This document shows, piece by piece, positions 1 through 64,000 of a stretch of DNA of 64,000 nucleotides. The position numbers were made by a program, and so were the translations under genes. The notes under the pieces were generated by a model. It did not search any database. It worked only from the letters and a program-made list of their open reading frames with translations, and had not been told where the DNA came from. Origin of the DNA: Hymenobacter swuensis DY53 (GTDB lineage: Bacteria > Bacteroidota > Bacteroidia > Cytophagales > Hymenobacteraceae); contig NZ_CP007144.1 in the NCBI RefSeq assembly GCF_000576555.1, positions 186,001 to 250,000 on the forward strand, given 5' to 3'. The number at the start of each line of letters is the position of its first letter. Within the stretch, counting starts at the first letter, position 1.

Positions 1-142
1 GATGGCTGCGGCCGTAGGCCTGTATTACTCGGGGTTCCTTTCAATCAGTGGGTATCGGCGCTGGCCGGCTGATGGTATATTTGAGTGGGTGTTAGCCGCT
101 TTGCGTCTGGGCCACGACGAGATGCTGGGCCTAGGAACGTGA
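1..142 (+). CDS. 3' end of an unknown gene cut by the window edge
   Basis: An open frame runs from the first bases of the window to a TGA at 140-142. The readable part (46 residues from an in-frame ATG at base 2) is rich in Gly, Leu, Tyr and Trp and ends in HDEMLGLGT. I do not recognise the family. It is probably the C-terminus of a gene that starts to the left, because the composition looks coding and the frame is open to the edge. The ATG at base 2 could equally be internal. No terminator follows directly. The 139 bases between this stop and the next small gene hold only the promoter listed separately. Confidence 0.35.
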   Translation, partial: MAAAVGLYYSGFLSISGYRRWPADGIFEWVLAALRLGHDEMLGLGT

Positions 143-250
143 CTGGTGGCCTCGGCCAGTTAGCCTGCATTCGGCGCATTTCGCAGCGCTAGTTTTCAAA
201 TTCAGTCCGTTTTATGGGCATTGTGTAAAACCCAATATGCCGGAGAAAGG

Positions 251-258
251 TATATTTG
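251..258 (+). promoter_or_regulatory. Bacteroidetes -7 promoter box
   Basis: TATATTTG matches the Bacteroidetes sigma-A -7 consensus TAnnTTTG exactly. It lies 23 bases before the ATG at 282, which leaves a short leader. No TTTG sits at the canonical 19-base spacing; the nearest TTG is 27 bases upstream. Confidence 0.5.
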
Positions 259-281
259 GGCAGATCATAACTTTCTCTTGT

Positions 282-416
282 ATGTCGAACAAACCTGCCA
301 AAACCGAAAACACGCCAGTTGCTGAGCAGCCTCAAATCACCCGTGAGACCATCCACCGCCGCGTTAAGCAGGCTCAGGAGCGTCGTCGCCTCAAGCTTAA
401 GCACGTGAACCCCTAG
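282..416 (+). CDS. small basic protein, 44 aa
   Basis: ATG at 282 to TAG at 414-416 encodes 44 residues. The N-terminus is Ser/Thr/Pro/Asn-rich and low in complexity. The C-terminal half is strongly basic, with clusters such as HRRVKQAQERRRLKLKH that would form an amphipathic helix able to contact nucleic acid. Three things support a real gene: a consensus -7 box 23 bases upstream, a textbook intrinsic terminator 22 bases downstream, and base use like that of its neighbours. I do not recognise the family. It looks like the short, highly expressed basic proteins common in Bacteroidetes, but no function can be assigned. Confidence 0.5.
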   Translation: MSNKPAKTENTPVAEQPQITRETIHRRVKQAQERRRLKLKHVNP

Positions 417-437
417 TTTCGGGTCAAGCGTATGTTG

Positions 438-475
438 AAAAAGCCCTTGCTACTTACATGTAGCAAGGGCTTTTT
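438..475 (+). terminator. intrinsic terminator after the 44-aa gene
   Basis: A perfect 16-bp stem (438-453 with 460-475, core AGCCCTTGCTAC/GTAGCAAGGGCT) encloses a 6-base loop and ends in a T5 run. The A-run on the 5' arm would let it work on the minus strand too. Confidence 0.85.
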
Positions 476-528
476 GGTAAGTAACCTGTTGCTGGACTCC
501 TTTTCTGCGTTGCCGACTAATTTGCACC

Positions 529-1254
529 ATGCGCATCCTCGTCGTTCCCGACCTGCACGGCCGCGCCAACTGGCACCAGCCGGTGAAGGACTTTCTGACG
601 GCCGCCACCTCAGCTGACCGGGTGGTCTTCCTCGGCGACTACCTCGACAGCTTCACCGTCGCCGACCAGCTCATGCTCGACAACTTCATCGACGTGCTGC
701 TACTGCGCGAGCGGGAGCCCGGGCGGGTAATTCTGCTGCTGGGCAACCACTGCTTTCCCTACCTGTTCCTTCCCACGTTCCGCTGCTCGGGCTTCCGCCC
801 CCAACTGGCCCCGGCCCTGCACATCCTGTTCAAAACGCACCAGTCCCTGTTCCGGGTGGCCTGGCAGGTGGGGCCTTACCTGTTCACCCACGCCGGCGTC
901 TCCGACATGTGGCTGGAAGTCAACCGACTGGCCATTCGTCTGTTGCTGGGCCACCATGTTTGTCACGATAACCTGGCCAACACGCTCAACCAGCTGCTAG
1001 CGTCAGAGCAGGGCCGACAACTACTCTGGCAGGTGTCCGGCTACAACGGCGGACGCGACCGGGTCGACGGCCCCCTGTGGGTGCGCCCGGTGCACCTGAG
1101 CCGGGGCCTGCTGCCCGGCCTTATTCAGGTGGTGGGCCACACGCCCCAGCCGCACGTTTACTCCGACATTAACGAAGCCACCCAGACCGGCTTCATCATT
1201 GCCGACTGCCACGACCATAGCCCCAACGAGTTCCTGACCCTGCAGTTTCCGTAG
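529..1254 (+). CDS. calcineurin-like metallophosphoesterase
   Basis: This 241-residue protein has the metallophosphoesterase signature in order: PDLHG near residue 7 (D-x-H), FLGDYLDS near 34 (GDxxD), LLGNHC near 70, THAGVS near 122 and VVGHTPQ near 203. These blocks supply the dimetal site that hydrolyses phosphomonoesters or diesters in this family. The third block normally reads GNH(D/E); here it is GNHC. This is unusual, but the Asn and His that bind and orient metal and phosphate are kept. There is no signal peptide, so it is probably cytoplasmic. Substrate cannot be told from sequence; proteins of this size include protein phosphatases and nucleotide phosphodiesterases. The gene stands alone. 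Its stop is 12 bases from the 3' end of the HNH gene on the other strand, so the two are convergent. Confidence 0.8.
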   Translation: MRILVVPDLHGRANWHQPVKDFLTAATSADRVVFLGDYLDSFTVADQLMLDNFIDVLLLREREPGRVILLLGNHCFPYLFLPTFRCSGFRPQLAPALHILFKTHQSLFRVAWQVGPYLFTHAGVSDMWLEVNRLAIRLLLGHHVCHDNLANTLNQLLASEQGRQLLWQVSGYNGGRDRVDGPLWVRPVHLSRGLLPGLIQVVGHTPQPHVYSDINEATQTGFIIADCHDHSPNEFLTLQFP

Positions 1255-1266
1255 TAAGCCGCCGGC

Positions 1267-2235
1267 CTACCAGGGACCGGCCTCCCGCTGGGCGGCCAGG
1301 TTCTCCGGCTTCGGCCACCACTTCCGCTCCTTCGGCAGCTGCAGCTGCCGGCCGTCAAATTGCTGCACCCCGTACGCACGCCCGCTCAGCTCCCCAAAAC
1401 CTTCCGTGATGCGCACCCGGTAGTCGGGGTCAACCCAGAACAGGTGCCGGTCAAACGCGCGGTGCAGGTTCGGGCACAGCGCCAGCCCGTTGCCGATGGC
1501 ATCGTCGTGGCTCACCGACCAGGGCACGATGTGGCAGGCATCGAGCAGGGGCGCCGCCCCGGTCGTGCTCAGCAGCTGCAGCCCCGACACGGCGCAGGTC
1601 GACTCGTAGGCCCGCAGCACCGCCCGGCCAAACACGGCGCTGCGCACCAGCACCTCCGTTTCGTCAGTCACGTCCACCTCCCGCCGGTAGCCGGCCGCCG
1701 GCTCCTCCAGCAGTTGCCGGCCCAGCTCGTCCAGCGTTTCCTGCCCGGCCCGCGGCCGGAAAAACTGCCGCGTCAGGGGGAAATAGCGTGCCAGCAGCGC
1801 CTGCCGGATTTCCTCGCGAGCTGCCGGCTGGAGTATTAACTTCCACAGCGCTGCGTCCAGGTAAGCATAGGCCGTCACCTCCCGCAGGTGCCCGAAGCTG
1901 CGCACCGACCGCGCCGAGGTCAGCACCAGCTCCCGCCCCGCCCGGCTCTGCAGGTGCCAAAAACCGCTGCTTTGCAAGTGGAAGAAGGGCATGTGAAACG
2001 GACAGGCCGCGTATTCCGGCCCCGGGCTCAGCAGCCGGCAGTACGCCTTGAAGGCCGCAATCAGCTCGGGCGTAATCAGGATCTGGTTATCGTAGATGCT
2101 GCCGTCTTCCACGCCATCTAACACGGCCAGCAGCAGCGCCGGCTTGTACGGTGCCTCCCGCTTCACACCTCCAACAGTCGAGGAAGCCACATTCAGCCGG
2201 GTCAGTTTATCAATGTAGCGCTTCAGATCGGTCAC
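1267..2235 (-). CDS. HNH endonuclease with a probable DNA-sulfur-reading N-terminal domain
   Basis: The C-terminal third carries an HNH nuclease: CAVSG near residue 216, then ACHIVPW near 235 and NGLALCPNLHRAFDRHLF near 250-267 (numbered from GTG 2235). The N-terminal about 150 residues contain APYKPALLL near 28 and PFFHLQSSGFWHL. That pattern resembles the sulfur-binding domain of ScoMcrA-type enzymes, which cut phosphorothioate-modified DNA. I infer a modification-dependent (type IV) restriction enzyme; the domain call is from memory of the family. The frame stays open to another GTG at 2322, overlapping the upstream gene. I prefer GTG 2235 because related proteins start at the equivalent of TDLKRYIDKL. 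The 193-aa gene upstream on the same strand may be co-transcribed. No dnd genes for making phosphorothioate DNA are in the window, as expected if the target is foreign DNA. Confidence 0.72.
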   Translation of the reverse strand: MTDLKRYIDKLTRLNVASSTVGGVKREAPYKPALLLAVLDGVEDGSIYDNQILITPELIAAFKAYCRLLSPGPEYAACPFHMPFFHLQSSGFWHLQSRAGRELVLTSARSVRSFGHLREVTAYAYLDAALWKLILQPAAREEIRQALLARYFPLTRQFFRPRAGQETLDELGRQLLEEPAAGYRREVDVTDETEVLVRSAVFGRAVLRAYESTCAVSGLQLLSTTGAAPLLDACHIVPWSVSHDDAIGNGLALCPNLHRAFDRHLFWVDPDYRVRITEGFGELSGRAYGVQQFDGRQLQLPKERKWWPKPENLAAQREAGPW

Positions 2236-2300
2236 GGGCAGATAGTTTGATTGCCTTAAAAATAAGGCCGCCGCAATGCCGTACCCGCATTGTCGCTCCG

Positions 2301-2882
2301 TTATTTTGCCCAAGCGCCACACAGCGTACTAACCACGAAATCCTGAGCCACTACATAGCTCGGGCCTAACAGCAGCAGGACGTACGGTTCGGGCCGGGGG
2401 GCCAGGCGCTGACTGATGTGCGGGTACAGGTAGGTGGCAACGCCGTGCCGCGCGCACACCCGGGACGCCGCTTCGGCCGCAAATATGGGCACCGTATCTA
2501 ACAACAGCCCCTGTCCGCCCATCAGGTTATAGGCCGCAATGCGCCGCCACCACGGATGCCAGGAGCCCCGCACCCGGTCGCACCACTCCCCAGCTAAGCC
2601 GTTCAGTTCCTGCTCCAATTCAAGCAACAACTCCGTTGCATCTACCGCCTGCATCGGTCGGGCGTTCATGTAGAGGCAGGTATGGGGGGCATTGAACCCC
2701 CACAGCAACGGGTGCTCGGTATGGTAGGCCAGTGGCCCGCCCGTTCCGCGCTTCAGGCTCCAACTGAACTTGCCCACCAGGTTGATGCGGTGCACCTCCG
2801 TCGCCGTTTCCAGCTCCAGAAAAGAGGTCTGGGTATAGCGGATGCGGCCGATTGGATAATGCTCCACGAATTGCGAAATCAT
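2301..2882 (-). CDS. unknown protein, 193 aa, upstream of the HNH endonuclease
   Basis: The protein starts at a clear ATG (2882) and ends 65 bases before the preferred start of the HNH gene, on the same strand, so the two probably form a two-gene operon. It is soluble, with no signal peptide or membrane segment. It is rich in Trp (KFSWSLKRG, GSWHPWWRRIAAYN) and Leu and has a mixed alpha/beta look. The C-terminal half includes a hydrophobic run, EPYVLLLLGPSYVVAQDFVV. I do not recognise the family. Its position suggests a partner or control protein for the endonuclease, but nothing in the sequence proves that. Confidence 0.6.
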   Translation of the reverse strand: MISQFVEHYPIGRIRYTQTSFLELETATEVHRINLVGKFSWSLKRGTGGPLAYHTEHPLLWGFNAPHTCLYMNARPMQAVDATELLLELEQELNGLAGEWCDRVRGSWHPWWRRIAAYNLMGGQGLLLDTVPIFAAEAASRVCARHGVATYLYPHISQRLAPRPEPYVLLLLGPSYVVAQDFVVSTLCGAWAK

Positions 2883-3117
2883 GATGTCAAGCTATAAATT
2901 TCGCTTGTTAGGTGAGCGCGGTGCCACCACCGCCGGTACCAAAAGCAGCGGATTATGATTACTGCTGCTCCCAACTCCTACGCGTAAGCATGGTCATCTT
3001 AGTATTCCGCAACTGCTCCATTCACCGCTGCGATGGGGAGCTGTGTTTCTGTCGGGGGCAGCGGAAACATCGGCGAGGCATTGCTGCCCTCCAAAAACTG
3101 CACTTTAGCAATTTACC

Positions 3118-3148
3118 TAGTACCGATAACACTCAATTATCGGTACTA
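3118..3148. repeat. perfect inverted repeat at the dnaB breakpoint
   Basis: TAGTACCGATAA (3118-3129) is repeated inverted as TTATCGGTACTA (3137-3148) around a 7-base loop. No T-run follows, so it is a poor terminator. Homology of the truncated dnaB copy begins at once after the right arm, so this hairpin marks the junction. Confidence 0.7.
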
Positions 3149-3149
3149 A

Positions 3150-3971
3150 GCTACAATCCCCACCGGTCTTACTCAGCTCGACGGCCCCACCGGTGGCTGG
3201 CAACCCGGCGACTTAATCATCCTGGCCGCCCGGCCAGCCATGGGCAAAACCGCCGCCCTGCTGCATTTCGCCCGCACCGCCGCCCTCGATTATGGTCAAC
3301 ACACCGCCATTTTTAGCCTCGAAATGCCCACCCTGCAGCTTATGCAACGCCTGGTGGCCAGCGAAGTGCCCGGCTACAGCAACTCCGACCTACGCCGCGG
3401 TAACTTGCCCGGCGGCCTTCCCCAGGTAGACCACATCCGCCTGCAAGCCCAACGCTTGCACACCCACCTACTCCATATCGACGACACAGCCGGGCTAAGC
3501 ATCCAGCAGCTGCGAGCAAAGTGCGCCCGCTTACATAGTCAGCACCCGCTCAGTCTGGTATTGGTTGACTATATCCAGCTCATGCGCGGCGACCAGAAAG
3601 GCAACCGAGAGCAGGAGGTAGGCAGCATCAGCCGGGGTCTCAAAGAGCTGGCCAAGGAGCTCAACGCTCCTGTTATTGCTCTCTCCCAGCTCAGCCGCGA
3701 CGTGGAGAAAAGGGGAGGGGATAAGCGCCCTATGCTCTCCGACCTGCGTGAGTCCGGCAGCCTGGAGCAGGATGCCGACTGTATTGTGTTTTTGTGGCGC
3801 GGCGAATACTACAACATCGCCGAGTACGAAGACGGGGCTGCAACTGCTGATACGGTGCTGTTCGACGTGGCGAAGCACCGCAACGGCGCTATCGATGAAG
3901 TAATTGCGGCCTGTTCGATGCGCCGCGGTATATTCACTAACCTATTCGTACACCAGAAAGAAATTATTTAA
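3150..3971 (+). pseudogene. dnaB: replicative DNA helicase DnaB, C-terminal fragment
   Basis: The frame encodes the RecA-like motor of a DnaB helicase: IPTGLTQLD, then the Walker A block AARPAMGKT, LVLVDYIQLM (Walker B), ALSQLSRDVEKR, and SDLRESGSLEQDADCIVF near the end. Homology starts upstream of the first usable ATG (3240), which lies inside the P-loop, and is preceded by an in-frame TAA at 3147-3149. The N-terminal domain that contacts primase is missing altogether. I therefore call it a 5'-truncated copy, not a short functional helicase. The 3' part is undamaged, so the truncation is probably recent or the fragment was carried in as the edge of an inserted segment. A second, more decayed piece of the same gene lies at 5862-6050, beyond the HEPN gene. 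Confidence 0.78.
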
Positions 3972-3972
3972 A

Positions 3973-4065
3973 ATGCTAAAGGCCAGTGAATGCTGCTACG
4001 GCGACCACCACTTCTCTTGGTCCCGCGCCGAGTTTGCCGCCTGGTTTAACGCCGTGACCTATTAA
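3973..4065 (+). CDS. possible 30-aa peptide after the dnaB fragment
   Basis: ATG 3973 follows the dnaB stop by one base and runs to TAA 4063-4065. The product contains CCYGDHHFSWSRAEFAAWFN. It reads like natural protein but is too short to place. It may be the start of a gene truncated by the insertion of the AT-rich HEPN gene just downstream. Confidence 0.2.
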   Translation: MLKASECCYGDHHFSWSRAEFAAWFNAVTY

Positions 4066-4140
4066 CGTGGGTATTAGATGCGCCTCGTGGGTATGGGGTG
4101 TGAGTATAAGGAGTCAGCGCGCCTTAGCAGTTAGCATTAT

Positions 4141-5832
4141 TTACACTATTCTTATAATACCTTTAATTAGTTTCTCTATTTTTAATATTTCACGATATTT
4201 AAGTAGGACCTCTTTAGCATAGGTTATCTCTTCGATAGAGTTAAAGGATTCCTCATCGATTTGCTTCAATACTTTTACTATTTCTGCAGGGTCTATATTA
4301 GCGTAGTCTGCGACGTCTTTATTGTGTAGTAAATTCCATGAAGGGAGATTTATTAGGTGTCCCGAATATCCTATATGTTTAAGAATTAGGTGGGAAATTA
4401 GAGTGTGAAGGTGAAGTGCAATTTGTTCTAAATCATATCTGCTTCCACCCTCAAGGGGTTCTCGCCCATGTAAGTAATCGTTGCGTTTATCGAGTGCTTC
4501 GAGGTCATCAGGTAATAATTCTATTTTGGCTAATTCAAAGGGTTTTTCTAATTTGTCTCTGTTTGTGGGGGAATTTATATTTGCAATTTTTTTGGAAAGG
4601 ATAGTATAGCCATTGAAATCGATTGCAGATTTACTTGCATCAAGTACCGCCATTAAAGAACTTATTAACTTCTTGGCTTCTGATTTATTAGTAATCGGTT
4701 TAAAAGGTTCAGGTGTCTCAGAGACAAGGTATTCTGTTAACGCCTCAATGGCGACAGAATATAGTGCTCCTTTTTGCACAGGGTCATCTATTGAGCTGGC
4801 TCTTACAATCAATTCTATGGTTCTGAGAATTTCAGGCGATTTGATGCACTTTTCACATAAAGACTCATATACCTCAGTTGGAAACATCTTATGATACTCT
4901 TTCAAACTTGCTTGTGTATCAGTATCCTGCTTTCTATAATGGTCGAAGAAAAAATGGGGGTTTATTATTTGATTTTCTGATAAAGTAGAAGGAGCCTCGA
5001 ATAGCCTCTCAAAATTTACAAGTTTTGTGAAATCAGTGTCTTTTGCTGACAAGTAAATGGTCTCGCCTCTATAGTATTTGCCGCATAAAAATGCCATACA
5101 AATCCTAATGATAGAAGTAATGCGTTTAAATTCCTTGTTTGTTATTTTTTCATTACAGTCTATTATGTAAGATCTAACGGGCTCAAGTGCATAAAAATGA
5201 AAATTAAATCCATGTATTTTTAATAAGGAAAACATTCCTTTTGTGGACGTGAATGAAAGGCCCATTAATGAGCTTTGTCTATCCCAGTTTTCAATATCGA
5301 ATTTTATATGGTTTTTATCATACGCTAATATGGAAGTAGGATAAATCATGTCTGTGTCTTTTACCGGTATTATCACCCTTCTATATAACTTGTTGCTTTC
5401 TTTTTTTGCTGATTTAAAATTTGAAAATATTCCCTCAAGTATTTGTGGTTTACTAGGGAAATTAGCATTGAAATATGTGACTGAATGTCTATTTATTAAA
5501 AATTTATTATTGCCCTGTTTTAAATGTAGCTCATTGGATAACCCATAGCTTTCCTTGTATTTCACGCTTCCAATAGGTAGTGTCTCTGGAATAATAATTT
5601 TGAATGGAATACCTGCCTCTACATCAGGAAAAATCGTTAGCACAAAAGAGCCAGTTACTTCCAGACTTGTGTTTAGGTCTGTGTAACGTAGGGATATGAA
5701 AAACTTTTGCTCTGTCGAATACTTTTTGATAAGATTTATACTTGCTAAAAAATACTTTTTCTTTGCGTTGCTTAATATCTTTAGCTCATGTTCCGATGGT
5801 TTCCACTCAAATGACTTGGTATTCTTTTTCAT
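4141..5832 (-). CDS. HEPN-domain protein, ApeA-like (probable abortive-infection ribonuclease)
   Basis: From ATG 5832 this encodes 563 residues; the frame runs further upstream only to a TTG codon. A large N-terminal beta-rich region (about 1-300) precedes an alpha-helical C-terminal region holding RNDYLHG near residue 452. This is an R-x4-H motif typical of HEPN ribonucleases, which cut RNA to arrest growth. Length, the beta-rich front and the HEPN rear resemble ApeA, a one-gene phage-defence protein; I hold that family name loosely. The gene is strikingly AT-rich against GC-rich neighbours, a sign of recent transfer. It sits between two dnaB fragments on the opposite strand, as if inserted at a dnaB locus. 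No partner antitoxin is adjacent, consistent with a single-gene sensor-effector. Confidence 0.6.
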   Translation of the reverse strand: MKKNTKSFEWKPSEHELKILSNAKKKYFLASINLIKKYSTEQKFFISLRYTDLNTSLEVTGSFVLTIFPDVEAGIPFKIIIPETLPIGSVKYKESYGLSNELHLKQGNNKFLINRHSVTYFNANFPSKPQILEGIFSNFKSAKKESNKLYRRVIIPVKDTDMIYPTSILAYDKNHIKFDIENWDRQSSLMGLSFTSTKGMFSLLKIHGFNFHFYALEPVRSYIIDCNEKITNKEFKRITSIIRICMAFLCGKYYRGETIYLSAKDTDFTKLVNFERLFEAPSTLSENQIINPHFFFDHYRKQDTDTQASLKEYHKMFPTEVYESLCEKCIKSPEILRTIELIVRASSIDDPVQKGALYSVAIEALTEYLVSETPEPFKPITNKSEAKKLISSLMAVLDASKSAIDFNGYTILSKKIANINSPTNRDKLEKPFELAKIELLPDDLEALDKRNDYLHGREPLEGGSRYDLEQIALHLHTLISHLILKHIGYSGHLINLPSWNLLHNKDVADYANIDPAEIVKVLKQIDEESFNSIEEITYAKEVLLKYREILKIEKLIKGIIRIV

Positions 5833-5861
5833 CTCTTTTTTTTGAGGAATCAATAATAGTC

Positions 5862-6050
5862 TAGCAGCGTAGAGCAGGACGCTAACTGTATGGTCTCCCT
5901 CGGTCAGGCGAGCACTACAGCATCGCAAGGTCCGAGGACGGCACCACCACCGCTAAAACGGCATTTTTCGACATCGCTAGAAACCACAACATAGGCAGCG
6001 GATGAAGCAATAGCCCTTTGCAACCTCCACCGTGGTAATATTCATAATTT
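5862..6050 (+). pseudogene. dnaB: second, degraded dnaB C-terminal fragment
   Basis: Read in three successive frames, this stretch matches the 3' end of the dnaB copy at 3150-3971. SSVEQDANCMVSL corresponds to GSLEQDADCIVFL; then, after a 1-base shift, SGEHYSIARSEDGTTTAKT corresponds to RGEYYNIAEYEDGAATADT; then, after another shift near 5998, AADEAIALCNLHRGNIHNL corresponds to AIDEVIAACSMRRGIFTNL. It is a dead remnant. The upstream part of the gene is gone, and the breakpoint near 5860 lies about 30 bases from the start codon of the HEPN gene on the other strand. Either the HEPN segment replaced the body of a dnaB gene, or two related copies flank it. Confidence 0.7.
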
Positions 6051-6068
6051 AGGCCCTGGTGCGTGCGT

Positions 6069-6090
6069 GGCAGATGCCTAAGCATCTGCC
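6069..6090. repeat. 9-bp-stem hairpin after the dnaB remnant
   Basis: GGCAGATGC (6069-6077) and GCATCTGCC (6082-6090) flank a 4-base loop. It has no T-run. A 45-codon frame (ATG 6074 to TAA 6211) begins inside it but overlaps the next gene and is not supported. Confidence 0.45.
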
Positions 6091-6191
6091 CCATCCTCAG
6101 CTCCTCCAGGTTGACCTATTAAAAAGCGAGCACCCAGCAGCAATGGCTTCCTGGTGGAACTTCAATAATAAGCTCCTGCTTGATAACCTGG

Positions 6192-6962
6192 CTAGTTTAA
6201 ATCATTGTTAATTATAGCTAATACTGCTCGCATAGGCCCCCTGCCATAATTACTTTTAAAATAGCTAGTGTACATCCTTGTGTAACCGGTAGAAACCATG
6301 TTAGTATAGCCTCCTACCCCAGAATTTAACATCATTTCGGCTTGTTTAAAATGGTTGGTAGCTATGTCTATCCCATAAGTTTCTTTTACAAGACTTTGTA
6401 TCGCTTCAAACCCAACATATGCTCCATCGCTATCAAAATCCTCTATCAATAACTCAAGTGTGCATTTTGCTGTCAATACTGAAAATATTTGGTCTTCAGC
6501 CTCGCTTGAATAGAATTCAATAAGCTTTTCTGGATTAGAAAAAGCAAATGTTAGCTTTACAAGTACACCGTACTTTAAGTACATGTTTCCACAGTATGGA
6601 ACATTCTTCTCGCTTGATGCAGCGTTGTTAGTAACCCCTGTGACATTGCGTATAGTAATGATACCAATACAGTCAGTTGATGACTCCTTTGGAATAGTTG
6701 CGTAGGTGAGCCGGTCATTCTGACTAAAGCCAACATCAAAAATAAATTTTTGAGTTATAGCTGCTTTCCCCTTAGTCCAGTTTAAGCTTACGGAATTTAT
6801 TTCTTGATTATTGGATTTGCGTGAGGGTGAAATATTAATGACTGTCTTGCATTCACCGCCGTCAACCATTGCGCCTCCCATCCACGTCTCATAGCGACTA
6901 GCACTAAATTCTGTATGACTGCTTTGCAATGCTTGGAAAGGTGGGAAATTATCGTATTTCAT
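6192..6962 (-). CDS. unknown AT-rich protein, 256 aa
   Basis: I use ATG 6962; the longer frame starts at a TTG (7007). The protein is soluble and beta-rich, with many Thr, Asn and Ser. It has segments such as CIGIITIRNVTG and CTLELLIEDFDSDGAYVGF, and a C-terminus with YTRMYTSYFKSNYGRGP. I see no catalytic motif and do not recognise a family. Base composition matches the AT-rich HEPN gene nearby, so the two may have arrived together. It shares strand with the exonuclease/helicase giant (7113-15270) that precedes it, separated by about 150 bases, and may be read from that transcript. Calling it a component of either system would be guesswork. Confidence 0.55.
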   Translation of the reverse strand: MKYDNFPPFQALQSSHTEFSASRYETWMGGAMVDGGECKTVINISPSRKSNNQEINSVSLNWTKGKAAITQKFIFDVGFSQNDRLTYATIPKESSTDCIGIITIRNVTGVTNNAASSEKNVPYCGNMYLKYGVLVKLTFAFSNPEKLIEFYSSEAEDQIFSVLTAKCTLELLIEDFDSDGAYVGFEAIQSLVKETYGIDIATNHFKQAEMMLNSGVGGYTNMVSTGYTRMYTSYFKSNYGRGPMRAVLAIINNDLN

Positions 6963-7112
6963 GTGAAAGGTTAAAGATGGTGGTGAGAAGTCTGTGAAAA
7001 AGTCCAAGGTTCTTTATTGGCAATTTTTACCAATTGGAACCTGAATGAAAATATTGTGGCTGTAGGATTTGACTATGTTAAATAACATCTTGTTGAATAA
7101 AGCAATCAAGCC

Positions 7113-10100
7113 TTAATCCGCTTTGTAATAGCCCGCAAAATCTACAAGGTAAATATGACCGCGTTTCACCGCAGGTGGATGCCAGTTGTCGGTTGTAAAC
7201 GTTGAATTGTGCGCCGTATCGTAGCGCAGAGACTCTTCATGCGTGTAGCACACCACTCCGGCCACAGCTAGCCCCTCAAGCCGCGCAGCTTGAGGCTCTG
7301 GCTTGAATTGTCCTCCGCGCAAACGGCCTACCAGCGTACCATGGCAGTATATTAGCCACCGCCCATAAGCATCCCGAGTTAAGGTTATTGGGTCACCTAT
7401 TTTAACCCTGCCTTGAATAAACTCATAGGCATTGGGGTTACTGCCACCCCAGGAGATAAATAGCTTATCGAGCCCCGGTTTAAGGATGCGTCCCAGCTTC
7501 TGCTCAGCGCCCTCCAAGGCATATGGCTTGCCGGTGGCCACCGCCTCTTCGCGGTCATAATTGATAACAACAAGTCGGTAGCGAGCCCGTGTGTAAGCCA
7601 CATATAGAAGGCGTCGTTCTTCTTCCACCAGCTCTACTAGGTTAGCGGCAGCTTTACCAGTACGCTTATCTAGGCCAAAATCAGTGAAGCCAGGTGGTAG
7701 CAGCACAGCATCGAACTCTAGGCCCTTAACCTTGTGCATAGTGGTCAAGACCACCTCACGCCGCCTCTGCCCTGGTGCTACAGTTTCAATGTGGCTATCA
7801 TAGAGCTTGGCAAAATGGCCATCGTCCCGCCTAGCCATTTCTTCCACAAAGTCTAGAACATCCTGGTTTGTGCCTTCTTCGGGGCGCTCCTTATTGAACT
7901 CGTAAAGTAGGCAATGCAATAGATGCATTAAATACGGGTCCCATACGTGCTCGAACTTGCGCAACGCTGCTTGCTTACGGGTATTAAAATCGTCGAGGTA
8001 AGTGGCACTAAGCGGAGCTGCTGGCTCTGCCCGAAACGTATGTAGCAAGTGGTAAAATTCTCTTGTCGCGACGGGCGCCATTGATGCCCCTTGAATGCGC
8101 AATGACACGTCTGACGGAAGTGTCGAGGAGCGCAGTTCATTGAAAACCCGAAATACTTCGTCATTGGAGCGCAGCATTACTGCCACCTGCTGGTAAGGCT
8201 TTCCGGGTTCGTATACCTCGCCCAATAATTCATTGAGCTTGGCCCGCCAATCGGTCTTGCTGTCACGGTACCGCAACACCTGGCAATATGGTCGTTCATG
8301 GCTCGGTGTTCGTACAGCCTGCAGCTCAGGCATACGTTTAAACCGAACCTCATTAGTCGCCAATACGCGGGCCGCGGCTTGTAGTATGCCTGGGTATGAG
8401 CGGTAATTATTGCTCAGAAACAGAGTCTGCGGCTCATATTGGCGATGAAACTGCACGTAGTAGGGGTGAGGGTCGATAGCCCCACCTTCTTTTATACGTT
8501 CGTAGCCATAAATGCTCTGATTGGGGTCCCCAATCACGCAAAGTCGCACACCGTCTGGTCCTGTATTAGGGGCCAGCAGTTTTAGCAGCTGTAGTCGGAG
8601 CTCAGTAATATCCTGAAACTCATCCACGAAAACGTACCGAATTCGGCCCAGTTCCCGCGACAGCAAGCCAGGGTCTCTTTCCAGAGCTTGCACGAAGGCT
8701 GGTACCCACTCATCGAATTCCTTGTCATCGAGGGCTGCCCCCATGCAACGTCGGCAGAGACTATGGAACGTGTGAATATGCAGCCGTTGTATTAGCCGCC
8801 CATAGCCAAGTGCCCGAAACAGTTTGCTTAGCCTGTCCTTCAATTCAACCACTACCGCCCGATTGTAGGCGAGCACCAGAATTTGTTCTGGCGGCACTTT
8901 CGCTTTCTGCACTAGGCGTGCCACTCGCAGGGTCAGCGTATGGGTTTTACCGCTTCCTGGCCCGGCTATTACCTGCAGGTTATCAGTAAGCGGTGCATCG
9001 TATACAATCCGCTGTTCCTCGCTCAAGCCTTTTTCCGCTTTCACTAATGCTTCCTTCTGAAATGCAGCAAGGCTAGGGTGGTTTTCGGGCAGATATTCTT
9101 CGAGTAGTTTTAGTAGGAGCTCGCCGCTCTCACACTGAAAATAACGCTTGATAAAGGTGTCCTGACGTTCGGTACTTTTCAAGTTAGCCAAGCATTGCAA
9201 GGCCATTAAACGCAGTTCTTTTAGCCGAATGCCCTCCTCAAAATCAAGGTATCTTTGATAATCTGCTGATGCTCGGTCATCCTTATTCGGCACCGATAAA
9301 TCATCCAAAAATAGCTCAATGCCCATCGGCACCAACGAGCCACTTCCTTTAAGGTAGCCAAGTGCGCGTGCTAGAAACAAAAGATTGTCAAGGTAGTCAT
9401 GCGCGGCGTTTTCCAGACCAAGCTCCACCACCAGGTCGGCATAATTAAACCGGGTATGCCCGGTTTCTACTACATGGGCTATCAGCTTAGTAAGCTGCCG
9501 TTTTAATTCCGCCAGCGGCTGCTGCCACTGCTTAGCATCCTGATTCCCATTGTAAATAAGTTGCACCACTCGTGCCTGGCTACGGTCATGGCGGTTCAAC
9601 ACAGATTCCACCCGGGTGCGGGGTAAAAGTCGAATAAGCTTGAGCCCAAACTTCGCCCGCTTTTTATGCCAGTCCTTTATTAACTTCTGTTGCGTCGCCG
9701 TTGGGGTCAACTTCCGCTTGTTTCGGTCAGCATCTTCCCAGTAGATTTGCCGTGACTGGAAATGCTCAGCTGCCTCAGAAGCTACCATTCGGTCAAGCTC
9801 GTCTCCATCTATGGTTAGCTGCTCGCCCGGACGTACTCTTTCCATTAGGTGCCGGGCCAATCCAAACACTGCTTCCACCAAGGGCAACTTGCCTGCTGCA
9901 CACCTATGCTCTTCTCGCCACGCAGTAAGTTCTGCGCGGCGTAAGTCAGTTAGCTCAAGTGTCAGGTATCGCTCTATACAAATTGCGCCGGCTTTTTGTG
10001 CTTGAAAAAGTAGCCGGTAAAGCTCTGTCCATCGCCGTTTACCGGAGAGCGTCATGAGCTCAGCCATTGGCAGCAATAGCGACGCTCCCTCACAGTAGGG

Positions 10101-11021
10101 TGAGGCACGTAGCCGTGTCACAAACTGTTCTACCTCCTGCCGTTCAGTTTGGTCCTTGATTTTTCCATAGTTGGGCTTGTCGCAGAGCAATATTGGTAAG
10201 TGGGCGGGGGTATAGAGCCCCAAGCGGATGCGCCCCAGTTGTTCGAGCCAGTGCAACCCCAGCCGGAACTTAGTGGCTTCCCCACCCCCAGCGTCGTCAT
10301 CGCTCATCTCTTCAGCCAAATCCAAAGGGAGTGGAAAGGCTTCATTGGGACGCGGTTCCAGCGGCCGAAACCTCTCGATGTACCTGTGCACTAATTGCTG
10401 TACCTGTCCTAAATAATCCCAGGTCAAATCCGAGCGGTGCTGCAAGTCGCGCAGCTTGCCGAAGTCTTCGCGCGTAGCCACGCACATTGCCCTAATGGGG
10501 CGTCCTTCCCCAAAATTTGCTTGTTGGCGCATCCCCGCGTCGCGCCCTGCTCGTCCTACTTCTTGCAAAAAGTCCTCGAAGGTTGAAGATGGGCCCAAAT
10601 GATACAGGTAATGGATGTTGCCAATATCCATGCCCATGCCGAAGGCTTTGGTCGCGACCAGTACCGCCGTCTTAGCATCTTCAGCACCTTCAGCAACGGA
10701 TGCTGCCTTCCTGACTGGCTTGTAGGCTTCATATTTTTCAGCTCGGTCAGTTCCATCAAGTCCGGCATGAAAAAAATCTACCTGCTGCGCCCACTCCAAC
10801 CCCAGCTCCTCTGCTTGGGTTTTAAGCTGCTCTGTCACTTCTTCGGCTTGCCTGCGGGTCCGTACAAATACCAGCACCCGGCTCAGCTTGTGATCAAATT
10901 TTTGCTCCCGCAAGTCATCAAGCAACGCTATTAACTGCTGCTCTTTACTAGCTACCGGCTTAAAGCGCAAGGTAATGTGCGCTTGCACGGGGTTAGTGCC
11001 TAAGTCACCTAGTAGCTTCAT
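7113..11021 (-). CDS. RecQ lobe 2 fused to UvrD-type SF1 helicase (second half of a split giant)
   Basis: The first about 200 of 1302 residues are the second RecA lobe of a RecQ-type SF2 helicase, with VATKAFGMGMDIGNIHYL and EVGRAGRDAGM. A winged-helix-like middle follows. From about residue 680 there is a complete UvrD/Rep-type SF1 helicase: AGPGSGKTHTLTLRVARL (Walker A), FVDEFQDITELRLQLL (motif II), GDPNQSIYGYERI (motif III), TMHKVKGLEFDAVLLP and LLYVAYTRARYRLVV. The ATG at 11021 overlaps the end of the upstream frame by 17 bases. The upstream frame ends just after RecQ lobe 1 (motif III, FSATVTQ), so a single RecQ motor is divided between two frames. Either the two polypeptides reassemble, or the gene is frameshifted. 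Probable role: unwinding or processing of invading or damaged DNA. Confidence 0.82.
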   Translation of the reverse strand: MKLLGDLGTNPVQAHITLRFKPVASKEQQLIALLDDLREQKFDHKLSRVLVFVRTRRQAEEVTEQLKTQAEELGLEWAQQVDFFHAGLDGTDRAEKYEAYKPVRKAASVAEGAEDAKTAVLVATKAFGMGMDIGNIHYLYHLGPSSTFEDFLQEVGRAGRDAGMRQQANFGEGRPIRAMCVATREDFGKLRDLQHRSDLTWDYLGQVQQLVHRYIERFRPLEPRPNEAFPLPLDLAEEMSDDDAGGGEATKFRLGLHWLEQLGRIRLGLYTPAHLPILLCDKPNYGKIKDQTERQEVEQFVTRLRASPYCEGASLLLPMAELMTLSGKRRWTELYRLLFQAQKAGAICIERYLTLELTDLRRAELTAWREEHRCAAGKLPLVEAVFGLARHLMERVRPGEQLTIDGDELDRMVASEAAEHFQSRQIYWEDADRNKRKLTPTATQQKLIKDWHKKRAKFGLKLIRLLPRTRVESVLNRHDRSQARVVQLIYNGNQDAKQWQQPLAELKRQLTKLIAHVVETGHTRFNYADLVVELGLENAAHDYLDNLLFLARALGYLKGSGSLVPMGIELFLDDLSVPNKDDRASADYQRYLDFEEGIRLKELRLMALQCLANLKSTERQDTFIKRYFQCESGELLLKLLEEYLPENHPSLAAFQKEALVKAEKGLSEEQRIVYDAPLTDNLQVIAGPGSGKTHTLTLRVARLVQKAKVPPEQILVLAYNRAVVVELKDRLSKLFRALGYGRLIQRLHIHTFHSLCRRCMGAALDDKEFDEWVPAFVQALERDPGLLSRELGRIRYVFVDEFQDITELRLQLLKLLAPNTGPDGVRLCVIGDPNQSIYGYERIKEGGAIDPHPYYVQFHRQYEPQTLFLSNNYRSYPGILQAAARVLATNEVRFKRMPELQAVRTPSHERPYCQVLRYRDSKTDWRAKLNELLGEVYEPGKPYQQVAVMLRSNDEVFRVFNELRSSTLPSDVSLRIQGASMAPVATREFYHLLHTFRAEPAAPLSATYLDDFNTRKQAALRKFEHVWDPYLMHLLHCLLYEFNKERPEEGTNQDVLDFVEEMARRDDGHFAKLYDSHIETVAPGQRRREVVLTTMHKVKGLEFDAVLLPPGFTDFGLDKRTGKAAANLVELVEEERRLLYVAYTRARYRLVVINYDREEAVATGKPYALEGAEQKLGRILKPGLDKLFISWGGSNPNAYEFIQGRVKIGDPITLTRDAYGRWLIYCHGTLVGRLRGGQFKPEPQAARLEGLAVAGVVCYTHEESLRYDTAHNSTFTTDNWHPPAVKRGHIYLVDFAGYYKAD

Positions 11022-14000
11022 GTTCAGGGAATAACTGCTTGAAATTATCGAAGATTTTCTGTGTTACCGTGGCCGAAAACAGCAGCACTGGAAACTGGCG
11101 CCCAAAGTCTCGTACGCCTTCCTGTCGGAAGCCCTGCACAACTTTGGCTGAGTGCAAATAATCGGGCCGAAACTCGTGGCCCCACTGTGAAATGCAATGT
11201 GCCTCGTCAAACACGGCGTACTCCAGCCCGTGGTCGTTCGTGAACCGCTGCCAAAAGGCACGGCTGAATCCTCCGCTTCTAAACCGCTCTGGAGTAATGA
11301 ATAGAAGTGCTATTTCGCCGCCCGCAATCCGTCGGTAAATCTGCTGCACTTCATCCTGCTTGTCGGAGTTGATGTATTCAACACTGCTATAGAATCCAAG
11401 CTCCCACAGCTTGGCGACCTGATCTTCCATCAATGCCTTCAGCGGCGTCACCACTATCGACAGCCGGTTGGTATAAGCGCTTCGATAGAGTGCCGGTGCC
11501 TGAAACAACACCGACTTGCCACCACCCGTTGCCAGGGTAACTAGCAGGTCAGTTTGGGCCTGCAGGATTTCATTCAGATAAGGGATTTGGTTTTCGCGCC
11601 ATTGGTGTACCATTTCGTGCCCGTCGGTATCCACGCTGCGCAGGAACACCTGCCGAAGGAGCTCACGAGCCTCATCCAGGTTTAAGCCGAAGTCGGCTTC
11701 CGGGCGTACACCGCCCAGGGCGGCGTCAGCTGGCTTAGCGGCTGCTTCGTAAGCTTCCTTGGTCTCCCACGCCACATCTACTGTTTCCCGGCTCAACTGC
11801 CAGCTTCTTTCTAAACCCGCAAAGTCGGCTAGTCTTGGGTCCAGTAGCCACAAACGGCTTGCTTCGTGGTTGTCAGCTATGAGGGCCCTCATGCGGTACA
11901 CAACAGGCCGTTGCAACTCGAGTAAAAACAGCAGGTTACGCTCTAATATGCCCATCTGAGCATCTTCCTCAGATTCGACACCGCCCATTGCTTCCGCTGT
12001 CCCGCCAGATTCTTCATTATCCGATGGGCGGGCCAACTCACCGGCTGCCAAACGCGCCGCTTCAAATAGCGTCGTGTTTTGGGCCAGGTAGAAGTTCTCC
12101 ATCAGATTAAAGCTCTCCAATACCACCTGGAGAGGCCCTAAATAGTTAGCCTCAAAGATGGCTGCTGCCTGTCCTACCGGTGCAATGAGTAGGCGTTGTG
12201 AAGTACCGGGCCGGTGCAGCAATTCGAGACGCCGCCCTAGTTGCGCTTCCCGTTTCGGGATGTAGCACTTTAAATTTAGCCTGAAGTATGACTCCAGTCG
12301 CTCTACTTCCTCCGGGCGCTGCACCAGCAATACTACTGGCGCCGAAGTTTGACTGCCAATGCGCCTTACCAATTCCGCTTGCAACAGCCAGTACCGCGAA
12401 CGATAGATGGTTTCTGGATTGAGAGCTACCACGCCTAAGCGCTGTTGCAACCGCTGTTGGTTGGCGACAGCACTGCGCAATTGGCCCGCCGGATATGCCC
12501 GTTGAGTGCCACGGCGGTACTCGAGTGACGTGCCCTGCTTTGTGAGTTCTTTCAGGAGCTTCTCCCAGCCAAAGCTCGCCCAAACCCGGTACTGCCCGTA
12601 TTGGTGCTTTTCCAGCCAAAACGTGTCATAGCCGCCAGGAAGCTTACCGACGAGCAGATTTGCCTGTTTTAGCGTTAGCCCCATGAAGCTTTGACCACCC
12701 GAGAACTTTATCCATTCGGTATCAGTCGCGGGGCTATTGCGAAGCTCATCCGCCGTCAACTGTGCCACCTCGTATTTGTGGCCCAGCGTAATCAAGTCAG
12801 GTTCTACTACCAGCACTGACAGGGCTGGTACCTGGTGAAGCCACGTTCGCGCGTCTCGCAGTTGCTCCACCGTCAGACACAAGGGAAAGTGCCGCTTGGT
12901 GGAATCAGCAGGTAAAGAAATTAGGCAGCTTCCAAGGTCAATTTCGTGCTGTCGAAGTCGAGCCCGCACTGCCGGAGCCATGTTGGCTGCCAAAGGAGGC
13001 CAGCCTTGTTGGCGACAGTAAGTAAAGAACTGCTGCACCAACAGTAGTTCGGTTGGGAGCACAACAAGTAATTGCAACAGGGCCTCTTCATCAAGCTCGC
13101 GGTAGTCGAGTGCTGTTTCCTCATCGGCCCAAAACCTTACCGAGCTTCGGACCAGTACTTCAGCCCATACTTCGCGCGGTGCAAGCACGACTCCTGCAGA
13201 CTTTTCGCTTTCTAGCCATGCATGTACTTCCTGCCTTAACGTCGAGGCTTGGGGCTGCGGCCTAAAGCAGGCTCGCATTTCCTGCTCCAGGTCCTGAGTC
13301 TGCAGCCATAGTACCCAATTAAGGGCGCGAAACTCTCTCAAGTGGGCTTGCAAAGGGGAAGAAAACAGCGTAGCTACTGCCAGCCACGCACTTTCGTCTA
13401 ATTGCATCAACCGCAGGAGTTGGGTTAAAAACAGACGTAGCGCCAGCTCAGCATCTCCTTGCGCTTCATGGGCAGTTTGCAAAGCAAAAGTGTGGAAGTG
13501 CGGGCTTAGCGCCATTTCCACCAGTAACGTATCCCACAGCTGATTCTCCGCTATTGTTAGGCCACGCTCGGCTAGCAACGGTGCGTCAAATGCAATGATG
13601 TTATGCCCCACTACTAGAGCTGGTTCGCCACCCGTCAAATAATTAGTTAGCTCACCAAAGACTAACTTCACTTCATCGGCGCCGTTACCACTATGCCAGT
13701 CGCCGGACTTCCCCCAAGCGAGTTCGTGAATATGCTCTCGGTCACTTTCCAGGTCAAGACTGATGACCGCCAGCTGTTTGATTAGGTAGTCTTCTATAGT
13801 TTTCCTTGCCCGGCTCAGGGTACGGGGCTCATGGTGCTCCCCAAGGTGAGGAAGAATGCTGTAAAACGCGGGTTCTGTTAGTGCCTCTGCCACCCGGTCT
13901 TGAACAGCAGTTGGCAGATTGGCAAATTGGGCCAACGCCTCATCCTGCGGGAAGGGTAGGTCCTCGCCCGTCGACCATAGTTCAAAGGCAATAGCTGCAG

Positions 14001-15270
14001 GAATTTCATCCGCCAGCATCTGAGCTAGTGTTTCGGCTGTTTCCTGTGAATAAGCAGTTCGTGTAGCCGCTCGGTTGCGTCGGTACTCATCCGCGGTCCT
14101 CGCGGATTCTTCCTTGAGCCATTGCACCAACGTAGCATCATACAATAGAGCCTGTTCCGAGCCTAGCGCAAGTCGCAAACGGGTTAGCGCTTCAGTTGCA
14201 ACTTCAGGACCCCCATGCTGTACGTAAGCCAAACACAAACCCATCAGTCCTGAAGTCTCTACGTCAGGCCACCAACTCGCAACACCTTCCGGCGTTGTTT
14301 CCAACAGTTTGGCCAGCCGGCCTGCAATAATGCCAGAAGCGGCTAGTGGTGAACAGTAGCGCAACCAAAGCTGCCCAGCATAGGCTGGTTCAGCCTGCGC
14401 TATTAATGCCCAGGTTTCGGGCTCTAGTTGCGAAGGTAATTTCTGCCTTACTAAGTTTAATGCTGCAACGGCCGCATCAAATGCCTCTGGTCCAGTAAGG
14501 GGAGGTAGTTGCCTCAGCTTGTCTTGTAGTATTTGGCCACGCGCAGCTTCTGGGGCCACCTCCAGAAGTTTCATTAAGGCCGACTCGTTTAGTAGGCCGG
14601 CTATTCGAAGCAGTAAGGATTCATCTTGCGCTACTGGTCGTGCCCACCAAACTTCTTCTTTGCCTGCTTTTTTGGGATTAGGCCTTTCCGCGTAGAGTAA
14701 CCAGTCACCGATTGCAGGCATTTTCTCCAATCCGGAAACATGCCAGAAAAGCTCATTACGGGTGCCTATAGGTTGTAAAAAACCGAAACCACGGTCTTCA
14801 ACAACCCTCATAACCTGCCCTAGCTTTAGCTCTAGGTCCTCAGGCCGTGGTTTTTCTTTCTTTCCACCCGTGCCCCCCGAACGCCCGGCTCCATGGTGAT
14901 TCTTTGTAGCCAACCGCTCATTCTGAGCTTGCTGTTTGGCAAGTTCTACCATTTCAACATGGCCCACCACCTTTAATCCGGGCAGCATGACTTCTGCCTT
15001 GATTACTGGCTGTTCAAAAAGGGCATGCTGTTGAAATACAGAGCTTAATGAAACGCATGCGTCTTGCTGTTCCGCCTTCAGTTCATCCCCGTTTAGTACA
15101 AATTCCAAGGGGTTTTGGGGCTCGCCAAATTCAGTTACTAACAATGCCCACCATTCATCGGGGACCAACTTTCGGTATCTCAGTTTCGGCTCAATGCCAT
15201 GCTCCAGCAACAGTGTTTCCAGTTGCTTAGCTGTAATTCCAAATTGCTGTAAAAGTTGGGGTAGTTGCAT
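11005..15270 (-). CDS. cold-shock-like + DEDDh exonuclease + RecQ lobe 1 (first half of a split giant)
   Basis: The 1421 residues hold, in order: a cold-shock/OB-like segment near 150-190 (GQVMRVVEDRGFGFLQPIG); a DnaQ-type DEDDh 3'-5' exonuclease with SLDLESD near 500 (D-x-E), GHNIIAFDAPLL near 550 (third Asp) and HEAQGDAEL near 600 (H-x4-D); a long alpha-helical linker; then RecQ lobe 1 with ATGGGKSVLFQAP (Walker A), VVTPLKALMEDQV, FDEAHCISQWGHEFRPDY (motif II, perfect RecQ type) and FSATVT (motif III). The frame stops at once after that lobe; lobe 2 opens the next frame. Exonuclease plus RecQ recalls the architecture of WRN. All catalytic exonuclease residues are present. The gene is divergent from the SNF2-led array, with 247 bases between starts, so shared control is possible. 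Confidence 0.85.
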   Translation of the reverse strand: MQLPQLLQQFGITAKQLETLLLEHGIEPKLRYRKLVPDEWWALLVTEFGEPQNPLEFVLNGDELKAEQQDACVSLSSVFQQHALFEQPVIKAEVMLPGLKVVGHVEMVELAKQQAQNERLATKNHHGAGRSGGTGGKKEKPRPEDLELKLGQVMRVVEDRGFGFLQPIGTRNELFWHVSGLEKMPAIGDWLLYAERPNPKKAGKEEVWWARPVAQDESLLLRIAGLLNESALMKLLEVAPEAARGQILQDKLRQLPPLTGPEAFDAAVAALNLVRQKLPSQLEPETWALIAQAEPAYAGQLWLRYCSPLAASGIIAGRLAKLLETTPEGVASWWPDVETSGLMGLCLAYVQHGGPEVATEALTRLRLALGSEQALLYDATLVQWLKEESARTADEYRRNRAATRTAYSQETAETLAQMLADEIPAAIAFELWSTGEDLPFPQDEALAQFANLPTAVQDRVAEALTEPAFYSILPHLGEHHEPRTLSRARKTIEDYLIKQLAVISLDLESDREHIHELAWGKSGDWHSGNGADEVKLVFGELTNYLTGGEPALVVGHNIIAFDAPLLAERGLTIAENQLWDTLLVEMALSPHFHTFALQTAHEAQGDAELALRLFLTQLLRLMQLDESAWLAVATLFSSPLQAHLREFRALNWVLWLQTQDLEQEMRACFRPQPQASTLRQEVHAWLESEKSAGVVLAPREVWAEVLVRSSVRFWADEETALDYRELDEEALLQLLVVLPTELLLVQQFFTYCRQQGWPPLAANMAPAVRARLRQHEIDLGSCLISLPADSTKRHFPLCLTVEQLRDARTWLHQVPALSVLVVEPDLITLGHKYEVAQLTADELRNSPATDTEWIKFSGGQSFMGLTLKQANLLVGKLPGGYDTFWLEKHQYGQYRVWASFGWEKLLKELTKQGTSLEYRRGTQRAYPAGQLRSAVANQQRLQQRLGVVALNPETIYRSRYWLLQAELVRRIGSQTSAPVVLLVQRPEEVERLESYFRLNLKCYIPKREAQLGRRLELLHRPGTSQRLLIAPVGQAAAIFEANYLGPLQVVLESFNLMENFYLAQNTTLFEAARLAAGELARPSDNEESGGTAEAMGGVESEEDAQMGILERNLLFLLELQRPVVYRMRALIADNHEASRLWLLDPRLADFAGLERSWQLSRETVDVAWETKEAYEAAAKPADAALGGVRPEADFGLNLDEARELLRQVFLRSVDTDGHEMVHQWRENQIPYLNEILQAQTDLLVTLATGGGKSVLFQAPALYRSAYTNRLSIVVTPLKALMEDQVAKLWELGFYSSVEYINSDKQDEVQQIYRRIAGGEIALLFITPERFRSGGFSRAFWQRFTNDHGLEYAVFDEAHCISQWGHEFRPDYLHSAKVVQGFRQEGVRDFGRQFPVLLFSATVTQKIFDNFKQLFPEHEATR

Positions 15271-15517
15271 TCAGGATAGGATGGGATTCGCCACAAGGTG
15301 TTTTGGTAAGGGTTATAGGCTAATGCAATAGCGAAAAGTATCAGGTCTTCACTCGATCAGGTATAATGGTGATTAGGTAATTTGCTGCCCGTCTGCTGGA
15401 GGATATAGCTGCTGATCCAGCCAGCAAATAGGATGTAAGTTCTCACAAATATTTTATATGCAGAAATGAAAATCAGTCTACCTTAGCCTGCTTTTAATTT
15501 GCTAGACAAGTTCACTT

Positions 15518-18460
15518 ATGTTACCTGTGCCTATTCAAGAGACGTCTACCATAGCTTGTCTTACTTCTTATCAGGCCAAATACTTCGCTTACGACCTAAC
15601 TCGTCGTAGCCCAGAAGAATCTGAGCGCCTTTCTATGGCACTGTTCGATGCTGCTGTAGACCTTAACCCTCACCAGATTGAGGCCGCGCTTTTTGCCATT
15701 CAGTCACCGCTCTCAAAAGGAGTATTGCTCGCTGATGAAGTTGGTTTAGGCAAAACGATTGAGGCGGGCATTGTCCTTTGTCAAATGTGGGCCGAGCGTA
15801 GGCGCCGTTTACTGATTCTGTGTCCGGCCTCCCTGCGGCAGCAGTGGGCATTGGAGTTGCGCGAAAAATTCAACCTGCCGGCGGTGGTAGTCGATGCTAA
15901 AACGGCCCAGATGGCCCGCAAGGCCGACCTCGACCCGTTACACCAGGGCGCCGTGACCATCATGTCCTACCAGTATGCTAATACGGTTCGCGAGGCCATC
16001 CGTGGGGTAGAGTGGGACTTGGTAGTTATCGACGAAGCCCACCGCTTGCGCAATGCCTATCGGCCCAGCAATAAGGTAGGGCAGGGGATTAGCTGGGCTA
16101 CTGGCCACTGCCGCAAGCTCCTGCTCACAGCTACTCCGCTGCAGAATTCCCTGCTGGAACTCTATGGACTCTCCACCCTTATTGACGAGCAGCTATTCGG
16201 CGACCTGCCCTCTTTTCGCGAGCAGTTCACGGGCGCCAACGCCAACCTGGAAGCTCTCCGCCAACGCTTAACAAGCTTTTGCAAGCGTACGCTGCGCAAC
16301 CAGGTCACTGAGTACGTGCGCTACACGGAGCGCCGCACCATTACGCGCCCCTTCCAGCCCACCGACGACGAACATGCGTTATACGAAGCCATTACCAGCT
16401 TTCTGCAGCGCCCTGTTTCGTTTGCCATTCCGCAACGTCAGCGTCACCTTACGGAGCTGATTCTGCGCAAGCTGCTGGCCTCTTCACCCCTGGCCATTGC
16501 CGACACGCTCTTCACCATGAAAGCCAGGCTAATCGCACTGCGTGATACGCCGGCCGGGGCAGCCTCTGCATCCGATGCCGAGTTTGTCATGCAGATTGTG
16601 ATGGAAGACGACCTCGATGAGGAACTGCTCGATGACATTCTGGACGAGGACGAATCCGACCCTGTTGGCCCCGCGGAACTAGAGCTCGACCAGCAAATTA
16701 TTCAGGAGGAAATCCAGCTGCTGGACTACCTGGGCACCTGGGCTCGCTCTATCGGGACCGACACCAAAGCACGGGCCCTCGCCATGGCCCTGCACATTGG
16801 CTTCGAGCAGATGGCTACCACCGGAGCCAACCAAAAAGCGCTGATTTTTACGGAGTCGCGCCGCACCCAGGAATACCTCCGTACTCACTTGGAGGCCGAA
16901 GGGTATCGTGGCCGTATCGTTCTTTTCAATGGCACCAACGGCGACAGCGAAGCCGTTTGCATCTATCAGGATTGGCTTGCCCGGCACAGTGGGTCCAGCC
17001 GCGTCAGCGGCTCCCGGTCGATTGACATGCGCACGGCACTGGTGGAGTATTTCCGCGACGAGGCCGCCATCATGATTGCCACGGAAGCCGCTTCCGAGGG
17101 TGTCAACCTACAGTTCTGCTCCCTGGTCATCAATTACGACTTGCCCTGGAACCCGCAGCGTGTCGAGCAGCGCATCGGTCGCTGCCACCGCTACGGCCAG
17201 CGGCACGAAGTTGTCGTCATTAATTTTCTGAACGAGCGCAACCAAGCCGACCGCCGGGTACTGGAGTTGCTGACCGAAAAATTCAGCTTGTTCAATGGCA
17301 TTTTCGGCGCTTCCGATGATATCCTTGGCACCATCGAGTCGGGAGTTGATTTTGAGCGGCGCATTCTGGCCATCTACCAGCAGTGCCGTACGCCGGCGGA
17401 GATTGAGGCCGCTTTTCAAAAGCTCCGGGCCGAGCTCGACGAGCAAATCAAAACCCGGATGGATGACACCCGGCAGTTGCTGCTCGAGCACTTCGACGAC
17501 GACGTGCACCAGCGCCTGAAGCTCCGCCTGGAAGATACCCGCCATCAACTCGACAAGTTCAGCGCCAGGTTTTGGGCCTTAACCCGCACGCTGCTGGCAG
17601 ACCGTGCCCGATTCGAAGAGGCTTTCCTGTACTTCGACTTATTCCGGCCACCTCTGCCCGAGGTCTTGGCGGGGCGCTACTTCCTGCTCTCTAAATCACG
17701 TCCCACCGATGAGGGTCCCGCCGATATCCTCGAGGAGGGCGAAATTTTCCGCTACCGCCTTTCCCACCCGTTAGGCGAGTACGTGCTCGATACGGCCAAA
17801 TCCCTGGTCACGCCCTTTGCCCAGGTAGTGTTCGATGTTCGTCATCATCCCACCCGACTAGTGTTGGTCGAAGCGCTACGCGGCATGAGCGGTTACCTGA
17901 CGCTCACTCGCCTGTGCCTCGAAAGCTACGAGCACGAAGAATATCTGCTCTTCTCGGCCTTCGACGAAACGGGCCAGTCTCTCGACCAGGAAACCTGCGA
18001 GAAAATGCTGGTCTGCGCGGCGCATATAGCCGATGGCCTGCCCGAAGTGCCGGCCAGTGCCGCCAACCGCCTCCGGGCTGAGGCCGAGCGCCATGTGCAG
18101 GCTACTATCAGCCATTCGCTGGAGCGCAACAGCCGCTATTTCCACGAAGCCCGCGAAAAGCTGGAGCGTTGGGCCGAAGACCTGATTCTGGCGGCCGAAA
18201 AGGCCCTGCGCGATACCAAGGAGCAGATAAAACAGCAGCAGCGCCAAGCGCGTTTGGTACCCACGCTCGATGAACAGAAGGCCATTCAGCAGAAAATTAG
18301 CCAGCTTGAGCAGCAACAACGTCGGCAGCGGCAGGGAGTTTTCGAGGCTGAGGATGAAATCTTACAGAAACGCAACGACTTGATTGAAGCGCTTGAAAAG
18401 CGTCTCACCCACCGCACCACTACCGAGCACCTGTTCACTATCCGGTGGGCAGTGGTCTGA
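15518..18460 (+). CDS. SNF2-family helicase/translocase (first gene of the large array)
   Basis: This 980-residue protein is a complete Swi2/Snf2-like ATPase. LNPHQIEAALFA precedes LLADEVGLGKTIEAG near residues 70-84 (Walker A), LVVIDEAHRLRN near 170 (motif II), LLLTATPLQNS near 205 (motif III), and the C-terminal lobe has LVINYDLPWNPQRVEQRIGR followed by HRYGQ near 540-562. The last about 150 residues are a Gln/Glu/Arg-rich coiled coil. Proteins of this build track along double-stranded DNA and are frequent in phage-defence loci, such as the DrmD-type ATPase of DISARM. No methyltransferase or nuclease domain is fused. It leads nine plus-strand genes; the next follows by 49 bases. Promoter search in the 247-base upstream gap gave only weak -7 candidates. 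Confidence 0.88.
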   Translation: MLPVPIQETSTIACLTSYQAKYFAYDLTRRSPEESERLSMALFDAAVDLNPHQIEAALFAIQSPLSKGVLLADEVGLGKTIEAGIVLCQMWAERRRRLLILCPASLRQQWALELREKFNLPAVVVDAKTAQMARKADLDPLHQGAVTIMSYQYANTVREAIRGVEWDLVVIDEAHRLRNAYRPSNKVGQGISWATGHCRKLLLTATPLQNSLLELYGLSTLIDEQLFGDLPSFREQFTGANANLEALRQRLTSFCKRTLRNQVTEYVRYTERRTITRPFQPTDDEHALYEAITSFLQRPVSFAIPQRQRHLTELILRKLLASSPLAIADTLFTMKARLIALRDTPAGAASASDAEFVMQIVMEDDLDEELLDDILDEDESDPVGPAELELDQQIIQEEIQLLDYLGTWARSIGTDTKARALAMALHIGFEQMATTGANQKALIFTESRRTQEYLRTHLEAEGYRGRIVLFNGTNGDSEAVCIYQDWLARHSGSSRVSGSRSIDMRTALVEYFRDEAAIMIATEAASEGVNLQFCSLVINYDLPWNPQRVEQRIGRCHRYGQRHEVVVINFLNERNQADRRVLELLTEKFSLFNGIFGASDDILGTIESGVDFERRILAIYQQCRTPAEIEAAFQKLRAELDEQIKTRMDDTRQLLLEHFDDDVHQRLKLRLEDTRHQLDKFSARFWALTRTLLADRARFEEAFLYFDLFRPPLPEVLAGRYFLLSKSRPTDEGPADILEEGEIFRYRLSHPLGEYVLDTAKSLVTPFAQVVFDVRHHPTRLVLVEALRGMSGYLTLTRLCLESYEHEEYLLFSAFDETGQSLDQETCEKMLVCAAHIADGLPEVPASAANRLRAEAERHVQATISHSLERNSRYFHEAREKLERWAEDLILAAEKALRDTKEQIKQQQRQARLVPTLDEQKAIQQKISQLEQQQRRQRQGVFEAEDEILQKRNDLIEALEKRLTHRTTTEHLFTIRWAVV

Positions 18461-18509
18461 CCGCTACGACCTACTCTTGTTTTCTTCCCGCAGCCCCCCC
18501 TGCAGTTTC

Positions 18510-18785
18510 ATGCCTCCTAAAATCAACCTTTCCGTGCTCGAACCCGACAACATTACCTTCACCCCCGCCGGAGCCGAAAATTTCCAGCGCGCCTTGCTCC
18601 AAACCCGCCGGGCGCAGGTAACCGCCTACAACGCCAGTGGCGGCGTTGTCTGGAGCAAGCCCTGGAACGCCACCAAGCTTACGGCCAAGTCCAGGCTCAT
18701 CGGCAACATCATGACCCGCGCCGACATCCGGTACGCTCCCGATGCGTCCTCCATCGTGCGCCTGCACGCCGAGGTGCTCCCGTAA
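18510..18785 (+). CDS. small conserved-looking protein, 91 aa, of the array
   Basis: I place the start at ATG 18510, giving MPPKINLSVLEPDNITFTP at the front; the open frame extends upstream into the SNF2 gene, which is out of frame and therefore an unlikely start. The product is compact and hydrophilic, without membrane segment, and has QTRRAQVTAYNASGGVVWSK and KLTAKSRLIGNIMTRADIR. It may be a small adaptor or DNA-contact subunit. I do not know the family. Spacing to the SNF2 gene (49 bases) and to the RecD-like gene (89 bases) puts it in the same transcript. Composition and codon use match the neighbours. Confidence 0.6.
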   Translation: MPPKINLSVLEPDNITFTPAGAENFQRALLQTRRAQVTAYNASGGVVWSKPWNATKLTAKSRLIGNIMTRADIRYAPDASSIVRLHAEVLP

Positions 18786-18874
18786 GCCGCCGCCCTATCT
18801 CCCTCGCGTATCGCAATCTGCTGCTGCTGCCTGTTACCTGCAGCCTATACTGGTAGCCCTATTTCTCTCGGCTT

Positions 18875-21800
18875 ATGCCTACTCATATCACTGCCCGCGT
18901 CGCCTGGCACCAGGACGGCTGGAATGGCCACGTATGCCGCAACCCCGCCGCCAACCGGCACTGCGTTGGTCCGCATTCCTACCCCGGCACCAAAATTCAG
19001 GAAAGCCGCCAGCTCGAATGGGAGTTGGAAGTCGCCGGCCAAAGCTGCGCGCAGCTATCTGATGTGCCGCCCTGCATCTTTAGCATCAATGCCTTTGGGG
19101 CCGAAACCCTGACCGCTGCCGATACCCCGCCCAGCTTTTTTAATTCCGGCACCCGCACCCAGTGGGCCCTGCCGCCCGCCACCGTCTGCATCTGGCCCTA
19201 CGATGCCATGTACAACGACGAGGCCTACGGCGCCAATGGCCGCGTCGATAACACTCGTCGGCTGGAGATGGTGAAGGAATATCTGGATGAAATCGAGCCG
19301 GCCAAAAGCCTGGTGTTCCACTACGCCAACTACAGCAACCCCCTTAGCACCGACGACGAGAAGCGTTACGCCGTAGTGGGCTTGGCTCGCATCAAGCGCA
19401 TCGGCGACATCAACTACTACGACAACACCGACGAGGCCACCCGTAAGCAGTACGGCGGTGCCTATGCCTGGCAGATAAACGTGGAAACGCTCTACCCCGA
19501 CCAGGGCATGCGCATCCCGTACCACCGCTACCTCGACCAGCCCGAAATTCTGGAGCGCATCACGCTCATTCCCGACAACTCGGAAAATTTCAAGTACGGC
19601 TCCCGCCACATCACCGACGACGACGCCCTGGTGCTCATCGAGCGCTTCGTAGAAATTGCCAGTTACCTGCGCGAAATCGGCGACGACAGCGAGAACTGGT
19701 CCGTGCGCCTAAGCTGGCTAAACGGCCTGCTGGCCGAACTCTGGCGCAGCCGGGGCCTGTACCCCGGCCTAGCGCGCATCCTGAAAGTTGTCGGGCTGGA
19801 AGAAACCATTCCCGCCTGCCAAAAAGCCGTGGCCAGCCACCAGGAGCAGGAGTTCCACCGGGCTGTGTTCGACTGGCTCGACAACCCCGGAGCACCTCTG
19901 CCTGGCAAAAGCATATTGGCCGCCGATGCTGCTAAAATCCGCCGCGACTGGCAGTTGCGCACCGAGCCCGAGCAGCAGCTCCTGCGGGATATCCTGCCTC
20001 GGTTCGATCTGCCGGCCGAATACTTCGAAATCATCCTGAGCGACAGCCGCGCCGAGCACGGCATAACCGCCAATCCGGCCGACCTCATCAGCAACTCCTA
20101 CCTGCTGGCCGAGCAGTTCGGGGGTGACTACGCGGGCGAGTACATCTCCTTCAGCCGCATCGACCACGGCGTACTGCCCTCCCCGGAGTTGGGTGGCGCT
20201 TTTCTGCACCAGCCCAACGACTGGCGCCGCCTGCGCGCCCTGTGTGTCGACCGGTTGCGGGCTGAGTCCAAGCATACCTTCGTCAGCGGCGGCCAGCTGC
20301 TGCAGGAAATCAACCACAAGCTCTCCTTTCTGCCCGAGTGGAAACGCACGGAGTTCACCGAGCGCTACCTCACCATCGACCGCAAGGTGCTGGAGGAAAT
20401 GCTGGTCCTGCGTCCCGAAGGCACCCGCCAGTACGTGTACCTCCGTAGGGTATACGACGACGAGCGTGAGATTGAGAGCCAGCTCCGTAAGCTCGTCACC
20501 CGCCCCGATATTTCCTTCAAGCGCCCCGTCACGGCGGCGTTTTGGGAGGGCCTGCTCGCCGACCCGCAAAGCCCCCTTATGCAGCAGGACCGCGAGGCCT
20601 ACACCGCCGCCATCCAGCAGCAGGCCCAGGTGTGCGCCCGCGTCTTCACCCGGCCCGTGTCGGTGGTGTGCGGGGCCGCCGGCACCGGCAAAACCACCAT
20701 CATCAAAGCCCTGCTGCAAGGGGTGGAAAAGGCCCACGGCTCGGCCAGTTCCTTCCTGCTGCTGGCCCCCACCGGCAAGGCGGCCGACCGCATCCGGGAG
20801 AAAACCGGCAAGTCGGCCGAAACTATCCACAAGTTCCTGGCCCGCCACGGCTGGCTGAACGAGAACATGACCCTGAAGCAGACGGGCGGCGAGCGGGAGG
20901 CTGGCGTGACCACCTACGTCATCGACGAGGCCTCTATGCTCGACCTTGGCCTGCTGGCCGCTTTGTTCCGGGCCATCAACTGGAACACCGTGCAGCGCCT
21001 CATCATCGTCGGCGACCCCAACCAGCTGCCTCCTATCGGCCGTGGTAAGGTCTTTGCCGACCTCATCGACTGGCTGCGCGAGCACCACTCCGACAACGTG
21101 GGTGAGCTTACCGTGAACCTGCGCCAGATGGGCAACCGCCTCGAAGGGGCCGGCACCGGCATCCTAGATCTGGCCTCGCTCTACGTGCGCCCCGCCAAGG
21201 GAGCACCAAAAAACGAAGAAACCGGCCTGCGCGCCGAAGAGTTGTTCCAGAAACTGCAGGACCTGCCCGAGGACGGGATGGTTGACCAAGACCTGCGCGT
21301 CCTGTATTGGGAGGATGCCGAGCATTTGCAGGAAATCCTGGTCGGCCAGATGGTGGCCGATATGGAAGCCGATACCGGACAGCAGCTCGAACCTGACGCC
21401 CGCCACCAGCTTTGGCTGCAGGCGGCCAAAGCCGCCGATGGCTCCTTCCGTCCCGACTACCAGCAGGTCATCAGTCCCTACCGCAACGAAGAGTTTGGCA
21501 CCGCCGCCATCAATCTACGTCTCCAGCACGAAGCCCGCGAAAAATCCCTGGAAAGGGTAGGGGGCCTGGCCGGCATCACGCTCTACGATAAAGTGATGCA
21601 GATTCGCAATCGGGGCGCGTCCAACCGGCTCATTGCCTACGATTTCCAGGCCCGCGAAAGCATCGGCGGTGAGGTATTCAACGGCGAACTGGGCTACGTG
21701 GTGCCCCACGGCTTTGATAGCGGTACCTGGAAGAGCCCGCGCTTTCGCCTCAGCCGCTTTAGCGTGAAGTTTGACCGCAAGCAGCACCTGGCTTTCGGCT

Positions 21801-22507
21801 ACGGCAAAAAGCTGGGGTCTTACCAATACAAAGGCCGAACCCAGTGGGCTAACGAGGAAAAGCCCGAGGATAACCTGGAGCTGGCCTACGCCATATCCGT
21901 GCACAAGTCCCAGGGCAGTGAGTTCGAGCGGGTGTACTTCATTCTGCCCAAGCAAAAAACCACCCTGCTCTCACCCGAGCTGTTTTATACCGGCATCACC
22001 CGCGCCAGCCGCCACTGCACCATTCTGGTTCAGGAAGACATTGCCCCGCTACTGCGCATCTACCGCCCCGGGGCCTCGCACCTGGTCGGCATCAATTCCT
22101 CCTTGTTCGACTTCACGCCCGCGCCCGACGGCGCGGCCCAGCTCCGCGAAGCCGCCTACCTCGAAGAGGGCCGTCTGCACCAGACACTGGCCCCGGCCAT
22201 GGTGCGCTCCAAGTCCGAAGTCATCATCTCCAACCTGCTCTTCGAGCGTGAAATCCCCTTCTTCTACGAGCTGCCCCTCTACGCGCCCGACGGCTCCTTC
22301 TACCTGCCCGACTTCACCATCAAGTGGCGCGGCGAAACCTACTTCTGGGAGCACCTCGGCATGCTCGACCACGACGACTACCGCCGCCGTTGGGAAACCA
22401 AAAAGGCGTGGTACGAGCGCCATTTCCCCGGCCAGCTCATCACCACCGAAGAATCCGGCAACCTCTCGCCCGATGCCCAGCGTGTGGTGGAAAAGTGGTT
22501 TAGTTAA
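18875..22507 (+). CDS. RecD-like SF1B helicase with a C-terminal PD-(D/E)XK/Vsr-like nuclease domain
   Basis: The 1210 residues contain an N-terminal region of unknown type with spaced Cys/His (CRNPAANRHC), a helical middle, then a RecD2-like motor. Its blocks are CGAAGTGKTTIIKALL near residue 600 (Walker A), VIDEASMLDLGLLAALF near 682 (motif II), VGDPNQLPPIGRGKVF near 711, and the C-terminal UvrD_C_2 block ISVHKSQGSEFERVYFILP near 1008 with YTGITRASRH after it. The last about 110 residues form a separate nuclease-like module: SKSEVIISNLLFEREIPF, LPDFTIKWRGETYFWEHLG, then DYRRRWETKKAWYERHFPG. That order (E, then PDF and a later E with K) fits PD-(D/E)XK/Vsr-type folds. Likely role: 5'-3' unwinding coupled to cleavage. 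The next gene starts 14 bases later. Confidence 0.85.
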   Translation: MPTHITARVAWHQDGWNGHVCRNPAANRHCVGPHSYPGTKIQESRQLEWELEVAGQSCAQLSDVPPCIFSINAFGAETLTAADTPPSFFNSGTRTQWALPPATVCIWPYDAMYNDEAYGANGRVDNTRRLEMVKEYLDEIEPAKSLVFHYANYSNPLSTDDEKRYAVVGLARIKRIGDINYYDNTDEATRKQYGGAYAWQINVETLYPDQGMRIPYHRYLDQPEILERITLIPDNSENFKYGSRHITDDDALVLIERFVEIASYLREIGDDSENWSVRLSWLNGLLAELWRSRGLYPGLARILKVVGLEETIPACQKAVASHQEQEFHRAVFDWLDNPGAPLPGKSILAADAAKIRRDWQLRTEPEQQLLRDILPRFDLPAEYFEIILSDSRAEHGITANPADLISNSYLLAEQFGGDYAGEYISFSRIDHGVLPSPELGGAFLHQPNDWRRLRALCVDRLRAESKHTFVSGGQLLQEINHKLSFLPEWKRTEFTERYLTIDRKVLEEMLVLRPEGTRQYVYLRRVYDDEREIESQLRKLVTRPDISFKRPVTAAFWEGLLADPQSPLMQQDREAYTAAIQQQAQVCARVFTRPVSVVCGAAGTGKTTIIKALLQGVEKAHGSASSFLLLAPTGKAADRIREKTGKSAETIHKFLARHGWLNENMTLKQTGGEREAGVTTYVIDEASMLDLGLLAALFRAINWNTVQRLIIVGDPNQLPPIGRGKVFADLIDWLREHHSDNVGELTVNLRQMGNRLEGAGTGILDLASLYVRPAKGAPKNEETGLRAEELFQKLQDLPEDGMVDQDLRVLYWEDAEHLQEILVGQMVADMEADTGQQLEPDARHQLWLQAAKAADGSFRPDYQQVISPYRNEEFGTAAINLRLQHEAREKSLERVGGLAGITLYDKVMQIRNRGASNRLIAYDFQARESIGGEVFNGELGYVVPHGFDSGTWKSPRFRLSRFSVKFDRKQHLAFGYGKKLGSYQYKGRTQWANEEKPEDNLELAYAISVHKSQGSEFERVYFILPKQKTTLLSPELFYTGITRASRHCTILVQEDIAPLLRIYRPGASHLVGINSSLFDFTPAPDGAAQLREAAYLEEGRLHQTLAPAMVRSKSEVIISNLLFEREIPFFYELPLYAPDGSFYLPDFTIKWRGETYFWEHLGMLDHDDYRRRWETKKAWYERHFPGQLITTEESGNLSPDAQRVVEKWFS

Positions 22508-22521
22508 ACTGTTTTCAGGCA

Positions 22522-23823
22522 ATGGACGATACGCGTCAATCCTTCAGTAGCTTCTATCAACCGTCTTTTTTTCGGATGAATTTGGCTACGCCAAAATCAG
22601 TCAGCGACCTGAACAATTTCCCGGAAGAAGTTTGGCCGGCTTACTTACACGAGTACGTACACTTTCTGCAGGATATTTCAACCAGTGATGGGTTGTCCAA
22701 CGCTGCTACAGTTATTAATTACATTCGATATGGAGTAAGCCAGGTAAAGGAAGGTAAACCGCTGCCTCTCGAAGTTCCTCCTGATGCAATTATAGCACCC
22801 CAGCAACAACTACGTGCAATCTACCTGGGTGCTGGTTTGAAACAGAATCCTAAAGACAAAAGCGTTATTGATGTACGATTAGAGGACTCAGGGATAGTTC
22901 TACCGGATGAGCGCATTCCCAAGCAGGTAGTCGTTGAATTTGCTTCTGGCGAGCAGTTTCTGTTTGGGTCCTTCTGGATTGGCGAAAGCATGGCCAATAT
23001 TGTTGAAGGCCTCATCTACCCCCAAGAAAAAATACCCGTTCGAGTCGCCTATCATGCCGCCGAATTAGTCGTGCAGCACATATACCCCGTGTTAGCTAAC
23101 CAAAGCCGGGAAAACGTGCTTGCCCTCTGCGATGCTAGCCTGCTTTTTTGGCATCCAGGCCAATCGTTCGTCATGGTGCTGAAAAAGATGCGGGAGGAGC
23201 AATGGTTGCCGACGGTGCCGGAGGATATTTATGATTTTTCGCGAAAGAACATTCAGTTTGACTATGAGGAAATCAGTACAGTAGAAGGGCTGCTGGCTTA
23301 CTCGGCTGCCCAGGCTATTGAGTTCACCACGAGCGTATTTACGGCTGATAAATTTCTGCCAAACGCTCGATGGATTCGCGAAATCATCCTGCGAGCTGAG
23401 CTACTGCGCAACAAACAACCCGCCTTTATTCTGCAGTTGGTGCGGGGTGGGCCTCTGAAAACCAACCGCTTTTTTGCGTGGTTACTGAACTGGCTTGGCT
23501 CCCCACTGACTACTAACAATGACGATGAAGGGTCGCTGGCTCCCATGGCTGACTTCAGCGACATAGCCGACATGCACCTGGACCTCTTTCGGGCGATGCG
23601 TCAAGTAACGGCGTTGTTCATGGAAGGAAAGGTGGCGTGCGAAATGAAGTCTTACTGTCAAAGAAGCCAGGAAGAACAAGACCAGCCAGATTTTGTCGAC
23701 AGTCGCTGTACCAATGCGCCCTGGCAGCGTTGCAAAGACCAAAACCTGTGCGCCTTCGGGGCAATCTGGCGAATGTGGGGCCTCACCGATGTCGTGCCGC
23801 ATTTTGCAAGTGCGGCAACGTAG
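22522..23823 (+). CDS. HExxH-motif protein, possible zinc metallopeptidase, of the array
   Basis: The protein has 433 residues. LHEYVHFLQD at residues 42-51 is an H-E-x-x-H signature like that of gluzincin metalloproteases. A candidate third ligand is in the segment GESMANIVEGL near 155-165. The C-terminus has a cluster of Cys (CEMKSYC, then CTNAPWQRC and QNLC) that could bind a second metal or form an interaction knuckle. There is no signal peptide, so any protease would act in the cytoplasm. It is less GC-rich than its neighbours, a sign of separate origin. It starts 14 bases after the RecD-like gene and is followed by a REP-like repeat. The motif alone does not prove peptidase activity. 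I know of no named defence system with this protein beside a type III-like methylase. Confidence 0.6.
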   Translation: MDDTRQSFSSFYQPSFFRMNLATPKSVSDLNNFPEEVWPAYLHEYVHFLQDISTSDGLSNAATVINYIRYGVSQVKEGKPLPLEVPPDAIIAPQQQLRAIYLGAGLKQNPKDKSVIDVRLEDSGIVLPDERIPKQVVVEFASGEQFLFGSFWIGESMANIVEGLIYPQEKIPVRVAYHAAELVVQHIYPVLANQSRENVLALCDASLLFWHPGQSFVMVLKKMREEQWLPTVPEDIYDFSRKNIQFDYEEISTVEGLLAYSAAQAIEFTTSVFTADKFLPNARWIREIILRAELLRNKQPAFILQLVRGGPLKTNRFFAWLLNWLGSPLTTNNDDEGSLAPMADFSDIADMHLDLFRAMRQVTALFMEGKVACEMKSYCQRSQEEQDQPDFVDSRCTNAPWQRCKDQNLCAFGAIWRMWGLTDVVPHFASAAT

Positions 23824-23842
23824 GCTCCTCCCCCAATCGTAA

Positions 23843-23886
23843 GGCTCCCCCTCTCCCTCTGGAGAGGGGGCCGGGGAGTGAGGCGC
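23843..23886. repeat. REP-like C-rich palindrome, copy 1
   Basis: A perfect 10-bp stem (CCCCCTCTCC / GGAGAGGGGG, 4-base loop) is followed by CCGGGGAGTGAGGCG. The same unit recurs at 27528-27571. It fills the 216-base gap before the methyltransferase gene and may act as a transcription or mRNA-stability element. Confidence 0.75.
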
Positions 23887-24039
23887 CACCCCAGAGCGTA
23901 ACCACCCCCGGGCCGGGAGGGAGGCGCAAAACCAACCCCCTAGCAGCCAACCACCTCGGCCGCTGGCCTTGCGCCGCCCCGCGTCAAGACCTACCTTCAA
24001 GCTTTTATCATTCGCTATTCCGGCCCCCTGGCCGCTTCC

Positions 24040-27000
24040 ATGACTGCTCCCGCTTCCCCCGCCTACGATAAGCTCATTTCCCTGCTCCGCGAGCTGTTCC
24101 AGCTCGACCAGCCCGACCTCGACTTCGGCCTCTACCGCGTGCTGCACGCCCGCGCCGCCGAAATCGACAAGTTCCTCAGCCACGACCTGCTGCCTCAGGT
24201 GCGCCGGGAGTTTGCCCACTACCAGCCCGCCGACAAAGCCGCCATCCAGAAAGAGCTGGATAAAGTCATTGCCTCGCTCACCGAGGCCGAAATCGACCCC
24301 GAAACCTCGCCCAAGGTGCAAGCCCTGCGCCAGCGCCTGGCCACCGAAGCCGTAGACCTGGCCGGCCTCGAGCGTGAAGTCTTCGACCACCTCTACGCCT
24401 TTTTCCGCCGCTACTACGCCGAGGGCGACTTCCTGGCCCGCCGCGTGTACAAGGAAGGCACCTACGCCATTCCCTACGAGGGTGAGGAAGTGAAGCTGCA
24501 TTGGGCCAACCGCGACCAGTACTACATCAAAACTAGCGAGTACCTGCGTGACTACGCCTTCCGCCTGCGCCCCACCGACAAGGACAAGCCTATGCGCGTG
24601 CACTTCCGCTTGGCCGATGCCGCCGAAGGCGAGCACGGCAACGTGAAAGCCGCCGAAGGCAAAGACCGGGTGTTTATCCTGCGCGAGGGGGCCGCTGTCT
24701 ACGCCCTCGATGCCAAAGCCCAGGAGCTGACCTTCTTCTTCGAGTACCGCCCCGCCACCGCCGACGACCGCCCCGCCGACGCTGCCCCCGCCAAGAAGAA
24801 AGCCGACGACGGCAAGGCCGCCAAGCCCAAGCCCCCCACCCAAAAGGAGCTGCTGCAAGCCGCCCAGGCTCGCATTGAGGCCCTGGCCGCCGCCGATGCC
24901 GCCCTGGTGCCCTGGCTGGCCGGGCTCACCCAGCCCCACACCCGCGCCGACGGCTCCCTCTCCGACAAAAGCCGCCTGCAGGTGAACCTGGAGCGCTACA
25001 CCGCCCGCAACACCTTCGACTACTTCATCCACAAAGACCTCGGAGGCTTCCTGCAGCGCGAGCTGGATTTCTACCTCAAAAACGAAGTGCTGCACCTCGA
25101 TAACATCGAGGCCGACTCCGCCCCGCGCGTCGAGCAGTTCCTGAGCAAGCTGCGGGTGCTGCGCAAGGTGGCCCACCACCTCATCGACTTCCTCGCCCAA
25201 CTCGAAGACTTCCAGCGCAAGCTTTGGCTCAAGAAGAAGTTCGTGGTCGAAACCCAGTGGTGCGTTACGCTGGACAAGGTGCCCGCCGCCCTGCTGCCCG
25301 AAGTGGCCGCCAACGCGGACCAGCGCCAGGAATGGGTCGAGCTGTTCGGCATTGAGGCCCTGGCCGCCGATGCCGCCACGCCCGGCTACTCGGAGCCCCT
25401 CACGGTGGGCTTCCTGCAAGCCTACTCCAACTTAATGCTCGACACCCGCCACTTTCCCGCCGCCTTCACCCAGCGCCTGCTGGCCGGGCTGGAGGGCGAC
25501 CTCGACGAGCTAACCGACGGCCTGCTCATTCACGGCGAAAATTTCCAGGCCCTGAACCTGCTGCAAGAACGCTATAAGGAGCAGGTGGATTGTGTGTATA
25601 TCGACCCGCCCTACAACACCGATGGAGGGCCAATTATGTATAAAAATGGCTACCGTAGTTCTAGCTGGATTTCGCTAATTGATAGCCGCCTCAACTTAAC
25701 AACTCCATTATTACACAATGGCGGTTTATTGTGTGCAACAATTGATGATTACCAACAAAAAGAACTACACTATCTATTAGAGGAGCATTTTGGAAAGAAC
25801 AGAATTGCCGGTACTGTAGCAATTCGTATTAATCCTTCTGGGCGACCTATTCCAAGTGGTTTTGGACAAGCACATGAATACGCTATTTTTGCACGCGCAG
25901 GAAACGAGGCTGTTATAAGCAAACTCCCACGAACTGACGCGCAATTACAGCGCTACCGCGAAGCTGACGAGCAGGGCGCTTATATGTGGGAATTATTTAG
26001 GAAAAGGGGGTCAGAATCAGAGAGAGTAGATAGGCCTACCATGTACTATCCGTTGTTTTACAATGGAAACTCATTGCGTGTCCCAGAAATGAGCTATGAT
26101 GATACACGGAAATCATGGGTAATAGAAGAGGTTGCTAACAGTGACGAAACTGTATTATATCCGATTGACGAAAATGGTGTAGAAAGACGGTGGCGGATGA
26201 AATACAACCAAGTAAAAGATGAGCCAAGTCGATTCAAAGTAGGTGGTACTAAACAACACCCTATCGTCTATTATAAATACCGCCCTAGCGAAGGAGGCGT
26301 AATACCGCCGACGGTTTGGATTGAAGCAAAATATTCTGCCGCTGAACACGGAACAAGTATAATTAAGGGGCTTTTTGGAGAAAATGTGTTCTCTTATCCA
26401 AAGTCTATTTATGCTGTAGAAGACTGCTTGCGTCTGATGGGTATGCGAGAGCCAAAAGGCACTGTGATTGACTACTTTGCAGGTTCAGGCACAACAGGTC
26501 ACGCTGTAGTTAATTTGAATCGAGAAAGCGGGGGTAAGCGCAAATTCATCTTAGTAGAAATGGGTGAGCATTTTGACGCTGTTATATTACCCCGACTTAA
26601 AAAAATAACTTATACCCCTGAGTGGAGAGATGGTAGTCCCGTGCGTCAGCCCACCGCCGAGGAAAAGGTGCGTGGGCCCAAACTGCTCAAGGTCATCCGG
26701 CTCGAATCCTACGAAGACACGCTCAATAACCTGAAGCTGCAACGGGCCGAGCCGGTGCAAACCACCCTGTTCCCGGCCACCGATACCCCGGCCATTGCCG
26801 CCGCCCGCCAGGACTATGTGCTGCGCTACCTGCTCGACGTGGAAAGCCGCGGCTCGCGCAGCCTGCTCGACGTGCCCGCCTTCCAGAATCCCACGGCCTA
26901 CACCCTCGACGTGAAAGCCCCCGGCTCCGACCAGACCGAGCCCCAGGCCGTCGACCTGCTCGAAACCTTCAACTACCTGCTCGGCCTGCGCGTGCACCAG

Positions 27001-27381
27001 GTGGGCGCCCCCCAAACCCTGTTGGCCGAGTTCGAGCACGCTGACCACGTGGAGCCCGGCGACCGGGCCGGCCGCCTGCGCCTCAAAGGCCCCCTGCGCA
27101 AAGCCGCCACCGGCCCCTGGTGGGTGCGCCCCGTCACGGGCACCCTCGCCAATGGCCGCCGCGTGCTCATCATCTGGCGAAAGCTCACCGCCGATGCCGC
27201 CCAGGACAACCTCGTACTCAACGCCTGGTTCGAGAAGCACGACTACTCCGTGCGCGATACCGAGTTCGACTTCATCTACGTCAACGGCGACAACAACCTC
27301 GAAAACCTGCGCCAGCCCGACGAGACCTGGAAAGTGCAGCTTATCGAAGAAGCCTTCCACCGCCTGCTCTTCGCCCAGTAG
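24040..27381 (+). CDS. type III-like (beta-class) adenine-N6/cytosine-N4 DNA methyltransferase
   Basis: The protein has 1113 residues. The catalytic motif DPPY ([11 protein letters not shown] near residue 521-531) comes before the AdoMet motif FAGSGTTGH (near 811-820), the beta-class order seen in type III Mod subunits. The N-terminal 500 residues are an extended helical region with an Ala/Lys/Pro-rich low-complexity stretch near 245-275; this is longer than classical Mod (about 650 residues in total). The stretch from about 25,600 to 26,640, which holds both motifs and the target-recognition region, is clearly AT-rich, while both flanks of the gene are very GC-rich. The core appears to have been swapped by recombination, which would change sequence specificity. 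The partner Res-like gene follows after a 268-base gap with an inverted-repeat element. Role: marking host DNA as self. Confidence 0.85.
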
Positions 27382-27460
27382 GAGGGAAGCAGCAGCGGAA
27401 AACCAACCAAGAAGAACGTCATCAGACGAGCAAAAAGACCGTTTGCCGCCGAGCAAAAAA

Positions 27461-27623
27461 GAACGTCATGCTGAGCTGAGCGCAGCGCAGTCTAAGCATC
27501 TCTACCGCGCAACTAATCCCATCACCAGGCTCCCCCTTTCCTTTTCGGAGAGGGGGCCGGGGGGTGAGGCGCTCCGTTGCAACGAAGCGGTAGAGATGCT
27601 TCACGGCGCTCAGCATGACGTTC
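27461..27623. mobile_element. 163-bp imperfect inverted-repeat element (MITE-like) containing REP copy 2
   Basis: Left arm GAACGTCATGCTGAGC (from 27461) and right arm GCTCAGCATGACGTTC (to 27623) are exact complements. Pairing continues inward through AAGCATCTCTACCGC / GCGGTAGAGATGCTT. The centre holds the C-rich REP-like unit also found at 23843. The element has no coding capacity and sits between the methyltransferase and the Res-like gene. It looks like a small non-autonomous or REP/BIME-type element that has spread in this genome. Confidence 0.7.
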
Positions 27624-27649
27624 TACGAACCCAGCAACAAGAACCCGAA

Positions 27650-30600
27650 ATGGCCCAACGCCAACCCCGTACCCCCCGCACCCAGCCCCCCCAGCCGCTC
27701 CGCAGCAAGCTCATCCTAAACCGCTGGATGCTCGGCCTCTTCAATTACAGCAAGTTTGAAGAACTGGCCGCTTTGCTTAAAGACACTCCCGAAGGCCTTG
27801 ACGAAAACAACGTCAGCCGCTTTCACGTGGCCCTCACCGCCGGCTTGCTCAATACCACCCAGCTGCCCACCAGCCTGCTGCTCGAGTACGATGGCCGCAT
27901 TGTAGCGCACACCGCCCAGCTCAACGAACAGCGCCTGCGCCGCGGCGAGGAGCCCATTCGCTGGAAGTACTTCCAGTACCTCACCCTGCTCTTCACCGAA
28001 ATCTACCTCGACCGCTACTTCGCCGACCCCGAAGCCCTGCGCGCCGCCCTAAACGCCGAGCTCACGAAGTGGGCCGCCGCCCTGCCCCGCGACGCCGCCC
28101 CCGCCGACAAACTGCCCCTGTTTGAGGAAACCGACGCCGCCGCCCGCCAGCTCAACAAGTTGGCCTTCTCCAACGCCACCGGCTCGGGCAAAACGCTGCT
28201 CATGCACGTGCACATTGCCCAGTACCGCTGGTACCTCACCGAGCGCGGCGCGGGCCTGCGCACCCTCAACCGCATCATCCTGCTCACGCCCAACGAGGGC
28301 CTCTCGGTGCAGCACCTGCGCGAGTTTCAGGCTGCCGGCATCGAGGCCGAGCTGTTCAGCGGCCAGGCCCGGGGCCTGTTCGCCGGTAAAGCCGTAGAAA
28401 TCATCGATATCAACAAGCTGCGCGACTCCAAAGGCCAGAAAACCGTCGATGTCGCCTCCTTCCTCGGCAACAACCTGGTGCTGGTAGATGAAGGCCACCG
28501 CGGCGCGTCCGGCGGCGCCGACAGCACCTGGCTCGAGTACCGCCGGCAGCTCAGCGAAGAAGGCTTCTCCTTCGAGTATTCGGCCACCTTCGTACAGGCC
28601 GTGAAGGCCGACGTAACGCTGACTAGCACCTACGCCCGCGCCATTCTATTCGACTACTCCTACAAGTATTTCTACGGCGACGGCTTCGGTAAAGACTACC
28701 AGATACTGAACCTGCCCAACGATAAGGACGCCGAGTGGCTGCACACCTACCTGGTAGCCGGCCTCATGGCTTTCTACCAGCAGCAGTACGTGTGGGCCGA
28801 GCAGGGCCCCGCCCTGCGGCCCTACAACCTCGAAAAGCCTCTCTGGATTTTCGTGGGCGGTTCCGTCACGGCCTCGCTGAACAGAGAAGAGGCCAGCGAC
28901 ATGGTACGCATCCTGCTGTTCCTGAGCCAGTACGTCAGTCGCCGCGAAGACAGCATCCGCCGCATCCACCAGATACTGCACCAGGGTCTGCTCAATTCCC
29001 AGGGCGAAGACTTGCTATCCAACCGCTTCCCGGCCCTGCTGGCCAGCAAGCTCACCGCCGAGCAGCTCTTTGATGATAGCCTGCTGCGCATCTTCAACGC
29101 CCCTTCCGTTGGTCGCCTCACCGTCGAAAATCTGCGGGGCATAACCGGCGAAATTGCCCTGCGCCTCGGCGACAACCCGCCCTTCGGCGTCATCAACGTA
29201 GGCAGCGATGCCGCCCTGGTAGCCCTGTGCAGTATCGCCGGTCTTGATACAAGTGAGCAGGAGTTTAGCGACTCGCTGTTTCAGCAGCTGAACGCACCCG
29301 AGTCCAATGTCAACCTGCTCATGGGCTCGCGCAAGTTCACCGAAGGCTGGAGCTCCTGGCGCGTGAGCACCATGGGCCTGCTCAACATCGGCCAGGGCGA
29401 GGGTGCCCAGATTATTCAGCTCTTCGGCCGTGGCGTCCGCCTTAAAGGCTACAAAATGGGACTCAAGCGCAGCGCCGCCATTCGGCCCGTACTGCACGAG
29501 CAGGGCCTCACCCCGCCCACCCACCTGCCGCTGCTCGAAACCCTGAACATCTTCGGCGTGCGGGCCACCTACATGACCAAGTTTCAGGAGTACCTGGAAG
29601 AAGAAGGCATGCCCAAGCCCGGCACCCAAATCAGTCTGGTAGTGCCCGTGCGCACCAACCTGCCGGCTGGCCGGTCCTTGTTCACGCTGCGCCTCAAGCG
29701 TGAGATTGAAGGCAAGCGCACCGATTTCGGGGTCGCCTTCCGTGCCCTCGGCCCCGTGCCCCGCCTCGGCCCGCCAGCCGCGGCCATTGCCACCGCCGTG
29801 CCCGGCCTGCTTACCAAAAACCGGATTATCCTCAACTGGTATCCCAAGCTGATGGGCCTGCGCTCCAAGGGCCTCGGCGAAGCCTCCGAGGCTATTCTCG
29901 AAACCGGCCACCTCACCGCCCGCCACACCGCCTTCCTCGACCTCGACCGCCTCTTCTTCGAGCTCACCCGCTACAAAGCTGAGCGCGGCTGGTCCAATTT
30001 GCACCTGCCCGCCGCGGCCGAGCTTGGTACCCTGCTGGCCGATACGTCGTGGTACGAGCTGAAAATTCCGAAGGAGGAGCTGGCCTTCGATGCCAAGCGC
30101 AGCGACGACTTTGGCCGCCGCCTGCGCCGCTGGCAGGAAATTGCCAGTGCCCTGCTGCGCTCCTACACCGAGCGCTACTACCTGCTGCACAAGCGCGCCT
30201 GGGAAGAGCCCTTCCTCGAGTACCAACCCCTGAAAGAAGACGACCCCAACCTGCTGGCCGCCGCTGCTACCGCCGGCCAGGCCGCCACCAACGGCTACCG
30301 CGTGCAGGTAGATGAAAAGGAAAAAGAGGCCAATGACTGGTTCACCGAGCTGCGCGACTCCGTCAAGGCCGATGTCTTTAAGAAAGACAAGGACCCGCAC
30401 CGCTCCCTGCACGCGCTGCACTTCATCCAGCACCTCTACCAGCCCTTGCTCGCCCTCGACAGCCGCCCCAAGCTGGCCGACGTCACGCCCGTGGCCCTCA
30501 ACAAAGGCGAGCGGGAGTTCGTGGAAGACTTGCGCCACTATCACCAGCAGCACCCCGAGTTCTTCGCCGACAAGGAGCTCTACCTACTCCGCAACCTCAG

Positions 30601-30964
30601 CCGCGGCCGCGGCATCGGCTTCTTTGAGGCTGGCAACTTCTACCCCGATTTCCTGCTCTGGCTCCAGATTGGCCCGGTGCAGCACCTGGTATTCGTCGAC
30701 CCCAAAGGCCTCCGCAACCTGAAGCTAAACGACCCCAAGCTCAGCTTCTACCAAACCATCAAGGAAATCGAAAGCCGCCCGGCTCTGCAAACCGCTAACC
30801 CCAACCTGCACCTGCACGCTTTCCTCGTCACTGCCACCCGCCTCACCGAGCTGGAACACCTCGGCACCGCCACCCCGACAGAACTGGCCGAGCGGCACAT
30901 TCTCCTGCAGGAGGAGTGCAAGGATACCTACATCGAAACTATGTTGAACCAAGTGCTGACCTGA
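27650..30964 (+). CDS. type III restriction Res-like helicase-nuclease
   Basis: I choose ATG 27650 (1104 residues, beginning MAQRQPRTPR). The frame extends upstream through the inverted-repeat element, which cannot be coding. SF2 helicase blocks are SNATGSGKTLLMHVH near residue 176 (Walker A), LVDEGHRGASGG near 280 (DEGH in place of DEAH), FEYSATF near 305, and FGRGVRLKGY near 594. Near residue 1000 comes NFYPDFLLWL with VFVDPKGLRNL, a PD...(D/E)xK nuclease motif as in type III Res subunits. Role: ATP-driven search and cleavage of unmodified DNA together with the methyltransferase. The protein is GC-rich throughout and intact. It ends 145 bases before the sacsin-like gene; I see no terminator in that gap. 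Confidence 0.85.
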   Translation: MAQRQPRTPRTQPPQPLRSKLILNRWMLGLFNYSKFEELAALLKDTPEGLDENNVSRFHVALTAGLLNTTQLPTSLLLEYDGRIVAHTAQLNEQRLRRGEEPIRWKYFQYLTLLFTEIYLDRYFADPEALRAALNAELTKWAAALPRDAAPADKLPLFEETDAAARQLNKLAFSNATGSGKTLLMHVHIAQYRWYLTERGAGLRTLNRIILLTPNEGLSVQHLREFQAAGIEAELFSGQARGLFAGKAVEIIDINKLRDSKGQKTVDVASFLGNNLVLVDEGHRGASGGADSTWLEYRRQLSEEGFSFEYSATFVQAVKADVTLTSTYARAILFDYSYKYFYGDGFGKDYQILNLPNDKDAEWLHTYLVAGLMAFYQQQYVWAEQGPALRPYNLEKPLWIFVGGSVTASLNREEASDMVRILLFLSQYVSRREDSIRRIHQILHQGLLNSQGEDLLSNRFPALLASKLTAEQLFDDSLLRIFNAPSVGRLTVENLRGITGEIALRLGDNPPFGVINVGSDAALVALCSIAGLDTSEQEFSDSLFQQLNAPESNVNLLMGSRKFTEGWSSWRVSTMGLLNIGQGEGAQIIQLFGRGVRLKGYKMGLKRSAAIRPVLHEQGLTPPTHLPLLETLNIFGVRATYMTKFQEYLEEEGMPKPGTQISLVVPVRTNLPAGRSLFTLRLKREIEGKRTDFGVAFRALGPVPRLGPPAAAIATAVPGLLTKNRIILNWYPKLMGLRSKGLGEASEAILETGHLTARHTAFLDLDRLFFELTRYKAERGWSNLHLPAAAELGTLLADTSWYELKIPKEELAFDAKRSDDFGRRLRRWQEIASALLRSYTERYYLLHKRAWEEPFLEYQPLKEDDPNLLAAAATAGQAATNGYRVQVDEKEKEANDWFTELRDSVKADVFKKDKDPHRSLHALHFIQHLYQPLLALDSRPKLADVTPVALNKGEREFVEDLRHYHQQHPEFFADKELYLLRNLSRGRGIGFFEAGNFYPDFLLWLQIGPVQHLVFVDPKGLRNLKLNDPKLSFYQTIKEIESRPALQTANPNLHLHAFLVTATRLTELEHLGTATPTELAERHILLQEECKDTYIETMLNQVLT

Positions 30965-31109
30965 CATTACATAGTACAAGAACCATCTGCCAAGCCGAGT
31001 AGCCAGCGGCCCGGCAGGCATCCGTAAACCAACCCCATACGTCATTTTTTCTCTGCCCACGCTGGATATACTGTTCCGGTGATACCTATATTCTGAGTCG
31101 AATTATTCT

Positions 31110-34100
31110 ATGGTTGACACCTCTACAACCGCCTTATTTACTGCTCTCCAGGCTGACCGTACTGTCCTAGCCGATGCCCTCGACCGCCCCGCCCTGCGTG
31201 GCATCAAAAATGTACTAACTGACCTGACGCAGGGAGAAGCACATTTCATCTACGAGCTACTCCAAAACGCCGACGATGCCCGCGCCACCCAGGTTCGCTT
31301 CTGCTTGCTGCCCGAGGGTTTGTCGGTTTGGCACAATGCCCCCCAGAAATTCACCATCAGCGACGTAGCCACAGAGGAAGAAGATACGGGTACCGCGCAG
31401 TTGGGCCACCTGAACGCGCTGACTTCCATTGGCAACTCCACCAAGCGCCGCGGCACCAGCTCCGTCGATTCTGATACCATTGGCCGTTTTGGCATTGGGT
31501 TCAAGTCGGTGTTCCATTATACCGCCACGCCCCACGTCTATGAAGACGAGCTGAGCTTCCGCCTGGAGCGCATTCTGGTACCCGTGCCCCTAACCGACCG
31601 CCATGCTCTGCCGCCCGGTCTGGAGAGGGGAGGAGCTGAATGGACGCAGCTATGGCTGCCCTTCAACCACGCGCAGCGCCCCGCTGCCGAGGCCTACCAG
31701 CATGTGCTGCGCCGCCTGCGCACCTTGCGCTTACCCTTATTGTTTCTGCGCAACCTGACGGAGATTTCCTGGGAGGCACGACCTGTTTTTCAGGAGCTCA
31801 TCACCGATAGCGGCTACTACCTCCGCGAGATACCCCGCTTGCTGTCCGAGCAGGCTACCACTGCTATTCGGGTCGAGTACGTGGAGCTCATTCAGGAAGA
31901 CCGTTGCACTAACACCGATACCGGCGACCAGGTAACGGTAGCCGCGCACCGCTTCGTGGTCGTCAAACAGCCCTGCCACGACCACCTCAACCTGCCGGTA
32001 TGCCTGGCCTTTGCCCTGCGCGACAACGGCACCCTCGACCCCAGCGCCGACGACCGCGGCCATGAGGCCTTCTGTTTCTTTGCTACCCGCCACCGCACCG
32101 GCCTGCGCTTTCTGCTTCAGGCTCCCTGGCTGCTGACCAACAACCGGGAAGCCATCAAAGCCGATCAGCCCTGGAATCAGCAGCTGGTACAGCAGCTGGC
32201 CCAGTTACTGGCCGCCAGTCTGCCCTTGCTCCGCGACCTGCGCCCGGCCGACTTGGCCCGCCCCGGCACCCCGGCCGCCCCGTATCTGTCCCTGCTCACC
32301 GATGAGCTGCTCCAACTGCTGCCCCTGAGCGACGCACCCGACGCCGAGCAGCGCACGGTCGAAGAGCTGCGTCAGCGCCAGGAACTGTCGTTCCGGCCTT
32401 TCCATGCGGCCGTGTTCGAAGCACTACGCACCCTACCGCTGCTGCCCACAGCCACCGGCACGCACATCGGGGCCACCCATGCCTACTATGCCGAAAGCCG
32501 CGAATTAAGTCAGGCGTTCGGTCAGGAGCAGCTGCGCCAGCTTATGCAGGACCCGGCGGCCGAGTGGGTGTTTGATAGCGTAGGCGGTAAGGAAAACAAA
32601 TTCCAGACCGCTTACCTCAGGCGCCTGCTGTCGGCCTCCCACCTGCTGGAGCCCAAAGAAGCCGCCAGTCGGCTTACCGCTGCCTTTATGGAAGCGCAGA
32701 CAGATGAGTGGCTCACGGCCTTCTATCTATACCTGAGCACCGGCCCCGGATACCTGCTCGACGGCCAGAACGACGCTATTCTCCGCCACCGGGGTGCCCT
32801 GTTGCGGTTGGCCAACGACAAACACCTGGCGCCCTATGCGGCTGTTCGGGATACCGAGCCACAGGTGTTTTTGCCCCCTACCAGCGGCGGCTTTCAAAGC
32901 AATTGTACCCTGAAATCCTGCTTCGCGCAGGACGAGCAGCTGGCCAGCTTCCGCCGGCGCTTAGGTCTGACCACGCCCAAACAGCTCACGGTAATGCTGG
33001 AGTACATCTTGCCCCAGTACACCGGTGCCGAAGGCCCTTCCCTTGCTGAGCACCTGGAGCATATCGCGCAGATTCTCGACTGCTGGCAGACGTGCTCCCA
33101 GCAGGAACAAGTCGTACTGCGCGAGCGGCTGCTGGTAACGCCGTTTATGCGCGGCTATATATACCCCAGCGCCACCCCCGAATACCGTTGGTACCGACCT
33201 GGCCAGCTATATCGGGATAACGAGGACCTGCGGCAGTACTTCACGGCGTCAGAAGCCACTTTTGTGGATGAGGACACGTACGCCGGCATAACGGATATGA
33301 CCGGAGTAAAAGCGCTATGGCAAGCCTTGAGTGTCGCCACCGTTCCTCGGGTTATACAGCTTGACAATCAACCCATCACGGCTGACGACCGCGCGGCCCT
33401 CTGGAAGGTGCGCAGCACCTGGACTGAGGATCAGAAGGTGGTAAACCACGATTTGGACGGCTTAGCGGCACTGCTGGCCCCTGGAATTATCCCGCAAGCA
33501 CTGTCCCAAACGCTCTTCGGCTTTCTCTGCCTTTGCATTGAGCAAGCTGATGTACGGTTGTTTAATCGGGTATATACCTTTTCCTACTACGGTCCTAATC
33601 CCGTTATAACGGCTTCCCAGGCACTGCTGCTGCTGCGACAGACGGCCTGGCTCTACGACCAGATCGGCCAGCCACGCCATCCGCACGAGTTTGCTGCCGC
33701 CGACATTCAGCTGGCCAACGGCTACATCCTCGATACGTCCGCCGCGCAGGAGTTGCTGCGCCGGCTGGATATCCTCTCACCCCGGCAAAAGGTGCTCGAT
33801 GGCCTGCCCGCCGCCGAGCGGGAGCTAGTGGAATTCTTTCGCGAAATGAAGTCGAAAGGCTTCACTGTTGAGGAAATTCGGGCAGCCATAGCCAAGCTCC
33901 GACCGGCCCCCACGGTCGTACCGCCCACGCCCGCAGCCGAGCCGCTGGCCGATCAGGAGCGTAAGCAAACCTGGCAAGCCACGCGCGAGGCCGCCACCTC
34001 CCCGCCACCTGCTGCCGAGCCTACCAGCTCCGCCGAGTCAGCCGCCGAGGCTCCAGAAGGCGAGGAAGATGATTACTTGAGCGAGGCCTCCCGCCGCAAG

Positions 34101-36131
34101 TTGTTGCGGGCTCAACAGCAGGTGCAGCAGCTCGAAGATGAGCTGCGCCAGCAGGATGAGCTATTTCGTGAAGTCGAGCAGACCGAGCGCTACACCTATA
34201 GCTGGTTCCAGGCCTTGCTGACGCTGGAAACCCGCCTCAGCAACCGCCGCAACGAAGGCGCCAGCGGGTTCTCGCTTTCCTTCGGCCGGGTCGAGAAAGA
34301 CCCCGATGCGCCCTTGCTGATCCTGCACGAGCCGGTCGGACCCATCCCCCGCACCGTGGAAGACCATCCGGAGTTGAAGCTGCGCTTGTACCGCCGGGGT
34401 CAGCCCGACCAATCCATCCAGATTGACGTGGTCAGCATCAAGGACTTCACGCTGCGGGCTAAGCTGCGCAAGGAGGACTGGGCCGCCATCGACCCCGCTT
34501 CCATCCAGCGCGCCAGCATCCAGGTGCAGTCCCCTGCCTTTCTGCTCGATGAGCTGGTGCGGCAGTTTAATCAATTAGCACATTCTCCGCATAATTTCAC
34601 TGCCGACACCAACCTGCAAGCCAATCTGCCGGCGAAGCTGCGCTTTGTTTTCGGCCCGCCCGGCACCGGCAAAACCTACCACTTGGCCCATCGCGAGATT
34701 GAACAGCTCATGCAGCAGGCGGAGCCAGTGCGCATCTTGGTGCTCACGCCTACCAACAAGGCCGCCGACGTGCTTACCGCCCGGCTGCTGCCTGCCGCCG
34801 AGGCTGGCCTGCCGCCCGAGCGTCCCGATTGGCTTTTCCGTTACGGAGTCCCCGCCGATACGAACCTGGAACAGGTGCCGGGGCTGGTGCAGGATAAAAA
34901 GCTGAATGTGTCGGATCTTGAACGGTGCACGGTGTTAACTACCGCCGCCCGTTTTCCCTATGCGCTGTGTGATGGAGGGTACCACTATCTGGCTGCTGTC
35001 CCGTGGGATTATATCATACTGGACGAAGCCTCTATGATACCCTTATACCAGGCGGTTAACGTCATTTACCAGCAGCCGCACTGTCGCGAGTTTATCATCG
35101 GGGGCGACCCATTGCAGATTCCACCCGTGGTCCACGCCGAGCCGTGGGCTGGCGAAAACATTTACACGCTGGTCGGGCTCGATAATTTCGACGTGGAAGT
35201 AACCCCGCAGCATCAGTTTCCCGTCCACAAGCTGTTGACGCAGCGTCGGGCTACCCCTCCGCTCGGGCGTCTGTTCAGCCAGTTTGCCTACGGCGGCCGG
35301 CTTCAGCACGCCCGCCCCTTAACGGGCACGGCCGTACTGGACGGTCACACATACCAGGGACGGCGGCCCGAAACATTCGGCGCACTGCCCTTGAGCGACA
35401 TCACGGTGATTCCTTTTCCCGTGCGCCGCGGCGAAGGCATTTTAGAAGCCCGCAAGCTGGAGCAAGGCAGTAACTACCAGGCCTACTCGGCTCTGCTGGC
35501 GGCCGAACTCACGCGCTACCTGGCCCAACACATCCAGCCCGCGCCGGCCCCGGACACCGCCGACCGCTACCGGGTGGGCATCATCACGCCTTATACCGCG
35601 CAGGCTGCCTTGCTGCGCGAGCTGCTCAAGCAATTACCACTGTCGAACGCCATCCTAAATCCGAATGAAGATGTGGGCACGATTCACGGCTTCCAGGGCG
35701 ACGAATGCAATTTGGTCATCGCCCTGTTTGCTCCCCCACCTACCACGGGCGACCGGATTTTGCTTAGTTACCAACACATTTTGAATGTTGCCATCAGCCG
35801 CGCCCGCGACCGGTTAGTGCTCCTGGTGCCCGAGTACGAAGACGACCGATCCTCCGGGCTAGGTTTACAACGCTTGCGCCAGCTACTCGGGTTACTTAAC
35901 CATGAGCAGGAGGGGCAGGTCACGCATTTGACTGCCAAAGCGGTAGAGCAGGTGTTGTTTGGGCCCGACCACGAAGAGTTCATCCTCTCCAATAGCTTTA
36001 CCACCAGCCACCAGCTGGTAAATGTTTATGGGCAAGGAGTAGCGCGCTATGAGCTCCGCTTCGGTCCTACGGCAGTGGACGTGCAAGTAAACCTGAAAGC
36101 CAAACTAGCGGAAGCGGACATATTACCGTAG
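31110..36131 (+). CDS. sacsin-type GHKL ATPase fused to an SF1 (UPF1-like) helicase
   Basis: The protein has 1673 residues. The N-terminus is a sacsin/Hsp90-like GHKL ATPase: HFIYELLQNADDARA near residues 45-60 (N box), DTIGRFGIGFKSVFHYT near 122-140 (G2 box). A long middle is followed by a Glu/Gln-rich coiled coil near 990-1020. The C-terminal 500 residues are an SF1 helicase: FGPPGTGKTYHLA near 1181 (Walker A), ILDEASMIPLYQAV near 1302 (motif II), GGDPLQIPPVVHAEP, TIHGFQGDECNLVIALF near 1525, and NVAISRARDRLVLL near 1555. GHKL-helicase fusions are found in bacterial defence islands, and the GHKL part may act as an ATP-driven clamp. The neighbours on both sides also process nucleic acid. The gene is intact; the next begins 29 bases later. 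Confidence 0.85.
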   Translation: MVDTSTTALFTALQADRTVLADALDRPALRGIKNVLTDLTQGEAHFIYELLQNADDARATQVRFCLLPEGLSVWHNAPQKFTISDVATEEEDTGTAQLGHLNALTSIGNSTKRRGTSSVDSDTIGRFGIGFKSVFHYTATPHVYEDELSFRLERILVPVPLTDRHALPPGLERGGAEWTQLWLPFNHAQRPAAEAYQHVLRRLRTLRLPLLFLRNLTEISWEARPVFQELITDSGYYLREIPRLLSEQATTAIRVEYVELIQEDRCTNTDTGDQVTVAAHRFVVVKQPCHDHLNLPVCLAFALRDNGTLDPSADDRGHEAFCFFATRHRTGLRFLLQAPWLLTNNREAIKADQPWNQQLVQQLAQLLAASLPLLRDLRPADLARPGTPAAPYLSLLTDELLQLLPLSDAPDAEQRTVEELRQRQELSFRPFHAAVFEALRTLPLLPTATGTHIGATHAYYAESRELSQAFGQEQLRQLMQDPAAEWVFDSVGGKENKFQTAYLRRLLSASHLLEPKEAASRLTAAFMEAQTDEWLTAFYLYLSTGPGYLLDGQNDAILRHRGALLRLANDKHLAPYAAVRDTEPQVFLPPTSGGFQSNCTLKSCFAQDEQLASFRRRLGLTTPKQLTVMLEYILPQYTGAEGPSLAEHLEHIAQILDCWQTCSQQEQVVLRERLLVTPFMRGYIYPSATPEYRWYRPGQLYRDNEDLRQYFTASEATFVDEDTYAGITDMTGVKALWQALSVATVPRVIQLDNQPITADDRAALWKVRSTWTEDQKVVNHDLDGLAALLAPGIIPQALSQTLFGFLCLCIEQADVRLFNRVYTFSYYGPNPVITASQALLLLRQTAWLYDQIGQPRHPHEFAAADIQLANGYILDTSAAQELLRRLDILSPRQKVLDGLPAAERELVEFFREMKSKGFTVEEIRAAIAKLRPAPTVVPPTPAAEPLADQERKQTWQATREAATSPPPAAEPTSSAESAAEAPEGEEDDYLSEASRRKLLRAQQQVQQLEDELRQQDELFREVEQTERYTYSWFQALLTLETRLSNRRNEGASGFSLSFGRVEKDPDAPLLILHEPVGPIPRTVEDHPELKLRLYRRGQPDQSIQIDVVSIKDFTLRAKLRKEDWAAIDPASIQRASIQVQSPAFLLDELVRQFNQLAHSPHNFTADTNLQANLPAKLRFVFGPPGTGKTYHLAHREIEQLMQQAEPVRILVLTPTNKAADVLTARLLPAAEAGLPPERPDWLFRYGVPADTNLEQVPGLVQDKKLNVSDLERCTVLTTAARFPYALCDGGYHYLAAVPWDYIILDEASMIPLYQAVNVIYQQPHCREFIIGGDPLQIPPVVHAEPWAGENIYTLVGLDNFDVEVTPQHQFPVHKLLTQRRATPPLGRLFSQFAYGGRLQHARPLTGTAVLDGHTYQGRRPETFGALPLSDITVIPFPVRRGEGILEARKLEQGSNYQAYSALLAAELTRYLAQHIQPAPAPDTADRYRVGIITPYTAQAALLRELLKQLPLSNAILNPNEDVGTIHGFQGDECNLVIALFAPPPTTGDRILLSYQHILNVAISRARDRLVLLVPEYEDDRSSGLGLQRLRQLLGLLNHEQEGQVTHLTAKAVEQVLFGPDHEEFILSNSFTTSHQLVNVYGQGVARYELRFGPTAVDVQVNLKAKLAEADILP

Positions 36132-36160
36132 CGCGCAGCAATCCATACTGCTTCACCCTC

Positions 36161-37459
36161 ATGACAAACCTTTCGCTGTTTGCCAGTCATTACCGCAAGC
36201 TAGGCCTGCCGGTAACGCGGATTAGTAATATCCTTAACGAGCATAATTTTTTTCATAAAAACATATTTAAAACGCCTGACCATCAGTGGCAGCACCTTTT
36301 CACCCAGCCGCAGTCAGATGATGAGTTTAAACAACTAACTTGGAATAACGCCACTGGGCTAGGTACTGTCTCGGGTCCTAAATCTTTGTTGGTTATAGAT
36401 ATAGATGGTTGTACCGATTACAAGCTAGTGGAGAAAACATTAGCTGAGCTTGGGTTGCCTCCTTCTTATGAATGGGTGGTAACGTCAGGCAGCGGTAGCG
36501 GCTTCCACATATTTGTGTACGCCGATAAATTTCGCATTCAGTCCAATAGCTTAGCTCCATCAGCAAGTAATCATGTGGTAACTACCTTCATGCCCGGTGA
36601 CGGATACCTGCAACGGTTCGATAAGATTGAATTTTTGTGGAGCACGCATGTAGTCTTACCTCCTTCTCTCCATCACACCGGTAACAGGTATGAGTTCTTG
36701 AACTGCAGGCTGCCCCGCGCATTACCGCAACGAGTAAAGCAGTCAGGCTTGTACGATATTGTGCGAAAGCACTGTGACGCACAATTCATTGAAGGCAGGG
36801 ATGGGTACAAAGAGAATGACTTTGAAGTAGCTAAACCCAATGTTCCTACCGATTTAGAAGAGTGGAATGCTGCAGATGTAGAGGGAGGAGAAATTTTTTG
36901 CGTTGTATGTATCAGGCCAGAAGCAAACATGCCACTCAGCGCTACTGCTGACCTACGGCAAATTGCTTGGGTTGTGATGGATAAATTAGGGAAGGTGCAT
37001 AACCGTCGATCCTACTTGCTAAAACCCCAAGTAGCTGTTTCAGCTTCTGGCGCCACAAGCTACTCCACAGAAGTAAACACTCTGCTGAGCCAAGATCCAC
37101 TCACCGTCTTCAAAGAACTCAACCGCGACTTGCGGTTATGTACTGCTTTGGTTTCTTTCGATGTGAAGCCTGTGCTGGCCTTACTGCAGGAAAAATCAAC
37201 TCAGTATTCACTTTATCACACGCTAACACAACTGAATTTAGTTTGTCTTAAAAAACCACGTGGCGGAAATAAAGCAAATACGTTAGCTGACCTCTACCTA
37301 AGTTTGTTTCGCTACGATGTGCATCAAATACCTGATGCTGAGTCAGATGCACTCATAATGGCTAAATGCTTGCGCGCAATCTTGAGGAAACGTCAGGATA
37401 ATAAGGAGGACTATTATTCCATCTACCTCGACAGGGAAGGGTATGGCGGTTGGTACTAA
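36161..37459 (+). CDS. primase-polymerase (prim-pol) domain fused to an exonuclease-like domain
   Basis: The protein has 432 residues. The N-terminal half matches the bifunctional DNA primase/polymerase (AEP) family: NATGLGTVSGPKSLLVIDID near residues 65-84 supplies the D-x-D metal ligands, and TSGSGSGFHIFVYAD near 110-125 supplies the nucleotide-binding His. The C-terminal part from about 245 looks like a DnaQ-type fold (IAWVVMDKLGKVHNRRSYLL, later LVSFDVKPVLALL and HQIPDAESDALIMAKC). However, the first motif lacks the usual D-x-E, so catalysis is doubtful. The gene is distinctly AT-richer than the genes on either side. It overlaps the DinG-like gene by 17 bases, which suggests translational coupling. 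Prim-pols in defence loci may prime, extend or tag DNA ends; which of these applies here is unknown. Confidence 0.75.
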   Translation: MTNLSLFASHYRKLGLPVTRISNILNEHNFFHKNIFKTPDHQWQHLFTQPQSDDEFKQLTWNNATGLGTVSGPKSLLVIDIDGCTDYKLVEKTLAELGLPPSYEWVVTSGSGSGFHIFVYADKFRIQSNSLAPSASNHVVTTFMPGDGYLQRFDKIEFLWSTHVVLPPSLHHTGNRYEFLNCRLPRALPQRVKQSGLYDIVRKHCDAQFIEGRDGYKENDFEVAKPNVPTDLEEWNAADVEGGEIFCVVCIRPEANMPLSATADLRQIAWVVMDKLGKVHNRRSYLLKPQVAVSASGATSYSTEVNTLLSQDPLTVFKELNRDLRLCTALVSFDVKPVLALLQEKSTQYSLYHTLTQLNLVCLKKPRGGNKANTLADLYLSLFRYDVHQIPDAESDALIMAKCLRAILRKRQDNKEDYYSIYLDREGYGGWY

Positions 37460-40400
37460 TAAAGCTGCTGTGCGTGTCGCGGTAGCGCACTTGTTCGCCA
37501 CCGGTGCGTACCGCCCCGATACCAAACACGGCCTGCTTCACCTGGGCGTGCTGCCCCTGCAGCCCGGCGCCGAGGTAGAACACTGGCTGCTCAACCCCGA
37601 GCGCGACTACCCCAAAGCCGTGACCGAAGCCAGCGGTATCGGCCGCGACCGGTCCCGGCAGCATCCTACTTGGGGCGAGGCGGCCGCCACCATTCAGCCC
37701 GTACTGGCCGGGTTCGACGTGCTGCTTATCATGGACCGGGCCGGTGAGCCATCCGCCGAGCGCCACTGGCTGGAGCAGTGCGTGCTGGCTGGCCTGGAGC
37801 GCCCGCCCGTATGCATCGGACTCGATGAGTTGCTGGCCTTTTTCCTGCCCGGTGAGGAGCTGGACGACGCCGACGAGCTGCTGCGCACCTTCGTCGTGCG
37901 CGACAAAGCTGCCAGTGAGCAGCTAGGCTATGCCAAGCGCAACGCCGATGGCCGGGTGCCGCAGTTGCCGTTTGTGCTCTACGCCATGCGCCGGGCCCTG
38001 CGCCGCGTCCTCGCCAGCCTGCTGCGCCCCGAGGGTACCGGCCCCCAGCAGTGGTTGCCCATTTTTAGCCTGCTCGACAGCGTCGTGCGTCGCGCGCCTC
38101 GTCAGCGTACCTCCCGCGCCTACCGCCTGCTGCATACCCTAGCCCGCCAGCCTCGTTGCTGCGACGAGGCCACCCCTGCGCCAACCGACCAGCCGCTGTC
38201 CATCCCGCCGGCATTGCCCGCTTGGCCTTCCTCTGAGCACGTAGAAACCCTGGTCTTCAACTATCTGGCCCGTTGGCGCGACCGGCCCGACGATGCCACC
38301 GCTCCTGAGCTGGGGTTGGGCGATGTATCGGAAAAGCAGGTAGCCGATGCTTTTGAGGAGCTGGGCAAGCGCCTGGCCGGTGCCGGCCGCGACAGCAAAG
38401 ACAAGCTGCAAACCCGCCCGCAACAGGTTGAGTACGCCCAGTTCGTGGCCCAGTCCATCGGCGGCCGGGGCGCGTATGCCATTGAGGCCGGTACCGGCAC
38501 CGGCAAAACCTACGGCTACCTGGTGCCGGCGCTGGAGTACCTGCGCCACGCGCCATCAGCGTTGGTGGTCGTAGCCACCTCCACCAAAAACCTGCAGGAG
38601 CAGATGCGCCGTGGCGAGCTGCCCCGCCTGCTGCGCGAGCCCGACGGCCGCCGCAACCCGCGCTACCAGGCCATCCGCACGGCCACGCTCAAGGGAAAAA
38701 ACTGTTACCTGTGCGCCATGGCCCTGGCTCAGGCCTACGACGACTGCTTTCAGCTCAGCGCCGACTGGGCCGAGGGACTAGCGTGGCTGTATCTGCTGCT
38801 GCGCCTGCGCGACACCGAAGGCGAGATAGAAGGGGTGGCCCGTCCCCTAAACGCCCACCCGCAGCTCGGGCCGTTCCTGCGCGGCCTCGTTCGCCGTGTT
38901 GCGGCCGACCGGGCCTGCCGGCATGCCCCGTTGCCGGGGCGCAAGCCCTGCGTGTATCCGGCTCACCGCGCCCGTGCTGAGCAGGCCCACCTGCTCATCG
39001 TCAACCACCATAAGCTGGCCCTGCTGCCCCTTAAGGTGGTAGAGCGCGCTACCGTGTGCGTCATCGATGAGGCCGACCGCTTCCCTGACAACTTCCGCTC
39101 GGCCCTGGCCAGCAGCCTCGACGCCCGCGAGCTACAGGAAGAGCTGTTCGAGCCGTTGCTCGACGGTAGCCGCTTGCCTAGTCGACGCCCCACCGCCAAC
39201 AGCAAGCCCCAGGACGAGGCCAGGACGGAGCGCCGTGCGGTGCCCTTCCTCCCCGAGCTGGACGAGCGCCTCTACGAAGTGCAGGAGCAGTTGTGGCGCG
39301 AAGTGCCCGCTGCCGAACAGCCCGGTCCCGACGAGGCTAGCCGCGCCGCCTACGAGCTGGTGGAAGAGGCCCGCCTGGCCGAGCTGGGTAGTCAGGCCGC
39401 CCTGCTGGAGGAGGTAGCCCTGCTGATGCTCGAAACGCCTGTCGCCGCCGACACCCGCCAAAGCGCCGACGCTGCCTGGCAGCTGTTAGCCATTGAAAGC
39501 GCCCCGTTCCGGCGCCGTCAGGCGCTCCGCACCGCTGCCCGGGCCGTCGCGGCCTCCTACGAGCCGCTGCGCGAAAGCCAGTTGCTGCTGACCCACCTGA
39601 GCAGTCAGTTCCAGAGCCGCGGCGGCCGTCTGGCCCCGTTGCCCTTCCCGGCCGGCGGTACGCACTGGCAAGACAATCTGCGCGTGGCGGAACATGGCCG
39701 GCCTCCCATCTTCCGCCCCTTCCATCAGGAGCTGGTGGCCGCCCTGCAACCATTGCAGCCCCCACTTGCCGACGCCTCCCACCAGCTGGGATGCCTGCGG
39801 CGCCACCTGGTTCAGGCCCTCAATATCAGCCTCTCCAGCGGCGAGGCAGCGGACGAAGATGCCCCCGACGTGGAAAGCAGCGGTAGCTACGACGAGCGGC
39901 TGTATCGCCGTGCCGAGCGCTTCGCCGAGCTGGCCCAAAGCCAAGCTGAAATCCTGGTACGGCTCCTGTCGGAGTTTCCTTGCCGGGGCTACGTGCCCGT
40001 TGTCGAGCGTGACCCTGTCGCCGGCCCGCTGAGCTGGCAGCTGGGCCGCCAGCCCTACGAGCTCTGGTCGTACCTGGGCGCCACGCCCGACCCGGCCACC
40101 GGCCATCCCCTGGTCCGCGAGCCGGACGAAGCCGACGAGGCCTTCCAGGCCCGCTGGCTGGCGGCGCGGGCCGCCCTGCAGCGCCTGAGCCGGGAGCCCG
40201 ATAAACCCTTGCTGGAGCAGTTCCGGTCCGTCATCTTCACCTCGGCCACGCTCTACGTGCAGGGCACGCTGCAGTATTTCCGCCAGCAGCTGGATTTGCG
40301 CGTGCCCTTCGCCGGTGAGCAGCGCATCCGGCCGCTGTTTGATTACAACAATGAGCGGGGCGAGCAGGTGTTAGCGGGGATTCCCACGTACTTGCCGCAG

Positions 40401-41078
40401 TTCCGTGCCGGTGCCCGCCCCGATGAGAAGCGCGCCTGGTGCGAAATCCAGCTACGAACCTTGCTACCGCTGTTGGTGGCCCTTGAAGGCCGTACCCTGG
40501 TACTGTTCACCTCCAACGAGGAAATGCACCTGGCCGCCGACTGGCTTCGTGAGCGGCTGGCCGCCCACGATATTGAGCTGCTGGTGCAGAACGGGGCCAG
40601 CCAGTGGGAAATCCGCCGCTTCCGCCAGCTTGAGCAAAGCGTACTGCTCGGCGTCGACCGCATGTGGACCGGTGTCGATTTCGCCGGACCCACCCTTTCC
40701 CAGGTTATCGTATGGCGACTGCCGTTTCCCTCCCTGGGCGAGCCACTGATCAGCCACCGGAAACGCTATGAGCCCGATGAGGTATTCTGGGGGCAGTTCT
40801 ACCGTCCCGCCGCCCGTCTGAAGCTGCGACAGGGTTTTGGCCGTCTCGTGCGCCGTCAGCGCGACCGGGGCGCCTTCGTCGTGCTCGACGCCCGCGCCGC
40901 CACCGGCTTCTACGCCAACGTCCTCGATGAGCTGGAAGTAGAGGCCTTCCATCGGTTTGGCACTCCCACAGCGCTATTTGAGCAAACGGCCGGCCCGTTG
41001 CTCAAGCTCCTGGAGCTCGGCGCCGACTTCCACCGCCGCGAACTGAGTGTATCGCGGCTTCTAGAGCTGAGCCAATAG
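37443..41078 (+). CDS. DinG/XPD-type iron-sulfur helicase with a DnaQ-like N-terminus
   Basis: The protein has 1211 residues. The first about 190 resemble a DnaQ exonuclease fold (HLGVLPLQPGAEVEHWLLNP, then VTEASGI and a block around FDVLLIMD), but the canonical D-x-E is absent, so it is probably a structural or inactive domain. The helicase follows: IEAGTGTGKTYGYLVPAL near residue 347 (Walker A), a [4Fe-4S] insert with Cys near 421, 424, 490 and 502 (KNCYLC, RACRH, KPCVY), VIDEADRF near 540 (DEAD), and C-terminal blocks GVDRMWTGVDFAGP and RLKLRQGFGRLVRRQRDRG (motif VI, Q-x2-GR-x2-R). DinG/XPD enzymes unwind DNA 5' to 3'. It is the last gene of the array and very GC-rich. The paired DnaQ-like folds here and in the upstream prim-pol gene are notable. 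Confidence 0.85.
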   Translation: MAVGTNKAAVRVAVAHLFATGAYRPDTKHGLLHLGVLPLQPGAEVEHWLLNPERDYPKAVTEASGIGRDRSRQHPTWGEAAATIQPVLAGFDVLLIMDRAGEPSAERHWLEQCVLAGLERPPVCIGLDELLAFFLPGEELDDADELLRTFVVRDKAASEQLGYAKRNADGRVPQLPFVLYAMRRALRRVLASLLRPEGTGPQQWLPIFSLLDSVVRRAPRQRTSRAYRLLHTLARQPRCCDEATPAPTDQPLSIPPALPAWPSSEHVETLVFNYLARWRDRPDDATAPELGLGDVSEKQVADAFEELGKRLAGAGRDSKDKLQTRPQQVEYAQFVAQSIGGRGAYAIEAGTGTGKTYGYLVPALEYLRHAPSALVVVATSTKNLQEQMRRGELPRLLREPDGRRNPRYQAIRTATLKGKNCYLCAMALAQAYDDCFQLSADWAEGLAWLYLLLRLRDTEGEIEGVARPLNAHPQLGPFLRGLVRRVAADRACRHAPLPGRKPCVYPAHRARAEQAHLLIVNHHKLALLPLKVVERATVCVIDEADRFPDNFRSALASSLDARELQEELFEPLLDGSRLPSRRPTANSKPQDEARTERRAVPFLPELDERLYEVQEQLWREVPAAEQPGPDEASRAAYELVEEARLAELGSQAALLEEVALLMLETPVAADTRQSADAAWQLLAIESAPFRRRQALRTAARAVAASYEPLRESQLLLTHLSSQFQSRGGRLAPLPFPAGGTHWQDNLRVAEHGRPPIFRPFHQELVAALQPLQPPLADASHQLGCLRRHLVQALNISLSSGEAADEDAPDVESSGSYDERLYRRAERFAELAQSQAEILVRLLSEFPCRGYVPVVERDPVAGPLSWQLGRQPYELWSYLGATPDPATGHPLVREPDEADEAFQARWLAARAALQRLSREPDKPLLEQFRSVIFTSATLYVQGTLQYFRQQLDLRVPFAGEQRIRPLFDYNNERGEQVLAGIPTYLPQFRAGARPDEKRAWCEIQLRTLLPLLVALEGRTLVLFTSNEEMHLAADWLRERLAAHDIELLVQNGASQWEIRRFRQLEQSVLLGVDRMWTGVDFAGPTLSQVIVWRLPFPSLGEPLISHRKRYEPDEVFWGQFYRPAARLKLRQGFGRLVRRQRDRGAFVVLDARAATGFYANVLDELEVEAFHRFGTPTALFEQTAGPLLKLLELGADFHRRELSVSRLLELSQ

Positions 41079-41206
41079 CAGCCTTTTGATAAGGTAGTAG
41101 TTCCCTGTATCAATATAGTTTGTCCACTTTTTCCACTTGTCCATACCAAATAGACAAGTGGAAAAAATAGAGAATAACGGGCCTTATTGGCTCAGATCAA
41201 AGAGCC

Positions 41207-41797
41207 GTGAAGGTATGCTGGGCAAGAAGCTGCCTTCACTGTTGAAGCCAAGGACATTTATCTCTGGAAGGCTACTCCGCTACTGGCTCACAGGCAGCAC
41301 CCGCCCGGCCGATCTTGGGGGCTGCTCCCTTATACTACTCTGGAAATGGGGGAGGAGCTGCGCCGCCAGGGCCTCTTCTACGCGCCGGTAATGCCTAGTT
41401 CCACCACCCCGTCACTGAGTGGTTTGGGCTGATCCAGGTCAGCCCAAACCCCAAAAGCCCAAGCCCGAAGCCTAATGCCAACCCGGTATACGGACGCAGT
41501 GCACATGCTCTTCACCGGCTCACCGAGCCCGAGCTGGTCCGCCAGCCCTACCGCTGGGCCACGCCCGACGCCGCTACTTACTGGGGCGGCGAGTCCGCTG
41601 CGGCCCTGCTGCTCAAGTTCTTCACACTTTATAGAATGGCTACCCGCCCCACCCTCATTCGCCAGCTGCAGCTCGTTCCGGCCCCACCGCCCCGGTTGAG
41701 GTGCTACCCTTCGATGCCCCTGGTCCAGCCCCTTCATGCCGACGCAGCTGGTGTACTCCACCTGCTACTCGGCGACGACGCCCGCAACCGCGAATAG
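41207..41797 (+). pseudogene. coding-like remnants downstream of the array
   Basis: Two stretches read like protein but have no proper start and are in different frames. The first, about 41,207-41,420, includes KDIYLWKATPLLAHRQHPP and GEELRRQGLFYAPVMP. The second, about 41,400-41,797, includes HRLTEPELVRQPYRWATPD and AATYWGGESAAALLLKFF, and ends at a TAG. Both are interrupted by stops upstream. I take them as pieces of broken genes from an earlier occupant of this site. I do not recognise the families. Confidence 0.35.
41421..41450. repeat. perfect 12-bp-stem hairpin
   Basis: GGTTTGGGCTGA and TCAGCCCAAACC flank a 6-base loop. Neither strand has a T-run after it, so it is a weak terminator at best. 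It lies at the junction of the two gene remnants. Confidence 0.6.
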
Positions 41798-41829
41798 GAA
41801 TATAAGATTGCAAACTTTAGAAAAGAAGC

Positions 41830-42465
41830 TTATTTAGAACTTTGACTGGTCGGCGCGGCAACCTGCGCCAGACGGGCCTGCAGCTGTTGCGTCCGCTGCC
41901 GTATCTGGCCCAGTTGTGCGAGATATTGTTGTTGTCGCTGTAGTGCCTGCTCAAAAGTGGTCAGCGGCTGTTCCTCCTGCAGCCGCCGCAGCCAGGGCAT
42001 GGGGTCTTCCTTCCTGTCGCGGCGCTGAGCCTCCCAATCCTGCAGGTAGCGGGCAAGTGGTGCAGTGCTGTTCTCGTTACCTGGTCTGTCGGTTTCTTCC
42101 GCAGCAATCAGCCGGTACAAGTCAGTGCGCAGGTACGCAATGGAAGGCATTGCCGGAACTGTGCCCGTCAGTAGGTTCAGTTGACGGCTGCTTAATAGGG
42201 AGTCAGGCCACTGCGCGCTGGCATTTTCCAGCATCGTTTCAGCCTGATTCAGCGCCAGGCTGTCGGCCGCCGTAGGAACTACGTGGTACAGGCCATTTAC
42301 TAGGCGTGGCGGCCCCAGTGCTTATGTGGCATTGCGAAAAACGCCTAGAAGGTCATCAGGGAGCTTTGCCGTCCATTGTGCCTCCTGATCCTCCTGCGCC
42401 AGGGTATATAGGTGTATGGGCTGTTTCAACCGCTCCAGGCGGGAACAGGTATCGACGTTGGACAC
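41830..42465 (-). pseudogene. unknown coiled-coil protein gene interrupted by an in-frame stop
   Basis: Two open stretches (41,830-42,234 and 42,325-42,465) are in the same frame. Between them the translation continues as natural protein (GPPRLVNGLYHVVPTAADSL), broken only by a TAA at 42,322-42,324. The C-terminus is Gln-rich and predicted coiled coil (FEQALQRQQQYLAQLGQIRQ). I set the 5' limit at a GTG (42,465) because further upstream the frame crosses palindromic operators. One substitution would restore a protein of about 210 residues. Function is unknown. If the stop is genuine, the gene is recently dead; a shorter protein from ATG 42,234 is possible. Confidence 0.35.
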
Positions 42466-42502
42466 TGATAAGGCTGTTGTGCTGAATATATCACTGGTGC
42501 TA

Positions 42503-42551
42503 GTGCAACAGCTTGTTGCACTATTATATATTTGCAACAAGATGTTGCAAA
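42503..42551. promoter_or_regulatory. pair of palindromic operators, TGCAACA-N3-TGTTGCA
   Basis: Two sites share the same arms: 42,503-42,521 (GTGCAACA gct TGTTGCAC) and 42,531-42,551 (TTTGCAACA aga TGTTGCAAA). Centres are 29 bp apart and a TATATA-like tract lies between. This is the arrangement of a dimeric repressor's double operator over a promoter. No intact regulator gene is adjacent: minus-strand reading leads to the gene with an in-frame stop, and the plus-strand ATG at 42,552 is stopped after 11 codons. Confidence 0.65.
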
Positions 42552-42750
42552 AATGACCGTTGCTATTTATTTCGGTGCCCGGCAGTAGCCGCCACCCATC
42601 AAAAGCAGAAGCCCCCGCACCACCTACGACTACTCCCGCGTGTTACGCAAGGCTTCAGTGGATACAGAGGCTTCTTTCCGTGAACACGTTTGACGTGCCT
42701 TAATCAAACTTGATATAACGTTGTCAACAATGAGCGGCAGCAAATTGAGT

Positions 42751-43242
42751 CTAGCCCTTAACCTCAGCCCCCGCGTTTTGCAGCAACTGTATGGGATTGA
42801 CAACGGGTAGAAATGCGCGGCTTAAAATTGTGCCTGCACCGAGCGCCAACAACTGTCCCCGTGTAGTGGAATAAGCTAACCCAATCATCGTCCCGCCAAT
42901 AGGCGCCGGCATTGCAGGTGACCCATTTTGTTGGCTACTGGTCAATAGCTTGGGCAATTGGGTTACTTTAAAAACTGTTTCGGTGCGTATTTCCCCAACT
43001 TCTATTTTCTCGGCAGCGTCTTTTAGCGTAGCTTGGATAACGACCCCAATCCGAACCCGCACGATGCACTTCTTGGCATCCATATCCTGCTCGGTTGTGA
43101 TTCGATAGTCGAATCCACTCAACTGCTTGCCAGCAATAACCGGGTCAAGTTGATTGTCCATGCGAAACAAAACAACCCGGCTTTCCAGAAATTTAATCTG
43201 GTCAACTTTAAATGTGGCCGGAGAAACAGATTTGGCGCTCAA
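42751..43242 (-). CDS. SecB-like chaperone of a TAC toxin-antitoxin-chaperone operon
   Basis: The protein has 163 residues and the SecB fold pattern: an N-terminal beta-rich half (KFLESRVVLF, KCIVRVRIGVVIQATL, ETVFKVTQL) and the diagnostic C-terminal part with APIGGTMIGLAYSTTRGQLL and FLPVVNPIQLL. In TAC systems a SecB-like chaperone binds the antitoxin's C-terminal addiction tail and stabilises it, so loss of chaperone function frees the toxin. The start appears to be a TTG (43,242); no ATG is available before residue 28, and the frame is open upstream into the antitoxin gene. It lies 32 bases after the antitoxin stop and is third in the order toxin-antitoxin-chaperone, as in classical TAC operons. 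A plain housekeeping SecB is unlikely in this context. Confidence 0.72.
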   Translation of the reverse strand: MSAKSVSPATFKVDQIKFLESRVVLFRMDNQLDPVIAGKQLSGFDYRITTEQDMDAKKCIVRVRIGVVIQATLKDAAEKIEVGEIRTETVFKVTQLPKLLTSSQQNGSPAMPAPIGGTMIGLAYSTTRGQLLALGAGTILSRAFLPVVNPIQLLQNAGAEVKG

Positions 43243-43274
43243 CAGAAAGATAAAATAAACGTGAACGAAAGTTT

Positions 43275-43742
43275 TTAGTAAAGGTCACAAACCTCAGATA
43301 ACACAGAAAAAGCTGCCGGTTGACCGGCAGCTTTTTTAGGTTGGTTTCCGGCAGTGTGATTACTCGCTCGCGGCGGCTTTTCTTCGGGTGCAACAAACAT
43401 CACCATCTTGTGCCAATCGGCGCTGGTGAAATCGTCCGTTGCCACTGAATCGTGTAGCGTGACAGCCACGGCTTTGCTTTGCACTTCCTGCGGCGTAGTT
43501 ACCAGCTGCGTCCCCAGTGCTTGCTCCAAACGGATGAGCATTTTAAGGGTAAAGTTGTGGGTGCCGGTCAGCATCCGGCTTACTTCGGGCTCTTTCTTAC
43601 CCAGCCGTTCGGCCAAGTCCTTTTGCGTCAGCCCTTGTGTACGCAATGAATGTTTGATTTGGTCGGCGATAAGGAACGAGCGTTCCACGAATTGCCGGGC
43701 CTCGGGGGATATTTCGATGTGGCCGAAATACTTGCTAGCCAT
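43275..43742 (-). CDS. HigA-like Xre-family antitoxin with a chaperone-addiction tail
   Basis: Of 155 residues, about 25-85 form an Xre-type helix-turn-helix (LRTQGLTQKDLAERLGKKEP, then EVSRMLTGTHNFTLKMLIRL). The remaining about 65 residues are a Pro/Ala-rich linker and a short hydrophobic end (FSVLSEVCDLY), the pattern of a chaperone addiction domain (ChAD) in TAC antitoxins. It should neutralise the toxin encoded upstream, repress the operon, and depend on the SecB-like protein for stability. The toxin gene ends 23 bases upstream. A terminator-like hairpin lies inside the last 25 codons, exactly between the DNA-binding part and the tail. Confidence 0.8.
   Translation of the reverse strand: MASKYFGHIEISPEARQFVERSFLIADQIKHSLRTQGLTQKDLAERLGKKEPEVSRMLTGTHNFTLKMLIRLEQALGTQLVTTPQEVQSKAVAVTLHDSVATDDFTSADWHKMVMFVAPEEKPPRASNHTAGNQPKKAAGQPAAFSVLSEVCDLY
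43307..43336 (-). terminator. terminator-like hairpin inside the antitoxin gene
   Basis: In the mRNA sense, AGCTGCCGG and CCGGCAGCT pair around TCAA, with flanking A5 and T5 runs extending the stem and ending in TTTTTC. It encodes KKAAGQPAAF. Transcription stopping here would give an antitoxin without its tail and no chaperone. It may serve as an attenuator. Confidence 0.5.
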
Positions 43743-43765
43743 GATGGGAGGGGTTGATTTTTATG

Positions 43766-44221
43766 TTAGCCCGGTAGGTTCATCTGCTGGTACGCGCCGT
43801 GCAGCTGTTGGTTTTCAATCCAAACGGTCTGATTCGCTAGGCGGTGCTTCAGGATTTCCGCTACCTGGTTCATCATACGAAACGCGGGCCGGGTGTCGCC
43901 GTCCTGCGCTTTTTTGGTGGTCTTGCGGCCACCACCGCCAAGGACCATTATATCGTCCGAGCAGATGAATCCATACAAGCGCAGCAGGTTGCCGTAGGCT
44001 TGCGGGGGAGGAAGCGCCATCGCGTCTTTTTCAGGACGGAACAAAGTGGCATCGCCGGGTGGAAGTGCTCCACGCTTAGCCCCGATTTCTTCCAGAGCCG
44101 CGAGGATAACCTCAAGGTCTGGCCGGTATTCGTGGCTAGCAATGAAACGGGAAATGAACCGGTCAGTCTCACTATCTTCTTCGTTTTCAAGCCGAACGGT
44201 GTAAAAATTCACCTTCGGCAT
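43766..44221 (-). CDS. HigB/RelE-like toxin of the TAC operon
   Basis: I use ATG 44,221 (151 residues, starting MPKVNFYTVRLENEEDSE); the frame extends to a TTG at 44,251. The N-terminus is acidic and helical. The core has YGNLLRLYGFICSDDIMVLG with a following GGGRKTTKKAQD, the strand-loop-basic arrangement of RelE/HigB-fold mRNA interferases, in which Lys/Arg near the C-terminus act on ribosome-bound mRNA. Gene order (toxin first, antitoxin 23 bases after, SecB-like chaperone third) matches higBA-TAC operons. A good promoter lies about 50 bases upstream. Of the three products this is the least certain by sequence alone; its role is inferred from the fold pattern and the company it keeps. Confidence 0.68.
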   Translation of the reverse strand: MPKVNFYTVRLENEEDSETDRFISRFIASHEYRPDLEVILAALEEIGAKRGALPPGDATLFRPEKDAMALPPPQAYGNLLRLYGFICSDDIMVLGGGGRKTTKKAQDGDTRPAFRMMNQVAEILKHRLANQTVWIENQQLHGAYQQMNLPG

Positions 44222-44270
44222 TTGGCGGTATTCTTCGATGTAAACGACCAACTTACCTTAAAAGTTAAGT

Positions 44271-44300
44271 CAAATGTAGATTATTTTTCTGCCTTCGCAA
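44271..44300 (-). promoter_or_regulatory. promoter of the TAC operon
   Basis: On the minus strand TACATTTG (44,271-44,278) fits the -7 consensus TAnnTTTG. TTGC at 44,297-44,300, 18 bases upstream, fits the -33 element. The start codon is about 50 bases downstream. Confidence 0.55.
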
Positions 44301-44485
44301 GTGCCCCGAAAAAAATAACAGTGTCAACGCATCTGGCCGGCTCCTGGAAAGGGCAACGAAGTTGCGCGCTTTTTTAGCACGTATAACGGCTCAAACTAAT
44401 GTGATTGGTGCATCTTGCCAAAGGGCTTAGACTATCCGTTTTAAGAGTCAGTTTCCCTGCTAGCTGCAAAGGTGCCGGACATAGC

Positions 44486-47400
44486 CTACCCCACGGCCAT
44501 TTTCCCCGCTTCATACCACAGGAACCCCGGTAGCGGCGTCGCCAATTCCCAGGTAATCGCCATGGGCCGGTTGCCCTTGTGACTCACGTACCGCACGGGC
44601 CCCAGGAACACATATGTCATGGTTAAGCCCGCCGCATCCTGATTCTGCTCGCGGACAAACAGCAGAATATGCTTCCCTTGTGCCTGGTGCTGAATGTAGC
44701 TGATGCCCTTCGGCGTGTCTTCCGCCGTGCTGTTCTGCGACTCCCAATGAAACAGCGTGTCACTGATAGCATAGTCGTTGTAAAGTGTGGTAGGCGAGTA
44801 GTTGCGGCTGGACTTTTGGAGTGTGACGAACAGCAGCTCCGTGTTCAGCGCTGCTATATAACACACCCCTTCGCGCACGGAAGGATTGCGCTCAAACGTC
44901 CACACGCCAAATGCGCACAGAATCTCATCACGACTGTAGCGGCTATGCAGCTGCAGGGCGCAGGGATAAGGTAGCGCCAACGCCCCAGGTGGAATGCTGA
45001 TTTGCGCTTCGCAGACCTCGACTACCTCCAGCACCTCCGCCGCGAGCGTAGGCGTAGCCCGTAGCGTAGCCAGACTGTCCTGCAACGAATCCAGGTCCAG
45101 CTTAGGCCCCGGCTTCTGGTAGAGTAGGTAGTGCAGCATCAGCCCCATTTCCACGCCCAGCGGCAGTTTCAGTAGCTGTGGCAATGCTTCCACTGCCTCA
45201 AAGACCCGCCGCACAAAGGCCAGAAAGGCTGGCCCGTTCGCTTGCGCCAACCGCCAGACACTACCCACCAGTTGCTTTTCCGTGGCCGCCAGCTCCGGCG
45301 GAGCCAGCACCCCCGCTCGCACTTTCAGTGCCGTCCAGCCCCGGTCACCGCGCGAACGATAAATGTCCACCAGCGCAAAATGCGTGTGCGCCAAAAAGGT
45401 GGACAGGGTGAGCGGCAGTGCACTTTCCAGGGCGAAGCCGCGTATCCGCCGCTCCAACACCCGCACATTCTCGCCGGTGGCCGCCTTGATGTTATCTAGA
45501 ATAAACTTCATGGCCTCGCGCTCCATCTGAATGCTGCACCCCACGGGCAGCCGCGGAAATCCCGCTTCTGCTTCGCTCAGCACCGAGCCACCGGTGCGTC
45601 CCAGCAGCGCCCGGAACTTCTGCTCGTAGCTGTATTCCTGCCGGGCCTGCCCCACAAAGTCAAGTACCGTTAAACACTCCTTGCTTTCGTGCAGGCGCAA
45701 CCCCCGGCCCAGCTGCTGCAAAAACACCGTCAGGCTTTCCGTGGGCCGCAAAAACAACAGCGTATCCACCTCGGGAATATCAACGCCCTCGTTGAAGATG
45801 TCCACCACGAACAGGTAGTTGAGTTCCCCGCGCCGCAGCTGCGCCACCGCCGCCCGCCGCTGCTCCGTCGTAGTGTCGCCGCTGGCCAGGTAACTAGCCT
45901 TTAGACCCGCCGCCTGAAACTTGGCCGCCATCAGCCGGGCATGCTCCCGCGTGGCGCAGAAACCCAGGGCCCGCGCCTGGTGAGGAGCCAGCAAATAGCG
46001 CTGCAACGCGCCGACAATGGCACTTACCCGCACATCGTTGCCGGTGTAAACGTTGGTCAGGTCCTCGGCGGCGTAGCGCCCATTGGTCCACCGCACGTTG
46101 CGGTAGTCCACGGGGTCGGTAATGCAGAAATACTGAAACGGTACCAGCAGCCCCCGCGAAATTGCCTCGGGCAAGCGGATTTCCGCCGCAATGGTGTTAT
46201 CGAAGTCCGGCAGGATGCTCTCTCCATCAGCCCGCTCCGGGGTGGCCGTCAGCCCCAGCAGAATGGTGGGTTGAAACCAGGCCAGAATGGGCCGGTAAGA
46301 AGCCGCTGCCAGGTGGTGCACCTCGTCAATCACCAGGTACTGGTAATAGTCGCGCGGGATGGTTTGCTGAAAAAAATCCAGCCGAGAGGCAAAGGTCTGC
46401 ACCGACACAAACAGGTAATCGAACTGCATGGGCTGTTCCGTCCCCACCCACAATTCCCCAAAATTGGCCTCCCCTAGAATGTGCCGGAACGTGGCCCGGG
46501 CCTGCCGCAGAATCTCCTCCCGGTGCGCCACAAACAGCAGCCGCGGCAGCGTGGTAAACTGCTTGGCAAAACGGGCGTAGTCAAACGCCGACACCACCGT
46601 TTTGCCTGTGCCCGTAGCCGCCACCACCAGGTTGCGGAAGTGTCCCCGCAGGCTCCTTTCCACTGCTAGGCGGTCCAGAATTTCCTGTTGGTACGGAAAG
46701 GGCCGGATGCGAAAGTTGGGTAGTGAATCAGGCTCCGCCGCCCCACTATCAGCCTGACGCAAGGCCAGGGCTAGCTTCTGGCGTTGTTCGGGCAAGCCGC
46801 TGTAGCTCTCAAATTCCGGCGAGTTCCAGTAGGTCTCAAACGTGCCCCGGAACTTGTTCAAAATAGCCGCATTGTCCTGGGCCGTCACCTTCACGTTCCA
46901 CTCCAGCCCGCTGGTCAGCGCCGAGCGGCTCATGTTGCTCGACCCGATATAAGCCGTGTCAAACCCCGAGTTGCGGCTGAACAGGTACGCCTTGGCGTGC
47001 AGCCGCTCGTGCGCCTTGTTGTAGCTGATGCGCAGTTCGGCCCCCGGCAGCGCAGCCAGCGCATCCACCGCCTTTTGGTCGGTGGCGCCCATGTAGGTGG
47101 TCGTGAGCAGCCGCAGCGGCTTGCCTTGCTCGGCAAACGACTGGAGTGAGGGCAGCAACAGCCGCAACCCGCTCCACTTCACAAAGCTCACGATGAAGTC
47201 AATCCGGTCGGCCGTCGCAATTTCCTTTTTCAACTCGGCTTCCATCGACAGCTCCGAATTGCCTCCGCTGAAAAGGTCGCTTTGCGAAAACCGCAGCGCC
47301 GGCTCCATGCCATCGAGGTGCTTGCCCAAATCGTGCTGCGCGGCCAGCGGCAACTGCAGCCGCGGCAATACCGCCCGCAGCAACTGCCCTTCCGGCGCCA

Positions 47401-47680
47401 GGCGGCTACCAGTTGCCAGCACATCAGACTTGTCCTGTAGGTAGGCAATTATCTCGTTGGCCAGCGCCAATTGCTCTCTTACCTCTTCGTTCTTTGCCAA
47501 ATGCCCCAGCACATTGCCCAGCAGTTGCGTCAGGTGCCGCGTAATAAATACCGCCGCATCGTCGGCACCCAGTTTCTTTTCCGCAATGGCATAAACCGCC
47601 GTTTCTAAAGTAGCAAGTTGGCCCCGCAGCTGTTGCGTGACGAGGGTTTCGTAGTGGCCAGTTTCCAATACAGTATACAT
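44486..47680 (-). CDS. PLD-family nuclease fused to a DEAD/DEAH helicase (DUF3427 type)
   Basis: The protein has 1064 residues. A phospholipase-D-like domain near residues 150-280 has the HxK motif in HERLHAKAYLFS followed by YIGSSNMSRSALTSGLEWNV. The SF2 helicase core follows: VVAATGTGKTVVSAFDYARF near 350 (Walker A), VIDEVHHLAAASY near 450 (DEVH), GLTATPER near 475, and the C-lobe FLQQLGRGLRLHESKECLTV near 650. The C-terminal about 250 residues correspond to the DUF3427 region common in this family (FWTFERNPSVREGV-like blocks, then NTELLFVTLQKS). These stand-alone enzymes are frequent in defence islands and are thought to degrade invading DNA. The gene reads toward the TAC operon, with 234 bases between them. 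A strong two-way terminator lies about 100 bases upstream of its start. Confidence 0.85.
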   Translation of the reverse strand: MYTVLETGHYETLVTQQLRGQLATLETAVYAIAEKKLGADDAAVFITRHLTQLLGNVLGHLAKNEEVREQLALANEIIAYLQDKSDVLATGSRLAPEGQLLRAVLPRLQLPLAAQHDLGKHLDGMEPALRFSQSDLFSGGNSELSMEAELKKEIATADRIDFIVSFVKWSGLRLLLPSLQSFAEQGKPLRLLTTTYMGATDQKAVDALAALPGAELRISYNKAHERLHAKAYLFSRNSGFDTAYIGSSNMSRSALTSGLEWNVKVTAQDNAAILNKFRGTFETYWNSPEFESYSGLPEQRQKLALALRQADSGAAEPDSLPNFRIRPFPYQQEILDRLAVERSLRGHFRNLVVAATGTGKTVVSAFDYARFAKQFTTLPRLLFVAHREEILRQARATFRHILGEANFGELWVGTEQPMQFDYLFVSVQTFASRLDFFQQTIPRDYYQYLVIDEVHHLAAASYRPILAWFQPTILLGLTATPERADGESILPDFDNTIAAEIRLPEAISRGLLVPFQYFCITDPVDYRNVRWTNGRYAAEDLTNVYTGNDVRVSAIVGALQRYLLAPHQARALGFCATREHARLMAAKFQAAGLKASYLASGDTTTEQRRAAVAQLRRGELNYLFVVDIFNEGVDIPEVDTLLFLRPTESLTVFLQQLGRGLRLHESKECLTVLDFVGQARQEYSYEQKFRALLGRTGGSVLSEAEAGFPRLPVGCSIQMEREAMKFILDNIKAATGENVRVLERRIRGFALESALPLTLSTFLAHTHFALVDIYRSRGDRGWTALKVRAGVLAPPELAATEKQLVGSVWRLAQANGPAFLAFVRRVFEAVEALPQLLKLPLGVEMGLMLHYLLYQKPGPKLDLDSLQDSLATLRATPTLAAEVLEVVEVCEAQISIPPGALALPYPCALQLHSRYSRDEILCAFGVWTFERNPSVREGVCYIAALNTELLFVTLQKSSRNYSPTTLYNDYAISDTLFHWESQNSTAEDTPKGISYIQHQAQGKHILLFVREQNQDAAGLTMTYVFLGPVRYVSHKGNRPMAITWELATPLPGFLWYEAGKMAVG

Positions 47681-47776
47681 AGAGAAGATAAGGGCGCAAA
47701 TTCACGCACTCTGTGCAATATGATGCGAAACTAAGTTTAATTTCTGCCTATCCTGCCGCGTTTTTCATGTATTAAA

Positions 47777-47818
47777 AAAGCAAAAAGCCGCCCCACTAGG
47801 GGGCGGCTTTTTTGCTTT
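47777..47818. terminator. strong bidirectional intrinsic terminator
   Basis: An 18-bp stem (AAAGCAAAAAGCCGCCCC with its complement, one bulged T) closes a 5-base loop, with A- and T-runs on both sides. It insulates the PLD-helicase gene from the exported-protein genes. Confidence 0.85.
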
Positions 47819-47960
47819 CCAATAGACCCGGAATAGCTCTGATACTCCGAGCTATTCGATAACCAAACGCTTGGTCGTCACGACCTCGCGGCCTGCAAGT
47901 GCACTATAAGGTGCTGAGCCCTTTAGAGTCCAGTAATGAAAACTCCGTTAGAAGCCTGTA

Positions 47961-48752
47961 TTAGTTAGTAGAGGCAGTATTGGTCGCCTTAACAAATACT
48001 GTTGTTTTTCCTTCTGATTTTTCATAAGTGATATATAGCCCATTTTCTTTGTCGACTGTACTCTCTTGGTCAGAAAGGCCTATGTTGGAAAGATATTCTG
48101 ATGTCTTGCTCGGCGAATCATCCCAAAAAGTAATCATTAGCCCAGCTAGCTTGTCGCTTTTCAACATAAAGCCGACAGAAATAGAACCATCTTCCGAGAC
48201 ATATACTAGCATATCTTCTCGTTTCATGTCTAAATGCCAGCTGTTCTTAGAAACCATATAGGTATCTATTTGAGCACTGGGCATTCCCATTAGCCAATTA
48301 TAGGATGGACTAGGGAGCATGATAACGGAATTAGGGGTGATTTTTAGAATGGCCAAATCCCCATTAAACCTTCTCAATAGTCTAGCATTATTCGCTTTGT
48401 CAACCCACTCTACAGGCCTTACTTGAGTGAGCCCCGCTAGTAATTTACCCTCAATGGCATCACCTACAGGATAGCCATAAGCTATGTTACTAAGTATACC
48501 TTTTCGGAAATAGTATACTGCTACAATTTTACCGTCAATCGATGAGAACGTTAGTTGCTTATCTCCTCTATGGTCTTCTGCTAGCGCTTTAGTTTCCTGT
48601 AGTTTCCAGCCTGGAGTAGACATGACTTCATCTTTTACTCGGCTCTCGGAGGTTCCCCAGTTCCACCTATTCTTCATAGTGGTACTGAAATTTTGCGAGA
48701 AGCCTTGGAGAGAGAGAAGGGTGAAAACAAGTGTGAAGTAAAATTTATTCAT
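47961..48752 (-). CDS. exported protein of unknown function, 263 aa
   Basis: From ATG 48,752 the protein begins MNKFYFTLVFTLLSLQGFSQ, a clear signal peptide with the Bacteroidetes-type end ...FSQ. The mature part is beta-rich, with repeated strands such as KQLTFSSIDGKIVAVYYF and SVGFMLKSDKLAGLMITF. I see no catalytic motif, lipobox or outer-membrane-sorting domain, so it is probably periplasmic. The frame is open upstream to a TTG that is unlikely to be the start. It is AT-rich and shares strand and character with the exported protein encoded next (48,847-49,239), so the two may be a small operon of cell-envelope proteins unrelated to defence. Confidence 0.65.
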   Translation of the reverse strand: MNKFYFTLVFTLLSLQGFSQNFSTTMKNRWNWGTSESRVKDEVMSTPGWKLQETKALAEDHRGDKQLTFSSIDGKIVAVYYFRKGILSNIAYGYPVGDAIEGKLLAGLTQVRPVEWVDKANNARLLRRFNGDLAILKITPNSVIMLPSPSYNWLMGMPSAQIDTYMVSKNSWHLDMKREDMLVYVSEDGSISVGFMLKSDKLAGLMITFWDDSPSKTSEYLSNIGLSDQESTVDKENGLYITYEKSEGKTTVFVKATNTASTN

Positions 48753-48846
48753 AAAAAAAATAATAAGCAAGTGCAGTTAAACAAACGAAAGGTTGCTTGT
48801 AGCCTATGGCACAAGTAGGAAATGATTTTTATTAAGAACCTGGGTA

Positions 48847-49239
48847 TTAATGATTTGAAAATTGAATCATTAGATTAGAATATATAATTTTTGCTCCATC
48901 AGATGATTCGTCAAATAGTTGAAATTTGAAACTGTCACCATCTTCATCTAAGGCGCGCAATATTTGATAATGCTTACCATCACTTGTGGTTCCCTCTTCT
49001 ATTCCTGATAACTTTCTATAGATAACTTTTGTGCCATTTGCCTTAATATGTAGAATGTCTTTGTTTGCGTTGTAATTAAAGACGAAAGTATTGTATCCTT
49101 CATTCCAATCACCCCATTCCTGCGTTGTGCCATCATAAAGCGCTACATAGTTGTAGTCAACTCTAAATTTTTCATCCTGAGCCATTAAGGGCTTAAATAG
49201 AGTAACGAGAATGAGTAGTGTTAAGTAGATTATTTTCAT
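48847..49239 (-). CDS. small exported protein, 130 aa
   Basis: ATG 49,239 gives MKIIYLTLLILVTLFKPLMA followed by QDEKF, a signal peptide with likely cleavage after LMA. The mature domain of about 108 residues is beta-rich (FVFNYNANKDILHIKANGTK, KFQLFDESSDGAKIIY) and has a lipocalin- or calycin-like look, but I cannot assign a family. A near-perfect Bacteroidetes promoter (49,270-49,300) lies 31 bases upstream, so this is probably the first gene of a transcript that continues into the 263-aa exported protein gene 94 bases downstream. AT-rich. Confidence 0.6.
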   Translation of the reverse strand: MKIIYLTLLILVTLFKPLMAQDEKFRVDYNYVALYDGTTQEWGDWNEGYNTFVFNYNANKDILHIKANGTKVIYRKLSGIEEGTTSDGKHYQILRALDEDGDSFKFQLFDESSDGAKIIYSNLMIQFSNH

Positions 49240-49269
49240 AATAAATGTAAAGGGCACATTTGAGGAATA

Positions 49270-49300
49270 CAATTATACACAAGGTTCTTAGGTTGTCAAA
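49270..49300 (-). promoter_or_regulatory. promoter of the exported-protein genes
   Basis: On the minus strand, TTTG (49,297-49,300), exactly 19 bases, then TATAATTG (49,270-49,277). This is the Bacteroidetes -33/-7 arrangement with one mismatch in the -7 box. Confidence 0.65.
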
Positions 49301-49396
49301 CTAACAAAGTGAAGAGTTGAGCTAAATAGTATGGAGAGCTGCTTTTACTTGCCTCGATTTTCCCGTTTTTACACGTGTATAATGGATCTAAAACAC

Positions 49397-49434
49397 AAAA
49401 GGCCTGCTTCCCACATGAGGGTAGCCGGCCTTTT
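49397..49434. terminator. hairpin, probable terminator after the integrase gene
   Basis: AAAAGGCC and GGCCTTTT close a hairpin whose inner stem GCTTCCC/GGGTAGC has one mismatch. It works on either strand and lies 143 bases beyond the 3' end of the minus-strand recombinase. Confidence 0.6.
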
Positions 49435-49524
49435 CTTAGCCTTTCATCAGGCGGATCAATGCTATTTATACCGCTTTTGCGTATAGCGAAGCAGTATTTA
49501 GTGCCTTTTGGCAGTCAATCTGAG

Positions 49525-49545
49525 TACCAAGAGCCGGGGTCGAAC
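49525..49545 (-). other. possible tRNA 3'-end fragment (attachment site)
   Basis: On the minus strand the sequence GTTCGACCCCGGCTCTTGGTA reads like a T-loop, the 3' half of a T-stem and an acceptor strand. The 5' T-stem partner (GCCGG) is missing. Such a partial tRNA end next to a tyrosine recombinase gene is typical of an island attachment site. No second copy is in the window. Confidence 0.25.
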
Positions 49546-49576
49546 TTATGCTCTTATGTATTGTGAATAATATTAT

Positions 49577-50545
49577 TTAAAGGCCTAGCTCTTTGGCCGA
49601 ATTATGCTGCCGCACATTATCGAGGCGGGTATAGCGGCGAATCATGGCACTGGTCTTGTGCTTGGTCTGATTCATCACCTTACTGTCATCGGCACCGTTC
49701 AGCTTGGACACCGTGACGAACGAGGCCCGAAGCGAGTGAGCCGTGAACTGACTGCCCAGGTACTGCTGCACGATTAGATTCGTGTACTTGGTAGTCATGC
49801 GCCGGCTAGTTACCTGATTGTTCTTACGCAGCGACACAAACACCGGCCCCTCGGTACGCTCCAAAACTCGAAGCCAGGCCTGCAGGGAACGAATCGGACA
49901 TACCGCCGAATCCGGCGAATAAAAAATAGCCTTTTCCTCGGCCTGACCCAGCTGGTTGGTTTTACTCTGCGGCAGCGTCACCACCAGGCCATCCTCATCA
50001 AACGCCAGGTCTTCAATGTTCAGCGCCTCGAGCTCGGAGCGGCGAAACGCCCCCGTAAAGCCCAGCAGCAGCAGCGCCCGGTTGCGCAGCCCCGCCGGCA
50101 CCGTGACATCAATACTGCGTATAATACGCTTAAAACTCTCCAGCGAAAACGCGGGCGCCTGCTTTTGCCTTGTCTTAATCTCCCGGGCAATGCCCTTGAG
50201 CAGCACCTTAATTTTCTTGTCCGCCGTGGGCGACTCGACGCCCGCCAACTCATGCGCCTTCGCAACGGCGGCCGCGTGCCGCTCAATCGTCGCAAACTTT
50301 TTCCCGGCATCCGCCAGCTCCGTCAGAAATCCCACCAGCGCCTCGACCGGCGCGGGCAAGGCCGCGAGCTGATGCAGCCCGCACCAGGCGGCAAACCGTT
50401 TCCAGTCCCCGGCGTAGGCGCGCACCGTGTTGGCCGCCCCGCGCAGGCCGGACTCCACGTAGCGTTGGGTGGATTTGACCAGGTGCGCCGGCACCTGGAC
50501 GGCGGGCGGAGACGAAGCGGCGGGCAGCTGACTTTCGGTAGCCAT
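49577..50545 (-). CDS. tyrosine recombinase/integrase (left copy)
   Basis: The protein has 322 residues: an N-terminal SAM-like core-binding domain (about 20-120) and a C-terminal catalytic domain with the first Arg in GAFRRSELEAL near 187, Lys in the beta-hairpin PQSKTNQ, HSLRASF near 267 (H-x-x-R) and the nucleophile Tyr in MIRRYTRLDN near 305. It cuts and rejoins DNA through a 3'-phosphotyrosine to move an element. It is closely related to the recombinase at 54,233-55,264 on the opposite strand; the last about 45 residues are almost identical (LNGADDSKVMNQTKHKTSAM). The gene reads outward from the segment the pair encloses. Close upstream of its start lie a 17-bp sequence repeated at 52,828 and an array of spaced repeats. 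Confidence 0.9.
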   Translation of the reverse strand: MATESQLPAASSPPAVQVPAHLVKSTQRYVESGLRGAANTVRAYAGDWKRFAAWCGLHQLAALPAPVEALVGFLTELADAGKKFATIERHAAAVAKAHELAGVESPTADKKIKVLLKGIAREIKTRQKQAPAFSLESFKRIIRSIDVTVPAGLRNRALLLLGFTGAFRRSELEALNIEDLAFDEDGLVVTLPQSKTNQLGQAEEKAIFYSPDSAVCPIRSLQAWLRVLERTEGPVFVSLRKNNQVTSRRMTTKYTNLIVQQYLGSQFTAHSLRASFVTVSKLNGADDSKVMNQTKHKTSAMIRRYTRLDNVRQHNSAKELGL

Positions 50546-50558
50546 ATATATAAGGAGT
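50542..50558 (+). repeat. 17-bp direct repeat, left copy
   Basis: CCATATATATAAGGAGT occurs here, over the start codon of the left recombinase, and again at 52,828-52,844 in the same orientation. The two copies bracket the frameshifted gene. Confidence 0.6.
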
Positions 50559-50674
50559 AGCAGAGCGAAAAGTAACGACTTTTCCGCTCACTAAGATAAG
50601 GAACGATAAGAGAATGTTATCAGTCCTTATGATTTTGCTTTCTCATTGGTTATACCAGTCCACCTGTAAAATGC

Positions 50675-50795
50675 CAAAGTGGATGACTGTATTTCAAAGT
50701 AAATGACTATTTAAGTCAAAGTGAATGAGTAAATATCCCACAGTTAATGAACAAGAAATACTCAAAGTGGATGACTATCTTTTGAGTAAATGGCT
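50675..50795 (+). repeat. array of 20-24 bp spaced repeats (iterons or transposon-end sites)
   Basis: The 14-base unit CAAAGTGGATGACT recurs, exact or with changes, at 50,675, 50,695, 50,717, 50,739 and 50,763, and in weaker form near 50,782. All are in one orientation at about two helical turns. The region between the units is AT-rich. The last unit runs into the ATG at 50,790. This arrangement suits binding by several copies of one protein along one DNA face. Confidence 0.7.
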
Positions 50796-51398
50796 TTCCT
50801 TCAAGCCACTTCTATCAAATGCGGTATGGCAAATTCCTCTACGGCGTCGCTTGGTACTACCTTGCCAACATTGGCCCCAGGCCAATTCTATGAATTAATA
50901 GAAGCAGGGAGCTTAAGACCCGCTTCACTGCAGGGTGAATCGTATACTGTTCAAGCGCGTTTCCTTGCTTGTACTCACTTAGCGGATGGCACTGTTTCTT
51001 CACAAGCACATCCGATCGAATGTGACGTGGATATGTATCGGGCCGGTCTGCTTATTCCCGGCAGTCGTTGGTCGGCTGATGGCCATTTACTTGCTCTGCA
51101 GAAAGCGACACCCGAGGAAAATCATCGTCATTTGTCGATAGATGCCGGTCGTCAGCTAGCACGAAAACTTCACCATGTATTTCCCTCGTCCCCACGGCCC
51201 AGCCAGCTGAAACACTATAGGCTTCACGGCTGGTATCTAGTAATCGATACGGCGGAAGAGCAAGTCTTGATCCCCTGTTTCGAGCTAGCTCGCGTATATT
51301 ATTATAGCACAGGAAAACGGATTATCAGTTTTTTTCCTATCCCGATTAGCACTGAATCGCATCTGTTGGCCTCTTGCCTCCCCCCAAGATACGTATGA
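50790..51398 (+). CDS. 5' half of a frameshifted gene, unknown (weakly TnsE-like)
   Basis: The frame encodes 202 residues and ends soon after leaving the natural reading at a T7 tract (51,329-51,335). Removing one T joins it to the next frame: ...GKRIISFF then LSRLALNRICWPLASPQDTY and on to the 409-residue downstream frame. The N-terminal part has beta-strand-rich blocks (YRLHGWYLVID, EEQVLIPCFELARVYYY). The LIPCFELARVYYY block resembles a conserved stretch of Tn7-type TnsE proteins as I remember them; this is weak. The start is uncertain: ATG 50,790 lies in the last of the upstream repeats, and a later ATG (residue 13) is possible. If the shift is real the protein is truncated; if the T-run slips, a full-length product of about 620 residues could be made at low level. 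Confidence 0.5.
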   Translation: MAFLQATSIKCGMANSSTASLGTTLPTLAPGQFYELIEAGSLRPASLQGESYTVQARFLACTHLADGTVSSQAHPIECDVDMYRAGLLIPGSRWSADGHLLALQKATPEENHRHLSIDAGRQLARKLHHVFPSSPRPSQLKHYRLHGWYLVIDTAEEQVLIPCFELARVYYYSTGKRIISFFPIPISTESHLLASCLPPRYV

Positions 51399-51432
51399 AC
51401 AGTCAGCTCACTTCTGTATTGCCGCACAGAGG

Positions 51433-52662
51433 ATGTATAGTGGAGAAATACGACTGTTTGCGGAGATGCTGTTCAATCCACACTGTTACCAAACGATTCG
51501 GCGCGCCCACGCGCGCTTAGCTCAGGAATGGTCCGAGCAACGTCTGCAGCCACTCAAACCGGCACCGTGGTTGCGTTTGGATTGGTGTTTTGGGAGAACT
51601 ATATCTGTTCGGGCCAAAGGGCATGCGTTTACGTGGCAAGGGAAAGCCTATTTTCTCGTCCAATCGTTGGAGTCGGGCGAAAATTGGTTTTGTTACAAGC
51701 GGGTTATCTACCATGGCTTGCGGTACTCGATACATATATTGGATAAAAATCCCTTTCCAGAAACGGTATCCGTAAACCCGATTGTACAACGCTTACTGCC
51801 AGGGTATGGCGCATCCAAGGAGGAGCAGTTGGCGATTGAGAAGGCGATTAGTGGGTCTCGCACACAATATAATTCGGAGTTTCCTCCTATCTATCGTGGA
51901 TTTCACTGGGGTGTGGTAGAGCCAGAAAAACGAGTTAACATTCCGTACCCGACCCTAGAATCTATTGGGCCCTATCTATGGGAATCATGTCCCGGGTACA
52001 AGGACACCACCGATTCTGGTTCACGCTCTTCATTGGCCACTGAAGAACCAGTATTTGGTCAATTGCTCGCTAAGTTGGCTCAGTTGGTGGACCGCATCCA
52101 GCCCATAGAAGTTAATAACCCGGACCAAATTCATGGGCGAGGTTTAAGTAGTTTCCCGTTGGGGTCACTGCCTTCTGTGCTAACCCATTTACCCTCCAGA
52201 CGTCTCCGTCCAATCGGTATCGCACAAGTACAACGAGGTGGAGGTTTCTACTACCTTATATATATGAGTTTCCAGAAGCGAATAATTCTCCTGTATGATC
52301 GGCAACTCTGCGCGATGTCTGAAGAAGAGTTGGCGGAGTTTCTATACACGTATAGTTATAGCCCAGATTACTGGCAGGAAGAAGAGGAAGAACGATTTTC
52401 GATTGGGGAAATCATAGGCACAAACATTCGTCGCCCGTTGGCTTCTCCTGCAGAACTTTGTGCGTGGTGTCTCCTTAAAATGAAGGAAGGCATACGGCTG
52501 TGGAATGCATACAAGTTGTTAGCCGTCAACTCTGGAAAAATTTCTCTTCAGAAGCATTTTGATGATCATGAGGAGAACCTGTTCTATATCGCATCAAGAC
52601 TGCTACGCAAAGGACAAGTCAGATTTGCTGGAGACAAAATGCTCGAACGCCCCTTGCGCTAG
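51433..52662 (+). CDS. 3' half of the frameshifted gene, unknown (weakly TnsE-like)
   Basis: The frame is open well upstream of its first ATG (51,433) and continues the reading of the 202-residue frame if one T is removed from a T7 run near 51,330. In that reading SPQDTYEQSAHFCIAAQRMY leads into the annotated start. The protein is soluble, with Arg- and aromatic-rich blocks, and near its C-terminus has PIGIAQVQRGGGFYYLIYMS followed by an acidic run (WQEEEEERF). The GIAQVQRGG...YYLIY block resembles the C-terminal part of Tn7-type TnsE proteins, which steer transposition to replicating DNA. I give this low weight. No tnsA, tnsB or tnsC gene is in the window. The tandem repeats upstream and the two recombinases on either side favour a mobile-element protein. 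Confidence 0.5.
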   Translation: MYSGEIRLFAEMLFNPHCYQTIRRAHARLAQEWSEQRLQPLKPAPWLRLDWCFGRTISVRAKGHAFTWQGKAYFLVQSLESGENWFCYKRVIYHGLRYSIHILDKNPFPETVSVNPIVQRLLPGYGASKEEQLAIEKAISGSRTQYNSEFPPIYRGFHWGVVEPEKRVNIPYPTLESIGPYLWESCPGYKDTTDSGSRSSLATEEPVFGQLLAKLAQLVDRIQPIEVNNPDQIHGRGLSSFPLGSLPSVLTHLPSRRLRPIGIAQVQRGGGFYYLIYMSFQKRIILLYDRQLCAMSEEELAEFLYTYSYSPDYWQEEEEERFSIGEIIGTNIRRPLASPAELCAWCLLKMKEGIRLWNAYKLLAVNSGKISLQKHFDDHEENLFYIASRLLRKGQVRFAGDKMLERPLR

Positions 52663-52827
52663 CACACTTCTATTTTATAGCACCCCAATCAGTTGTGATT
52701 TAATTAATTCGCTACTTATTTAGATATTTCTAATAAATATCACTTAATAGGATAAAGTAAAATTATTCCGATATTAGGTTTCATAGTGTGCGATTATGAT
52801 ACCTTATTTATATCTTCGAGTGGAGCA

Positions 52828-52844
52828 CCATATATATAAGGAGT
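52828..52844 (+). repeat. 17-bp direct repeat, right copy
   Basis: It is identical to 50,542-50,558. Here it lies in a 260-base non-coding gap and its GGAG end pairs imperfectly with CTCC at 52,856-52,859 to form a hairpin. Confidence 0.6.
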
Positions 52845-52883
52845 TGGCTGCTGTCTCCTTTATATAATAGTGGATACTACTAA

Positions 52884-52904
52884 ACCGACCAGTACTCAGT
52901 CGGT
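52884..52904. repeat. small inverted repeat before the AlbA_2 gene
   Basis: ACCGAC and GTCGGT enclose nine bases, ending 19 bases before the ATG of the AlbA_2-type gene. It may be an operator for that gene. Confidence 0.4.
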
Positions 52905-52922
52905 CGCATTCTATTACTGTCC

Positions 52923-54170
52923 ATGACTATTCAAGAGATCATTCTTCACGAAGCGGAAAGTACGGCCGTCGATTTCAAGGCGACAGCCTATAAGCCAGCC
53001 TCCAACCCCGAGTTCATTAAAGATGTGCTGGCCATGGCCAACGCCCAAGTGTCGGGGGATAGATATCTGATTGTAGGCGTCAAACACTATCCGGACAATA
53101 CGAGGGAAATACTTGGCGTGCCACCGGAGGATCAACTAGATGATGCCAGTTATCACAAAGCTATTCTGGAGAACATTGAGCCCGAAATTCCTTTTGCTTA
53201 CTCCTACATTGAGGTAAAAGGGAAAGCGGTCGGCGTCTTCCGCATATTCGGCACGGACGACCCGCCGTACATGATGCGGAAAGATTCCGCCGGCCTGAAA
53301 ATCGGGCATGCTGTTATCCGGAAAGGAACCTCGACGTTCAATCTCCGGCGAGCGGACATTGACCGGATGTTTGCCCAGCGGCAGGCGGCTGACCCGTTTG
53401 CGGGAAAGATTGAGGTACAGTTAGTGGTCGATGATCAGAAAGTGACTTCCGCGCCTACGTGCTCGGAGGCTATCTTCCCCTCTGAAGTGGCCCGCCAAAA
53501 GATTACCTCCATTCTCGCCGAAAAACGGGAAAAGTTGCAGCAGCAGGAAGCGGAGCAGCGTCGTCAGCGGCAGGCAACAGAGAATTGGAACAACTCTCCC
53601 TTACTGAAAGCGATGGAGCAGCTACAGTTACCGAAGGGACTTGGCTTATCTAATCTGAGTATAACAGGTGCACGGGGAGGCTCCCGATACGAGGACCGAA
53701 GTATCGAGGAACTGGAAAAGAACCTATTGCATGTCAAAAGCGCGTACCGGGAGCACGATCTGTATGCCAAATTTGAGGAGCAGGCACACCAGCTAAACTT
53801 TGTTCTGCTCAATAACAGCGAACAGTACGTGGAAGATTGTTCGCTGACGGTCAGGCTACATAACGATGCTGGAATTAGCATTGCCACGAAAATCATAGAT
53901 CGACCGGAAGCGCAATCATCTTATTCCACCGCTACAGCCCATTTTCTGCAGATGAGGTATCCTCACGTGCAGGAGGATGCCGGCGAGTATCTGATCCAGG
54001 AAAGCATTAAAAGCTTAAAGCACGGAGTCGAAAACTACGCCTTTCAAGAGCCGTTGCGCGTGTTTGTGCCGCACCAGGCCTCGGGCCGGCAATTGCATTT
54101 TCACTTAACCTTGACCGCTAAGAATTTGCGAAAGCCAGTGACTAAAGAGGTCATTCTGGCTATTAGGTAA
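52923..54170 (+). CDS. AlbA_2 (Schlafen-type) domain protein
   Basis: The protein has 415 residues. The N-terminal about 150 match the AlbA_2/Schlafen pattern: E-x-x-x-VDFKATAY near residues 12-21, an IKDVLAMANA helix near 32-42, SGDRYLIVGVKH with PDNTREILGV near 44-65, and IRKGTSTFNLRRADI near 137-151. In eukaryotes the related fold in Schlafens is a tRNA/rRNA nuclease; in bacteria AlbA_2 proteins occur as regulators and in defence loci. The middle (about 195-225) is a Gln/Glu/Arg-rich coiled coil, and the C-terminal about 150 residues are beta-rich without known motifs. It lies between two tyrosine recombinases as cargo and is transcribed toward the right one, about 60 bases away. Confidence 0.75.
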   Translation: MTIQEIILHEAESTAVDFKATAYKPASNPEFIKDVLAMANAQVSGDRYLIVGVKHYPDNTREILGVPPEDQLDDASYHKAILENIEPEIPFAYSYIEVKGKAVGVFRIFGTDDPPYMMRKDSAGLKIGHAVIRKGTSTFNLRRADIDRMFAQRQAADPFAGKIEVQLVVDDQKVTSAPTCSEAIFPSEVARQKITSILAEKREKLQQQEAEQRRQRQATENWNNSPLLKAMEQLQLPKGLGLSNLSITGARGGSRYEDRSIEELEKNLLHVKSAYREHDLYAKFEEQAHQLNFVLLNNSEQYVEDCSLTVRLHNDAGISIATKIIDRPEAQSSYSTATAHFLQMRYPHVQEDAGEYLIQESIKSLKHGVENYAFQEPLRVFVPHQASGRQLHFHLTLTAKNLRKPVTKEVILAIR

Positions 54171-54232
54171 AAGCTCGTACTCACTCATGCAACATCATTG
54201 AATCGCGAAGCGCCCGCTTACCTGCTTGTGTG

Positions 54233-55264
54233 ATGACTGGCGCAATCATGCCCATACCTCTTTTCATCATCCCGCCAACCACTTTACCTGCCTACATGTT
54301 ACCTGACCAGACTCAGCCCCAAAGCCCTGTTATCCACCGTCACTTACACGACTACGCGGAGGAAGGAGCACGGTATTTCAGCCGGGCTGAACAAGGAGCA
54401 GTCAATACGAAGGAAGCCTACTCGGGTAACTGGAAGCGCTTCTTGCACTGGTGTCAGGAATGTGACCTGGTACCCCTACCAGCGGCTTCGCAAACGGTAG
54501 CTGGGTTTCTTATTCACTTGGCGCGGGATAAGAAAGTCTCGACTATCAAGCAGCATTTGGCGGCCATCAGTAAAGCGCATGACTTAGCAGGGCATCCCTC
54601 ACCGGGCGAGGACAAGAAAATCAAAAAGCTGCTAGAGGGTATCAGTAAAGAAAATGGCGTTCGGGTGAAACAGGCGCCTGCCTTTACGCTCGATCATTTG
54701 AAACGAGCCATTCACGCGATCGACTTAAGCCGACCGGCCGGTGTGCGGGACCGGGCGTTGCTGTTGCTGGGGTTTGTGGGCGCCTTCCGCCGGCAGGAGC
54801 TAACCAGTCTGAACATGGAAGACTTGCAGGTGGAGGAGGGCCACATCATCGTGCACTTGGCTCGCAGTAAAACCAACCAACAGGGCGAGGCGGAAGAAAA
54901 AGCGGTGTTCTTTTACCCGGATCGACGCACCTGCCCGGTTCGCGCCTTAAAGGATTGGCTGCAGCTGCTGCAGGAACATGGCTACACTAGCGGCCCCTTA
55001 TTTCGTTCCTTCTACAAAGGTCAGCGTCTGAGCAACCGCCGGCTTACCCCAATTCGGCTGAATATACTGGTGCAAATGCACCTCGGTGAGAAATACAGTG
55101 CTCACTCTCTGCGAGCCTCTTTTGTGACTATTTCGAAGTTGAACGGCGCTGATGACAGCGAAGTTATGAATCAAACCAAACATAAGACCAGTGCAATGAT
55201 TCGCCGCTATACTCGGCTAGATAATGTACTGCAGCACAATTCGGCTAAGAAACTGGGACTTTAA
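54233..55264 (+). CDS. tyrosine recombinase/integrase (right copy)
   Basis: The frame opens at a GTG (54,230) directly before ATG 54,233; ATG 54,248 is another option. The product of about 343 residues has a core-binding domain and a catalytic domain with GAFRRQELTSL (first Arg), ARSKTNQ (Lys), HSLRASF (H-x-x-R) and MIRRYTRLDN (Tyr nucleophile). It is a paralogue of the left recombinase: the C-terminal 45 residues differ at few positions. The two genes point away from each other and enclose the repeat array, the frameshifted gene and the AlbA_2-type gene. Paired recombinases of this kind are common at the edges of Bacteroidetes islands and can invert or excise the DNA between their sites. Confidence 0.9.
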   Translation: MTGAIMPIPLFIIPPTTLPAYMLPDQTQPQSPVIHRHLHDYAEEGARYFSRAEQGAVNTKEAYSGNWKRFLHWCQECDLVPLPAASQTVAGFLIHLARDKKVSTIKQHLAAISKAHDLAGHPSPGEDKKIKKLLEGISKENGVRVKQAPAFTLDHLKRAIHAIDLSRPAGVRDRALLLLGFVGAFRRQELTSLNMEDLQVEEGHIIVHLARSKTNQQGEAEEKAVFFYPDRRTCPVRALKDWLQLLQEHGYTSGPLFRSFYKGQRLSNRRLTPIRLNILVQMHLGEKYSAHSLRASFVTISKLNGADDSEVMNQTKHKTSAMIRRYTRLDNVLQHNSAKKLGL

Positions 55265-55426
55265 ATGATACAATCGAAGCCGTATTTTACCGCTACCCAA
55301 ACTGTTTTACAGACTTACGAGAGGAGATGGAGTGAATGGTAGTGCTAAAGAGTGTGACCTATTTACTTAGTACCTCATATTTCAGATAGTGTAAGAAAGC
55401 AGGCTCAATGCTCCTAGTTAGGGCTG

Positions 55427-56008
55427 CTATGGGCATTTCTCATGCATATAGCAATTGATAAGCTCACGTACATAGTAGTAAGCTCGCTCTTTTGTGCGGC
55501 GAAACGCTAGCACACACAGACAGGCCACTGCCGCCGTGAGATACCACGAGTGGAATGCAAGCTGAACTAACGGTAAGCTTAGACATAAGCTCACGGATAG
55601 ATTGCGGGCAAAAGCATAAGCTTCCTGAAAGGTGGTGACCCGCGGCGGAGCTTTCTGATTAACAGTGCGGGCCAGTAGGTCGAACCATAAAGAGCGGTCA
55701 GCAAACTGCTCCGGAAAGGTTTGCTGCATATGTTGAATGAGGACAGGGAGACGGCTTAAGCGGTAGCGTCCCTCATACTGGTCCTGAATTAGGCGGGCAC
55801 TGGGGCGGCCACCCATAAATGTAAAGAGCATAGGCTCTATACTACTAGCCGTAGCATCGATGAAATAGCCGAGCAAGTACATGATGACCAGCGACAAGAC
55901 GTCGGTGAGCCGATCAGACTTAGGCACTAACTGTCCGAGCACTACTACGCAAAAAAGGATTCCGCCCGGCAGCAGCTTGGATAGGACGTCGTAAACGGAA
56001 AAATTCAT
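55427..56008 (-). CDS. multi-pass membrane protein of the E2-E1-JAB operon
   Basis: The protein has 193 residues and about four membrane segments: near 13-29 (GGILFCVVVLGQLV), 38-54 (LSLVIMYLLGYFI), then a soluble loop of about 75 residues, then two closely spaced segments near 135-170 (SVSLCLSLPLVQLAFH and LTAAVACLCVLAF). It ends in a basic, Tyr-rich tail. Its ATG overlaps the stop of the E2-E1-JAB gene as ATGA, so it is translationally coupled. I do not recognise the family. By analogy with the membrane effectors of CBASS operons it may be the pore-forming effector, or it may be the substrate or anchor of the conjugation machinery. The coupling is seen; the role is inference. Confidence 0.65.
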   Translation of the reverse strand: MNFSVYDVLSKLLPGGILFCVVVLGQLVPKSDRLTDVLSLVIMYLLGYFIDATASSIEPMLFTFMGGRPSARLIQDQYEGRYRLSRLPVLIQHMQQTFPEQFADRSLWFDLLARTVNQKAPPRVTTFQEAYAFARNLSVSLCLSLPLVQLAFHSWYLTAAVACLCVLAFRRTKERAYYYVRELINCYMHEKCP

Positions 56009-58341
56009 ACCGGGTCGGATAAGAAAGTAAGGTCAACTAGACAGTGCGGAGCACCAACAGGATGAACTGTGCACCGCCCACGGCCACTGCGTGAGAAAAT
56101 GAGCATCACGGGCTTGCTGGTGTGGTAGTTGAGTTGATAGGCAATGGCAGCAAGGCTGGTAAGATCTGTTTGGCTGGGGTTGTTGTTTTCGTTGGGGTGG
56201 CTGTGCCACTCTCCTACATACACGCGTCCGGCTTTCTCTTCATCAGCCAAAAACTGCTGGCAGTAGGCCACGTCCCGCTTAAACAGCGTAGTAGAATGCA
56301 CCGCAGCTGGACCCGGGCCTGAAGCATTGAGGACCTGGATGGAGCCGTCGGGCTGAAGCTGGCCGGTAAGAATGCCCCCCGTCTCCGTGCCGGCGCGGCG
56401 GATCGTCTCCTCCTGCACAAATGAGTAGGTGGCTGCTTGGATGGCAACTGCGGTCGGCTTCAGGGCATTGCAGTACGAGCAATACTCATGCGGCGGAAGC
56501 TGACAGGTCTCTAGTACAAAGGGCAGCGCCTGGGTGGCTGGTCGGCCCGGCAGGGGCTCAGTGGCCCATATCCAGTGGTTGACAGGGCCCGGGTTTGGAG
56601 CTTGCAGATGATCGAGAATCAGCCTACTAGTAAGGGAAGATATAAGCTTTAAATCCGCTGCGCTGGCCGGGCGGATGGGATTATTACACTCATTACGGAT
56701 GGTGGGCAACCGCTCATCTTCAGGCACAGAAATAAAGTCCGGATGCTGCTCTCGTTTGTAAAGGGTCAGGCAATGAAAGCAAGCATCCTGCCCGGGAATT
56801 ACCCGGAAAATGCGGGCCATCTTACCACCCCGAAGAGCACGAGCATAGAAGATGGTCCGATCCAGATTTACGGCCTGTTCGTTCACAAATTCTTCGGCGT
56901 TATCGTCGGCGATAGTGCAGATACCAATGCCAGTTGGAAGTAAATACTTCGACAGTGGATCATTGAGGACATTGCCAATAACAGGGGTTGCCTTAACGAA
57001 GAAGTTGTGCAGCTTGACTAGATTCCACACGGCTGTGGCCTTTGGCAGTTCAACAAACGCGTAGCTGGCTAGGTGGCGCATAGAGTTGTGGGGGTGCAGT
57101 AGCTGGTTATCAACAAGCTGTAAAGACCCCACGCCGGCTTTGCCGAGACAATCGGCTACTTCGCTACCCAACGCACCGCATCCAATGACGGTGACTGCCT
57201 GTTGGCTGATGACGTCATATGCTACCCGGCCGGCATTGCGGGTGTGGTATTCTCTAGCCGTGAATGCCTCTATTGGACAAGCCTCAATGGAGAGAGCTAC
57301 CCACCGCTGGCGAAAAGGTGCGCCCTTGGGCAGCTGGAGCATTTCAGGCATTTCCAGTTTGAGCACCAGCCATTCCGGAGACCCTTTCCGATTGGTAAAC
57401 CGTAAGCCTACCAGTAACGGTTGCCTTGAGTCTGCTACTGCCGCTTTCAACTCGGAGCTAATTCGGGTAAGACCTTGGTCGGCGTCGCCCTCGCCTAAAA
57501 ACGCAAGAAGATGCCCGGTATCGCGTATCACCGGGGGCTCCTCCACGACTTGCCACCAGTAACCCTCGAGCAACTTCAACTGCTTAGTGGCTTGCTGTGC
57601 TCTGGCTGGGTAACGGTACAGCAGATTAGGCGAGTTGATACTGTCTGGCATAAAATGCCAAAACGTTCCATCATCAGGTGGCATGGGCGCCCCATCAACC
57701 AAGATACCTGCCCCAATGAAAAGTCGCTCATGGACAAGGGTTTTGCGAGGCTCCTGCAGCAGAGGGGTGAAGTACATGCGCCCTTGCTGGCCTACAGTAG
57801 TGAAGTAGGTTTCGGTGAGCAGTATGCGCATGGCTGCCTTCCCCGGAAAGTGGGCATATAGCTCAACCTCCTTACTCTCGGGTAGAGGTGTACCTAGCTC
57901 GAGGGCTTTGAGCCACTGCACGACGCGGTTGATGATGCTGTGCGCCTCGAATGTTTCGGCACCTAGCTGCTCAACGTTGTCTTGCTCTAACAAACACAGG
58001 CTGCCATTGGAATTCTGATGGCGCTGATAAACCAGGCGTTTGATTTTGCTCAAACTGGCGGTAATCGTGGCAAAGCTGCTAGCCGCTAGCCGGGTGACTT
58101 CCTGCTCGGTTAGCTCCCGTTCCAGCAGAAAGACCGTGGGCAGGGCAAAGGGTGTAGAATCGGGATAAAGAAAAGCCGCTGGATAGCGGCTTGCTTTACC
58201 ATTCAGGCGGAGCAGCAGGGTTCCGGCAGAAAGTAACACCTGATTGCAGGCGATGCCAACTTGCCGGTAGTCTCCGTGGCTGCTGAGTTGATGAATCTCG
58301 CGGTGAAGAATGAAAGGATGCCGCTCAAACCACTTGCTCAT
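56005..58341 (-). CDS. E2-E1-JAB triple fusion (ubiquitin-like conjugation/deconjugation protein)
   Basis: The protein has 778 residues from ATG 58,341, which follows the stop of the MBL gene by one base; a longer frame (to 58,452) would overlap that gene by 110 bases and is unlikely. Domains: an E2-like fold (about 1-160) with catalytic-Cys block HQNSNGSLCLLEQDN near 113; an E1/ThiF adenylyl-transfer domain with VIGCGALGSEVADCLG near 387, LVDNQLLHPHNSMRH, and Cys-rich TCQLPPHEYCSYC near 630; and a JAB/JAMM isopeptidase with ETGGILTGQL near 665 and EWHSHPNENNNPSQTD near 710 (E...HxH...S-x-x-D, all zinc ligands present). So activation, transfer and removal of a ubiquitin-like modifier, or of a target's own C-terminus, sit on one chain. 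In type II CBASS the E2-E1 (Cap2) and JAB (Cap3) parts are separate and come with a CD-NTase, absent here. Confidence 0.85.
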   Translation of the reverse strand: MSKWFERHPFILHREIHQLSSHGDYRQVGIACNQVLLSAGTLLLRLNGKASRYPAAFLYPDSTPFALPTVFLLERELTEQEVTRLAASSFATITASLSKIKRLVYQRHQNSNGSLCLLEQDNVEQLGAETFEAHSIINRVVQWLKALELGTPLPESKEVELYAHFPGKAAMRILLTETYFTTVGQQGRMYFTPLLQEPRKTLVHERLFIGAGILVDGAPMPPDDGTFWHFMPDSINSPNLLYRYPARAQQATKQLKLLEGYWWQVVEEPPVIRDTGHLLAFLGEGDADQGLTRISSELKAAVADSRQPLLVGLRFTNRKGSPEWLVLKLEMPEMLQLPKGAPFRQRWVALSIEACPIEAFTAREYHTRNAGRVAYDVISQQAVTVIGCGALGSEVADCLGKAGVGSLQLVDNQLLHPHNSMRHLASYAFVELPKATAVWNLVKLHNFFVKATPVIGNVLNDPLSKYLLPTGIGICTIADDNAEEFVNEQAVNLDRTIFYARALRGGKMARIFRVIPGQDACFHCLTLYKREQHPDFISVPEDERLPTIRNECNNPIRPASAADLKLISSLTSRLILDHLQAPNPGPVNHWIWATEPLPGRPATQALPFVLETCQLPPHEYCSYCNALKPTAVAIQAATYSFVQEETIRRAGTETGGILTGQLQPDGSIQVLNASGPGPAAVHSTTLFKRDVAYCQQFLADEEKAGRVYVGEWHSHPNENNNPSQTDLTSLAAIAYQLNYHTSKPVMLIFSRSGRGRCTVHPVGAPHCLVDLTFLSDPV

Positions 58342-58342
58342 A

Positions 58343-59416
58343 CTAGCCCATGGGTTTATCGTCCAAACGGGTGCCAGCCCCAATGATGGCAGCACTGCGG
58401 TTGCTTCCCTTTTCGCTTCCGCCGTCGTTGTCATAGCCGTATGCTTTGACAAGATCTTGATCTGTTTTCACTTCCCAGGACCCATCAGATTTTATATCGA
58501 CGATGATAGATTCACGATTTTCTCCGGAGTGCATTAAGTTGTCCTCCTCCTCCAAATGTTTCCGGTACAGGTCCATGGCATCAGCGTGCGGATGCTTGTA
58601 CCGGCTTTCCTTTTGCTTGGGCGCACTCACTACGATGACACTGGGTTGGATGCTCTCTATATGCTTCTCATAGGGATCTTCGTCCTCGCCGGAAGTTTTG
58701 AAGAAGGTACGGGAGCCGTGGTGAGAGGCGCTCAGCACATGCGCTGCCACATTCTTGGAGTGGTTGCTCATGATGTGTTCTTCCCAGGCCACCCGGTCAG
58801 AGTCACCCGTAAACAGCACGTAAACAGGTGTACTGCCATAAGAGAAACGCAGGACAGCACAGTGCTCATGAATGCGCTGGTCGCGCTCGGAGTCCTTCCC
58901 TTCGGCGATGTCGTCGCAGAGGTATTCAGCCGGGGATAGAATTTGGTAATCGATATCACCCAGCTTTTTAATCACCTCCGTTGACCCATCGGATTTACGA
59001 ATCTTATTGAGGGAGTTAGTGCCGAAAAGCTTGTACTCGTTCGTTGGGCCAATGTCTTTAATGACGCGACGCATTTCCTGGTAAGCGTCATCATTGTCTT
59101 TACCTGGCACGTGACCAGAATGCCATACTTCAGCAACTTTCACTGCTTTATGAATGGCCTCAATACCTTCAGCGTGGTCGCAGTGTGGGTGGGTATTGAT
59201 AAAGGCATCAAGCGAGCCGTCCAGCAAGTCCTTCAGCAACTTCTCTGTATTGATACCACACGCGCTCCTGTCGATGTTGTTATCTAATAGCACGTATTTG
59301 AACTTGCTGCCGTCAGGAATTGCAAGGATAGTTGCGTCGCCTTGGCCAACGTACAAAAATACGATGCGAAAAACGCCAGTTGGCGGGGTGATAATCTCTT
59401 TGGCCTTATTGCCCAT
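58343..59416 (-). CDS. metallo-beta-lactamase-fold hydrolase (ComEC/competence type)
   Basis: The protein has 357 residues. FLYVGQGDATILAIPDG near 20-36 and INTHPHCDHAEGIEAIH near 73-89 (H-x-H-x-D-H) give the MBL metal site; further ligands are in YVLFTGDSDRVAW near 200 and ASHHGSRTFF near 228. There is no signal peptide, so it is cytoplasmic, unlike ComEC itself. It is the first gene of a three-gene operon; the E2-E1-JAB start follows by one base. MBL enzymes of this type hydrolyse nucleotides, nucleic acids or phosphodiesters; I infer a nuclease or signal-clearing role. MBL genes next to prokaryotic E1/E2/JAB genes have been noted in comparative genomics. The C-terminal about 40 residues are polar and probably disordered. 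Confidence 0.8.
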   Translation of the reverse strand: MGNKAKEIITPPTGVFRIVFLYVGQGDATILAIPDGSKFKYVLLDNNIDRSACGINTEKLLKDLLDGSLDAFINTHPHCDHAEGIEAIHKAVKVAEVWHSGHVPGKDNDDAYQEMRRVIKDIGPTNEYKLFGTNSLNKIRKSDGSTEVIKKLGDIDYQILSPAEYLCDDIAEGKDSERDQRIHEHCAVLRFSYGSTPVYVLFTGDSDRVAWEEHIMSNHSKNVAAHVLSASHHGSRTFFKTSGEDEDPYEKHIESIQPSVIVVSAPKQKESRYKHPHADAMDLYRKHLEEEDNLMHSGENRESIIVDIKSDGSWEVKTDQDLVKAYGYDNDGGSEKGSNRSAAIIGAGTRLDDKPMG

Positions 59417-59717
59417 AATGAAGTGACTTTAGATGCTTTCTACCACCAAGTTACAACCATTTTATCTCATAATATTGGCAAGCTAATATGTATAGCAATT
59501 TCTTTCTGAGCTATGATAATCATCTGAATCACCTACTGCCCAAATCACAGGAAAGGTTGAGGGTCATGTTCAGCGCAACGCTTCGCCTTTAGCGACCCTG
59601 CTCACCAATTACACTAACGTTAGAATAAAAAAATTGAATCCTAAGATCTTGTTCATACCGTGTTCCTAAATCCTACTGAGCAGGGAAGTGGGTCAACGCA
59701 TCCTTCAAAATTTTCAG

Positions 59718-59778
59718 AATAGTGAGATAGTTCTCCAGAATAGTCCTGCGCTATTCCAAATAGTCGGATAGTTTTTCC
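59718..59778. promoter_or_regulatory. direct-repeat pair with an internal inverted repeat
   Basis: AATAGTgaGATAGTTcTcC (59,718-59,736) recurs as AATAGTcgGATAGTTtTtC (59,759-59,777), 41 bases (four turns) apart. GAATAG...CTATTC inverted arms lie between them. This looks like an operator cluster. It precedes a 59-codon frame and is about 300 bases upstream of the MBL gene. Confidence 0.4.
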
Positions 59779-59788
59779 GAAACCTCGT

Positions 59789-59968
59789 ATGTTTGTCCCG
59801 TATAAGTGGGACAAGCACTTGGTCCTGCTTCGTAAACAAACGGCAGCCAAGGCCGAAACCCTGACTGCCGCCACCTTACTTAGTGTCCGAGCCAGTGACT
59901 TACCACGGCTCGAATTGCTCCCGATACAGCTGCTTTACACAGCTCTAAGGAGATATGAAACCAACTAG
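59789..59968 (+). CDS. possible small protein, 59 aa
   Basis: ATG 59,789 to TAG 59,966-59,968. The product begins MFVPYKWDKHLVLLRKQ and is Leu/Ala/Arg-rich, with a predicted helix-rich fold and a C-terminus IQLLYTALRRYETN. It is preceded by an operator-like repeat cluster and ends inside a long hairpin. I do not recognise it. It could be a regulator, or the remnant of a larger gene. It is not ubiquitin-like: it lacks a beta-grasp pattern and a Gly-Gly end. Confidence 0.3.
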   Translation: MFVPYKWDKHLVLLRKQTAAKAETLTAATLLSVRASDLPRLELLPIQLLYTALRRYETN

Positions 59969-59989
59969 CCTTGCTAGCTGGTTTCATAT
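59953..59989. repeat. long hairpin
   Basis: ATATGAAACCA and TGGTTTCATAT pair, and after one mismatch CTAGC/GCTAG continue to a 3-base loop, giving 17 stem positions. It has no T-run. The rest of the 1-kb gap (59,417-60,453) shows nothing further I can support. Confidence 0.6.
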
Positions 59990-60453
59990 TCGTACGCACC
60001 TTCTTCATTGCAGTCGAAGTGAGGGTGATACACCACCCAATCTTCTGACCCCTCGGTTGTTCCACCAGCCGGGGGGTCGCCGTTTATAGGCAACCGTGTT
60101 GGCGGGGTGTTTACCGTACGTTGAAAGCAAAGCTAAACGCAACTTCCTTTCGCAGTCGGGTTGCCCCAGAAGTAGTTTTTGTGTATGGCTATAGGCGATG
60201 TATGCAGGCTTGCACATATCATACATTGATGGGGCAGAATTTCTGCTTCTAAAGTTGATATACTGTAGTTATAGGTAGATCGAGAATACCCGTTTATGGA
60301 TATATGCATAGTTTTGCCAGGAGCATGTTGCCTAGTATCCGTTTATCAGAATTGAACAGCTATTTTCGTGTGGTTGACTACCCCCTGGATACTTGATATG
60401 GCGGTACCCATTGTGGAAAGCCCTTTATCAGATATTCACTATCCCCTTCTGCT

Positions 60454-61221
60454 TTGCCTGATTTATCCCTCCAGCTAGACCGGTTACAGCAATTGCTCAC
60501 ACAAGCAGTGCATCAACAAGAGCAGAACAAAGCAAGTCGGGATGCGGAGTTTATTGTCTGGCATGACCGCCTGCTGAGCACCTTGATAAGCGTATTTGGC
60601 CAGGATTCGCGTCAGACCAAACGCATTGCGGAACTCACGTTTACCTACCGGCGAAAGCTCAGAATAGCCGGAATAGATTACTCGGATGCTGATCGGGAAG
60701 TGCGAGAAGCTCGGTTTAAGCGGGACTTGACCATTACTATTGGTCTGCTTCGAAATTACATGGACGAACTGCAGCTAGAGCAGCAGCACGTGCGTGCCGT
60801 GCCCACCGGCCCACGCGCTGTGCTTCCGTTAGCGCAACTTCACCCAGTTGTCCAACAAGCGGCTACTAAACTGTTTCAGAATGGTCACTACCGCGAGGCC
60901 ATCCTGAATACCTATATCGCTTTAGACAATGCCGTGCGTGACAAAGCTCAGCTTCCTGCAACGTACCATGGCACAAAACTAATGGAACAGGCGTTTGCTC
61001 CGGCTAACCCCCTCCTACGCATTGCCGCTAGCGCAGATGAGCAGCAAGGATTTATGACGCTGTTTCGAGGGGCCATGCTGGCTATCCGCAACCCTAAAGC
61101 GCATAGTCTCGGGGGCACAACTGATCCTCAACGGGCTCTTGAATGGCTCTCCTTTGCCAGTGTCCTGCTCCGAAATCTGGACGAAGCCGAGGTGGTACAA
61201 ACGCAATCAAGCAAGCCTTGA
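60454..61221 (+). CDS. Ymh-family (TIGR02391) HEPN-like protein
   Basis: The protein has 255 residues. The C-terminal half fits the TIGR02391/Ymh family: LHPVVQQAATKLFQNGHYRE near 130-149, AILNTYIALDNAVRDKA, GTKLMEQAF, DEQQGFMTLFRGAMLAIRNP near 196-215 followed by KAH (R-x4-H in RNPKAH), and an ALEWLSFASVLLRNLDEAE tail. The family is HEPN-related and common in phages, plasmids and defence loci; a role in RNA cleavage is plausible. The N-terminal about 110 residues are a helical, partly coiled extension. The start seems to be TTG 60,454: no in-frame ATG exists before an upstream stop. It converges with the KAP NTPase gene (stops 53 bases apart), so the two are neighbours but not an operon. Confidence 0.75.
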   Translation: MPDLSLQLDRLQQLLTQAVHQQEQNKASRDAEFIVWHDRLLSTLISVFGQDSRQTKRIAELTFTYRRKLRIAGIDYSDADREVREARFKRDLTITIGLLRNYMDELQLEQQHVRAVPTGPRAVLPLAQLHPVVQQAATKLFQNGHYREAILNTYIALDNAVRDKAQLPATYHGTKLMEQAFAPANPLLRIAASADEQQGFMTLFRGAMLAIRNPKAHSLGGTTDPQRALEWLSFASVLLRNLDEAEVVQTQSSKP

Positions 61222-61274
61222 CTTGTGCTAATCGCTTGGTAAATAGATTGGTGAAGCGTGTTGAGCACTCGGCA

Positions 61275-63548
61275 TTACTCCGGTTCAGCAGGAGAAGCGG
61301 CTTGGTGATCGTAGAGGTAAACGTACTGGCGGAGGCGCTCCTCATTAGTAGGAGGGGTTGAGCGAAAACGCTCAGCAGAATACGTAGTGACAGATATGGG
61401 CCCCAGTACCTGCCGTATTGCGACATAGAGTTCAGGCCCTATGGATTGATGCAACATCTCAAACGTGTCTCGCTCAATGTTGCCGTGAAACGGCGGCTCG
61501 TGGTTGACGGAAACATACGGGGCGCACGTTTCCAATAATTGAATTACCTCGACAGGATTACGCTTCAACCGTGGTAAAACATATTCCGCCACCGGTGGCC
61601 GGTTTGCTGCCAGCCTCCAGTAAAAATGCATAATTCGACAACCAATAACTGGGAATGCGCTGTAAATAGCCTGATCGTCGGCTTCCTGCAGAGCGCGTTC
61701 CACTAAGGCGGAGGCAAGCACTTGCTCTAGTGGCTCCCAGTTGGCTCGCGTGAACAGATCCGTTTCGTCTTGGTCCTGATTTGCTACAGGTTGGGCCAAC
61801 GCTTTGTCGCGGCGAGAGAATAATGTGGATACCAACCGTTCACAGCAGCTGAAAGCAGCCTCGCCAGCAAGTAAATCCAGAATGTGGGGTACACGTTGGT
61901 CAGCCGGTAATCGAGCCAGCAGAGCGACCAGTAACCAGGCCCCCTGAGAAAGATCCGTTCGGCCGGAGAACCAGCCGGTTTGGGTGTCACTGAGCGAGTA
62001 GCTGAGCCTACCAAGCAGGTGCCACATATTGGCCGCTTCATCCGGGCTGAGCAGATCCACACGGTAAGTCAGTTTCTGAAGAAAGCTCGACATCCCCAGC
62101 CGACTAATCAGGTATTTACTGGTACTATACTGCTGCGCGGGGGGGTGAGCCAGAAAGGCCGCAAACTCTTGGTCGGCTACATCCTCCCGCAGAATGGTAT
62201 AAGAGAAGTAACGAGCAAAATGGGTAGAGGACGCAACATGTTGCCGTTGTGCGAGTTCAATCTCCGAAAGGCGACTGGGTGAGTCGTCAAACAAACTACG
62301 GCTCCGGTTGAAATGACGGCTAACGCGTGGAAACAGGGTGCATAACAAGTGCTGCGTCGCTTGCCGTTCTTCACGCAGAGGGTAATGGCTGTCAAGAAAT
62401 TGCTCCACTTTTGGCTTCTTCGGATCGTCGTCTATTTCGGCTAAAAATTCATAGCTGCCATTGAAGCGTTGCGTACTACCAGTCAACAACTGGGGGTGGG
62501 CCGCGACGAAACGGTGCAACTCTGGGTAGAAGAGGTGCAGGGCTTCAACCAGTATGAAATCAGCCAGATTAGCCTCCCGGTAAAGTAGTGGTAATCCAAA
62601 CTCCACGGCATTGGCAAAGCGCACGGCCAGACGCGGGGTGGTGAGCCGTGGTAACAGGACCGCACGCAACGTATTACTTACCCGTTGGGCATCTTCAGCG
62701 TCAGGCTCAATGTTCTGGCCTTGGCAGACCTCATTTAGGCGAGCAAGACAGAAGCCGAATAAATCATCAGGGCGGGCACGCGGCAAACGTAACGGTACCT
62801 GAATAATTTTCTCCAAGAAGTTCTGGCCAGCTTGCTGCAGAGTAGTTGTTTCTCCGACGGGACTGAATACTTCGCCGAGCGCGCGGGCTACCATGGCGTC
62901 GTCAAAGGCGAGCAGGTAAGCTGTGTGCCGGAAGTCGGCCGTGAGCTTAACGAGGCGGAACAGTGCCTGAATTTGCCCCTTTTCCAGCCGGTCAATATCA
63001 TCAATGATAATGACGACTCGCTTGCCTGCATCGGCTAGCAGCTGCTCAATACGCTGGCGCAGACCCTCAGCATCAGGCTGGGCCCGGTTCAGCAGGGCTT
63101 GCACCTGGCTGCTGAAATCTAGTTCCGTGCTGGGACCGTTATCCGCTGACGAGAGAGTAAGCTTCGGTAATAGGGGTGCCACGTACTCAGCGGCCAACTT
63201 GGCGGCACGTTGACCAGCCGTGAGCAGTTGCCGGTCAATGGTTTTCGCCAACTCCCCAAAGAAGTTGGTGAGGAGTTGGGTTTCATCAGTAAAGCGCCAA
63301 GGATTGAAGTTCAACACCACGACTTTATCATTAGCACACCCTAATTCATGCCGTATAAAGTTGAGGACCGTACTTTTACCTTCACCCCACGCCCCGTACA
63401 GGCCAAGTACAATGCTATCAGGATTTATGCGAGAAACAAGTGTATCGGCAATGCGCTGGGCAAAGGGGGCCCGCTGAAAGTCGTCGTGGCCTAGATTGCT
63501 CAGCGGACGGTCTGAAGCACGGTGTTGTCGGTCAAGTTTACTGGACAT
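61275..63548 (-). CDS. KAP-family P-loop NTPase
   Basis: I use ATG 63,548 (757 residues, MSSKLDRQHRASDRPL); ATG 63,575 would add nine residues. GLYGAWGEGKSTVLNFI near 49-65 is the Walker A, VVIIIDDIDRLEKGQ near 180-195 the Walker B, and FNPWRFTDETQLLTNFFGEL the conserved KAP block between them. KAP ATPases often carry two membrane helices inserted in the P-loop domain; I see none here, so the protein is probably soluble or peripherally bound. The C-terminal about 400 residues are helical with no known motif. Members occur in phage-exclusion and defence settings (the family name includes PifA, which excludes phage T7). It is divergent from the gene cut at the window end. Confidence 0.85.
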   Translation of the reverse strand: MSSKLDRQHRASDRPLSNLGHDDFQRAPFAQRIADTLVSRINPDSIVLGLYGAWGEGKSTVLNFIRHELGCANDKVVVLNFNPWRFTDETQLLTNFFGELAKTIDRQLLTAGQRAAKLAAEYVAPLLPKLTLSSADNGPSTELDFSSQVQALLNRAQPDAEGLRQRIEQLLADAGKRVVIIIDDIDRLEKGQIQALFRLVKLTADFRHTAYLLAFDDAMVARALGEVFSPVGETTTLQQAGQNFLEKIIQVPLRLPRARPDDLFGFCLARLNEVCQGQNIEPDAEDAQRVSNTLRAVLLPRLTTPRLAVRFANAVEFGLPLLYREANLADFILVEALHLFYPELHRFVAAHPQLLTGSTQRFNGSYEFLAEIDDDPKKPKVEQFLDSHYPLREERQATQHLLCTLFPRVSRHFNRSRSLFDDSPSRLSEIELAQRQHVASSTHFARYFSYTILREDVADQEFAAFLAHPPAQQYSTSKYLISRLGMSSFLQKLTYRVDLLSPDEAANMWHLLGRLSYSLSDTQTGWFSGRTDLSQGAWLLVALLARLPADQRVPHILDLLAGEAAFSCCERLVSTLFSRRDKALAQPVANQDQDETDLFTRANWEPLEQVLASALVERALQEADDQAIYSAFPVIGCRIMHFYWRLAANRPPVAEYVLPRLKRNPVEVIQLLETCAPYVSVNHEPPFHGNIERDTFEMLHQSIGPELYVAIRQVLGPISVTTYSAERFRSTPPTNEERLRQYVYLYDHQAASPAEPE

Positions 63549-63638
63549 AGTGTAAATGAAACGGTACGTAAGCATCTACACCGTAAGTGCGGAATGCATA
63601 CTTCTGTAGGTACTTTCTAAACCAATCACGATGTCAAA

Positions 63639-63656
63639 GATCCGCTAGTGCGGATC
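63639..63656. repeat. inverted repeat upstream of the KAP gene
   Basis: GATCCGC and GCGGATC around TAGT. It lies in the divergent promoter gap (63,549-63,913) and may be an operator. Confidence 0.4.
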
Positions 63657-63886
63657 CAATCCTTAATTATTTTGGTCCTAATCATATAGCATAGCACTAT
63701 ATTATTCGTAGCACTTCAGCTGAGCTCTGCCCCGGCCATACTCGCGCCTTCGTAATCGATAGACGCACGACCAAATAGCATATGGTCAGGAGGCAGATAA
63801 TATAACTCAGGGCCAAATTTGATAGGATAATCTACCATGATAGTAAACAAGATTAAACAGACACGTTGATGTGGGATCAAACTCTA

Positions 63887-63903
63887 TTCACCAAGTGGGT
63901 GAA
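63887..63903. promoter_or_regulatory. inverted repeat just upstream of the last gene
   Basis: TTCACC and GGTGAA flank five bases, ending 10 bases before the ATG at 63,914. Its position would let a bound repressor or an RNA hairpin block translation or transcription of that gene. Confidence 0.4.
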
Positions 63904-63913
63904 ACCTTTGTAT

Positions 63914-64000
63914 ATGGAAATACTCCATGCAAACTATACAGGAACTGAATCAACCCAACAACTAGTCGCTTTCAATCAGCAAGTTAACACCGCTTTAGCT
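63914..64000 (+). CDS. 5' end of an unknown gene cut by the window edge
   Basis: ATG 63,914 opens a frame that stays open for 29 codons to the end of the window (MEILHANYTGTESTQQ...). It is too short to identify. An inverted repeat lies directly upstream. Confidence 0.4.
   Translation, partial: MEILHANYTGTESTQQLVAFNQQVNTALA

Follow-up and report, generated by a model that had tools for sequence, protein, structure and literature searches.

A 25-kb array of nine co-directional genes in Hymenobacter swuensis DY53 looks like a core restriction–modification (R-M) system with plug-in modules, rather than one new nine-gene machine. There is good support for a type III R-M core (Mod–Res) with an SNF2-type motor as third component. 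The RecD-like, HExxH and sacsin-type genes are best read as accessory modules, and the prim-pol and DinG genes are probably passengers. We observed the gene content and motifs of the array, the recurrence of SNF2–Mod–Res, and the recurrence of the RecD-like family (PDC-S68) with R-M, BREX and DISARM genes. As a whole, a three-component type III core with cargo modules is the explanation we consider best and, with some reserve, probable.

Layout and surroundings of the array

The window, a 64,000-nucleotide stretch, covers NZ_CP007144.1 186,001-250,000 of the 5.25-Mb genome. The original prediction described nine plus-strand genes with short gaps or overlaps, and an ORF check recovered all nine on that strand, with gaps of −17 to 280 bases (Table 1). 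In gene order, the spacing is 49, 89, 14 and 216 bases from SNF2 through the 91-aa, RecD-like and HExxH genes to Mod, about 270-280 bases between Mod and Res (280 if Res is taken from 27662), and 145, 29 and −17 bases from Res through sacsin and prim-pol to DinG. A pattern search recovered the expected catalytic motifs across the array proteins. The predicted identities of SNF2, RecD-like, HExxH (as a motif), Mod, Res, sacsin–SF1, Prim-Pol and DinG held in Pfam, PADLOC, NCBIfam or motif comparisons; the exonuclease-like C-terminus proposed for the prim-pol protein found no family match.

Table 1 Features of the array and its surroundings (window positions).
Feature	Position	Strand	Evidence or location
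SNF2/RapA-type SF2 translocase, DrmD-like clade (core)	15518..18460	+	PF00176/PF00271
91-aa protein	18510..18785	+	SNF2/Mod slot
RecD-like protein, PDC-S68	18875..22507	+	RecD2-type SF1 helicase and C-terminal PD-(D/E)xK-like end
HExxH (zincin-like) protein	22522..23823	+	HEYVH at residue 43
GC-rich palindrome	23845..23876	none	HExxH–Mod gap
Long type III Mod (core)	24040..27381	+	PF01555; DPPY and FAGSG motifs
Type III Res (core; likely start)	27650..30964	+	PF04851; SF2 helicase and PD-(D/E)xK motif
Sacsin-type GHKL ATPase fused to SF1 helicase	31110..36131	+	PF25794, AAA_12
Prim-Pol (archaeo-eukaryotic primase type), peripheral	36161..37459	+	PF09250
DinG-type helicase	37443..41078	+	PF13307; dinG_rel match below its cut-off
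PLD/helicase/DUF3427 enzyme	44486-47680	-	PADLOC mREase_IV
Tyrosine integrase	49577-50545	-	downstream of array

Base composition varies between genes—45% GC in prim-pol, 50% in HExxH, 67.5% in DinG and 58-63% in the remainder—which fits pieces derived from different sources. A palindrome similar to the tabulated one lies in the Mod–Res gap (near 27531-27562), so that the two flank Mod on both sides, in the array's two largest gaps; a single transcript for the array is therefore at most putative. A strict palindrome pattern returned three genome sites, one inside the window.

Two overlapping minus-strand ORFs occupy 7113-15270. A DEAD domain ends the one at 11005-15270 and a Helicase_C domain starts the other, at 7113-11021, so that on sequence the pair resembles a single helicase gene with a break near 11010; a UvrD helicase comes after the 7113-11021 ORF. 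The region downstream of the array encodes a tyrosine integrase and, by a 755-bit PADLOC mREase_IV match, a type IV restriction enzyme.

An SNF2 motor accompanies the type III pair

Type III systems methylate adenine in their target through Mod and cut unmethylated DNA between inversely oriented sites. The array Mod falls into this type by its PADLOC match (MTase_III, PDLC03646, 674 bits), and its best solved relatives in a PDB comparison are type III Mod proteins, EcoP15I among them. Res matches REase_III (PDLC03654, 665 bits) and lies adjacent to Mod, as in type III. The Res frame opens at 27152, within Mod. Homology sets in only near residue 183, and ATG codons in the same frame occur at 27596, 27650 and 27728; a shorter Res starting near 27650 is therefore suggested, 27650 (1104 aa) or 27728 being a likelier start than 27152. 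Family matches, motifs and adjacency thus agree on the R-M core that had been proposed. Like type III systems of the EcoP15I and Mbo45V kind, the array joins a DPPY/FAGSG Mod to a Res with SF2 helicase and PD-(D/E)xK motifs; unlike them, it has a Mod of about 1100 aa, an SNF2 motor and variable slot genes.

RapA is the best solved relative of the SNF2 protein, which matches the PADLOC DrmD model PDLC02619 at 680 bits and NCBIfam DrmD at 684 bits, below the latter's cut-off of 950. An array-type SNF2 occurs in four of 200 family genomes, its own included, and all four support pairing with type III Mod–Res: SNF2, Mod and Res are contiguous in G138, and in G212 and G224 SNF2 is followed by AIPR genes, a short Mod of type III and a gene of Res size. 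Plasmids carry variants of the run. In Klebsiella (one lineage) a 550-aa Res piece adjoins Mod; in Aeromonas an AAA ATPase and a DUF4276 gene separate Mod from Res; in Blastomonas a 170-aa gene separates SNF2 from Mod; and in Conchiformibius the order is Mod–Res–SNF2.

An IMG/VR search with the SNF2 alignment returned at least 79 loci, and among the matches listed we distinguished an SNF2 clade of 27 loci (L210-L236) from a distant set of 52 (L237-L288). Clade membership called for full-length loci with best-segment identity ≥38%, genes cut by a contig end being exempt, and the boundary was drawn after the identity gap had been seen. Six clade loci whose contig ends right after SNF2 were left out (L214, L216, L221, L229, L234, L235); the 21 informative ones include no near-copy pairs. 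A type III-panel methylase, long or short, is present in 20 of these 21 among the matches listed, the exception being L233; the 20 include L227, where the methylase is convergent with SNF2, and L231, where it sits in a DISARM-like locus. The distant loci yielded a type III gene in 1 of 52 and any R-M, BREX or DISARM panel gene in 5, among the matches listed and with only 25 of the 52 stretches reaching 15 kb. The IMG/VR loci and the family genomes both support the view that SNF2 belongs with Mod–Res.

Viewed from Mod, SNF2 lies directly upstream in 11 of 20 long-Mod loci (L188-L207), or 10 of 19 distinct ones as L189 and L201 are copies, some of the other loci being cut by contig ends. L197, counted as lacking SNF2, has Mod and Res and gave no SNF2 in tblastn. 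Pairwise distances correlate for SNF2–Mod (r 0.72, 14 loci), SNF2–Res (r 0.74, 13 loci) and Mod–Res (r 0.81, 13 loci), each with a permutation p of 0.0002 and with host ancestry still contained in the values. The open-access titles and abstract starts listed gave no description of the SNF2–Mod–Res trio.

PDC-S68 recurs across modification-based systems

The RecD-like protein is a full-length member of the PADLOC candidate family PDC-S68 (1761 bits, residues 1-1208). Its N-terminus carries a PUA/EVE/YTH-like domain by weak structural prediction, and its C-terminus a PD-(D/E)xK-like nuclease by motif, with no family match. The Walker A lysine, the DE pair, E1115, D1146 and E1159 are invariant in all 17 aligned PDC-S68 sequences.

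We read 24 PDC-S68 loci, and the 23 that were fetched contain no near-copies; the partial plasmid matches H7 and H8 and the 4.2-kb contig L111 were left out. Neighbours were labelled by PADLOC at some loci and by blastp against our own labelled-protein panel at others. At 15 of the 24, PDC-S68 and genes of a modification-based system form a run on one strand. These are type III in the window array; type I including a methylase gene in G104, G156, G131, G524, G290, L112 and the L109/L251 contig; type I S, R or R-like genes only in G708, G201, G378 and L110; IIG/ISP in Paracoccus; BREX in G175 (BrxF, RecD, PglX, BrxH, PglZ, BrxA); and DISARM in L016 (DrmA, DrmB, RecD). Two further loci have an R-M system on the other strand (Bartonella L005; L075 of G123), two have SNF2 and sacsin genes only (L007, L097), and at five no R-M gene was seen nearby (L006, L008, L017 beside a pAgo pair, L018, L099). 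Generic RecD2 loci had an R-M panel gene in 1 of 75, a loose control made up mostly of phage-type viral contigs. On these neighbourhoods, PDC-S68 appears to be a family recurring across modification-based systems, and the array copy is best read as an accessory module.

A separate observation concerns the type I R-M operon at L095 (5621-17343), which ends in a RecD-like gene and has, between HsdS and HsdM, a gene of 483 aa that weakly matches pAgo (56 bits).

As far as it is described, the PADLOC candidate is not presented as a module carried within R-M, BREX or DISARM operons. The open-access titles and abstract starts listed gave no RecD-like helicase–nuclease in such operons, nor was the name PDC-S68 found alongside related terms in the papers listed. 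BREX with an embedded type IV enzyme (BrxU) and PUA-type endonucleases share the idea that an enzyme for modified DNA complements a modification-protected system. VcaM4I (PMC7897488) is such a PUA-type modification-dependent endonuclease; unlike BrxU or VcaM4I, the array has a RecD2 helicase–nuclease whose reader domain is only a weak structural match. PMC3710099 comes closest to an embedded module in general idea: it describes a multi-pronged defence through the HEPN genes of R-M operons.

Sacsin-helicase, slot genes and the distal pair

The sacsin-type protein has partial PADLOC TmtA/MkoA matches, those to TmtA models falling within residues 23-544 only (119-120 bits), and many sacsin relatives lack the C-terminal helicase. 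An IMG/VR search gave 13 sacsin-helicase loci, L298 and L301 being near-copies. A type III Mod or Res lies near the sacsin gene in seven of the 13, on the same strand in four (L298, L299, L301, L307) and on the opposite strand in three (L303, L305, L308); a RecD-like gene adjoins in one (L302), and SNF2 is present in two (L308, L309). The family search placed a type III system beside sacsin in one of three other genomes (G015, L078, opposite strand), and in G175 the sacsin gene accompanies a BREX system that includes the RecD-like gene and runs on the opposite strand. Four further sacsin–RecD neighbours (L007, L097, L109, L292) were found via the RecD-like gene and so are not an unbiased sample. 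Sacsin-helicase and RecD-like genes both recurred with restriction systems in the neighbourhoods read, and the sacsin-helicase is best read as a second recurrent partner and putative accessory module.

Sacsin-type genes also adjoin UvrD (GajB-like) helicases in L303, L304 and L307. These recurrent pairs, and the rows SNF2–sacsin–RecD in L097 and L109, may represent distinct multi-gene systems.

The slot between SNF2 and Mod holds the 91-aa, RecD-like and HExxH genes in the array, AIPR genes in G212, G224 and L219, an Abi gene beside an insertion sequence in Salmonella, and unnamed genes in L217, L218, L220, L222, L223 and L225. Pfam, PADLOC and NCBIfam gave no match for either the 91-aa or the HExxH protein. 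In the 310 loci fetched, homologues of the 91-aa protein were confined to loci overlapping the window, and the HExxH protein had two distant relatives—in G005 and on an Aliarcobacter plasmid—neither at a RecD-like or Mod locus, both having its four C-terminal cysteines. The G005 relative (L102, 7179-10245) lies just upstream of a UvrD-like helicase gene, much as the array HExxH gene adjoins the RecD-like helicase gene.

Few family genomes have a prim-pol relative (3 of 200, own included), and every match is partial; G142 carries two homologous pieces, with HsdM on one side and HsdR on the other. DinG relatives occur in 21 of the 200, own included, and in all seven neighbourhoods read they sit in a conserved chromosomal block with no panel R-M genes. 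The 17-base overlap with prim-pol is the sole sign of coupling.

Alternative explanations and known systems

The array might be an ordinary defence island, in which chance has brought together a type III R-M system with SNF2, PDC-S68 and the sacsin-helicase as independent single-gene defences, and genes unrelated to defence, without functional linkage. The uneven GC suits this reading, as do the plasmids on which PDC-S68 has no R-M gene nearby and the name PDC-S68 itself, in which the S presumably marks a single-gene candidate. RecD-like, Mod, sacsin, SNF2 and DinG also occur mostly in different genomes among the 200 of the family; above cut-offs, they co-occur only in the array's own genome, G138 (SNF2 and Mod) and G175 (RecD-like and sacsin). 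The original prediction named separate occurrence as the mark of chance stacking, and this is largely what we find for the genes other than SNF2–Mod–Res: the 20 long-Mod loci gave no RecD, HExxH, sacsin or prim-pol panel match. However, PDC-S68 is flanked on both sides by subunit genes of BREX (G175), type I (G104, G156, G290) and type III (window) systems, which is more specific than clustering, and we regard an unlinked island as unlikely, though the most serious of the alternatives. The single nine-gene anti-phage system originally proposed draws on the co-directional genes with small gaps, on SNF2, sacsin and RecD-like genes occurring together in L097, L109 and L007, and on the prim-pol pieces within the type I operon of G142. 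The same gene order was found at no other locus read, and the chromosomal block of the DinG homologues and the scarcity of 91-aa and HExxH homologues argue against it as well, making such a system improbable.

A DISARM derivative, with a DrmD-like SNF2 and methylase and with Res replacing DrmA/DrmB, is a shade less probable still. DrmD models are the best SNF2 matches, and SNF2–Mod–Res–DrmA–DrmB form one run at L230 and SNF2–DrmA–DrmB occur at L231; against this stand the sub-threshold DrmD score and the absence of DrmA, DrmB and MZB from the array ORFs. The L230 run (6559-18463), all on the same strand, might bridge type III R-M and DISARM. DISARM with DrmD and DrmMI, presumably class 1, likewise combines a DrmD-like SNF2 with an adenine-type methylase; unlike it, the array has Res and, among the ORFs scanned, no DrmA or DrmB. 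As predicted, the array and six flanking ORFs yielded no DrmA or DrmB (DUF1998/MZB) beyond helicase-core cross-matches, and no PglZ or BrxC/PglY. ARMADA, defined by a YprA-like helicase in PMC12458937, and the BREX-related systems of PMC12839542 resemble the array as multi-gene defence arrays with an SNF2-type helicase and a methylase; unlike them, the array has no PglZ and no YprA-like helicase, with no MZB match in the same ORFs.

A model of core and cargo

For the three-component core with cargo modules, we infer every biochemical step. Mod would methylate adenine in the target, and Mod–Res would cut unmethylated invading DNA. The DrmD/RapA-like SNF2 would translocate on DNA and aid Mod–Res, for example by clearing bound proteins or, alternatively, by driving Mod–Res between sites. 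The SNF2–Mod slot carries the 91-aa, PDC-S68 and HExxH proteins, here read as cargo. The most likely role of PDC-S68 is to deal with phage DNA that escapes the host system. Its N-terminal domain would recognise a modified base in DNA resistant to Res, after which the DNA would be unwound by the helicase and degraded by the PD-(D/E)xK domain. Within the same model, PDC-S68 may instead degrade ends made by Res.

More tentatively, PDC-S68 could be a general plug-in, a modified-base-reading RecD2 helicase–nuclease inside type I, IIG, III, BREX and DISARM operons that would destroy phage DNA whose modifications defeat the host system. The sacsin-helicase and SNF2 would then be further interchangeable modules, and one operon would cover unmodified and modified phage DNA.

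Implications

The apparent novelty of nine genes becomes a testable modular rule. The SNF2 motor looks like a regular third subunit in many type III R-M loci, and one helicase–nuclease family is found within or next to five kinds of modification-based defence, with many loci for type I and one for each of the others. PDC-S68 offers an anchor for finding composite operons and, if its reader domain is real, would point to a way in which restriction systems protect against phages whose bases are modified.
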